This document shows positions 1 to 30,038 of a stretch of DNA of 30,038 nucleotides, in pieces. Each line of letters begins with the position of its first letter. Within the stretch, counting starts at the first letter, position 1. The notes under the pieces were generated by a model. It worked only from the letters and a program-made list of their open reading frames with translations, did not search any database and had not been told where the DNA came from. Source of the DNA: a virus. Made by a program: the position numbers and the translations under genes. The stretch covers positions 1-30,038 of IMG/VR virus record IMGVR_UViG_3300032282_000444; one strand, given 5' to 3'.

Positions 1-123
1 CACAAACGAAGGAAGTAAAGAACGTGCCGATTTAATTAAAAAGATTAACGGACAATACGGAACTACTTTAAAAAATATTAAAGACGAAGCTAAATTCCAA
101 GAATCGTTAAACAAAGAATTAGC
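1..123. repeat. Terminal direct repeat, left copy (circular overlap)
   Basis: These 123 bases are identical to 29916-30038. The tape-measure reading frame stays open across the join, so this is the overlap of a circular or circularly permuted genome, giving a unique length of 29,915 bp. It could be an assembly overlap or part of a real terminal redundancy; the sequence alone cannot separate these. Confidence 0.95.
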
Positions 124-1177
124 ATCTTACTTAGAATATCAGAAAGCAAAATATAAATTACAAAAAAACGAAGAACTAATTGTAAAGAATCTTGAAAAAC
201 AAGATGAACTTGCTTCTAAAATTGCTAAATCTAAAAAAGACGAAGCTAAAGCAAGAAAAGAACAAGCGGATAGTGGCGGTTCAAATGCTATAATGTTAAG
301 AGCAATTAATTCTCAGGTTGAACTTCAAGGAAGATTAAATAAAGAATTAGAAGACGCACAAAAACGTTTTGAATATTATGGTTCAGCAGCAAACAATGCA
401 TCAGCAAAAGTAGACAAACTTACTAATAGCGGAACTAAATATGTTGAGCAAACTAAAGACAAAGTTGATAAGGTAGAAAAAAACAACGACAAAGAATTTG
501 AAAGTTATGATAAATTAGAATATAAAAAAGCTCAGTTATTAAAACATTCAGAACTTACTTTACAAGGACATATTAATGAAACAGTAAAACTTCAAACGGA
601 TGCAGCGGAACACGAATTAGCAATACTTGAAGCTAAAGCAACAAGAGCTGCTCAAATAGATGAAGCATCACATTCTAAAAAAGTAGAATTAGCAAAAGCA
701 GGATTAAGTGCTATTGCACAAATAACAGAACTATTTGGAAAGAAAAGCGAGAAAGCAGCAAAACAAGCATTTAAGATTCAGAAGGCTGCAAATATTGCAT
801 CAGCGTTAGTAACTACTTACCAAAGTGCAACTGCGGCTTACGCTTCTCAATTCACGCCTTTACCTGACCCAAGTTCTCCTGTTCGTGGAGCAATCGCAGC
901 AGGTATTGCAATAGCATCAGGTTTAGCAAATGTAGCTAAAATTGGACAACAAAAATTTGAAGGTGGCGCACCAAGTGGTGGCGGTGGAGGTGGCAATAAT
1001 GCAGGTGGTGGTAGCACTGTTGTATCTCCAAACTTTAACGTGGTAGGTAACTCAGGAATCAATCAGTTAGCACAACTTCAACAAACACCAACGAAGGCTT
1101 ATGTAGTTTCAGGAGATATGTCAACTGCACAAAGTTTAGATAGAAACAGAATTGAAAATGCAACATTAGTCAAATAA
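1..1177 (+). CDS. Tail tape measure protein, C-terminal part (continues from 29272)
   Basis: This is the second part of the gene that starts at 29272. Joined over the circular overlap it gives 606 residues, and window base 2 begins codon 216. The protein sets tail length and is threaded through the tail tube. This part starts with long charged coiled-coil segments rich in Lys, Glu, Ala and Gln. It then has a hydrophobic Ala/Gly-rich stretch (about residues 485-540 of the full protein), a Gly-rich linker (window about 960-1015) and a C-terminal tail ending ENATLVK. At about 606 residues it is a short tape measure, so the tail should be modest. The last codons overlap a putative late promoter for the next gene. 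Recognition rests on length, coiled-coil/hydrophobic layout and position after the tail-tip genes. Confidence 0.85.
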   Translation, partial: TNEGSKERADLIKKINGQYGTTLKNIKDEAKFQESLNKELASYLEYQKAKYKLQKNEELIVKNLEKQDELASKIAKSKKDEAKARKEQADSGGSNAIMLRAINSQVELQGRLNKELEDAQKRFEYYGSAANNASAKVDKLTNSGTKYVEQTKDKVDKVEKNNDKEFESYDKLEYKKAQLLKHSELTLQGHINETVKLQTDAAEHELAILEAKATRAAQIDEASHSKKVELAKAGLSAIAQITELFGKKSEKAAKQAFKIQKAANIASALVTTYQSATAAYASQFTPLPDPSSPVRGAIAAGIAIASGLANVAKIGQQKFEGGAPSGGGGGGNNAGGGSTVVSPNFNVVGNSGINQLAQLQQTPTKAYVVSGDMSTAQSLDRNRIENATLVK

Positions 1178-1188
1178 TTAAGTTTATA
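1160..1188 (+). promoter_or_regulatory. Putative late promoter 1: GCAACA-N14-AAGTTTATA
   Basis: GCAACA lies at 1160-1165 and AAGTTTATA at 1180-1188. The same two blocks with the same 14-nt spacer recur at 1972, 4280 and 24046. The second block ends 4 nt before the ATG at 1193, so GCAACA begins 33 nt upstream of the start codon. The element sits over the last codons of the tape-measure gene. Promoter function is inferred from the fixed geometry. Confidence 0.65.
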
Positions 1189-1192
1189 AATT

Positions 1193-1783
1193 ATGAAAAT
1201 CGTAGAATTAGTAATAGACTCAAAAGATGAATTAAGCGGGATTGACGCAGTTTCTGTAGTTCATTCTCCAGCGATAGAGGAAAACTTTATTTATCTAGCA
1301 AAACACGAAGTAGAGTTAAAAGAAATAGACGCAGAGAAACGCATTCTTATGGGTGCTGCATTAGTTCCTAATAAACAAATCTACAGAGTAAACGAAAAGA
1401 CGAAAGAAGAATACTACATATACTTTTCAGAGGACACAGTTCGTAAAGCATCAGAGTTATTCTTAATGAACTCAAATCAAAACAACGCTACATACGAACA
1501 CGACAAGAAACTGAAAGGAATGTCAGTAGTAGAAAGTTGGATTATTGAAGATTCTAAACAAGACAAGTCAGCTAAATACGGATTTGACTTACCTAACGGA
1601 ACTTGGATGATATCAATGAAGGTAAACAACGAGGAAGTTTGGCAAGATGTTAAAGCAGGTAAAGTAAAAGGATTCTCTATTGAAGGTTACTTCGCTGACA
1701 AGTTAGAAATGTCAATGTTAAGTGGAGAAGATTTATTATTGGAACAAATCAAACAAATAATTATTGAAGATGGCAAAATTTAA
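1193..1783 (+). CDS. XkdF-like putative phage capsid maturation protease
   Basis: This 196-residue protein resembles the XkdF family (putative phage serine protease, Peptidase_S78_2). The matching signature runs from YEHDKKLKGMSVVESW through a GFDLPNGTWM block to KGFSIEGYFADK. His103 and Ser162 lie where the family has its presumed catalytic residues. The N-terminal DAVSVVHSPAIEENFIYL block is also typical of Bacteroidota phage versions. The likely role is cleavage of scaffold and capsid N-termini during prohead maturation, which fits its place ahead of the scaffold-like and capsid genes. The start at 1193 follows a GCAACA-N14-AAGTTTATA element with only 4 nt between. Its stop overlaps the next gene by 14 nt. 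Protease activity is inferred from the family. Confidence 0.82.
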   Translation: MKIVELVIDSKDELSGIDAVSVVHSPAIEENFIYLAKHEVELKEIDAEKRILMGAALVPNKQIYRVNEKTKEEYYIYFSEDTVRKASELFLMNSNQNNATYEHDKKLKGMSVVESWIIEDSKQDKSAKYGFDLPNGTWMISMKVNNEEVWQDVKAGKVKGFSIEGYFADKLEMSMLSGEDLLLEQIKQIIIEDGKI

Positions 1784-1967
1784 AACACCTAGTTACTCTA
1801 GTCCAAAAGGTGGCAAAAGAGGATGTCTGTGCGAAAACGGAAAATACTCATCTAAATGTTGTGATGGTAGTCTTCAAGCACAAGGCATAGGAATGACTAC
1901 AGGAACTGAAAATGTTTCTGTAACAATTAGTTCAGGTACTACATTAATTATTCGTCAAAACGGATAA
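1770..1967 (+). CDS. Small Cys/Gly-rich protein of the head gene cluster
   Basis: This 65-residue protein has its ATG at 1770, overlapping the end of the protease gene by 14 nt; I prefer this start to the TTG at 1764. It opens MAKFKTPSYSSPKGGKRGCLC and has four Cys in a CLC...CC arrangement, then a Ser/Thr-rich tail suggesting beta structure. Small proteins of this look commonly sit at this spot in Bacteroidota phages, but I know no function. The Cys cluster could bind a metal. It may be a minor virion or head assembly component, judged only from its neighbours. Confidence 0.7.
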   Translation: MAKFKTPSYSSPKGGKRGCLCENGKYSSKCCDGSLQAQGIGMTTGTENVSVTISSGTTLIIRQNG

Positions 1968-1971
1968 AAAC

Positions 1972-2000
1972 GCAACAAAGCAAGTATTAACAAGTTTATA
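1972..2000 (+). promoter_or_regulatory. Putative late promoter 2: GCAACA-N14-AAGTTTATA
   Basis: GCAACA lies at 1972-1977 and AAGTTTATA at 1992-2000, with the same 14-nt spacer as the other three copies. This copy lies between genes and is 23 nt from the ATG of the scaffold-like gene, so its transcript would have a real leader, unlike the other three. It would drive the scaffold-like and major capsid genes. Confidence 0.7.
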
Positions 2001-2023
2001 TAATATCTAATTAAAAACAATTT

Positions 2024-2608
2024 ATGAAAAATAGCACAATTAACAAAATCAAAGCACTTCTAGGAATGGAAGTGAGTTTAGAAATGATGAAGTTAGCAGA
2101 CGGAACAACTGTTCTTGAAGCAGACGCATTTGAAATGGACAACGAAGTATTTATCGTTACTCCTGATGAGCAAAAAATTCCTTTACCAATCGGTGAATAC
2201 GAATTAGAGAATGGAATGATTTTAGTAATAGAAGTAGAAGGAATGATTAAAGAAGTTAAAGAAGCTCCAATGGCTGAAGAAGTTATGCCTGAAGATGAGG
2301 TTGCTCCTGAAGTTCCTGTAGCTGCTGCTGAAGAAGTTACTGCACCAAAGAAAACTATCGAATCTGTAGTTAAAGAAACATTCTTTTCAGAAATCGAAGC
2401 ATTAAAAACAGAAAATATTGAATTGAAAGCTAAATTGGAATTGCTTTCTAAAGTTGAAGAAGTTGCAGTTGAAGCAATCGAACTTTCAGAAGAACCAAAA
2501 CCAATTATGCACAATCCTGAAAACACGAAACCAGTAGAGATGTTTAAGTTTGCACAAAACAGAACTAAAACTTCTTTGGATTCAATCTTTGAAAAATTAA
2601 ACAAATAA
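2024..2608 (+). CDS. Putative capsid scaffold protein
   Basis: This 194-residue, strongly acidic protein has a beta-rich N-terminus, a Glu/Pro/Val/Ala low-complexity middle (about 85-110) and a predicted coiled coil (about 118-155). Its C-terminal end (MFKFAQNRTKTSLDSIFEKL) is basic and helical. That acidic and coiled-coil body with a basic helical tail directly before the major capsid gene is the usual form of a phage scaffolding protein. The C-terminal tail would contact the capsid protein, and the upstream XkdF-like protease is a candidate to remove it. I recognise it by composition and position, not by a catalytic motif. A long reverse-strand open frame over it is a coding shadow. Confidence 0.6.
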   Translation: MKNSTINKIKALLGMEVSLEMMKLADGTTVLEADAFEMDNEVFIVTPDEQKIPLPIGEYELENGMILVIEVEGMIKEVKEAPMAEEVMPEDEVAPEVPVAAAEEVTAPKKTIESVVKETFFSEIEALKTENIELKAKLELLSKVEEVAVEAIELSEEPKPIMHNPENTKPVEMFKFAQNRTKTSLDSIFEKLNK

Positions 2609-2633
2609 TATTAACTAACAAACATTTTTTAAA

Positions 2634-3587
2634 ATGGCAACTACAACATCAATTACTACTACTTACGCTGGAGAATTTGCAGGTAAGTACATTGCCGCAG
2701 CTTTATTGTCTGCACCAACATTAGAACAAGGTGGTTTAACTATTCACCCGAATGTAAAATACAAACAAGTTATCCAAAAAGTTGGAACTGACGGAATTGT
2801 TAAAGATGCGTCTTGTGATTTTACTGCAACATCTACATTGACTTTGACTGAGAAAGTTCTTCAACCAGAAGAGTTCCAAGTTAACTTACAATTGTGTAAA
2901 AAAGATTTCCATTCAACTTGGCAAGCTGCTGAAATGGGATATTCTGCATTTGATGTACTTCCTAAATCTTTCTCTGATTACCTTATCGGATATGTTGCAA
3001 ACAAAGTAGCTTCATCTATGGAATCTACAATTTGGACAGGAGTTAACGCTACTGCAGGTCAATTTGCAGGAATTATGACACAATTGACTACAGACGCTGC
3101 TTTACCATCTGCACAAGAAGTTGCAGGTACATCAGTTACTGCTGCTAACGTTGTTGCTCAAATTGGTTCTATTGTTGATGCTATTCCTTCACGTTTGTAC
3201 GGACAACCTGACTTAAAATTGTACCTTTCTCAAAACATCGTTAAAGCATATATTCGTGCTTTAGGTGGATTTGGTGCTTCAGGATTAGGTGCTAATGGTA
3301 CTAACAATCAAGGAACACAATGGTACACAAACGGTAGTCTTTCTTTTGATGGTTTGCCAATCTTTATGGCTAACGGATTAGCTGACAATACAGGTGTTGC
3401 TACTACAACTTCTAACCTTCACTTCGCAACAGGTTTGTTGAACGATATGAACCAAGTTAAAGTTTTAGATATGGCAGATTTGGACGGTTCAGAAAACGTT
3501 CGTGTAGTTATGCGTTTTACTGCAGATGCTAAATACGGATTTGCTGAGGATATCGTTACTTACGGAATCACAAACTCTGCTAACTAA
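2634..3587 (+). CDS. Major capsid protein
   Basis: This 317-residue protein lies between the scaffold-like gene and a strong terminator. Its Thr/Ala-rich N-terminus, the KVLQPEEFQVNLQLCKKDF block (about 80-98), the central amphipathic region and the C-terminal RVVMRFTADAKYGFAEDIVTYG strand resemble major capsid proteins of Flavobacterium and Bacteroides siphophages, which are thought to adopt the HK97 fold. Codon use is more regular than in the early genes, as expected for the most expressed virion gene. The dedicated terminator just downstream and the putative late promoter at 1972 would give a short, abundant scaffold-capsid transcript. The HK97 fold is inferred. Confidence 0.85.
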   Translation: MATTTSITTTYAGEFAGKYIAAALLSAPTLEQGGLTIHPNVKYKQVIQKVGTDGIVKDASCDFTATSTLTLTEKVLQPEEFQVNLQLCKKDFHSTWQAAEMGYSAFDVLPKSFSDYLIGYVANKVASSMESTIWTGVNATAGQFAGIMTQLTTDAALPSAQEVAGTSVTAANVVAQIGSIVDAIPSRLYGQPDLKLYLSQNIVKAYIRALGGFGASGLGANGTNNQGTQWYTNGSLSFDGLPIFMANGLADNTGVATTTSNLHFATGLLNDMNQVKVLDMADLDGSENVRVVMRFTADAKYGFAEDIVTYGITNSAN

Positions 3588-3606
3588 TATTAACAGACAT
3601 TAATTT

Positions 3607-3636
3607 AAAGGGGAGGTCAAATGCCTTCCCTTTTTT
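3607..3636 (+). terminator. Intrinsic terminator after major capsid gene
   Basis: A 10-bp stem (3607-3616 with 3624-3633, one G-U pair) encloses a 7-nt loop and is followed by a T run. It lies 20 nt after the capsid stop codon. No promoter motif is seen before the next gene at 3662, so that gene probably depends on read-through. Confidence 0.85.
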
Positions 3637-3661
3637 GTTTCACTTAAAAAATATATAAAAA

Positions 3662-4225
3662 ATGGCTTGTGATATTGCAAATGGTAGATTAGAAGTATGT
3701 AAAGATGCCATCGGTGGCATTGATGCAATCTACTTTATCAACTTCGGAGATTACGTTTATCCAACGGATGTGGCTTATGTAGCATCTACGGACACTATTG
3801 ATACAATTGCTAACGTATCAACACTTTACAAATTTGAATTGAAAGGTACAAATACTTTCGACCAAGTAATTACTTCTTCTCGTGAGAACGGAACATCTTT
3901 TGTAGAGCAAACACTTTCAGTTACGCTTAAAAAACAAGATGCTGCTACACACAAATTAGTTAAATTATTGTCTTACGGACGTCCTAACATCGTAGTTAGA
4001 AATCGTAACAATCAGTTTTTCTTAGCAGGACTTGAATACGGAATGGAGTTAACTACTGCAAATGTTTCTACAGGTACTGCAATGGGAGATATGAATGGTT
4101 ACACATTGACATTCGTAGGAGCTGAGAAATTGTTAGCTAACTTGTTAGATGCTTCTTCAGAAGCTGACTTAACAGGAAGTGCTGGAGATGTATTCGGAGT
4201 AACGACAACAATCGTATCTGCATAA
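3662..4225 (+). CDS. Putative major tail tube protein
   Basis: This 187-residue protein lies between two intrinsic terminators, like the capsid gene before it, which suggests abundant expression. It has regularly alternating strands and the segment VEQTLSVTLKKQDAATHKLVKLL (about 81-103). A second block, FLAGLEYGMELTT...MGDMNGYTLTFVGAEK (about 119-155), resembles tail tube proteins annotated in Bacteroidota siphophages. The protein would polymerise around the tape measure. No enzymatic motif is seen. The tail tube call rests on fold-like features, size and placement, and it could be another abundant structural protein. Confidence 0.65.
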   Translation: MACDIANGRLEVCKDAIGGIDAIYFINFGDYVYPTDVAYVASTDTIDTIANVSTLYKFELKGTNTFDQVITSSRENGTSFVEQTLSVTLKKQDAATHKLVKLLSYGRPNIVVRNRNNQFFLAGLEYGMELTTANVSTGTAMGDMNGYTLTFVGAEKLLANLLDASSEADLTGSAGDVFGVTTTIVSA

Positions 4226-4249
4226 TAGATTCTTTTTCATAGTTTGATT

Positions 4250-4275
4250 AGGGGTGGCTTCGGTTACCCCTTTTT
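4250..4275 (+). terminator. Intrinsic terminator with UUCG tetraloop
   Basis: A 9-bp stem (4250-4258 with 4263-4271, two G-U pairs) is closed by a C(UUCG)G tetraloop and followed by a T tract. It lies 25 nt after the tail tube stop and directly before the late element at 4280, so it separates two late transcription units. Confidence 0.88.
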
Positions 4276-4279
4276 ATTT

Positions 4280-4308
4280 GCAACAAAAACGTATTATTTA
4301 AGTTTATA
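4280..4308 (+). promoter_or_regulatory. Putative late promoter 3: GCAACA-N14-AAGTTTATA
   Basis: GCAACA lies at 4280-4285 and AAGTTTATA at 4300-4308, with the same 14-nt spacer. It starts 5 nt after a terminator's T tract and ends 4 nt before the ATG at 4313. The terminator-promoter-gene order makes a promoter role the most natural reading. Confidence 0.75.
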
Positions 4309-4312
4309 ATGT

Positions 4313-4645
4313 ATGATAGTATTAACACCTTCTACATCAGCTCAGACTTTTTCGTTTATTCCTCGATTTGAGAATTACACAACGATGGCAATAACTGACG
4401 AACAAACAAATGTAACTACAACAGTTGCTATTACAAGTTCAACTCAAAGTGGCTATGTAAATAAGATAACTGCAACATTTGCTTTGAAAAACAATCACAC
4501 CTATACACTTTTACTAAGTGCAGGTTCTACTATCTGTCATAAGGATAAAGTTTTCTGCACAAATCAAAACATCGCAGACTTCTCTGTAAATAACGGAACA
4601 TATACTTCTAACGCTACCACAAACACTTTCATAGTTTATGAGTGA
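4313..4645 (+). CDS. Hypothetical structural protein, beta-rich
   Basis: This 110-residue Thr/Ser/Asn-rich protein has alternating hydrophobic residues consistent with an all-beta fold. It opens MIVLTPSTSAQTFSFIPR and includes two Cys in an ICHKDKVFC segment (near 73-81). Similar 110-130-residue proteins occur next to portal genes in Bacteroidota phages, but I know no assigned role. It could be a head decoration or minor tail protein. Its start is 4 nt from a late promoter element and it overlaps the portal gene by 8 nt, suggesting coupled translation with the portal. Confidence 0.65.
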   Translation: MIVLTPSTSAQTFSFIPRFENYTTMAITDEQTNVTTTVAITSSTQSGYVNKITATFALKNNHTYTLLLSAGSTICHKDKVFCTNQNIADFSVNNGTYTSNATTNTFIVYE

Positions 4646-6413
4646 TAACTTACATATACTGAGCTTAAGTGCTTACACAACGCCTACAATCCAAGAATCT
4701 AAAAGAGAAAATTGGGTTGAGTATGGTGAAGACAATAACTACTATTCTTTTTTGATAGATAGATACACGAACTCTACTACAAATAATGCTATTATAAACA
4801 ATATTAGCAGACTTGTTTATGGAAAAGGACTATCTGCTTTAGACGCTAATCGTAAGCCTTCTGAGTATGCTCAAATGATGGCATTGTTTAGCAAGGATGA
4901 TATTCGTAAAATGGTATTAGATAGAAAGATGTTAGGTCAATTTGCTATCCAAGTACATTATAACGATAAACACGATAAAATTTTAAAGGCGTATCATATG
5001 CCAGTGAACTTAATTCGTGCTGAGAAATGTAATAAAGACGGAGAAATTGCAGGATATTACTATTCTGACGATTGGACAGATGTTAAGAAATTTAATCCTG
5101 TTCGTTATTCTGCGTTTGGTATGTCAAAAGATAAGGTAGAGATTCTATTCTCTAAACCTTATTCGGTTGGAATGAAATACTATTCTTATCCTGACTATCA
5201 AGGTTCAGTTCCATATGCACTTTTAGAAGAAGAAATTGCAGATTACTTGATAAACGAAGTACAAAACGGATTCTCAGGAACTAAAGTAGTCAACTTTAAC
5301 AACGGAGTGCCTACTGAAGAACAACAAGCAATGATTACTTCTAAAGTAATGAATAAGCTAACAGGTTCTAGAGGTCAAAAAGTTATCGTAGCATTCAACG
5401 ACAACTCGGAATCAAAGACAACTGTTGATGATATTCCTTTAAATGATGCTCCTGAACACTACACATACTTATCAGAGGAATGTTTACGTAAGATTATGTT
5501 AGGTCATAACGTGACTTCTCCACTATTATTTGGAGTTGCTAGTTCAAATGGATTCAGTTCTAATGCAGACGAGCTTAAAAACTCTGCTATCTTGTTTGAC
5601 AATATGGTTATTCGTCCAATGCAAGAGGAGTTATGTGAAGCATTCGATGAGATTTTATCATTTAACGGAATCAGTTTAAAACTATTCTTTAGAACATTGC
5701 AACCTTTAGAGTTTACAGACCTTGAAAACACGCAAACTGCAGAACAAGTAGTTGAAGAAACAGGAACAGACGGAACTGCTTTAAGTAAAATAGACAAGCA
5801 AATTGCAGATGCATTAATTGAATGTGGTGAAGTAGTAGATGAAAATTGGATATTGATTGATGAGTTTGAAGTTGATTACGACCAAGAAGATGAAATTGAC
5901 TTAGAGATTGAAAATGCAAACAATAAAAAACAATCTTTATTGTCTAAAATCTACAATTTTGTAAGCACTGGAACTGCTAATCCAAGAGCTAAATCAGAAC
6001 AAGATGCAGTAGTTGATGGATTCAAGTTCATCACAAGATATCGTTACGAAGGTGGCGTAAAAGACAACACAAGACCATTTTGCAGAAAGATGGTTGCTGC
6101 TAATAAAGTATATCGCAAAGAAGATATTATTAGAATGGGTTCTCAAGTAGTCAACGCAGGTTGGGGTGCTAGAGGAGCTGACACATACGACATATTCCTT
6201 TACAAAGGTGGAGGTGCTTGTCATCATAAATGGATGCGTCAAACATTTGTAGCATTTGAACAAGGACGAGGAATAGACCCATTAAGTCCTAATGCAAAAA
6301 CAATCAGTACAAACAAAGCAGAGAAAGCAGGTTATCGTGTTAGGAATCCACAAGAAGTTGCGATGCGTCCTGTAGATATGCCGAATCAAGGATTTTTACC
6401 TAAAAACAATTAA
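4638..6413 (+). CDS. Portal protein with C-terminal MuF-like extension
   Basis: This 591-residue protein forms the ring through which DNA enters the head and which docks terminase and tail. Residues about 1-380 read as a portal: an N-terminal YGEDNNYYSFLIDRY segment, a helical stem region, and a TSPLLFGVASSNGFSSNADELKNS block (about 294-317). An acidic linker (about 360-440) follows. Residues about 448-591 form a separate Cys/His-containing domain, with RPFCRKMV (Cys482), a GWGARGADTYDIFLYKGG segment and CHHKWMRQTF (Cys528, His529, His530). This is the pattern of MuF-type minor head proteins, normally a separate gene after the portal. No separate MuF gene is present here. The portal call is firm; the MuF assignment is by motif. 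Confidence 0.85.
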   Translation: MSDNLHILSLSAYTTPTIQESKRENWVEYGEDNNYYSFLIDRYTNSTTNNAIINNISRLVYGKGLSALDANRKPSEYAQMMALFSKDDIRKMVLDRKMLGQFAIQVHYNDKHDKILKAYHMPVNLIRAEKCNKDGEIAGYYYSDDWTDVKKFNPVRYSAFGMSKDKVEILFSKPYSVGMKYYSYPDYQGSVPYALLEEEIADYLINEVQNGFSGTKVVNFNNGVPTEEQQAMITSKVMNKLTGSRGQKVIVAFNDNSESKTTVDDIPLNDAPEHYTYLSEECLRKIMLGHNVTSPLLFGVASSNGFSSNADELKNSAILFDNMVIRPMQEELCEAFDEILSFNGISLKLFFRTLQPLEFTDLENTQTAEQVVEETGTDGTALSKIDKQIADALIECGEVVDENWILIDEFEVDYDQEDEIDLEIENANNKKQSLLSKIYNFVSTGTANPRAKSEQDAVVDGFKFITRYRYEGGVKDNTRPFCRKMVAANKVYRKEDIIRMGSQVVNAGWGARGADTYDIFLYKGGGACHHKWMRQTFVAFEQGRGIDPLSPNAKTISTNKAEKAGYRVRNPQEVAMRPVDMPNQGFLPKNN

Positions 6414-6415
6414 CA

Positions 6416-6916
6416 ATGGCAGAAGCTCTATTTATAACTCGTGACGACATCGTAAAATATACTGCGTTAAATGGAAACGTTGATACGGATAAGTTTATTC
6501 AGTTTATCAAGATAGCACAAGATATTCACATACAGAATTACTTAGGTTCTAAACTATTTCAAAAGTTACAAGCGGATGTTATTGCTAATACTCTTTCAGG
6601 TAATTATTTGAGTTTGGTTACTACTTATGTTAAACCAATGTTGATACACTGGGGAATGGTTGAGTATCTTCCTTTTGCAGCTTATACAATCGCAAACAAA
6701 GGAGTTTACAAACATTCATCTGAGAACGCTGAGAACGTAGATAAAAACGAAGTTGACTACTTACTCGAAAAAGAAAGAAGTATTGCTCAACATTACACAG
6801 AAAGATTCATAGACTATATGTCATTTAATCAGACTTTGTTTCCAGAATTTAGAGCAAACAAGAATAACGATATGTTCCCTGATTCAATGAATAATTACAC
6901 AGGTTGGTATATATGA
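6416..6916 (+). CDS. Putative head-tail connector/adaptor protein
   Basis: This 166-residue mostly helical protein begins 2 nt after the portal gene. Its features are FITRDDIVKYTALNGNVDTDKF, IHIQNYLGSKLFQKLQ (about 37-52) and a helical YVKPMLIHWGMVEYLPF segment (about 71-87). They recall the Bacteroidota-phage family DUF6712, which is placed at the head-tail interface. A protein right after the portal commonly seals or adapts the neck. I cannot confirm the fold. Its stop codon overlaps the start of the following tiny gene. Confidence 0.55.
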   Translation: MAEALFITRDDIVKYTALNGNVDTDKFIQFIKIAQDIHIQNYLGSKLFQKLQADVIANTLSGNYLSLVTTYVKPMLIHWGMVEYLPFAAYTIANKGVYKHSSENAENVDKNEVDYLLEKERSIAQHYTERFIDYMSFNQTLFPEFRANKNNDMFPDSMNNYTGWYI

Positions 6917-7020
6917 AAAAGAAAAGACCTACGGGAATTACTTACAAACCTAAAGAAACTAATGTAGAGAAACTTCGTGTTTTTCTAGCTAAACTAAATA
7001 AAAACGAAAATGGCAAATAG
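6913..7020 (+). CDS. Small basic protein between connector and adhesin genes
   Basis: This is a 35-residue open frame, MKKKRPTGITYKP..., with about one third Lys/Arg. It overlaps the preceding stop as ATGA and its last codons overlap the next gene's start (ATG at 7010). The double overlap fits the tight packing of the rest of the late operon, so I think it is translated. No family is recognised, and a basic peptide of this size could bind nucleic acid or a virion protein. Confidence 0.5.
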   Translation: MKKKRPTGITYKPKETNVEKLRVFLAKLNKNENGK

Positions 7021-7882
7021 TAACGGATGGGGAGATGGTGCTGCCAACAACGCAATAGGTTGGGGACAAGGTGCTAATAATAACATCGGGTGGGGTAAAT
7101 CGCATTCATTGTCTAATGCAGGATTAACTGACATCGTAGGGCTTACAACAGACGCAGATGCACAGGCATTTATTACTGCTGCTGCAATTACAGACGCTAC
7201 TCAACAAAGTGCAATTGACACACTTGTTAAAGGTTTAAAGACGGACGGAATTTGGTCAAAGATGAAAGCTATTTATCCGTTTGTTGGTGGAACTGCATCA
7301 ACTCACAAATGGAATTTAAAAGACCCTAGAGATTTAGATGCTGCGTTTAGATTAGTATTCAACGGAGGATGGACGCATTCAAGTACAGGTGCTACTCCTA
7401 ATGGAACTAATGGATATGCAGATACAAAGTTAGCCCCAAACGTAATGGCGCAAAATTCAATTAGTATTTCATCTTATATTAGAACAACACTTACTACTCC
7501 TCAAATATATATGGGTTCAAGTGGCGGAGGAGTTTTGACATATTTATACAATGTGGATTATCAAGCATTAAATAGTTTAGATAATTTGACTGTGAGTTCC
7601 ATTGCAGGTCAAAATGGATTAATAAGCATTTCTCGTATTGCATCAAATCAGTATAAATTATTTAAAAACGGTACTGTTTTAAATACTATAAGTTCAGTTA
7701 GTTTAGCGCCAAATAGTAATGCCCTGTATATATCTGCAAGAAATAATGGAGGTGGAATTAGTCAGTATGGTAATAATCAAACTGCATTTGCACATATCTC
7801 AGACGGACTTACAGACACGGACGCAACAAAATTATACACACGAGTTCAAGCATATCAAACCGCATTATCAAGAAACGTATGA
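7010..7882 (+). CDS. Putative tail/receptor-binding structural protein
   Basis: This 290-residue protein has an N-terminal Gly-Trp-Gly repeat region (NGWGDGAANN, GWGQGANNN, GWGKSH, residues about 5-31). A helical connector with ITAAAITDATQQSAIDTLVKGLK follows (about 55-77). The C-terminal region is about 200 residues rich in Ser, Asn and Gly with strands resembling a LamG/concanavalin-like jelly roll. Proteins with this Trp-Gly opening and a variable beta-rich end are common minor virion or adhesin proteins in Bacteroidota phages and prophages. Position before the lysis genes fits a tail fibre or capsid-displayed binding protein. The substrate is unknown. It overlaps the next gene as ATGA. 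Confidence 0.6.
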   Translation: MANSNGWGDGAANNAIGWGQGANNNIGWGKSHSLSNAGLTDIVGLTTDADAQAFITAAAITDATQQSAIDTLVKGLKTDGIWSKMKAIYPFVGGTASTHKWNLKDPRDLDAAFRLVFNGGWTHSSTGATPNGTNGYADTKLAPNVMAQNSISISSYIRTTLTTPQIYMGSSGGGVLTYLYNVDYQALNSLDNLTVSSIAGQNGLISISRIASNQYKLFKNGTVLNTISSVSLAPNSNALYISARNNGGGISQYGNNQTAFAHISDGLTDTDATKLYTRVQAYQTALSRNV

Positions 7883-8094
7883 TACAAGTAGCACTATTAA
7901 CAGAATTAGAAAAAGACGAACTAATCGGAGTGCAATACGCACCTGATTGTTTTTACAATCCTATCCAAGATTTTTACAACGATTGGATAATTTCACTAGA
8001 AGAAGTAAACGACACGATTAATCCTGACACGATATGGGTAAAAGACCTTAACATTATTGAGTACAAACCGAAACCTACACCATCTCCGTTCTAA
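7879..8094 (+). CDS. Hypothetical protein downstream of adhesin
   Basis: This 71-residue acidic protein opens MIQVALLTELEKDELIGVQYAP and contains aromatic-rich CFYNPIQDFYNDWIIS. It overlaps the adhesin gene (ATGA) and the holin gene (TAATG). Short proteins of this type follow fibre genes in Bacteroidota phages and may be chaperones or tail accessories. That is inference from position; no domain is recognised. Confidence 0.65.
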   Translation: MIQVALLTELEKDELIGVQYAPDCFYNPIQDFYNDWIISLEEVNDTINPDTIWVKDLNIIEYKPKPTPSPF

Positions 8095-8519
8095 TGAAAT
8101 CAAATCTTACCTTATTAGTGTTCTCAATTTGCACAATTTTAGCACCCATTCAACCTTTAGTAATCATTGCAATTTTATCTATTATTTTAGATACGTGTTT
8201 TGGCATTTGGAGAAGCGTACGAAAAAGCGGATGGAAATCAATTCGTTCTCGTAGGCTATCTCACACCATCTCTAAGACACTTTTGTATAGTGGAGCAATC
8301 GTTTTTGTATTCCTGTTAGAAAAGTATGTTATAGCTGATATTCTTGCACACTTCATTGCTATTGATTTGGTGTTAACAAAAGCGTTTACTTTCTTCTGCG
8401 TTTACACGGAAATAAAATCTATCAACGAAAGTTACTTTTCAGTTACAGGTGTTAATGTATGGGATAAGTTTATTAAGTTTGCCAAACGTAGTAAAGAAAC
8501 CTTAGAAGACCTTAAATGA
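8094..8519 (+). CDS. Holin (phage_holin_4-like family)
   Basis: This 141-residue membrane protein has two hydrophobic segments near the N-terminus (about 4-20 and 21-38). A basic loop follows, with the family signature DTCFGIWRSVRKSGWKSIRSRRLSHTISK split over residues about 34-62. Further hydrophobic stretches lie at about 64-80 and 86-105. It would form lesions in the inner membrane that release the endolysin. The start is fixed by a TAATG junction, and the stop overlaps the endolysin start (ATGA). The Ile-Arg-Ser-Arg and Leu-Ser-His pattern is typical of holins beside GH108 lysins in Bacteroidota. Confidence 0.82.
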   Translation: MKSNLTLLVFSICTILAPIQPLVIIAILSIILDTCFGIWRSVRKSGWKSIRSRRLSHTISKTLLYSGAIVFVFLLEKYVIADILAHFIAIDLVLTKAFTFFCVYTEIKSINESYFSVTGVNVWDKFIKFAKRSKETLEDLK

Positions 8520-9079
8520 CATTAATAGAAAAATACGTTAAGTTCACAAAGAAATGGGAGGGAACTCTCAGCAGAGAAAAATCAGATTCAGCATCTAGCT
8601 ATCCGTGTCCAACTCCTTACAAGGGAAAAACGGGATATCACACCAACGTTGGAATAACTTATAAAGCGTGGGTAAGTTTCTTTGGAACTGATAATGATGC
8701 ACGTTTCTACCTGATGAATGCTGAGGATTGGTTTAAGATATTCAAAAAAGGATACTGGGATGCAGTTAGAGGTGATGCTTATAATTCACAAAACATTGCA
8801 GTATTCGTTACAGGGATGGCGTGGGGAAGTGGAGTTAAACAAGCGTCTAAGTCTTTACAAATAGCTATCAATCATTGTGGTTTACTTTGCACAGTAGACG
8901 GAATTATAGGAACAAAAACAATATTACTTGCTAATTCAATCGAACCTAAAAAATTATTTGATGCATTAACTGCTGAAAGAGAAAGATTCTTTTATGCAAT
9001 CGGAGTAGGTAAAAACGCTAAATTTTTAACAGGATGGTTAAACAGGCTAAACGATTATCGCTTTACATTTCGACCTTAA
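8516..9079 (+). CDS. Endolysin, GH108-type N-acetylmuramidase
   Basis: This 187-residue peptidoglycan hydrolase has catalytic Glu15 in KKWEG (family EGG/EGx motif) and the NVGITYKAW block (about 45-53). At about 110-150 it has a C-terminal helical region (VDGIIGTKT) like the PG_binding_3 domain usually paired with GH108. It would cut the glycan after holin triggering. No signal peptide is visible, so release depends on the holin. An insertion with two Cys-Pro/Ser-rich segments (about 22-37) lies between the catalytic Glu and the GIT motif. Its 3' end is overlapped by the spanin-like gene over 46 nt. Confidence 0.87.
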   Translation: MTLIEKYVKFTKKWEGTLSREKSDSASSYPCPTPYKGKTGYHTNVGITYKAWVSFFGTDNDARFYLMNAEDWFKIFKKGYWDAVRGDAYNSQNIAVFVTGMAWGSGVKQASKSLQIAINHCGLLCTVDGIIGTKTILLANSIEPKKLFDALTAERERFFYAIGVGKNAKFLTGWLNRLNDYRFTFRP

Positions 9080-9492
9080 TTATTTTAGGTTCGTGTTCTG
9101 CTAATTATCACGTTCTACGTGCAATCAAAAAAGGATATACTTGCGGTGATACCAGCGACACAATTACTATTTCTACGATAGACTCAATTCCTTACGTTTT
9201 AAGGGACTCAATTTATTGGGAGAAGGTAATCGTTCAGAAAGATACAATCGTTCGTTACAAGGCTTATAAAGTGCCTCAAACGAGATTTCAGACACGTATT
9301 GAATACAAGTACAAAGTAAAATACATCAAAGCAGACGCTTTAAAGACGAAATACAAAAATAAATACATAACTAAGACAAAAGTTAATTGGTTATTTGTAA
9401 TATTGGCATTCATTTTAGGATTCCTTGTTAGGTTATCCTTGAGTGAAACCTTTAGAGGTAGGTTACAACTTCTCACTAAACTATTCAGATGA
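9034..9492 (+). CDS. Putative one-component spanin (u-spanin): lipoprotein with C-terminal membrane anchor
   Basis: This 152-residue protein begins with a lipoprotein signal: basic MVKQAKR, a hydrophobic stretch, then lipobox LGSC with Cys21. It ends with a transmembrane helix (about 118-133) and a short basic tail. The middle, about 95 residues, is rich in Lys, Tyr and Thr and probably beta-stranded. An outer-membrane lipid anchor plus an inner-membrane helix in one chain is the architecture of u-spanins such as T1 gp11, which fuse the two membranes at the last lysis step. Placement after holin and endolysin, with a 46-nt overlap, supports this. No sequence similarity to known spanins is claimed. 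Confidence 0.68.
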   Translation: MVKQAKRLSLYISTLIILGSCSANYHVLRAIKKGYTCGDTSDTITISTIDSIPYVLRDSIYWEKVIVQKDTIVRYKAYKVPQTRFQTRIEYKYKVKYIKADALKTKYKNKYITKTKVNWLFVILAFILGFLVRLSLSETFRGRLQLLTKLFR

Positions 9493-10526
9493 GTAAACAA
9501 AGTAGATTCCGATTACAAGAAGACGAGATTGAAATATTAAACTCTTACAGGGCAATTAAATTAGAATCTAACGGACTAGGTTTAGACGATAAAGATGTAA
9601 AACACGGATGGTTAAAGTCTAAAAACGCTTCATTATTCTTTAAGAATCCAAACTTTAAGGAAGCTGAGGAAGTAAACTACAAGGAATTACAAGAACAAGT
9701 CTTACAAGACATCCGAGATTTTAAACCTGAATATCCTACAATTTTTAGGAATCCATCAACAGACGGACACTTGTTAGTAGTTGACCCTGCAGACATTCAC
9801 ATCGGTAAACTTTGCGAAGCGTTTGAAACAGGCGAGGATTACAATAATCAAATAGCAGTTAAACGTGTTAAAGAAGGAGTTCAAGGAATACTTGATAAGA
9901 GTTCTGGATTCAATATTGACAAAATCCTATTTATCGGAGGTAACGATATCTTACACATTGACACACCTAAACGAACTACTACTGGAGGAACGCCACAAGA
10001 CACGGATGGAATGTGGTACTCTAATTTTCTAATCGCAAAACAATTATATGTTGATATCCTTGAAACTTTGTTATCTGTGGCTGATGTTCATTTTACTTTC
10101 AATCCCAGCAATCACGATTATACACACGGTTTTTTTCTTGCAGACGTTATACAAACGTGGTTTAGAGGTTGTGATAATATTACTTTTGATTGCTCTATTG
10201 CTCATCGCAAGGGGTACTTATATGGAAAAAATCTAATCGGTACTACACACGGAGATGGAGCTAAACACGAACACTTACCTTTGTTGATGGCTACGGAGTT
10301 TCCACACGAATGGAGCTTAAGTAAGCACCGTTATGTGTACACGCATCACGTTCATCACAAAACAAGTAAAGACTTCATTGGAGTTACAGTAGAATCTTTG
10401 CGTTCACCATCAGGGACAGACTCGTGGCATCACAAATCAGGATACGCTCACGTCCCTAAGGCTTTGGAAGGATTCCTGCATCACAAAGATTTTGGACAAG
10501 TTGCTAGATTAACTCATATTTTCTAG
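9489..10526 (+). CDS. Calcineurin-like metallophosphoesterase
   Basis: This 345-residue protein carries the ordered metallophosphoesterase motifs: D102-x-H104, GGND (D153), NHD (208-210), H254 in GTTHGDG, and a THHVHH block (285-290) in place of the usual GHxH. The N-terminal about 85 residues are a separate helical region that could bind nucleic acid. Such proteins occur in many Bacteroidota phages without a proven role. Options include a DNA or RNA phosphatase or nuclease, or cyclic-nucleotide hydrolysis acting against host signalling. It is the last gene of the late operon, overlaps the spanin-like gene as ATGA, and is followed by a terminator. The fold is secure; the substrate is unknown. 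Confidence 0.8.
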   Translation: MSKQSRFRLQEDEIEILNSYRAIKLESNGLGLDDKDVKHGWLKSKNASLFFKNPNFKEAEEVNYKELQEQVLQDIRDFKPEYPTIFRNPSTDGHLLVVDPADIHIGKLCEAFETGEDYNNQIAVKRVKEGVQGILDKSSGFNIDKILFIGGNDILHIDTPKRTTTGGTPQDTDGMWYSNFLIAKQLYVDILETLLSVADVHFTFNPSNHDYTHGFFLADVIQTWFRGCDNITFDCSIAHRKGYLYGKNLIGTTHGDGAKHEHLPLLMATEFPHEWSLSKHRYVYTHHVHHKTSKDFIGVTVESLRSPSGTDSWHHKSGYAHVPKALEGFLHHKDFGQVARLTHIF

Positions 10527-10534
10527 TATATTTG
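10527..10534 (+). promoter_or_regulatory. Possible -7 box TATATTTG right after the late operon
   Basis: TATATTTG matches TAnnTTTG and a TTG lies at 10501-10503 (23-nt spacer). A transcript from here would be only about 50 nt before the terminator at 10562. It may be a chance match in A+T-rich DNA. Confidence 0.25.
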
Positions 10535-10561
10535 CATCTCATAGTTATTTGGTTTTAAATT

Positions 10562-10589
10562 AGGGGTATCGAAAGGTACCTCTTTTTTT
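10562..10589 (+). terminator. Intrinsic terminator ending the late region (GAAA tetraloop)
   Basis: A 9-bp stem (10562-10570 with 10575-10583, two G-U pairs) with a C(GAAA)G loop is followed by a run of T to 10589. It lies 35 nt after the metallophosphoesterase stop and would block late transcription from entering the convergent repressor-like gene. Confidence 0.88.
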
Positions 10590-10601
10590 GTCCCCAATTT
10601 A

Positions 10602-10656
10602 TCAAGTTTACGGGACTAATAACTTGACAAATATTTGCCACTATTTGCATTTAGTG
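10602..10656. repeat. Cluster of inverted repeats in the convergent intergenic region
   Basis: Three symmetric elements are packed into 55 bp: TCAAGTT (10602-10608) facing AACTTGA (10621-10627), the palindrome CAAATATTTG (10628-10637), and CACTA (10639-10643) facing TAGTG (10652-10656). TATTTGC is also repeated at 10632 and 10642, exactly 10 bp apart. This lies between the late terminator and the 3' end of the minus-strand gene. It may be a protein-binding site, a leftward terminator or part of an origin; I cannot tell which. Confidence 0.45.
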
Positions 10657-10672
10657 TCTTTTGTATACTTGA

Positions 10673-11215
10673 TTACCTTTTACGTGCCACTTCAATAGTG
10701 CTACCAAAAATATGTAATACTTCAAATAACCCATCCAACATAATATTTGTTTTACCTTGTTCAATTTTACGAATCACTTTTAGTGATATACCAAATCTTT
10801 CAGAAAATTCGGGTTGAGTCATTTTAATTTGTTTTCTTTTTTCTTTAACAAAATTGGCTATTTTTAGCATATCGAATCCATCGTCATCTGATAGAATTTG
10901 TTCTAAATTAGGACTGATTAATAAAGGACTTATTAAAATACTATTTAACAAATAAGCACCATTATTTAATTCTTTTTGAATCCAATATCTTTCTCTTGTA
11001 TCTATATCATCATTTATATTTAAGTATTCCAATACATCAACTATTGGACAATGTCCTATTTGTTTAAGTTCATTTACCCATTGATTAATCTTATCAGAAT
11101 GACTTTGTTTAATGTGCTGTAAAGGACGTGTCATTCCTTGAGTAGATTTACCTATATAATGTATTGAATTTGTGAATGGGCATTTTAATGCGTAAATTAA
11201 TCTTTTAGCTTCCAT
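10673..11215 (-). CDS. GIY-YIG nuclease-like domain fused to Xre-type HTH, possible phage regulator
   Basis: This is the only minus-strand gene. I take the ATG at 11215 (180 residues), because the GIY-YIG fold begins there (LIYALKCP, then HYIGKS at about 19-24); a longer frame from 11257 adds 14 unlikely residues. Arg30, Glu75 in TRERYWI and Asn91 fit the domain's usual conserved positions. Residues about 123-170 form a helix-turn-helix (MTQPEFSERFGISLKVIRKIEQGK) like HipB/Xre regulators. A DNA-cutting or DNA-binding module joined to an operator-binding module, lying between late and early regions, suggests a repressor or a self-limiting nuclease. Its A+T content looks higher than its neighbours'. 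The function is inferred. Confidence 0.75.
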   Translation of the reverse strand: MEAKRLIYALKCPFTNSIHYIGKSTQGMTRPLQHIKQSHSDKINQWVNELKQIGHCPIVDVLEYLNINDDIDTRERYWIQKELNNGAYLLNSILISPLLISPNLEQILSDDDGFDMLKIANFVKEKRKQIKMTQPEFSERFGISLKVIRKIEQGKTNIMLDGLFEVLHIFGSTIEVARKR

Positions 11216-11234
11216 ATTTATATCTGTTATAGTA

Positions 11235-11242
11235 TAAAGATA
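11235..11242 (-). promoter_or_regulatory. Possible -7 box for the minus-strand regulator
   Basis: On the minus strand this reads TATCTTTA, one base from TAnnTTTG, and with its 3' flank (TAC) it resembles the boxes at 13329 and 17777. It lies 19 nt upstream of the ATG at 11215. No good -33 TTG is seen at normal spacing. Confidence 0.35.
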
Positions 11243-11291
11243 CAAAATTGAATCCAATTTCTATATATAAGCACCCTATCGGGTACGTTTT

Positions 11292-11348
11292 AAACCTAGT
11301 AAAACCTAGCATTTTAAAAATAATTGTAAAAAAAATGAAAATAATTGT
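11292..11348. promoter_or_regulatory. Operator-like direct repeats upstream of the early promoter
   Basis: AAACCTAG occurs at 11292-11299 and 11302-11309, exactly 10 bp apart. AAAATAATTGT occurs at 11317-11327 and 11338-11348, exactly 21 bp apart. Both periods equal whole helical turns, so each pair would face the same side of DNA. The second pair ends 7 nt before the -33 TTTG of the early promoter. An ACCC-TATC-GGGT inverted repeat lies just before, at 11273-11284. This is a plausible operator for the neighbouring HTH protein, by inference. Confidence 0.45.
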
Positions 11349-11355
11349 TAAAAAG

Positions 11356-11386
11356 TTTGCTAGTTAAGAAATAGTATTTATATTTG
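11356..11386 (+). promoter_or_regulatory. Early promoter: TTTG-N19-TATATTTG
   Basis: TTTG at 11356-11359 and TATATTTG at 11379-11386 match the Bacteroidota -33 and TAnnTTTG -7 elements with a 19-nt spacer. The predicted start site, near 11390, gives a leader of about 33 nt before the ATG at 11423. It would drive the whole early operon. Confidence 0.75.
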
Positions 11387-11422
11387 TATATAATTAATTC
11401 ACAAACCCAAAAACAAAACGCT

Positions 11423-11593
11423 ATGAAAACTGCAACTTTTAAATTTTACGCAATGACTTCTGAAGGTTTAAAGTACACAATTGTTACTTGTCCATTATTA
11501 ATGGTTTTAAGTAGTGGTGGTATTTTAGTTCAAATGGAAGGTAAACCACAAGGTAAATGTATTGCATCAGAAAACGTAATATCAATTAACTAA
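11423..11593 (+). CDS. Small early protein 1 (56 aa)
   Basis: This is the first gene after the early promoter. The start is set at 11423, because the upstream open frame to 11384 overlaps the promoter -7 box. The 56 residues (MKTATFKFYAMTSEGLKYT...) look like a compact beta-rich protein with two Cys. The leader AAAACGCTATGAAAA is repeated exactly at the next gene (11596-11610), perhaps a shared translation signal. First-expressed small phage proteins often act on host functions, but nothing here identifies a target. Confidence 0.65.
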   Translation: MKTATFKFYAMTSEGLKYTIVTCPLLMVLSSGGILVQMEGKPQGKCIASENVISIN

Positions 11594-11603
11594 TAAAAAC
11601 GCT

Positions 11604-11771
11604 ATGAAAAAACAAGAAATGATTAAAACAATGATTGCAGAAGAAAAGCAATTATGGAAAGAAATGATGGAGTGTATTGATAAACTAGGATTACACGACA
11701 CTATTACAGATTTTGCAGTTGCAAGATGGTCATCTGTAAATAAATTAGTATGTAAACTTAGAGGAATATGA
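11604..11771 (+). CDS. Small early protein 2 (55 aa)
   Basis: This 55-residue frame has an N-terminal Lys/Glu/Met-rich amphipathic helix (MKKQEMIKTMIAEEKQLWKE) and a second helix ending KLVCKLRGI. It shares the 15-bp start-site repeat with the preceding gene and overlaps the next start as ATGA. It is unrecognised. A helical hairpin of this size may be a protein-binding inhibitor or a small regulator. Confidence 0.6.
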   Translation: MKKQEMIKTMIAEEKQLWKEMMECIDKLGLHDTITDFAVARWSSVNKLVCKLRGI

Positions 11772-11965
11772 AAACACTAAACGAAAATCAAAAGGACATT
11801 TTAAACGTGGTTTTACCGTTTGTAGCATTTTGGGCGGTAATGACGTTCTTTTTATCTACTACACCAAACTACATTAAAGAAGATAAAATCATTGAGGACT
11901 TACCTACGCACGTTCAAAGTCCAATATTAGAAAAATACGGAGAACTAATTACTAAAAACAAATAA
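11768..11965 (+). CDS. Small single-span membrane protein
   Basis: This 65-residue protein has one hydrophobic segment at about 13-30 (LNVVLPFVAFWAVMTFFL) between a polar N-terminus and a charged C-terminal tail. Early-expressed single-span proteins in phages can alter the host envelope or exclude other phages. No family is recognised, so the role is open. It is joined to the upstream gene by an ATGA overlap. Confidence 0.6.
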   Translation: MKTLNENQKDILNVVLPFVAFWAVMTFFLSTTPNYIKEDKIIEDLPTHVQSPILEKYGELITKNK

Positions 11966-11966
11966 G

Positions 11967-12308
11967 ATGAACAAATTTGAAATAACAGACTACACGCTTT
12001 CGGCTTTCCATATGCACTTGGAATATGTGTACGAAGAATATTGCTACGAAGTTCTTTGCGACTTTGATTGGTCGGATGATTGTACAGGACATTACACAGA
12101 CTTTACTATTACACCTTTGTCGGGTACGTTTTTTCACGAAACTACAGACGAAAAAGGAAACATTGAAATCACGGACGATTATAAGCAATGGCTACAAGAC
12201 AAAGTAAAGGAGTTCAGAAACCAAACGCTTTGGCTATACAATGAATCACTAGAAAAAATGCGTGATTTAGATACTGACGAAAAAGATTGGAGCTATTATG
12301 GTATTTAA
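11967..12308 (+). CDS. Hypothetical acidic early protein (113 aa)
   Basis: This protein of 113 residues is strongly acidic and aromatic-rich (EYVYEEYCYEVLCDFDWSDD at about 19-38) with a WLQDKVKEF helix near 75-83. Such acidic proteins sometimes mimic DNA, but no known anti-restriction family is recognised and I offer that only as a possibility. It starts 1 nt after the previous stop and overlaps the next tiny gene by 11 nt. Confidence 0.65.
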   Translation: MNKFEITDYTLSAFHMHLEYVYEEYCYEVLCDFDWSDDCTGHYTDFTITPLSGTFFHETTDEKGNIEITDDYKQWLQDKVKEFRNQTLWLYNESLEKMRDLDTDEKDWSYYGI

Positions 12309-12426
12309 ACTACAAAGAATGATTAAGTTCTGGAGAACGAAGTCATCACACGAAACAATTAGAGGTACATTCAATGAGGAACTTTACCTAAGAATATGTG
12401 AAATCAAATTTAAACAACAATTATGA
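12298..12426 (+). CDS. Small basic early protein (42 aa)
   Basis: This is a 42-residue basic frame, MVFKLQRMIKFWRTK..., starting inside the end of the preceding gene and overlapping the next start as ATGA. The overlaps on both sides and the absence of any gap without it support translation. No function is recognised. Confidence 0.5.
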   Translation: MVFKLQRMIKFWRTKSSHETIRGTFNEELYLRICEIKFKQQL

Positions 12427-12644
12427 AAACACCTATAGATTGGTTTGTTGAAGCGACTACGCATCAGCAATCAGAAAACGATTACTTTGAATTAATAGAC
12501 AAGGCTAACGATATGTTTAAAGCAGCAATTATTGAAGCTCACGGAGATAAGAAAAAAACGAAATCTAATCCTGATAGCATTGTAACTTATGGATATACTT
12601 ATACAGGTAAAGATTATTACAACGACAAATACGAGAAATTATGA
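12423..12644 (+). CDS. Hypothetical early protein (73 aa)
   Basis: This 73-residue protein opens MKTPIDWFVEATTHQQSENDYFELIDKA split over a helix, then a Lys-rich segment and a Tyr-rich end (YGYTYTGKDYYNDKY). Short proteins with a similar opening occur in Flavobacterium phages to my knowledge, without a known role. ATGA overlap upstream and a 4-nt overlap downstream place it in the early operon. Confidence 0.6.
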   Translation: MKTPIDWFVEATTHQQSENDYFELIDKANDMFKAAIIEAHGDKKKTKSNPDSIVTYGYTYTGKDYYNDKYEKL

Positions 12645-12757
12645 GCTACAAAAGAAAAGAAAACTACGAAGCATCAATGCTAGGAATCGCAGTAAGTTTA
12701 GTGCTAGGAACAGTGATAATTTTAGTATCAGGAATCATTAAATTATATACGTTATGA
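12641..12757 (+). CDS. Tiny membrane protein (38 aa)
   Basis: This 38-residue frame has a polar start (MSYKRKENYEAS) and a single hydrophobic helix (LGIAVSLVLGTVIILVSGII, about 14-33). It overlaps both neighbours as ATGA. Size and layout fit a one-span peptide; toxin-like or envelope-modifying roles are possible but not shown. Confidence 0.5.
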   Translation: MSYKRKENYEASMLGIAVSLVLGTVIILVSGIIKLYTL

Positions 12758-12906
12758 AATACAAACTAACATACAAAATAGGATTAGCAGTAATACAGGA
12801 ATGGATATTTACTTCTAAAAGTTTATGCTATTGGAAGAAAATGGACTTAATCGAAACAGGACGTTTTAATATGGGTAGTTTTTACATAGAAGAATTTAAA
12901 TTTTAA
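12754..12906 (+). CDS. Small early protein (50 aa)
   Basis: This 50-residue frame, MKYKLTYKIGLAVIQEW..., is probably an alpha/beta mini-protein, rich in aromatic and Lys residues. It overlaps the tiny membrane protein gene as ATGA and ends 4 nt before the DnaA-like gene. It is unrecognised. Confidence 0.5.
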   Translation: MKYKLTYKIGLAVIQEWIFTSKSLCYWKKMDLIETGRFNMGSFYIEEFKF

Positions 12907-12910
12907 AGTT

Positions 12911-13321
12911 ATGAAAGATAATTTAATGGACAAGGTAACGTACCTGATAGAACGAGATGGATTAAACAAACGCAATAGACACAGAGAAATAATATACAAG
13001 AAATGCTATCTAATGCACAGACTACGCAAAGAGCAGTTAACTCTTGGTGAAATAGGTTCGTATTTTAATCAGCATCACGCTTCGGTTTTACATAACATCG
13101 AAACGCATAAGAATATGAACAAGTACAACAAACACGAGTACACAACTATTATTCGTGAGTATCAGATATTCTTGAAAAACACGGAGTATTATATTGAACC
13201 AAGAGATTTAATTTCAGACGTTATGGATTCCACTAATTTGTACAAGCTCCAGAGAGTTAAACGATGGATTAAAGAAGGTAGATATAAAAATTTACAAGAC
13301 GATGCAACTTTAATTGAATAA
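12911..13321 (+). CDS. DnaA domain IV-like DNA-binding protein
   Basis: This 136-residue protein contains a helix-turn-helix (TLGEIGSYFNQHHASVLHNIETH, split at about 44-66) preceded by REIIYKKCYLMHRLRKEQL. This pattern is the same as the C-terminal DNA-binding domain of DnaA (Bac_DnaA_C: helix, IG..F..RDHxTVxHA). There is no ATPase domain. It opens the replication module and may bind the phage origin or host DnaA boxes, steering host initiators to phage DNA. The C-terminal half (about 95-136) is charged and unassigned. A promoter-like box and small terminator unit follow it. Confidence 0.7.
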   Translation: MKDNLMDKVTYLIERDGLNKRNRHREIIYKKCYLMHRLRKEQLTLGEIGSYFNQHHASVLHNIETHKNMNKYNKHEYTTIIREYQIFLKNTEYYIEPRDLISDVMDSTNLYKLQRVKRWIKEGRYKNLQDDATLIE

Positions 13322-13328
13322 GATTCGT

Positions 13329-13336
13329 TATCTTTG
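13329..13336 (+). promoter_or_regulatory. Promoter -7 box TATCTTTG
   Basis: TATCTTTG matches TAnnTTTG and continues as TACA, like the boxes at 11379 and 17777 (TAtMTTTGTAYA). The -33 region is weak (no TTG at 17-23 nt). Transcription would start near 13341, about 90 nt before a terminator. Confidence 0.5.
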
Positions 13337-13339
13337 TAC

Positions 13340-13430
13340 AGGATTCCTTCGACAACATAAATCCTACGGTATTATTGAGCCATTTTAATGAACAAGAGGT
13401 CGGATGCTTGGGATTTAAAGTGGCTTTTTT
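13340..13430 (+). ncRNA. Possible ~90-nt structured RNA or attenuated leader
   Basis: The stretch lies between a TATCTTTG box and a T6 tract. It can form a first hairpin (AGGATT 13340-13345 with AATCCT 13360-13365) and then the terminator hairpin at 13378-13425. It may be a free small RNA, or a leader whose terminator controls the replication gene that starts at 13451. No known RNA family is recognised. Confidence 0.4.
13378..13430 (+). terminator. Intrinsic terminator/attenuator before the replication gene
   Basis: An 11-bp stem with one G-U pair (13378-13388 with 13415-13425) encloses a 26-nt loop that has an inner CAAG/CTTG pair, and is followed by T6. Its end shares GTGGCTTTTTTATTG with the terminator at 20708, and both begin GAGCCA. 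It overlaps a false upstream start of the next gene at 13388. Confidence 0.65.
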
Positions 13431-13450
13431 ATTGCTTAACAATTTTTAAA

Positions 13451-14065
13451 ATGAGTAAAGAACTACCATTCTTTAAGTTTAATGCTACCGAGTGGATTAC
13501 AGGTAACATTAGCTACGAATCCTTTGAACTGCAAGGAGCTTTTATTAGTGTATGTGCTGAATACTGGAATCGTAATAATCAAATGACAGTAGAGGAAGCA
13601 AAGCTACGTTTAAGAAATGCAGAAATGGTTGATTTGTTAATCTCAAAAGGATATTTAAAAACTAAAAAAAATAATTTAGTAATTTCATTTCTTGATTTAG
13701 AGAAGCAAACAATATCTGCTAAACGATTGATACTGAGTGAATCAGGACGTAAGGGTGGCTTAAGCAAGGCTAAAGCCTCGCTAAAGCAAGGCTCTAGCAT
13801 TATAGATAAAGATAAAGAAGAAGATAATATATTAGTTCGCAAACAAAAGTTTGGCGATAAATTAAAACCTTTTTTGGATTCTTATGAGAAAGGAATGATA
13901 CGTGAATTTTTTGATTATTGGACTGAGTATGGTGATAAAGACAGAAAAATGAGATACGAAAAACAGGCATCCTTTAACATTGAGTTGAGATTAAAAACTT
14001 GGCTAAAGAACAAGATAGAAAGAAATAAACCTAAATTTAACCTTCCAACAACAATTATAGACTGA
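13451..14065 (+). CDS. Replication initiator/helicase-loader-like protein
   Basis: This 204-residue protein uses the ATG at 13451; an in-frame ATG at 13388 lies in a terminator hairpin and is rejected. The N-terminus (LPFFKFNATEWITGNIS, then FELQGAFISVCAEYWNR) resembles the DUF1376-like winged-helix start of phage replication proteins. A Lys/Ser-rich linker (about 98-125) follows. The C-terminal block FFDYWTEYGDKDRKMRYEKQ...RLKTWL is the short helical tail seen in O/DnaD-like loaders. It would bind the origin and bring in the helicase encoded next, whose start overlaps this stop (TGATG). Confidence 0.7.
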   Translation: MSKELPFFKFNATEWITGNISYESFELQGAFISVCAEYWNRNNQMTVEEAKLRLRNAEMVDLLISKGYLKTKKNNLVISFLDLEKQTISAKRLILSESGRKGGLSKAKASLKQGSSIIDKDKEEDNILVRKQKFGDKLKPFLDSYEKGMIREFFDYWTEYGDKDRKMRYEKQASFNIELRLKTWLKNKIERNKPKFNLPTTIID

Positions 14066-15069
14066 TGTACAAAAGACTCACAAACGTAAACAACGAACTT
14101 TTCGACATACGACTACAAAAAGACGTAAGAGGTAAATCAATAGGTTGGGATTGGGAAATACTTCCATACACAATCAAAGAAGGATGCACAACTTACATAG
14201 GTTCTGCTCCTGCCAGTGGAAAGACAGAGCTTTGGTTTGAGATATTAATTAACCTTTCGTGTTTACATAATTGGAATCACGTTATTTTCTCTCCAGAAAC
14301 AGGAAGCAGTGCAGAGATATTTGCAGAGCTTTGTTACAAGTACGTTGGTAAACCTTACGTACAAGGACAGAACTCAATGAGTAATTCAGAGCAGATAGTT
14401 GCAGAGATGTTTATCAACGAGCATTTTATTGTTATTGATCCAATTGACGAAGATTTAACCATTACAAAGTTTTACGACTTAGTGGATGAAATTGAAAAGA
14501 AGGAAGGAATAAAAATACACACAACAACGATTGACCCTTGGAACGAATTAACTGAAGAGTTTTTACCTAGTGACTTAGGTCGTGAAGATAAATACCTAAG
14601 TAGAATTTTGGGAACTGTACGAAAAAACGCAAGAAAGACAGGAAGACATAACTGCGTAATCAATCACGTTCGTGACCAACCTATGGTAAGTTCAAAGACA
14701 ATAGCAGGAACTGACATTAGTTACTTTCCTATGCCAAGTGCAAGAGACTTTGCTGGAGGACAAGTTTGGTTCAGAAAAGGACTGAGCGTGTTAATACCTT
14801 GGAGACCGCCTTTTGGATTATTAGATTCTGAAGGTAGAGGAGCTGAAAAAAATGAAGTACATTTGAAAGTTGCAAAGAGTAAACCTAAAGGCGTATCAAA
14901 AAACGGAGTATATAAAATGTTCCTAGATTTAGATAAATATCAATACTATATGCTAGATTTTAAAGGTAATCGTATATATGCTAATCGAACAAAGAAACTA
15001 CCTGAACAAAAGAAGCTCACAATGACAGAACAAAAATTAAACGCACTAAACAACAAAGGATGGACATAG
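14065..15069 (+). CDS. RecA-fold replicative helicase/ATPase (AAA_25/DnaB-like)
   Basis: This 334-residue P-loop ATPase has Walker A at 46-54 (GSAPASGKT), a Walker B-like strand in TTTIDPWNE (about 153-161), and a downstream INHVRDQP segment (about 199-206) at the place of the sensor His/Gln in DnaB- or RepA-type helicases. It lacks the DnaB N-terminal domain, like other phage RepA/AAA_25 proteins. Together with the upstream loader-like protein it would start phage DNA synthesis using host polymerase, since no phage DNA polymerase is present. It overlaps the upstream stop by TGATG and the next gene by 10 nt. Confidence 0.82.
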   Translation: MYKRLTNVNNELFDIRLQKDVRGKSIGWDWEILPYTIKEGCTTYIGSAPASGKTELWFEILINLSCLHNWNHVIFSPETGSSAEIFAELCYKYVGKPYVQGQNSMSNSEQIVAEMFINEHFIVIDPIDEDLTITKFYDLVDEIEKKEGIKIHTTTIDPWNELTEEFLPSDLGREDKYLSRILGTVRKNARKTGRHNCVINHVRDQPMVSSKTIAGTDISYFPMPSARDFAGGQVWFRKGLSVLIPWRPPFGLLDSEGRGAEKNEVHLKVAKSKPKGVSKNGVYKMFLDLDKYQYYMLDFKGNRIYANRTKKLPEQKKLTMTEQKLNALNNKGWT

Positions 15070-15356
15070 GATTAAAACTACTTTACATCAAAGGACTTAT
15101 TCAAAAGAACATTTGGAAAGTAAAGCTAACTAGAGAAGAATTACAGGAAAAACGACCATCAGCTGCAGCATACATAAACGGAGCTAAAGACACGGAGAAC
15201 GATTTAAAGCAGGTGCAGTTAGCAATTGTTGAACTTGAGACAGAACTACGATTACACGGACGAGAAATTAACAGATGTCTGCATATAAACGGAGAATTAA
15301 AGAAAAGAATTGAAGAATTAGAACACGAACTTAAACACCAAAATTTAGAATTATGA
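15060..15356 (+). CDS. Hypothetical coiled-coil protein
   Basis: This 98-residue protein has a long charged helix or coiled coil at about 43-98 (heptads with Leu/Ile/Val between Glu, Lys and Arg). It begins inside the helicase gene and ends with an ATGA overlap. It may be a replication accessory factor, judged only by position. No family is recognised. Confidence 0.65.
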   Translation: MDIGLKLLYIKGLIQKNIWKVKLTREELQEKRPSAAAYINGAKDTENDLKQVQLAIVELETELRLHGREINRCLHINGELKKRIEELEHELKHQNLEL

Positions 15357-15607
15357 GAAAGGAACACAAACTAGTTGCACTATGTGCAGTATTACCTGTG
15401 TTAGCAGATTGGATTGAAGACCTAAACGACCAAACTGTGTTTAAACGAGATTTGAAACGTAAAGCAAATATGCTTATGCAGGAAATAAGAAGGGTAGACA
15501 ACCAAGTTTTACAGGTATACGGAGAGAACCGAGAGGAAATCTACAATCAACAGGTAGACTTGCAGATTAGATTCCGTCAATTTGTAGAATCAATAATTGT
15601 AGACTGA
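15353..15607 (+). CDS. Hypothetical helical protein
   Basis: This 84-residue, almost entirely helical protein has a hydrophobic N-terminal stretch (LVALCAVLPVLADWI, about 7-21) and then charged helices rich in Arg, Gln and Glu. It overlaps both neighbours (ATGA and TGATG). The N-terminal stretch is interrupted and more likely a buried helix than a membrane span. Function unknown. Confidence 0.65.
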   Translation: MRKEHKLVALCAVLPVLADWIEDLNDQTVFKRDLKRKANMLMQEIRRVDNQVLQVYGENREEIYNQQVDLQIRFRQFVESIIVD

Positions 15608-15978
15608 TGAAAGTAGTTTTTTATGATATCCCTGAAAAAGTGGAAGTAAGAAAAAATACTTGCGACATAAAAGAGTTTCAATTATTTTTAAAAATGCATA
15701 AAAAAATAACTATTAAAGAAATATCAAATGCTTTAAATATTTCAAAAACGGAAGTAGAACATTGGTTTAGAACTGATAATTATTTTGCTATTCCAAACAA
15801 AGATATATGGATTGAATTAAAAAATATATTAAAAATTGAATCAAATAAATATGATGCTTTTGTAACCGAATTTATAATTCAAGATGGAGTACACGAACAA
15901 TCAAACCGAGTTTACGATATAAATGGAATTGCTCCAACTATAACTTCAACAGGTGCAGATATTAGAATAATATTATAA
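15607..15978 (+). CDS. HTH protein with a C5-methyltransferase-like C-terminal segment
   Basis: This 123-residue protein has a probable helix-turn-helix at about 34-56 (ITIKEISNALNISKTEVEHWF). Its last about 25 residues (SNRVYDINGIAPTITSTGAD) read like the conserved RVYdxdGIaPTIt segment found in the target-recognition/C-terminal region of many cytosine C5-methyltransferases. A complete methyltransferase gene follows 9 nt later. It may regulate that gene, or be a remnant joined to an HTH by recombination. Its base composition is visibly more A+T-rich than the upstream genes, suggesting separate origin. No catalytic motif is present. Confidence 0.6.
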   Translation: MKVVFYDIPEKVEVRKNTCDIKEFQLFLKMHKKITIKEISNALNISKTEVEHWFRTDNYFAIPNKDIWIELKNILKIESNKYDAFVTEFIIQDGVHEQSNRVYDINGIAPTITSTGADIRIIL

Positions 15979-15987
15979 ATAATAGAT

Positions 15988-17259
15988 ATGAAAAAAATTA
16001 AAGTAGGATCAGACTTCTCTGGAGTTGGTGCATTTGACCAAGCTCTAAAGCGTTTAGGGGTAAACTATGAAACTGTGTTCGCCTGTGATATGGATAAGTA
16101 CGCAAGAGATACATTCATCCACAACTACGGAGAGCCAAAATACTATCCAACGAATGTTTATGACCGAGAGATTCCAACTGAGTCACTTGACATTTATATG
16201 ACATCTCCTCCTTGTCAAGCATTCTCATTAGCTGGAAAGCGACTTGGTAAGGATGATAAAAGAGGTGTATTGTTTTTTAACTCACACGAATTCATTCAAG
16301 TAAACAAACCTCGCTTTTTTATATTTGAGAACGTCAAAGGATTGCTTTCAGATGATGGAGGAAAAACATTTCAAGAATGGATCAATATGTTAGGAGGTAA
16401 ATCAGTAAACGGACTACCTGTGTTGTTTGCTCACGATGATGCAGTTCCTTATCACTTGTATTGGAAAGTTTTAAATGCAAAGCATCACGGTGTTCCACAG
16501 AATCGAGAGAGAGTTTTCTTGATTGGCATCAGAGATGATAAAGACAATAATTTTCAGTATCCAAGAGAAGAACATTTGATGAAAAGATTGAAAGATGTAT
16601 TAGAAGAAGAGATATTTGAAAAATATTATTTGAGTGATGAACGTATTGGAACAATTACAAATGCAGAACGTGGTATTGGATGGACTGATGCAGACACAAA
16701 AAATACTGCTAATTGTGTTCTTACAGGTTACGCAAAGAATCCAACTGATGGTGAATATTTAAAAGTTAAAAGTAATTTGGAAAAGTATTTTTTGAGTGAA
16801 AAGATGTTAGAATTGATTACATTCCAAGAAAAAACGAACGGAGAAATAGCAAATCTAAACAAAGGTGGGGAACGTGGTTCTGTATATGATTCAAATACTG
16901 ATTCAATAAGCTGTTTAAGTGCAACTGATTACAAACAACCAAAACAAATTTTAATAAATTCAGCAACATCTAAAGGATATGAGGAAGCAAGAGAAGGTGA
17001 TTCAATAAACTTTAGTGTGCCAAATAGCGAAACACGAAGAGTAGGTAAGGGAGTAGCACAAACATTAGATACAGGATGCAATCAAGCAACAATGGATGGA
17101 TTCAGGATCCGCAGATTAACACCAAGAGAATGCTTTCGACTAATGGACTTCCCTGATTCATTTACTTGGAACGTAAGCGACTCTCAAGCATACAAACAAG
17201 CAGGTAATTCAATCGTAGTTAACGTACTATACAAAATATTAAAACAATTGCCATTATGA
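15988..17259 (+). CDS. DNA cytosine C5-methyltransferase (orphan)
   Basis: This 423-residue enzyme has the ordered C5 motifs: I (GSDFSGVGAFDQAL, 7-20), IV with catalytic Cys76 (SPPCQAFS), VI (ENV, 114-116), VIII (QNRERVF, 171-177), IX (RRLTPRECFRLMDFP, about 375-389) and X (QAGNSIVVN, 404-412). The target-recognition region lies between about 185 and 370 and is more A+T-rich, consistent with exchange of specificity. It transfers a methyl group from SAM to cytosine in phage DNA, probably to evade host restriction; no partner endonuclease is seen. It overlaps ninG as ATGA. Confidence 0.93.
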   Translation: MKKIKVGSDFSGVGAFDQALKRLGVNYETVFACDMDKYARDTFIHNYGEPKYYPTNVYDREIPTESLDIYMTSPPCQAFSLAGKRLGKDDKRGVLFFNSHEFIQVNKPRFFIFENVKGLLSDDGGKTFQEWINMLGGKSVNGLPVLFAHDDAVPYHLYWKVLNAKHHGVPQNRERVFLIGIRDDKDNNFQYPREEHLMKRLKDVLEEEIFEKYYLSDERIGTITNAERGIGWTDADTKNTANCVLTGYAKNPTDGEYLKVKSNLEKYFLSEKMLELITFQEKTNGEIANLNKGGERGSVYDSNTDSISCLSATDYKQPKQILINSATSKGYEEAREGDSINFSVPNSETRRVGKGVAQTLDTGCNQATMDGFRIRRLTPRECFRLMDFPDSFTWNVSDSQAYKQAGNSIVVNVLYKILKQLPL

Positions 17260-17771
17260 GATGTAAAAATTGCAAACAAAAGTTTGAACCAATCAGGTTT
17301 AATATGAAATACTGCACGGAGGCAATTTGTCTTAGAGCTTTTTCTGATGAGATCAAAGCAAAGCAATGGCAAAAGACTAAGCAGAAAATGAAAGCTGATT
17401 TGGAAACCGTGCAAGACATTGTTAAGGCAGCTCAGATTGTTTTCAATAAATACATCCGTGAACGAGATAAAAACGAACTATGTATATCTTGTAAAAATAT
17501 ACCCAAGAAAGTAAACGCAGGGCATTTTTGGAACGCTAACAATCATTGGAATGTTCGCTTTGATGAGGACAATGTACACGTTCAATGTGAAAGATGCAAT
17601 AGTTTCTTATCAGGTAACCTAATTGAGTATAGAGCAAACCTAATAACTAAGATTGGAGTAGAAAGATTCAGTCAATTAGAAGCCAAAGCAAGAGTAACTC
17701 GCAAGTTTACAAAAGACGAATTAAAAGAAATTATAAAAAAATATAAAGATTTAGTGCGAGATATGAAATAA
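17256..17771 (+). CDS. ninG: NinG/Rap-like recombination protein
   Basis: This 171-residue protein matches lambda NinG (Rap). It has an N-terminal zinc-ribbon-like Cys set (C3, C6, C20, C25), a long basic helix, then YIRERDKNELCISC, AGHF (H90), RFDEDNVHVQCERCN (C111, C114) and SGNLIEYR. The C76-C79-H90-C111-C114 cluster is the HNH-like metal core. In lambda, Rap is a structure-specific endonuclease acting on recombination intermediates. Here it stands just ahead of ERF and YqaJ-type genes, so the three probably form the phage recombination set. The start overlaps the methyltransferase stop. Confidence 0.88.
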   Translation: MRCKNCKQKFEPIRFNMKYCTEAICLRAFSDEIKAKQWQKTKQKMKADLETVQDIVKAAQIVFNKYIRERDKNELCISCKNIPKKVNAGHFWNANNHWNVRFDEDNVHVQCERCNSFLSGNLIEYRANLITKIGVERFSQLEAKARVTRKFTKDELKEIIKKYKDLVRDMK

Positions 17772-17776
17772 TGTTA

Positions 17777-17784
17777 TATCTTTG
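17777..17784 (+). promoter_or_regulatory. Promoter -7 box TATCTTTG
   Basis: TATCTTTG followed by TATA matches the Bacteroidota -7 box and the boxes at 11379 and 13329. It lies 22 nt upstream of the ATG at 17807, just after ninG. The -33 element is weak. It would restart transcription of the recombination genes. Confidence 0.6.
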
Positions 17785-17806
17785 TATAAACAAAACCTAA
17801 TTAATT

Positions 17807-17965
17807 ATGAAAACTTACTTTTTTATTTACGCAGATGAGCAAGGCAATGAGTTATGGATGAACGCATACGAATGCCGAAATGATTTAGAAGCAAATGAAT
17901 TATCTAAAGAACTTTTTATGAATTGTATGAAAGGTGATTGTGACCACATTTACTTTGTAGGATAA
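17807..17965 (+). CDS. Small acidic protein (52 aa)
   Basis: This 52-residue acidic protein, MKTYFFIYADEQGNELWMN..., lies directly after a promoter box. A beta-strand opening, a central LEANELSKELF helix and three Cys (one near residue 23, two near 40-45) suggest a compact alpha/beta fold. It is the first gene of the unit containing erf and the exonuclease. No family is recognised. Confidence 0.6.
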   Translation: MKTYFFIYADEQGNELWMNAYECRNDLEANELSKELFMNCMKGDCDHIYFVG

Positions 17966-17971
17966 CAAAAA

Positions 17972-17997
17972 CGAGGGGTGCGACTCGGTTAACGCAC
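17972..17997 (+). promoter_or_regulatory. Two alternative short hairpins upstream of erf
   Basis: CGAG (17972-17975) can pair with CTCG (17984-17987), and GTGCG (17978-17982) can pair with CGCAC (17993-17997). The two stems overlap and cannot form together. The G+C-rich patch stands out in this A+T-rich genome. No T run follows, so it is not a terminator; leader regulation or RNA protection is possible. Confidence 0.35.
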
Positions 17998-18015
17998 ATA
18001 TTTAAACAAATCACT

Positions 18016-18540
18016 ATGAAAAATTTACTAAAAATTCAGGCAGAATTAAAATGTCCAAAAGGTAGCTTTAACGCATTCGGTAAGTATAAGTACAGAAGTG
18101 CTGAGCAGATTCTTGAATCACTTAAACCATTGCTACAGAAACACGAATCAACATTAGTTCTAACAGATGACATTGTTCAAGTAGGTGATAAGCTATTTTT
18201 AAAAGCTACTGCGACACTTTCTGATGCTGATAGTGTAATTCATTCAAACGGATTTGCAGAGATGAGTGAACACAAAGGAATGTCATCTGAACAATGCACA
18301 GGCACTGCATCAAGTTATGCACGTAAGTACGCATTAAACGGATTGTTCTTAATTGACGAAACAGAATCAGACCCCGATTCCAAAGACAACACTCCAGTAC
18401 AACCAAAGAAACAAGCACTAGACGCTAAGCGTTTCCAAGATGCAGTTAAAGCATTAACAAACGGACAAATAACTCGTGAATCATTAGAGAGTAAGTTTCA
18501 GTTAACAGAAGGTCAAATCGATATACTCAACGCACTATGA
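18016..18540 (+). CDS. erf: ERF-family single-strand annealing protein
   Basis: This 174-residue protein resembles P22 Erf. It has a KYKYRSAEQILESLKPLL opening (about 23-40), a central beta region, and the family signature GTASSYARKYALNGLFLIDETESDPD split over about 95-120, followed by a linker and a small helical C-terminus. It anneals complementary single strands, allowing circularisation and recombination of phage DNA. It is paired with the next gene, a probable 5'-3' exonuclease, through an ATGA overlap, the usual annealase-exonuclease arrangement. Confidence 0.88.
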   Translation: MKNLLKIQAELKCPKGSFNAFGKYKYRSAEQILESLKPLLQKHESTLVLTDDIVQVGDKLFLKATATLSDADSVIHSNGFAEMSEHKGMSSEQCTGTASSYARKYALNGLFLIDETESDPDSKDNTPVQPKKQALDAKRFQDAVKALTNGQITRESLESKFQLTEGQIDILNAL

Positions 18541-19208
18541 AAGTTAGATGCTCTGCTATAGGAAAAATTATGTCAGCACCTCGCAATAAGAGTGAGGTGC
18601 TTTCACAGACTGCAAAGACATACATTCACGAATTAGTCTTACAGGATAAATACGGAATCAGAAAAGAGTTTAGCTCACGTTACACAGACAAAGGAAACGA
18701 AGTTGAAAACGAATCTATCAACTTAGTCAATGAAGTTCTGGATGTAGGATTTATCTATAAGAACGAAGAGCATTACCAAAACGAATGGATTACTGGAACA
18801 CCTGACGTAAACACAGAGCAAGTTCTGTTAGATGTAAAGTCAAGTTGGGATGGATCTACCTTTCCGTTTTTTGAAACTGAGATTCCTACAAAGGATTACT
18901 ACTACCAACTTCAAGGTTATATGTGGCTAACAGGTAAACAACAATCAATGTTATGTTATTGCTTAGTTGATACCCCTGAACTAATGGTTGAGGATGAGAT
19001 TAGAAGAACTCACTGGAAACTTAATCTAATGGAAGAAAGCTTAGACCTAAGAGACGAGATCCAAAAGAAACATATTTTTTCACACATTCCTAAGAATCGC
19101 AGAGTTAAAGTATTCTATGTACAGAAAGACGAAGCCGTTATCGAAGCAATCAAAGAACGTGTAGAGCTTTGCCGAGAGTATTACAACACCTTAATCAATT
19201 TCCTATGA
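18537..19208 (+). CDS. YqaJ-like PD-(D/E)XK recombination exonuclease
   Basis: This 223-residue nuclease has the lambda-exonuclease-type core: KGNEVEN (Glu55/Glu57), TGTPD (Asp90), the DVKSSW motif (Asp99, Lys101) and a downstream YYYQLQGYMW helix (Gln124). It would resect double-stranded ends so that the ERF protein can anneal the single strands. The start overlaps the erf stop and the stop overlaps the next gene, so the set is translationally linked. Confidence 0.85.
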   Translation: MKVRCSAIGKIMSAPRNKSEVLSQTAKTYIHELVLQDKYGIRKEFSSRYTDKGNEVENESINLVNEVLDVGFIYKNEEHYQNEWITGTPDVNTEQVLLDVKSSWDGSTFPFFETEIPTKDYYYQLQGYMWLTGKQQSMLCYCLVDTPELMVEDEIRRTHWKLNLMEESLDLRDEIQKKHIFSHIPKNRRVKVFYVQKDEAVIEAIKERVELCREYYNTLINFL

Positions 19209-19405
19209 CACCTAAAGAAAAAGCAACTCAATTGTACAGAGATTGTGCAGCATCTATTGATTACGACACTTATGTTGATGATGGAGTAATGTTTGCAGAT
19301 ATGATAGCTAGTGAAGTTATAGAAGCATTAGCACAAAATTATTGGCAAAATAAATCCTACATTGAATACTGGGAAGAAGTTAAAAAAGAAATACAAAAAA
19401 TATGA
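19205..19405 (+). CDS. Hypothetical protein (66 aa)
   Basis: This 66-residue helical protein uses the ATG at 19205, which overlaps the exonuclease stop as ATGA; a longer frame from 19169 inside the exonuclease gene is rejected. Sequence features are DYDTYVDDGVMFADMIASEVIEAL and an acidic-aromatic C-terminus. Similar short proteins follow recombination genes in Flavobacterium phages, with no known role. Confidence 0.6.
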   Translation: MTPKEKATQLYRDCAASIDYDTYVDDGVMFADMIASEVIEALAQNYWQNKSYIEYWEEVKKEIQKI

Positions 19406-19746
19406 ACCAACTAATAGAAGACCAAATAGTAATACGTGTTTTAAGCCGATTTGCCGAACGAAGTCAAGTAGGAATAAACAAGTACAAGACAACGCTAGAA
19501 AGAACTGATTTAAGCACGTTAGAATGGCTTACACACGCACAAGAAGAAGCTATGGACTTTGTTCTTTACTTGGAACGATTAAAAGACGAATACAAAAGCC
19601 AAAAACACGAATCCATTGAAAGACAAGTTAACATTTTAAAAGATACATTAGATGAAATGATGACGGGGTTTGAATCCGAAGAAGATAGAATGGATTTTAT
19701 TTTAGATATATGTAATGGTTATAAAAAAAGAACAATGCCTAAATAA
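19402..19746 (+). CDS. Putative MazG-like nucleotide pyrophosphohydrolase
   Basis: This 114-residue protein carries a segment at about 17-60 (ERSQVGINKYKTTLE...STLEWLTHAQEEAMDFVLYLERLK) that resembles MazG/DUF550-type NTP pyrophosphohydrolases, in which an EExxD-like acidic helix binds magnesium (here EEAMD). The second expected metal-binding helix is less clear. Such enzymes may clean up modified or excess nucleotides or lower alarmones. The C-terminal helix (about 70-110) is unassigned. It is fused by an ATGA overlap to the gene before. Confidence 0.55.
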   Translation: MNQLIEDQIVIRVLSRFAERSQVGINKYKTTLERTDLSTLEWLTHAQEEAMDFVLYLERLKDEYKSQKHESIERQVNILKDTLDEMMTGFESEEDRMDFILDICNGYKKRTMPK

Positions 19747-19752
19747 ACACGG

Positions 19753-19947
19753 ATGAAAATAACAATAGAACAATACGAACACACGGTAACACACGAAGTC
19801 CCATTCAATGATGTTGACCTAGACGAAGCAATTAGGATGTGTGAAGGACTTCTTAAAGCTATTGGATATTGCTTTAGTGGTAGTCTTGAGATAGTGGATG
19901 AGTGGAAAGAGAACCTTGACTGGGAAGAACAAATCAATCAAGAATAA
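19753..19947 (+). CDS. Hypothetical acidic protein (64 aa)
   Basis: This 64-residue acidic protein has an N-terminal strand pair, the helix DVDLDEAIRMCEGLLKAIGY (about 20-39) and a Trp/Glu-rich tail. It resembles small proteins of unknown role common in Bacteroidota phage early regions. It starts 6 nt after the preceding stop. Confidence 0.6.
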   Translation: MKITIEQYEHTVTHEVPFNDVDLDEAIRMCEGLLKAIGYCFSGSLEIVDEWKENLDWEEQINQE

Positions 19948-19987
19948 GTGGCAATTTTTACCACATATCTTAAATAGAAATGATAAC

Positions 19988-20004
19988 TAAACAACAAGAA
20001 CAAT
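19988..20004. repeat. 17-bp direct repeat, left copy
   Basis: TAAACAACAAGAACAAT at 19988-20004 is identical to 20218-20234, 230 bp away. This copy ends inside the start codon of the gene at 20003, and the other ends inside that gene's stop codon, so the pair brackets the gene. Confidence 0.8.
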
Positions 20005-20236
20005 GAATAAAGTAAGAATAGTTAAAAGAACAAATGTAGATGGAGTTATTACTTATATTATCCAACAAAAACATTTTATTTTTAGATGGTGGTGGGTAGA
20101 TGCTTGGGTTAATAATGTAGTTGACACCAAGTGTGAATTTTCTTCGTTGGAAGAGTTAGAAAATCATTTATGCTACTTTGATGGAAGTAAAACAAAGCAA
20201 GAAATATTAATAACCTTTAAACAACAAGAACAATAG
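20003..20236 (+). CDS. Hypothetical protein bracketed by a direct repeat (77 aa)
   Basis: This 77-residue protein has an unusual aromatic run, FIFRWWWVDAWV (about 26-37), then an acidic helix (SSLEELENHL). Similar short proteins are widespread in Bacteroidota phages, with unknown role. The gene starts and stops within two copies of the same 17-bp sequence, so it could be lost or gained precisely by recombination between them. The C-terminal FKQQEQ is encoded by the repeat. Confidence 0.6.
   Translation: MNKVRIVKRTNVDGVITYIIQQKHFIFRWWWVDAWVNNVVDTKCEFSSLEELENHLCYFDGSKTKQEILITFKQQEQ
20218..20234. repeat. 17-bp direct repeat, right copy
   Basis: This copy is identical to 19988-20004. It encodes the last residues (KQQEQ) of the bracketed gene and reaches into its TAG stop. 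Confidence 0.8.
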
Positions 20237-20257
20237 TAACAATTAAATAAACATAAA

Positions 20258-20497
20258 ATGGAAAACAAAGTAAACACTGGAGTTCTATTTAAGAACGACA
20301 AAAAAACAAATCCTAACCAACCTGATTATAGAGGTAAAGGAAACTCATTTGGAAAAGAAGTAGATATTGCTGCTTGGATTAAAGAAGGAAAAAACGGAAA
20401 ATTCTTAAGTTTATCATTTAGTGAACCTTACGTAGCACCTGAAACAATGGAGCGTAAACCAATTGGAGATTCAATGGATGACGATTTGCCTTTCTAA
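20258..20497 (+). CDS. Small protein with SSB-like acidic tail (DUF736-like)
   Basis: This 79-residue protein ends in DDDLPF, nearly identical to the DDDIPF tip of bacterial single-strand DNA-binding proteins that recruits repair partners. The preceding part (GVLFKNDKKTNPNQPDYRGKG, then IAAWIKEGKNGKFLSLSFSEP) resembles DUF736-type mini OB-like proteins. I infer a phage mini-SSB, or a decoy of the SSB tail, working with the ERF and exonuclease genes. Direct DNA binding is not shown. It joins the next gene by TAATG. Confidence 0.6.
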   Translation: MENKVNTGVLFKNDKKTNPNQPDYRGKGNSFGKEVDIAAWIKEGKNGKFLSLSFSEPYVAPETMERKPIGDSMDDDLPF

Positions 20498-20718
20498 TGT
20501 ACGTTGATGAGGGAGGATTGCGAAAGCAATTAGAGATGTTGCTTCGTACCAAAACACGAAACCAAATTGTGCAAGAGATAAAATCAAACACAGGAAGATT
20601 CCATCAATACCAAATAGATAAATTCTTACAAGGAAAAGATGTAACACTTTGCACGGTAATAAAGTTAGACAACTACGTTAGCCGAGAGATTTACTTAAAC
20701 GATTTAGAGCCACTTTAA
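20497..20718 (+). CDS. Putative small HTH DNA-binding protein
   Basis: This is a 73-residue, mostly helical protein. The segment TRNQIVQEIKSNTGRFHQYQIDKFLQGKDVTLCTVIKLDNYV (in parts, about 20-61) has the spacing of a Cro/Xre-like helix-turn-helix. It is the last gene before the early terminator, whose stem overlaps its final codons. It might regulate the early-to-late switch, as the sigma gene follows. The assignment is tentative. Confidence 0.5.
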   Translation: MYVDEGGLRKQLEMLLRTKTRNQIVQEIKSNTGRFHQYQIDKFLQGKDVTLCTVIKLDNYVSREIYLNDLEPL

Positions 20719-20732
20719 TCAGTGGCTTTTTT
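20708..20732 (+). terminator. Intrinsic terminator ending the early region
   Basis: A perfect 7-bp stem, AGCCACT (20708-20714) with AGTGGCT (20721-20727), encloses a 6-nt loop and is followed by a T run to 20732. The left arm includes the last codons of the upstream gene. It separates the early operon from the sigma-factor gene. Confidence 0.88.
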
Positions 20733-20746
20733 ATTGTTAATAACTT

Positions 20747-20781
20747 TTTGGCAACGTGATTAGATTTTCATCGTAAGTTTG
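20747..20781 (+). promoter_or_regulatory. Promoter of the sigma-factor gene: TTTG-N23-TAAGTTTG
   Basis: TTTG (20747-20750) and TAAGTTTG (20774-20781) fit the host -33/-7 pattern with a long 23-nt spacer. The same stretch has GCAACG (20751) and AAGTTTGA (20775), close in sequence but not spacing (18 rather than 14 nt) to the late elements. It could be a mixed promoter allowing self-activation. Confidence 0.55.
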
Positions 20782-20796
20782 ATTAGAAATTAATCA

Positions 20797-21324
20797 ATGG
20801 AACTACTAAACGAAATATCAAAGCAGCATAATGAATGGCTAAAAATAGTCAGGACATTTGGATGTGAGTTCCCTGAAGATGTTGTTCAAGATGCTTATTT
20901 ACGGATTCATAAGTATGGCAATGCAGATAAACTTATAATCAACGGAGAGATAAACAAGTTAATTATGTGGACAATCTTGAGAAACGTATCTCACGACACC
21001 AACAAAGCTAACAAAATAGAGTTTATATCATTAGAGGATGTTTGGAATATACAAGACACCAGTGAGGATTTGGATAAGCACGAAGCATTAAGCAAGGTAG
21101 ATAAGTTGATTGAGTTAGAGTCATTGACTTGGCATCATTACGACAAGATGCTATTTGATTTGTACAGAAAAACGGAACTATCAATGCGAGAAATAGCAGA
21201 AGCTACTAACATACATTACACTTCTATCTTCCATACATTAAAACGATGTAAGCAAAGACTACAAGAAGCAGTAGGTGAAGATTATCAAGATTATTTAAAC
21301 GAAGATTTTGAACTAATAAAATAA
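20797..21324 (+). CDS. Phage RNA polymerase sigma factor (ECF-like sigma-70)
   Basis: This 175-residue protein has region 2-like sequence (FPEDVVQDAYLRIHKYGN, about 25-42, and a conserved MWTILRNVSHD helix, about 57-67), an acidic linker, and a region 4 helix-turn-helix (LSMREIAEATNIHYTSIFHTLKRCKQRL, about 128-155). It has its own promoter, lies just after the early terminator and is the first gene before the packaging and tail genes. I infer that it directs host polymerase to the late GCAACA-N14-AAGTTTATA elements. The sigma fold is well supported; the target is not proven. Confidence 0.8.
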   Translation: MELLNEISKQHNEWLKIVRTFGCEFPEDVVQDAYLRIHKYGNADKLIINGEINKLIMWTILRNVSHDTNKANKIEFISLEDVWNIQDTSEDLDKHEALSKVDKLIELESLTWHHYDKMLFDLYRKTELSMREIAEATNIHYTSIFHTLKRCKQRLQEAVGEDYQDYLNEDFELIK

Positions 21325-21327
21325 AAA

Positions 21328-21714
21328 ATGGAAAAACGAACAACAAAAAAGAAAGCAACAGGATTAGGAGATACAATCGAACAAATCACAGAAGCAACAG
21401 GAATTAAAAAGCTAGTTAAGTTTATTGCTGGAGATGACTGTGGATGTGATGCACGTAAAGTAAAGCTGAATGCCTTATTTCCGTACAATAAACCTGAATG
21501 TTTAACAGAAGTAGAATATAACTATTTAAACGAAACACAAGTATTATTTAAAAATTCAATCAAACCTTCAGAACAAGACGAAATATTAAAGATTTACAAC
21601 AGAACGTTTAAAGTAAGACAAGAGCCTACATCTTGTGCTAGTTGCTTACGTGAAATCGTTGTAAAGATGCAACAAGTATTTAACGAATATAAAGACGAAG
21701 ATGCCAATTCCTAA
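21328..21714 (+). CDS. Hypothetical Cys-containing protein
   Basis: This 128-residue protein has a Lys/Thr-rich start, a DDCGCDARKVKLNALFPYNKPEC block (about 36-58) and a later TSCASCLRE block (about 101-109). The two CxC/CxxC pairs could form a zinc site. Similar proteins occur before terminase genes in Bacteroidota phages; the function is unknown. It lies 3 nt after the sigma gene and overlaps the HAD gene by 14 nt. Confidence 0.65.
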   Translation: MEKRTTKKKATGLGDTIEQITEATGIKKLVKFIAGDDCGCDARKVKLNALFPYNKPECLTEVEYNYLNETQVLFKNSIKPSEQDEILKIYNRTFKVRQEPTSCASCLREIVVKMQQVFNEYKDEDANS

Positions 21715-22135
21715 ACCAACATCAGGAGAATCAGAAACAGACTTTCTAAAAAGATGTATGTCTGACAATGTAATGGTAAGTGAATACGATGCAGCACAAC
21801 GCAGTGCAATTTGTCGCACCAGTTACACAGAGAAACTTGCAGGAGAAAAGATATCGTTTGATTACGATGGAACATTCTCAACTATGAAAGGATTTGATAG
21901 AGCAGTCAATCTTATTCAATCCGGTGCAGATGTGTATATAATTTCAGCAAGAGATTCAAAAGACGGAATGTTAGTAAGAGCTAATAAAGCAGGAATACTT
22001 TTCTCTAGAGTTTATGCCACTGGAAGTAACGAAGCAAAAGTTGAAAAAGTTAAAGAATTAGAAATTGCAGTACACTACGACAACAATCAAGACGTAGTTA
22101 ATCAACTTCCAAACATAGGTAGACTTTTTAAATAA
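21701..22135 (+). CDS. HAD-like phosphatase with phage N-terminal motif
   Basis: This 144-residue protein has two parts. Residues 1-42 (MPIPKPTSGESETDFLKRCM, then AQRSAIC) match a short motif seen at the N-terminus of several phage head proteins. Residues about 50-144 form a compact HAD-like domain: DYDGT with Asp54/Asp56, ISAR (81-84), Lys113/Lys116 and HYDNNQDV (125-132). The HAD domain would hydrolyse a phosphate ester, perhaps a nucleotide or DNA 3' or 5' phosphate; the substrate is unknown. The cap domain is essentially absent. It starts within the preceding gene. Confidence 0.75.
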   Translation: MPIPKPTSGESETDFLKRCMSDNVMVSEYDAAQRSAICRTSYTEKLAGEKISFDYDGTFSTMKGFDRAVNLIQSGADVYIISARDSKDGMLVRANKAGILFSRVYATGSNEAKVEKVKELEIAVHYDNNQDVVNQLPNIGRLFK

Positions 22136-22141
22136 AAACAA

Positions 22142-22330
22142 ATGGGGTATTATCTAGTTGACTACGGAAAAGAACTGATTGCGGAAGCAAATCTTCTTAC
22201 AGACCACCTTACTGCTCAAGGGCATCACTACGTGGTTTACTTGACCAATGCAGATGGATTAATGTGCGTAGAGGAAATAGATGAGGACGAATTTTTAAAC
22301 CACTTTAAAAACAACCAAAACACGAAATAA
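22142..22330 (+). CDS. Hypothetical protein (62 aa)
   Basis: This 62-residue acidic protein opens MGYYLVDYGKELIAEANLL and reads as a small alpha/beta fold (GHHYVVYLTNADGLMCVEEI). It lies between the HAD-like and small terminase genes, with 6 and 3 nt spacing. It is unrecognised. Confidence 0.6.
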   Translation: MGYYLVDYGKELIAEANLLTDHLTAQGHHYVVYLTNADGLMCVEEIDEDEFLNHFKNNQNTK

Positions 22331-22333
22331 GAA

Positions 22334-22744
22334 ATGGCAAAAGTAGGAAGACCAAGAAACCTAGATTCACCAGAACAACTAAGTGAACTATTCGACAAGT
22401 ACAAAGCAGACGTAAAAGCGAATCCAAGAATAAAAAGCGTATTCGGAGGAAAGGAATTTGAAGAGAGAGCAGAGCCACTAGAAAGACCTCTAACACTAGA
22501 AGGATTTGAATTGTTTTGCTACGATGAAGTAGGAATAGTAGAACAATATTTTAAGAATACAGACAAAAGATACAACGAATTTGTACCTATCTGTACACGT
22601 ATAAGAAAAGCAATACGTCAAGACCAAATCGAGGGAGGTATGGTAGGACAGTACAATCCTTCCATTACACAACGTCTGAATGGCTTAACTGAGAAAGTTG
22701 AAAGCACGATTATAACAGAGCAACCATTGTTCCCTGAGGAGTAA
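22334..22744 (+). CDS. Terminase small subunit (gp3-like DNA packaging protein)
   Basis: This 136-residue protein matches the DNA-packaging gp3-like family. It opens MAKVGRPRNLDSPEQL, then has PLTLEGFELFCYDEVG (about 52-67), YFKNTDKRYNEFVPICTRI (about 72-90) and the C-terminal DQIEGGMVGQYNPSITQRLNGL (about 96-117). It would bind the packaging site and regulate the large subunit encoded next, 2 nt downstream. The N-terminal GRPR-like basic start may contact DNA. Confidence 0.87.
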   Translation: MAKVGRPRNLDSPEQLSELFDKYKADVKANPRIKSVFGGKEFEERAEPLERPLTLEGFELFCYDEVGIVEQYFKNTDKRYNEFVPICTRIRKAIRQDQIEGGMVGQYNPSITQRLNGLTEKVESTIITEQPLFPEE

Positions 22745-22746
22745 GT

Positions 22747-23907
22747 ATGTTTAAAAGAACAACTGCGATAAATAAGATTCTTTCGTTAAAAAAACGGATT
22801 AAGATAATTCAAGGAGGAACATCAGCAGGAAAGACATTCGGAATACTACCTGTGTTGATAGACAAGTGTGCTAAAGAACCAAACCTAGAAGTATCTGTTG
22901 TAGCTGAATCAATTCCTCATTTAAGAAGGGGAGCGTTAAAAGACTTTATCAAAGTGATGAGGTGGACAGGTAGATACAATGATGACCGATTTAATAAGAC
23001 ACTTTTAAGATACGAGTTTGGCAACGGATCAGTAATGGAGTTCTTCTCAGCAGATGATGCATCTAAACTTAGAGGAGCAAGGCGTGATATCTTATACATC
23101 AACGAGTGTAACAACGTGAGCTTTGAATCTTACAACGAGCTTTCTATTCGTACCAAGAGAGAAGTATTCTTAGACTTTAATCCTGCGAATGAGTTTTGGG
23201 TACACAAAGAACTAAAAGACGAACCTGACTCAGACTTTATAATCTTAACATACAAGGACAACGAAGCTCTTGATGAATCAATCGTATCTCAAATAGAAAA
23301 GAATCGTGAGAAAGCAGCAACGTCATCTTACTGGGCAAATTGGTGGAGAGTTTATGGACTAGGAGAGATAGGAAGTTTAGAAGGCGTAATCTTTAACAAC
23401 TGGAAAACGATTGACACAATACCAAGCGATGCTAAGTTGATAGGAATAGGATTAGACTTTGGATACACGAACGACCCTACCTCAGCAATAGAAATCTATA
23501 ATTACAACGGACAAAGAATCATAAACGAGATTTGTTATCGTACAGGAATGGTAAACTCTGACATTGCAAAAGTGCTCCCAAATAGTGTAACAATTTACGC
23601 AGATAGCTCAGAGCCTAAATCAATCGAGGAGATCAGACGTTTCGGAAAGATGATTAAAGGCGTAACCAAAGGAGTGGACTCAATCAAGTTTGGAATAGAT
23701 GTAATGCAACGACAAGAATACTTAGTTACTTCGCAAAGTACAAACCTAATCAAAGAGCTGAGAAGCTATTGTTGGAGCTTAAAGAAAGACGGAGAGAAAA
23801 CAAACGTACCTATTGACCATTACAACCACGCTATTGATGCATTAAGATATCACGAGATGGAAACACTAGGTTTAAAAAAGAACTATGGACAATACAACAT
23901 CAGATGA
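22747..23907 (+). CDS. Terminase large subunit
   Basis: This 386-residue protein is the packaging motor. The ATPase half has Walker A at 23-30 (GGTSAGKT) and Walker B at 114-120 (DILYINE), and a coupling-type FLDFNPANEFW segment (141-151). The RNase H-like nuclease half has Asp237 (GLDFGYTNDPT), Asp286 (YADSSEP) and Asp364 (HAIDALRY), the expected acidic triad. It is full length for a compact siphophage terminase. It follows the small subunit directly and overlaps the next small gene. Confidence 0.95.
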   Translation: MFKRTTAINKILSLKKRIKIIQGGTSAGKTFGILPVLIDKCAKEPNLEVSVVAESIPHLRRGALKDFIKVMRWTGRYNDDRFNKTLLRYEFGNGSVMEFFSADDASKLRGARRDILYINECNNVSFESYNELSIRTKREVFLDFNPANEFWVHKELKDEPDSDFIILTYKDNEALDESIVSQIEKNREKAATSSYWANWWRVYGLGEIGSLEGVIFNNWKTIDTIPSDAKLIGIGLDFGYTNDPTSAIEIYNYNGQRIINEICYRTGMVNSDIAKVLPNSVTIYADSSEPKSIEEIRRFGKMIKGVTKGVDSIKFGIDVMQRQEYLVTSQSTNLIKELRSYCWSLKKDGEKTNVPIDHYNHAIDALRYHEMETLGLKKNYGQYNIR

Positions 23908-24067
23908 TTTACCGATGATGCAAAGAGTAGTTGAAGACTACATCTATCAGCGTACAGGAAAACGAATCAGAATAGTATTTGATGACGTTATGCAAATCAG
24001 AAGACACTTCCAGATGTTGACTGCAGCATTCGACATTATCGTAGTGCAACAAAACAAGAACAAATAA
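23885..24067 (+). CDS. Hypothetical protein overlapping terminase (60 aa)
   Basis: This 60-residue protein, MDNTTSDDLPMMQRVVEDYIYQRTGKRIRI..., begins inside the terminase gene. The helical opening and the FDIIVVQQNK end are typical of a small conserved protein in Bacteroidota phages; the role is unknown. Its last codons carry the GCAACA block of the late element at 24046. Confidence 0.6.
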   Translation: MDNTTSDDLPMMQRVVEDYIYQRTGKRIRIVFDDVMQIRRHFQMLTAAFDIIVVQQNKNK

Positions 24068-24074
24068 GTTTATA
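24046..24074 (+). promoter_or_regulatory. Putative late promoter 4: GCAACA-N14-AAGTTTATA
   Basis: GCAACA lies at 24046-24051 and AAGTTTATA at 24066-24074, with the 14-nt spacer shared by all four copies. The second block ends 4 nt before the ATG at 24079. It would drive the tail genes. Confidence 0.7.
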
Positions 24075-24078
24075 TATT

Positions 24079-24846
24079 ATGAAGTTAGAAATCAACGTAC
24101 CTTCTTCCCTAAGTGAAATACCTTTAAAACACTACCAAGAGTTTCTTAAAATTCAGGCAGATTCCAACGATGAGGAATTTGTCGCTCAGAAGATGATTGA
24201 AATCTTTTGTGGTATAACACTAAAGGATGTCGTTAAAATGAAGCTAACGAGCTTAAATGAGCTAATAGGACACTTCACAAAGTTATTTAGTGAGAAACCT
24301 AAGTTCCAAAATAGATTTAAGATAAAAGCAGGAGAAGGAGAGATTGAGTTTGGATTTATTCCTGAGTTAGAGGAGATAAGTTTTGGTGAGTATGTAGATT
24401 TAGAGAATCATCTTACAAGTTGGGATAACTACCACAAAGCAATGGCAGTTATGTATCGTCCGATTGTGAAAACACGAAAGGATAAATACGACATAATGCC
24501 TTACGAACCAAACAAAGACTTCCAAGAGTTAATGAAGTTTGCTCCACTGGATGTAGTGCTAGCAAGTTCGGTTTTTTTTTGGAGTTTAGGAAAAGAGTTA
24601 TTGCAGGCTACCCTGAATTATTTAGAGAAGGAGATGAAGAAGGACAGGAAACTATCAACGACTTTTCAGAAACAACTCAATTTGCAAAACGATGGGGATG
24701 GTATCAATCAATATATGGACTCGCTAAAGGAGACGTTACAAAGTTCGATGCAATTACCGAGCTTAGACTTACTAAATGTCTTACCTATCTCGTCTTTGAA
24801 AAGCAAAAAAACGATATTGAAAGAAGACAATTTGAACGTAATTTAA
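24079..24846 (+). CDS. Tail assembly chaperone, unshifted product
   Basis: This 255-residue product, MKLEINVPSSLSEIPLKHYQEFL..., shares residues 1-167 with a second product made by a -1 frameshift at the U9 run (24572-24580). The shared part is a helical/beta domain typical of tail chaperone G-like proteins, which bind the tape measure before tail assembly. The unique C-terminal 88 residues (SLGKELLQ..., GDGINQYMDSLKETL) end 8 nt before the stop of the overlapping frame. The gene has its own late promoter element. The chaperone call is by architecture and position. Confidence 0.72.
   Translation: MKLEINVPSSLSEIPLKHYQEFLKIQADSNDEEFVAQKMIEIFCGITLKDVVKMKLTSLNELIGHFTKLFSEKPKFQNRFKIKAGEGEIEFGFIPELEEISFGEYVDLENHLTSWDNYHKAMAVMYRPIVKTRKDKYDIMPYEPNKDFQELMKFAPLDVVLASSVFFWSLGKELLQATLNYLEKEMKKDRKLSTTFQKQLNLQNDGDGINQYMDSLKETLQSSMQLPSLDLLNVLPISSLKSKKTILKEDNLNVI
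24572..24580 (+). other. U9 slippery sequence for -1 frameshift
   Basis: The zero frame reads GTT TTT TTT TGG, which contains the heptamer T TTT TTT in the correct register (24573-24579). Slipping one base back continues as TTG GAG TTT in the frame that ends at 24854. No base run of this length is seen elsewhere in the tail genes. Confidence 0.75.
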
Positions 24847-24854
24847 AACGATGA
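24579..24854 (+). CDS. Tail assembly chaperone, C-terminal part reached by -1 frameshift
   Basis: This 91-codon frame lies in -1 relative to the chaperone gene. It is open back to 24486 but has no ATG or GTG; the only NTG is the TTG inside the slippery run. A shift there gives a product of about 258 residues (167 shared plus 91). The sequence (FAKRWGWYQSIYGLAKGDVTKFDAI, in parts, then LTYLVFEKQKNDIERRQFE) looks like a genuine conserved domain. Its stop overlaps the next gene's start as ATGA. This is the lambda G-GT type of arrangement, with two alternative C-termini of almost equal length. Confidence 0.78.
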   Translation: MEFRKRVIAGYPELFREGDEEGQETINDFSETTQFAKRWGWYQSIYGLAKGDVTKFDAITELRLTKCLTYLVFEKQKNDIERRQFERNLKR

Positions 24855-25306
24855 CAGGATTTTACGACATACTAAATAAGTTAAAGATACATTTCGACAA
24901 TGACGAGATTGTAAACACGGTTACACAAGGTGATATCTTTCAGGTTGATTTAAACAAACAGACTATCTTTCCATTGGTTCACATAATGGTTAACAGTTCT
25001 GTTTTATCAGATAACACACAAACATTTAACGTGTCTTTAATTGCTATGGATATCGTTGATATTTCTAAGTCTGAGGTAACTGATTTATTCCAAGAGAACA
25101 ATAACGAGCTTGACGTATTAAATACACAACACCACGTTTTAAACAGATGTTACCAGCAAATGCTTCACGGTAATTTGTGGGATGCTCAGTTTGTAATAGA
25201 AACAGACCCTAGCTTAGAACCATTTACAGAACGATTCGAGAATTTACTAGCAGGGTGGACAATGACATTCGATGTTGTAGTTCCTAACGATATGACTATT
25301 TGTTAA
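24851..25306 (+). CDS. Putative tail terminator/completion protein
   Basis: This 151-residue protein has conserved-looking blocks: FYDILNKLK, VNTVTQGDIFQVDLNKQTIFPLVHI (about 21-45), MDIVDISKSE, VLNTQHHVLNR (about 89-99) and ERFENLLAGWTMTFDV. These are familiar from tail-gene clusters of Bacteroidota phages and would suit a tail terminator. No catalytic motif is present. It is coupled by ATGA to the frameshifted chaperone frame and by TAATG to the next gene. Confidence 0.55.
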   Translation: MTGFYDILNKLKIHFDNDEIVNTVTQGDIFQVDLNKQTIFPLVHIMVNSSVLSDNTQTFNVSLIAMDIVDISKSEVTDLFQENNNELDVLNTQHHVLNRCYQQMLHGNLWDAQFVIETDPSLEPFTERFENLLAGWTMTFDVVVPNDMTIC

Positions 25307-25812
25307 TGAAGCAGAGTGAACTTCAAAAGGAATTAGACAAGTTCAAAAACTTCGTCATAAGCGAATCGCAGAAGAACTTGCGTAAGCTAGGAAAAGACGG
25401 AGGAAAACTTTACGATTCAATTCAAGCTCGTGTAAAAGCTAATCCTAATTCATTCGAGATGGAGTTCTCAATGGAGGAGTATGGAATCTATCAAGATAAA
25501 GGAGTTTCAGGTACTGAAAAGAAATACAATACCCAGTACAAGTACACTACTAAAGCTCCTCCTCCGAAAGCGTTTGATAAGTGGATAGTTCGTAAAGGAT
25601 TATCACCACGAAAAAACGGAAAGTTCCAAACGAGGAAAGGATTGCAGTTTGCTTTGTCTAGATACATATTTAAGAAAGGAATTAAACCTAGTTTGTTCTT
25701 TACTAAACCATTTGAAAAAGCATATAAGAAATTACCACAAGATTTAGTGGACGCATTCGGAGTGGATGCAATTAAATTATTTAATGAATCAGTATACTTA
25801 ACAAAAAAATAG
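25306..25812 (+). CDS. HK97 gp10-like tail/neck completion protein
   Basis: This 168-residue protein has its start at 25306 (TAATG junction); an in-frame TTG at 25300 is rejected. It shows the gp10-like layout: an N-terminal helix, DSIQARVKANPNSFEM strands, MEEYGIYQDKGVSG (about 57-70), KAPPPKAFDKWIVRKGL (about 83-99) and a basic C-terminal domain with IKPSLFFTKPFEKAY (about 126-140). It probably connects head and tail or completes the tail. The Tyr-Gly...Asp-x-Gly motif is the best evidence. Confidence 0.7.
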   Translation: MKQSELQKELDKFKNFVISESQKNLRKLGKDGGKLYDSIQARVKANPNSFEMEFSMEEYGIYQDKGVSGTEKKYNTQYKYTTKAPPPKAFDKWIVRKGLSPRKNGKFQTRKGLQFALSRYIFKKGIKPSLFFTKPFEKAYKKLPQDLVDAFGVDAIKLFNESVYLTKK

Positions 25813-26859
25813 ATGGCAATTTTCGCACGTTCACCTTATATTCTAACAATAAACGAAGCATCACAAACTGCTACACAAATTCAAATATTTCTTTGGAACG
25901 GAAATAGTACGTCAATGCCTGCTTCTCCTGCTTATACACTAAGTAAGCAAATACCTTCATCAACTGCACCTTCGACTTACTACGACTTATCACCTTACAT
26001 TCGTGAGTTTATTAATCACAATGCTTTACAAAACATCACAACAACAAGTGCTGCTAATCCATCTGCTCAATGGTGTTGGGTAGGAATCAAAACATACAAA
26101 AAAACTACAGGTTCATTTGTTCAGTTTGGTTCAACGCTTACTTACAGAGCATACGAAGGGTACGGAAATTATACGGACGGAGCAAATCCTAACTTATTTA
26201 GAGTTCACTTAGATCAAGGAACTTACAACTATTATTTAGATGGCAGCGGAAGTTACGGACACATCACAATAGAAAACATTTCAGGAGATACAATTAAATA
26301 CACTAACTTAGTTTCAGGTGCAACTAATACTTCGTCTTTAGGAGCTTTAAACGTGCTTGACTATCCTAGAGTATTCTCATCATATTTAACTGCAGGAAAC
26401 AAAGTAGAAATCATCAACGCAGGAACTACGGTATGGACTGCAACTTTTCAACCTAAAGCAGAATGTAAATACACACCTGTAAGATGCGACTTTGTAAATA
26501 AATACGGAGCGTGGCAAACTGAGTGGTTCTTTAAAGCGAGCAACAAATCTATCAACGTTGAAAACACGGAGTACAATTTAATGCCTGCAACATATCCTTC
26601 TTACGATGTTTTAGAAGGTCAAAGAAAAGTCTTTAACACAAACGCAAAAGAACAGATTAAAGTAAATACCGATTGGGTAAACGAAAGCTACTCAGAAGTC
26701 ATTAAACAACTAATGTTAAGCGAAAGAATCTTACTAGACAAATCACCTGTTAAGATAAACACGAAATCAACTGAGCTTTTCAAAAGTATCAACACACATA
26801 TGATTAATTACCAACTAGACTTTGAATACGCTTACGACACAATTAACTCAGTAGTGTAA
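25813..26859 (+). CDS. Putative tail/baseplate protein
   Basis: This 348-residue Thr/Ser/Asn/Tyr-rich protein is probably all beta. It opens MAIFARSPYILTINEASQT and includes YYDLSPYIREFI (about 56-67), a Tyr/Gly-rich middle, and a C-terminal region with KQLMLSERILLDKSPVKI. Pairs of a 350-residue and a 750-residue beta-rich protein next to the tape measure are typical tail-tip components of Bacteroidota siphophages. No enzyme motif is seen. It joins the next gene by TAATG. Confidence 0.6.
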   Translation: MAIFARSPYILTINEASQTATQIQIFLWNGNSTSMPASPAYTLSKQIPSSTAPSTYYDLSPYIREFINHNALQNITTTSAANPSAQWCWVGIKTYKKTTGSFVQFGSTLTYRAYEGYGNYTDGANPNLFRVHLDQGTYNYYLDGSGSYGHITIENISGDTIKYTNLVSGATNTSSLGALNVLDYPRVFSSYLTAGNKVEIINAGTTVWTATFQPKAECKYTPVRCDFVNKYGAWQTEWFFKASNKSINVENTEYNLMPATYPSYDVLEGQRKVFNTNAKEQIKVNTDWVNESYSEVIKQLMLSERILLDKSPVKINTKSTELFKSINTHMINYQLDFEYAYDTINSVV

Positions 26860-29120
26860 TGAATAGAAAGGTACAAGTATACATCGAAGGACAAAGACTC
26901 GAACTATTCAACGATGAACAGATTCAGGTAACATCAACGCAACAGAACGTAGCAGACATTTCAAAGACTTACACGGACTTTTCACAGAGCTTTACCGTTC
27001 CTGCTTCTGAGATAAACAATGCTATCTTTCAACACTTTTACCAGAGTGATGTAGATGCGAGTATCGACCACAACCTAAGAAGAAACGCATTTATAGAAAT
27101 TGACTTAACTTTCTTTAGACGTGGTAAAATTCAGATTGAAAAAGCGAACCTAAAAAACGGACAAGCAGGAAGCTACTCATTAAGTTTTTACGGAGAAGGC
27201 AGAACGTTATTAGATTACTTTGGTGAGGACTTGCTTTCTAATTTAGATTACACAAGTTTAAACCATTCCTATACAGGTGCGGAAGTAAAGACGAGGGTAA
27301 CAAACTCTACGAATACTTACGATGTTAAATATCCATTAATTAGTTCTAAGAGAATTTGGACTTGGACAGGAGAGGCACCTACTACAATTACTCCTAGTTG
27401 GTTAACTATATCAACGGCTGCTGCTAATGACATTCAAAAAAACGCAGGACACATTCATTATACAGAGTTGTTTCCTGCAGTTAGAGTTAAAGAAATATTT
27501 AGAAAAATATCAGAAAAATATCAAGTAGATTTTTCGGGTACTTTTTTAAGTGATGAAAGATTTACTAAACTTTTCTTGTGGTATAAAAATAGAAACGAGT
27601 TTAACTTTGTAACTGAAGCACAAACAATCACATTTGATGCACTAACAACTTCTTCAAACCCTGCTACTGATTCATTCAATTTAACAGATGATTCAATAAG
27701 AGTACAATATCAAAATCTTGCGTCTGCTCACACAATTATTGTTAATGTTATTAGTTTAACGGGTAGTGTTGATTACACTTTGGATGTATATCAAAACGGA
27801 AACCTGTATCAAAGTATTCCATTTACTACAACTGGAAACATAACTGCTGCATCTGTTTTTAATGTAACAGGATTAGATGATACATATACTTTTAAAGTCA
27901 AATCTAATTTAGCAGCAACTGTTGATTTCACAATTAATTATACAATAGTTTATCCTACTCCTCCATCAGTAACTATTGATTATGGAGCAGTAAGTTGTAA
28001 TGCCGTAACCTTAACTGCCATTACTGATTTAGCTTCTTATTCCCCTGCGATGAAGATAAGTGATTTCTTTAGTGGAATCCTTAAGATTTTCAATATGACT
28101 TGCTATGCAATCACGGAGAATAACTTTCAAATAGAACCACTAGACGATTGGTATTCAGCAGGAGCAATAGTTAACATATCAAAATACACAGACGTAAATT
28201 CTATTGACGTTGACAGAATGAAACTCTACAAGAAGATTACGATGAAATACCAAACATCAGAATCATTCTTAAACAAGCAGTTTAGTCAATTATTTATGCG
28301 TGAGTACGGAGATACAACATACCAATATAGCTACGATGGAGATGAGTTTACTTTGGACGTTCCTTTCGAGAATTTGTTACAGACTAAATTTACAGGTACG
28401 GATTTACAAGTAGGTTACTCACTTAATAACGAGTTTGCTCCATACGTTCCTAAACCTGTTTTACTTTATCAATACGATAATAAGACAGTTGATTTTCACT
28501 TTAATAATGGAACAACAACTACTAACATAACTAACTACACACCATTCGGACAAGACTTATTAACGAACTTAACAAACTACACGTTAAACTTCGCACCTGA
28601 TATTAGCACAATGTTAAACGTACCTGTGCAACAAACTTTGTTCGGAACATATTACTTTAGTTACTTATACAATCTTTACAACCTAAAACAACGACTAGTA
28701 AGTTTAAAAACTATCCTTCCAATTAGTTTACTTACGGGTTTACGTTTAAACGATAGATTAGTAATCAGAGATAAACGCTACATCATTAACTCAATGCAAT
28801 CTAACTTAACTACTGGAGAAGTAAACTTTCAGTTGATATTAGATTTCAGACCAATACTAAACTTGACTCAAATTCCTTACGTTGGAGTTGCAGGTGGAAC
28901 TATAAAAGTAGCAATCAATTTGATTAACGATGCTGTATCTACTAAAATAGGAAGTACAGTTGGAGGAGTAACAGTTTCTCCTAGCACTACGACTACAAGC
29001 CAATTTGTTGATGTTACATTACCTGCAGGAAAAGACGGAGATATCTACCCTTTAGAAGTAGAGTACACATTAATCAACGGAGATATAGAAATTCAAACCA
29101 TAAACATTATACAAAGATGA
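26859..29120 (+). CDS. Putative tail tip/baseplate hub protein
   Basis: This 753-residue protein is the largest in the genome. The N-terminal region (QVTSTQQNVADISKTYTDFSQ, then FTVPASEINNAIFQHFY, about 24-62) is a recurring signature in Bacteroidota phage tail proteins. The middle (about 255-390) has repeated Thr-rich strands that suggest an inserted Ig-like or carbohydrate-binding domain. A helical MKISDFFSGILKIFNMTCYAI hub-like segment follows (about 397-417), and the end is strand-rich. The order before the tape measure fits a tail-tip hub. Receptor binding may reside in the central insert; this is inference. Confidence 0.65.
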   Translation: MNRKVQVYIEGQRLELFNDEQIQVTSTQQNVADISKTYTDFSQSFTVPASEINNAIFQHFYQSDVDASIDHNLRRNAFIEIDLTFFRRGKIQIEKANLKNGQAGSYSLSFYGEGRTLLDYFGEDLLSNLDYTSLNHSYTGAEVKTRVTNSTNTYDVKYPLISSKRIWTWTGEAPTTITPSWLTISTAAANDIQKNAGHIHYTELFPAVRVKEIFRKISEKYQVDFSGTFLSDERFTKLFLWYKNRNEFNFVTEAQTITFDALTTSSNPATDSFNLTDDSIRVQYQNLASAHTIIVNVISLTGSVDYTLDVYQNGNLYQSIPFTTTGNITAASVFNVTGLDDTYTFKVKSNLAATVDFTINYTIVYPTPPSVTIDYGAVSCNAVTLTAITDLASYSPAMKISDFFSGILKIFNMTCYAITENNFQIEPLDDWYSAGAIVNISKYTDVNSIDVDRMKLYKKITMKYQTSESFLNKQFSQLFMREYGDTTYQYSYDGDEFTLDVPFENLLQTKFTGTDLQVGYSLNNEFAPYVPKPVLLYQYDNKTVDFHFNNGTTTTNITNYTPFGQDLLTNLTNYTLNFAPDISTMLNVPVQQTLFGTYYFSYLYNLYNLKQRLVSLKTILPISLLTGLRLNDRLVIRDKRYIINSMQSNLTTGEVNFQLILDFRPILNLTQIPYVGVAGGTIKVAINLINDAVSTKIGSTVGGVTVSPSTTTTSQFVDVTLPAGKDGDIYPLEVEYTLINGDIEIQTINIIQR

Positions 29121-29272
29121 TAAAGAACATAATCGCAATGCTTACCATAGATAATTTCTACGGAGTATCAGAGAACATCGACATAGCAAAAGGAAAATAT
29201 GTATTGACACATTCCTTCCGTAAAATGACAAGACAAGAGATAAGAAAAAACGCAAGAAAAAAAGTTAACTGA
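29117..29272 (+). CDS. Small basic protein before the tape measure (51 aa)
   Basis: This 51-residue protein, MIKNIIAMLTIDNFYGVSENID..., has a very basic C-terminus (about 12 Lys/Arg in the last 20 residues). It overlaps the tail-tip gene (ATGA) and the tape-measure start (TGATG), so all three are tightly coupled. Function unknown; it could be a minor tail component. Confidence 0.6.
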   Translation: MIKNIIAMLTIDNFYGVSENIDIAKGKYVLTHSFRKMTRQEIRKNARKKVN

Positions 29273-30038
29273 TGGCTGAAAAGAAAGTAATAGAATTAGA
29301 CTTACAAACAAACTTAGGAAGTCTTAAAAGCCAATTAAAACAAGCTCAGGCAGATGTTCAGATTTTATCAGATAAGTTTGGTGCAACATCACAAGCAGCA
29401 GCAGAAGCAGCTAAGAAAGCAGCAGATTTAAAAGATAGAATCCAAGATGCAAAAGCGTTAACAGACGCCTTTAATCCTGACGCTAAATTTACTTCTCTTA
29501 CACGTTCTCTTGGTGGAGCATTAGATGGATTCCAAGCGTTTGAAGGTGCATTAGGTTTAATTGGAGTTGAATCAGAAGACCTACAAAAAACGTTATTGAA
29601 AGTTCAGTCAGCAATGGCATTTTCTCAAGGTATTCAAGGAGCATTAGAAGCAAAGGATTCATTTATTCAGTTAGGTTCAGTTGTAAAGAATACATTTAGT
29701 GCAATGACTACTGCATCTAAAGCATTTCTAGTAGGTGGTATTGGTTTGATTATTGCAGCAATTGGAATAGTTGTAGCAAATTACGATGATTGGTTTGGGG
29801 CATCTAAAAAAGTAGCGGAGCAACAAAAAGTAATCTCAGAACAAGCAAAAGAACAACGTCAAAATATTGCTAAGGAATCAGGTGAGTTTGCTACATTAAT
29901 ATCTAGACTTAAAAACACAAACGAAGGAAGTAAAGAACGTGCCGATTTAATTAAAAAGATTAACGGACAATACGGAACTACTTTAAAAAATATTAAAGAC
30001 GAAGCTAAATTCCAAGAATCGTTAAACAAAGAATTAGC
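29272..30038 (+). CDS. Tail tape measure protein, N-terminal part (continues at 1-1177)
   Basis: The ATG at 29272 overlaps the preceding stop (TGATG). Residues 1-65 are a charged, Ala-rich coiled coil (LGSLKSQLKQAQADVQIL). A hydrophobic segment at about 151-169 (AFLVGGIGLIIAAIGIVVA) is typical of tape measures, which may insert in the host membrane during DNA delivery. The frame remains open to the window end and continues at window base 2, giving 606 residues in the circular genome. The duplicated bases 29916-30038 code the same residues as the start of the window. Confidence 0.88.
   Translation, partial: MAEKKVIELDLQTNLGSLKSQLKQAQADVQILSDKFGATSQAAAEAAKKAADLKDRIQDAKALTDAFNPDAKFTSLTRSLGGALDGFQAFEGALGLIGVESEDLQKTLLKVQSAMAFSQGIQGALEAKDSFIQLGSVVKNTFSAMTTASKAFLVGGIGLIIAAIGIVVANYDDWFGASKKVAEQQKVISEQAKEQRQNIAKESGEFATLISRLKNTNEGSKERADLIKKINGQYGTTLKNIKDEAKFQESLNKEL
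29916..30038. repeat. Terminal direct repeat, right copy (circular overlap)
   Basis: This is identical over 123 bp to window bases 1-123 and in frame with them in the tape-measure gene. It should be counted once when computing genome length. Confidence 0.95.

Follow-up and report, generated by a model that had tools for sequence, protein, structure and literature searches.

Putative late promoters set at a fixed distance from the start codon, and a phage-encoded ECF-like sigma factor, in a group of Bacteroidota phages

Phage-encoded sigma factors that serve late promoters are already known from phiEco32 and 7-11 (PMC8948821). The sigma factor of Salmonella phage 7-11, SaPh711_gp47, acts with host polymerase at a bipartite motif (GTAAtg-16-aCTA) before late genes; in related phages the promoters stay in place, and their motif and the sigma factor diverge together. 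In phiEco32, gp36 has its own middle and late promoters, which consist of a single element (tAATGTAtA), and gp36 lacks homology to region 4. Phage T4 divides the task between two proteins, with gp55, a small late-gene sigma factor ending in a conserved acidic/hydrophobic tail, docking like sigma-2, gp33 mimicking sigma-4, and the sliding clamp activating (PMC2988020). For host genes, a CGT-box ECF-type promoter motif, SM6, has been described in Flavobacterium psychrophilum, a host whose mRNAs are mostly leadered (PMC9723704).

Here we analyzed a stretch of viral DNA of 30,038 nt, referred to throughout as the window. The contig is complete and circular (~29.9 kb), with a 123-bp direct repeat at 1-123 and 29916-30038 and a tape measure gene that spans the join; neither Rfam families nor tRNAs were found in the window. 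It contains exactly four exact copies of the element GCAACA-N14-AAGTTTATA, at 1160, 1972, 4280 and 24046, all on the + strand. An earlier note, made from the sequence alone, had reported these copies and their constant 14-nt spacing, and the exact and one-mismatch searches bear this out, no site with a single mismatch being present in the contig. Taken by itself, AAGTTTATA occurs on the + strand only at the four element sites and nowhere on the - strand. Searches allowing three mismatches were unselective (7 sites versus 2.9 expected), and hence only exact copies are counted within the window. A two-mismatch match at 20999, which lies within the sigma gene described below and has no gene start after it, was taken as a coding coincidence. 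Dyads with 15 fixed positions recurred no more than twice in any of 80 Markov-simulated genomes; here one recurs four times, in keeping with the earlier judgment that chance recurrence is very unlikely.

The first predicted promoter (1160-1188) comprises a -35 element, GCAACA (1160-1165), 14 nt, and a -10 element, AAGTTTATA (1180-1188); its predicted +1 is A1193, the A of the ATG of the head maturation protease gene (1193-1783, + strand). The second (1972-2000) lies 5' of a scaffold-like gene and the gene for the major capsid protein (2634-3587, + strand; assigned by position and by a match to the virion structural protein family phrog_1623), which is followed by an intrinsic terminator at 3607-3637 (+ strand). 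This is the leadered copy, its ATG (2024) being farther off than those of the other three and its predicted +1, A2005, lying 19 nt upstream of that ATG. The third (4280-4308; predicted +1, A4313) directly follows a strong intrinsic terminator on the + strand (~4250-4279; -16.3 kcal/mol, z -4.0), as had been noticed earlier, and precedes gene 4313 and the portal gene (4638-6413, + strand). The fourth (24046-24074; predicted +1, A24079) is located inside the 3' end of gene 23885 and 5' of gene 24079 (24079-24846, + strand). Thus, three copies end 4 nt upstream of an ATG (1193, 4313, 24079), with GCAACA starting 33 nt upstream, and two (1160 and 24046) overlap the gene before them at its 3' end, both as originally described. 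The accompanying claim that the copies stand before late genes holds for the protease, for the scaffold-like gene and capsid, and for the small gene followed by portal; the label of tail chaperone for gene 24079 is putative and was not confirmed, as the gene matches a PHROG without function.

Just upstream of the terminase genes, whose large subunit (22747-23907, + strand) falls between it and the fourth promoter, is an ORF (20797-21324, + strand) that escaped the first inspection. It encodes an ECF-like sigma factor of 175 aa, with sigma-2 at residues ~1-72, a linker, sigma-4 at ~109-158 and a conserved acidic/aromatic C-terminal tail. The ORF matches PHROG sigma factor families, and phrog_1740 was matched in 28 of 29 relatives. 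Against TIGR02937 (sigma70-ECF), the protein scored 31.4 bits (1.3e-7), below the cut-off of 42.9, and a clade-B relative reached 41.5 bits; E-values for the sigma70-ECF superfamily ranged from 1e-7 to 1e-10, with scores under its cut-off. Because the curated cut-off is not reached, we call the protein ECF-like and assign it to no named ECF group. Its AlphaFold model (pLDDT 79.6; pTM 0.42, so that the two sigma domains are loosely placed and their relative orientation is uncertain) has as best PDB matches the ECF factors sigma-E, AlgU, SigW, SigL and SigH (whole-length E ~1e-3 to 1e-2), and region 4 of the model fits the sigma-E/-35 DNA structure 2h27 (TM 0.75-0.78). The protein has the two-domain layout of ECF factors, with sigma-2 and sigma-4 separated by a short linker and no sigma-3, and along its length the model can be fitted to sigma-E, AlgU and SigW; phmmer searches of the PDB gave chance matches only. 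ECF promoters carry an AAC-bearing -35 element and a -10 element about 16-18 nt further on. The elements in the window likewise contain AAC in the -35 block, with ~20 nt from the AAC core to the GTT core, counted from first base to first base.

Of 30 related contigs, 29 carry a homologue of the sigma factor, and the remaining one is a fragment. A single-sequence tblastn search of INPHARED phages gave no match for it, while the sigma profile did find gp33 of Nonlabens phage P12024S. Of the matches from a scan of genome contigs, one was convincing (L224, 37%), on a short contig of a Bacteroidetes MAG, and the others were weak, so that no firm host emerges; judging from the relatives, the host is probably a flavobacterium. 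After sigma-4, the family shares a nearly invariant tail, GEDYQDYLNxDFELI (window 21277-21321), which is less strict in genomes found through the capsid. This conservation is inflated, as EDYQDYLN served as a search word and only the capsid-found genomes are unbiased. The tail may be likened to the acidic/hydrophobic clamp-binding tails of T4 gp55 and gp33.

We compared the upstream regions of orthologous genes in the 30 related contigs. The elements recur at the protease junction, on the scaffold side, and before genes 4313 and 24079, with a few gaps (G010 lacks the element at gene 4313, and G012 and G013 lack it at gene 24079). Conservation at the same gene junctions had been proposed beforehand as one test of the promoter reading, and the motif is indeed kept there. 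In clade A (the window and G001-G003), it is nearly unchanged, and it is also the top de novo dyad in close relatives. In other clades, positions are kept and the sequence is altered, to CGTTTWA in clade B, AAAGTTATTA in clade C and TTGTTTTTA in G008, each variant being largely common to the sites within one genome; in clade G (G022, L110-L140), -10 sites with AAGTT and CGTT are mixed in one genome. Clade matrices gave 26 forward and 0 reverse sites in 4 clade-A genomes, and 45 and 1, respectively, in 7 clade-B genomes. For clades F, G and I, there were too few sites to obtain a motif model. Phage FPSV-S2 of F. psychrophilum (terminase 54%) showed no sigma match and, by eye, no such motif; it is a weak control, having gone unmatched in the capsid search.

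In the relatives, a change in either promoter half goes with a change in the corresponding part of the sigma protein. Among 33 distinct sigma/site pairs at gene 24079, type-A sigma-2 goes with AAGTT in 10 and type-B sigma-2 with CGTT in 22, with none discordant (Fisher 1.6e-8). Hence sigma-2 type predicts -10 class in 32/32 classifiable pairs; the unclassified L327 reads CGTC. Sigma-4 type similarly goes with the first base of the -35 element, A-type with G (13) and B-type with A (12), again with 0 discordant (25/25), eight intermediate sigma-4 types being left unclassed in this comparison. At the gene 24079 junction, the change from G to A is a synonymous one in gene 23885 (GTG to GTA). All three of the combinations A2/A4, B2/A4 and B2/B4 are found. 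In the natural domain swaps (G004, G005 and L014), sigma-2 is 36-38% identical but sigma-4 91%; their -10 elements have switched, and their -35 element is GCAACA wherever it was read at the junctions of the protease gene and gene 24079. At these two junctions, GCAACA falls within coding sequence and is in part constrained by the encoded protein. In G004, the site before gene 4313 has AAAACG as its -35 element despite an A-type sigma-4. A sigma-2 loop at ~residues 41-53 differs between clades, and inspection of it gave no simple residue rule for A versus C before GTT.

In the tree (77 rows) built for the gene that follows the site, the -10 class shows at least 12 changes on supported branches, which indicates that the -10 element does not simply follow the descent of that gene. 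Five independent sigma-2 switches are accompanied by a -10 switch. G016 and G021 have capsids 94-95% identical to that of the window and yet B-type -10 elements, while G001 and G002, with capsids at 72-74%, are of A-type. One caveat here is that the sign test on independent pairs had just 5 of them to draw on; almost every random pairing gave agreement (p 0.0625), but so small a number does not reach significance by itself, and hence shared descent is incompletely excluded. On contig G018, the fragment without a sigma gene, the 24079 orthologue (L196/L197) is preceded by an A-type -10 and an ACAACA -35. From these half-sites, the sigma-2 of the missing G018 factor is predicted to be of A-type and its sigma-4 to be non-A.

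Among distinct upstream sequences, the G of the -10 GTT core is positioned at exactly -11 relative to the ATG in 39/44 for the protease gene, 41/44 for gene 4313 and 22/38 for gene 24079. In capsid/scaffold controls, -11 is not among the common GTT positions. Were transcription to start 11 nt after the G of GTT, the first transcribed base would be the A of AUG. Where a scaffold-side site has no ATG next to it, the predicted +1 is still A, and across the whole scan, chance coding matches included, A is found at this position in 34 of 43 cases. In one conserved promoter, the triplet at +1 is ATG in L105, and L110 has ATA there and an ATG further on. The distance from the element to the start of transcription is 6-9 bp in phage 7-11 (PMC8948821); counted from the GTT core, should this be where the element ends, it would place the start at about -3 to +1 of the ATG here. 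On these observations, it is likeliest that the late mRNAs are leaderless or near-leaderless, starting at the AUG or within ~3 nt of it at three of the four sites. Such messages are rare in the likely hosts, making up 5.5% of mRNAs in F. psychrophilum (PMC9723704).

In Bacteroidota, the -7 box TAHHTTTG spans -12 to -5, with G virtually absent at -10/-9 and a final G nearly always present (PMC6847099). The late sites read AAGTTTATA, with G where the host has none and A in place of the final G. Intergenic TAHHTTTG boxes on the + strand are seen at 10527, 11379, 13329 and 17777, in or near the early block and at none of the late gene starts. The box at 11379-11386 (TATATTTG) precedes the early gene block, that at 13329-13336 (TATCTTTG) falls in the early region, and that at 17777-17784 (also TATCTTTG) precedes gene 17807. 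This distribution fits a scheme in which host sigma-A would serve the early genes and the phage sigma factor the late ones.

Several other features of this part of the genome were seen. At 10527-10590, a host-type box (TATATTTG) comes right after the stop of gene 9489, with an intrinsic terminator ~30 nt on; both are kept in about a dozen relatives, the hairpin sequence varies, and there is no Rfam match. The pattern is as for a short RNA (~50-60 nt). The sole likely minus-strand gene (10673-11257), placed between the late and early blocks, encodes a GIY-YIG nuclease-like domain and an HTH_3 DNA-binding domain. Gene 15607-15978 has an HTH-like N-terminal part and a C-terminal stretch, NRVYDINGIAPTITSTGA, that resembles a cytosine methyltransferase signature; it is followed, at 15988, by a full methyltransferase-like gene.

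Could the four elements be variant host sigma-A promoters, perhaps aided by a phage activator that binds GCAACA? The sequence TAAGTTTA, found in three copies, is one base from TAnnTTTG, the reason given in the earlier note for its alternative of a modified host promoter, and its spacing to the gene suits a -7 box. However, those copies carry G at -10/-9, where host boxes almost never do, and lack the nearly constant final G (PMC6847099). Moreover, the sister group has CGTTTAA at the same places, with a CGTTT that no longer resembles the host box; sigma-2 of the phage and the -10 type vary together with no discordant case, and host-type boxes sit upstream of early genes instead. We regard this explanation as very unlikely. 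The fixed distance of the AAGTTTATA block from the ATG might also be expected of an element acting in translation initiation or mRNA stability rather than as promoter DNA, particularly as Bacteroidota use Kozak-like sequences (PMC6847099). Yet both blocks and their spacing are kept in the scaffold-side copy, far from any ATG, two sites have their upstream block within the preceding gene, and such a role leaves the co-variation with sigma unexplained; we consider it extremely improbable.

A different question is whether sigma-dependent promoters are present but transcription starts farther inside or upstream, giving leadered mRNAs or use of a later start codon. The exact start of such promoters varies by a few nt, as with the 6-9 bp of phage 7-11 (PMC8948821), but that range past the GTT core coincides with ~-3 to +1 of the ATG. 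That the -11 spacing stays fixed in diverged phages and before unrelated genes, and that A is retained at +1, points to the AUG itself, and we think displaced starts unlikely.

We therefore favor the reading in which the four elements are late promoters read by the phage-encoded ECF-like sigma factor, and hold it to be highly likely. The product of 20797-21324 is very probably their reader, as judged from its sequence and co-variation with the elements. The junction conservation and the sigma co-variation also lend support to the earlier proposal of a phage-specific class of late promoter with near-leaderless mRNAs. In outline, host sigma-A RNA polymerase would first transcribe the early block from TAHHTTTG promoters. 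The phage sigma factor would then bind the host core enzyme and direct it to GCAACA, via sigma-4, and to AAGTTTATA, via sigma-2. Starts at the A of AUG or within ~3 nt of it would generate (near-)leaderless late mRNAs at three of the four sites, to be translated as such, and the scaffold-side promoter would keep a short leader.

More broadly, it seems probable that in this group of Bacteroidota phages the late promoters have become tied firmly to the start codon, with an ECF-like sigma factor and mainly leaderless mRNAs in hosts that rarely use them, and that sigma domains have been exchanged as modules, each with its own half-site at the late promoters throughout the genome. The analysis offers a readable transcription programme for an uncultured phage family and a rule to predict late genes from sequence. 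The natural series of sigma factors, with matched -10 and -35 elements that switch separately, is material for an ECF recognition code and a possible source of orthogonal promoters in Bacteroidota. Should the late mRNAs prove leaderless, the question arises of why these phages would depend on them when their hosts have no Shine-Dalgarno initiation and seldom use such mRNAs.

The window resembles phage late sigma systems of the 7-11 and phiEco32 kind in encoding a sigma factor and having putative cognate sites before late genes. As in T4, a small phage sigma factor is linked to late genes, except that one protein carries both domains. Unlike SM6 sites, the elements precede phage genes and have AAGTTTATA as their -10. 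The phage is not phiEco32-like, as the motif differs and the best relatives of its capsid, protease and terminase are Bacteroidota phages; the two systems probably share a phage sigma factor with promoters of its own, but in the window a -35 element and sigma-4 are present and co-vary. The cultured relative P12024S (protease 46%, capsid 30%) has a sigma gene at the same place, just upstream of terminase (gp33, annotated Sigma-70 region 2; profile E 8e-9), and GTT at -11 in 6 of 45 forward gene starts (0.9 expected), most with AAAACAA upstream of a CGTTAATA-like core. It differs in this motif (AAAACAA-N-CGTTAATA-like) and in a sigma factor without the conserved tail; no transcription study of it was found in the literature searched. 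Nor did the open-licence literature yield a paper on a fixed promoter/start-codon junction or modular sigma-domain exchange in Bacteroidota phages. The closest parallel is 7-11, an unrelated phage of another host phylum with a different motif, which would share the use of a phage sigma factor with host polymerase, and shares the bipartite sites before late genes and the conserved positions with diverging motifs; the available text on 7-11 (PMC8948821) describes neither a leaderless arrangement nor naturally occurring swaps of sigma domains. The system would work like that of 7-11, although the phage lies outside that group, and it differs in that promoter and start codon are joined at a constant distance and that sigma domains are exchanged as modules, each along with the half-site that matches it.

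Follow-up and report, generated by a model that had tools for sequence, protein, structure and literature searches.

The viral genome record IMGVR_UViG_3300032282_000444 (IMG/VR), which was analysed over its whole length of 30,038 nt and is referred to here as the window, contains a gene in which two overlapping reading frames remain open downstream of a run of T residues. The question raised by this locus is whether one stretch of DNA supplies two alternative endings to the same protein and, if so, by what means the frame is switched. An earlier note on this DNA had proposed a programmed -1 frameshift in a chaperone gene, with two C-termini of equal length.

Reading frames at the slip site

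The features of the locus are listed in Table 1. The nine T residues, with the slippery heptamer in register, were read directly from the window, where they constitute the longest A/T homopolymer. The zero frame crosses the site as GTT TTT TTT TGG, and the zero-frame codons of the heptamer occupy positions 24574-76 and 24577-79. ORF reading also bore out the description of the -1 frame given in the note, i.e. that it is open from 24486 to 24854 without ATG or GTG and that its stop overlaps the next start. The stops of the two frames are 8 nt apart, the unshifted one lying 264 nt from the slip site, and the shifted product would comprise 258 aa (167+91), as compared with 255 aa for the unshifted one. 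When the -1 protein was recoded synonymously, the zero frame stayed open in 5e-5 of trials; with recoding of the zero-frame protein, the -1 frame stayed open in 5e-4. The two frames are therefore open together more than would be expected by chance.

Table 1. Positions of the slip site, the two reading frames and the next gene in the window
Feature	Position	Strand	Remarks
Zero-frame ORF, 255 aa	24079..24846	+	Shared N-terminal part (167 residues) and zero-frame C-terminal extension
T9 run	24572..24580	+	Slippery heptamer T_TTT_TTT at 24573-24579
Zero-frame C-terminal extension	24580..24846	+	88 codons and stop
-1 frame C-terminal domain	24579..24854	+	91 codons and stop
Next gene, 151 aa	24851..25306	+	ATG overlaps the -1 stop (ATGA, 24851-24854)

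Conservation of the arrangement among related genes

Loci carrying the gene numbered 559, from IMG/VR, a genome collection and Nonlabens phage records, and 434 unique genes were compared using profiles of the shared N-terminal part and of the -1 domain. The sample was collected by similarity to the window gene, and thus shows what relatives keep rather than how frequent the arrangement is among all phages. It is apparent that the -1 domain is situated in the -1 frame in 430 of the 434 genes; the others are three genes cut by contig ends and one designated L040. The -1 frame, which had been said to look conserved, is indeed so, and none of the 434 unique genes combined an interrupted -1 frame with a conserved zero frame, the finding that the note had named as evidence against its reading. 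At the sequence level, then, a conserved -1 shift with a shared N-terminus, as in genes of the G/GT type, was found.

A slippery heptamer in register inside the overlap, conforming to the X_XXY_YYZ pattern for -1 frameshifting, was observed in 429 of the 430 genes: U_UUU_UUU in 426 and A_AAU_UUU in three members of a single clade (L361, L373 and L397). The runs in the T-type genes (n=426) comprised T9 in 386, T10 in 31, T8 in four, T7 in four and T12 in one. The sites of the three-member clade (A_AAT_TTT in the DNA) fit the canonical heptamer pattern with no homopolymer, since no run there exceeds four, and both frames are still open and conserved. Given that TTC accounts for 35% of the Phe codons upstream of the site, the all-T slip site does not reflect codon bias. 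The ATGA overlap of the -1 stop with the next start, seen in the window, was also found in 218 of 288 relatives examined, and so the translation of the next gene may be coupled to shifted ribosomes.

Two genes depart from the pattern. L203 retains an intact T9, but its upstream ORF is broken: near 2330-2461, the N-terminal ORF closes approximately 150 nt before the intact T9 and -1 domain, which represents either a broken gene or an assembly error. L040 (478-1242) is the sole gene whose T10 fuses the -1 domain in frame, through either a sequencing error or a natural one-base insertion.

The sole annotated phage matches were the cultured Nonlabens phages P12024L and P12024S, which carry a distant relative of the gene; P12024L has an identical T9. 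No match was found among annotated phages with the -1 domain alone as query, and the matches in the genome collection were two contigs of one Winogradskyella MAG.

Selection in both reading frames

Substitutions in independent close pairs were sorted according to what they do in the zero and the -1 frame, and their rates were expressed relative to that of synonymous changes upstream. In 132 pairs, changes silent in the -1 frame and replacing in the zero frame (SN) occurred at 0.375 (0.333-0.421) of the synonymous rate, and those replacing in the -1 frame and silent in the zero frame (NS) at 0.161 (0.138-0.188). The value for changes replacing in both frames (NN) was 0.094, and that for changes silent in both (SS) was 1.95, the latter class being small (27 expected). 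As SS changes were not reduced, constraint at the level of the RNA is not the explanation. Zero-frame stops with a silent effect in the -1 frame were created at 0.032, and the converse -1 stops at 0.014. In the unused third frame, which served as a control, stop creation was 0.413, and silent changes were no commoner than replacing ones (0.25 and 0.385). A smaller set of 95 pairs yielded SN, NS and SS values of 0.37, 0.14 and 2.26, respectively. Zero-frame replacements were, moreover, more conservative than opportunity would provide, with none of 2000 resamples as high.

Because SN changes, NS changes and zero-frame stops all fall below their controls, both C-terminal endings are, as judged from these substitution patterns, under purifying selection, and the check that the earlier note had proposed, i.e. 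a search for such selection in both frames across homologues, gave a positive result. Codon-position diversity upstream of the site was 0.105, 0.061 and 0.345, so that variation is concentrated at position 3. In the overlap it was low at all three positions (0.079, 0.165 and 0.099), and the -1 wobble position, which is position 2 of the zero frame, was at half its expected diversity. Constraint on the zero frame peaked over the initial 15 codons (0.12) and relaxed further along (0.35-0.59); it was present both in long-tail pairs (0.35) and in shorter-tail pairs (0.39). Residues F35, W41 and L71 of the -1 domain were invariant in 65 relatives.

It might be supposed that only the -1 domain is functional and that the zero-frame tail is a passive by-product, held open by chance. 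The -1 frame is the more constrained of the two (0.16 vs 0.375), the length of the zero-frame tail varies from 16 to 95 codons, and the GDGI of the zero frame mirrors a WGW motif of the -1 frame, all of which would fit a passive tail. Such a tail would not, however, account for SN changes being 2.7 times rarer than synonymous ones, nor for zero-frame stops being approximately 13 times rarer than third-frame stops, when silence in the third frame has no such effect; this supposition is accordingly considered very unlikely.

Tail length and probable overprinting

The length of the -1 domain is nearly constant (77-94 codons), in contrast to that of the zero-frame tail. The overlap is 88 codons in the near clade, with a median of 63 codons across relatives. 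The zero-frame tail of remote relatives usually measures about 55-65 residues, vs about 85, and in the Nonlabens-like clade only 16-25 residues follow the site in the zero frame. The equal product lengths claimed in the note are thus a property of the window gene and its near clade, and do not extend to the remote relatives. An unrooted tree built from 122 N domains groups genes of the same tail-length class, with short tails confined to the Nonlabens-like clade. The -1 domain appears to be the older, GT-like part, on which the zero-frame tail was presumably overprinted, although an unrooted tree does not prove this order. We favour, with moderate confidence, the view that this is a large and widespread family of uncultured phages in which frameshifting in a tail-chaperone-like gene determines which of two dedicated, similarly sized C-terminal domains is made, the unshifted protein carrying its own partner-binding, overprinted tail. 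If so, the unshifted protein would not be a truncated form.

Proposed mechanism of the frame switch

The site, its conservation and the selection in two frames are direct readings of the DNA; from these we infer that ribosomal slippage takes place, and that programmed -1 ribosomal frameshifting very probably yields two proteins from this structural gene of a tailed phage. On U_UUU_UUU, the P-site and A-site tRNA-Phe would both slip back by one nucleotide and pair again. Translation that stays in the zero frame would give the 255-aa protein, whose end is a conserved helical extension of 88 residues, and translation after a shift would give, from the same DNA, the 258-aa protein with its different helical 91-residue domain; both would share the 167-residue N-terminus. 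In 251 of 288 genes the -1 frame contains neither ATG nor GTG between the site and codon 35, which argues that it is entered by shifting.

A stem-loop or pseudoknot, or an SD-like sequence, is a common but not universal stimulator at -1 sites. Downstream RNA structure was not enriched here (mean z of -0.06 vs -0.36 in a control stretch, n=120), and an upstream SD-like sequence was present in only 22 of 295 genes, so that no known frameshift stimulator was found. Downstream structure was likewise not found for P2 E+E' (PMC3091744), and shifting in E. coli is weaker at U_UUU_UUU than at A_AAA_AAG (PMC5009743).

The two products could also arise by transcriptional slippage, in which RNA polymerase lengthens or shortens the U9 tract by one residue and mRNAs in both frames are each read normally. 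Such slippage is known at long A/T runs in bacteria (reviewed in PMC5009743), and the predominance of T9 or longer (418 of 426 T-type genes) leaves some room for it. Nevertheless, four of the genes have only T7 and four only T8, the three A_AAT_TTT genes keep both frames open and conserved with no run longer than four, none of the 426 T-type genes has the heptamer out of register, and the flanking T residues are partly dictated by the encoded amino acids (V/L/I before, W/Y/F after). Judged from the sites themselves, the A_AAU_UUU clade and the T7/T8 genes are better accounted for by tandem tRNA slippage than by slippage of the polymerase, and the latter is considered unlikely. The same sites, together with the two-frame selection and the lack of early start codons in the -1 frame, support the frameshift reading of the earlier note.

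Separate initiation of the -1 product at an internal start codon, by translational coupling, is suggested by the annotation of P12024L, which has a separate ORF41 beginning at an ATG inside the -1 domain. This possibility was rejected as highly improbable on account of the lack of early start codons in most genes described above; where an ATG or GTG is present its position is not conserved, and conservation of the -1 frame reaches all the way to the slip site. As for a sequencing or assembly error, by which a true T10 would make the gene a single uninterrupted ORF, homopolymers are error-prone and L040 does have a T10 fused in frame. The -1 relation, however, holds for 430 of 434 genes, which come from many metagenomes, and for the cultured P12024L, the A_AAU_UUU clade has no homopolymer in which to err, and an error would not generate selection on the zero-frame tail. 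An in-frame T10 gene is thereby refuted, and the probability of such an error is considered negligible.

Predicted structures and homology

The AlphaFold2 model of the zero-frame product (mean pLDDT 77) contains a long helix through the shift site (157-188) and helices at 190-199 and 208-223, with the last 16 residues disordered or of low confidence. The -1 domain was modelled as all-helical (pLDDT 83). The fused L040 product, when aligned with the N and -1 fragments, was misaligned and was set aside; the two parts were modelled separately.

The window gene matches phrog_32199 (function unknown; E value 1.5e-12), as do 107 of 107 relatives, and nine of the 107 match phrog_166, a 'tail protein' (best E value 8.5e-5). 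One relative shows a weak match to the NCBIfam entry tail_chap_PVL (E value 0.029). A Pfam search yielded no match, nor did searches of the PDB by sequence and by fold, and direct comparison with lambda G, lambda T and PVL orf14 revealed no detectable homology. The BFVD matches were mostly uncharacterized phage proteins, including one from Nonlabens phage P12024S. Three BFVD proteins of 243-267 aa (A0A6J5N0W0, A0A516L5A8 and A0A6J7WJY4) match both the zero-frame and the -1 models, and some remote phages may therefore have both parts fused in one frame.

Comparison with known systems

The proposed mechanism is ordinary, being a tail-chaperone-like frameshift, and it is the anatomy, with both alternative C-termini under selection, that is unusual. 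In lambda gpG/gpGT (PMC5009743), as here, a -1 frameshift in a tailed phage joins a shared N-terminus to a second domain. The lambda shift, however, takes place near the end of the first ORF, so that translation without a shift stops almost immediately and GT is by far the longer product (the annotated G and T overlap by 19 nt), whereas the window gene has 88 conserved zero-frame codons and products of equal length. The mean distance between slip site and unshifted stop is 26 or 36 nt in known chaperone sets (PMC10885494), as compared with a median overlap of 63 codons in the present family. P2 E/E+E' also shifts by -1 at a T-rich heptamer (TTTTTTG), where RNA structure was not found downstream; its products measure 91 aa (E) and 142 aa (E+E'), no long alternative tail was reported (PMC3091744), and the E gene, unlike that of the window, is situated between the major tail and tape measure genes. 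ORF40/ORF41 of the Nonlabens phages P12024L/S (Inhavirus) have homologous N and -1 domains and the T9, but are annotated as two hypothetical proteins, and their zero-frame tail is only about 25 residues. Alphavirus 6K/TF (PMC2569925, PMC5580485) likewise combines a -1 frameshift and shared N-terminus with alternative C-termini, but these are unrelated membrane proteins of animal RNA viruses and provide an analogy only.

Known phage tail frameshifts thus add a domain to a protein that would otherwise stop soon, whereas approximately 60-90 codons are selected here in both frames across hundreds of phages, which constitutes a clear case from bacterial viruses of dual coding tied to frameshifting and implies a need for a separate tail on the unshifted product. 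The tails of 16-95 residues provide a natural series for studies of overprinting. Annotation pipelines miss the frameshift product, as is seen in the two separate hypothetical proteins listed for cultured relatives.

Genome context and putative role

The module that holds the gene includes terminase and tape measure genes as well as one that is weakly neck-like; the frameshift gene follows terminase, and the tape measure gene starts at 29272, about 4.4 kb downstream. Placement between major tail and tape measure genes, as in the G/GT type, was not observed, the identity of the major tail gene being uncertain. The module and the frameshift, taken together, point to a probable role of the pair in tail assembly, as chaperones, although the order of the genes is not that of lambda. 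The designation 'chaperone' in the earlier note is an analogy with G/GT, no homology to lambda G/T or PVL orf14 having been detected. The host of the window phage is probably a member of the Bacteroidota.

Positions 1-123 and 29916-30038 of the window form a 123-bp direct terminal repeat, and the tape measure gene spans the ends (29272-30038 and 1-1177), which gives the record the appearance of a complete genome with a circular map. Elsewhere in the window, an ORF at 10673-11257 on the minus strand appears by eye to join a GIY-YIG nuclease-like part to a helix-turn-helix regulator. A cytosine methyltransferase-like gene at 15988-17259 is preceded by an ORF (15607-15978) whose end resembles, by eye, a methyltransferase C-terminus (GIAPTITSTG).
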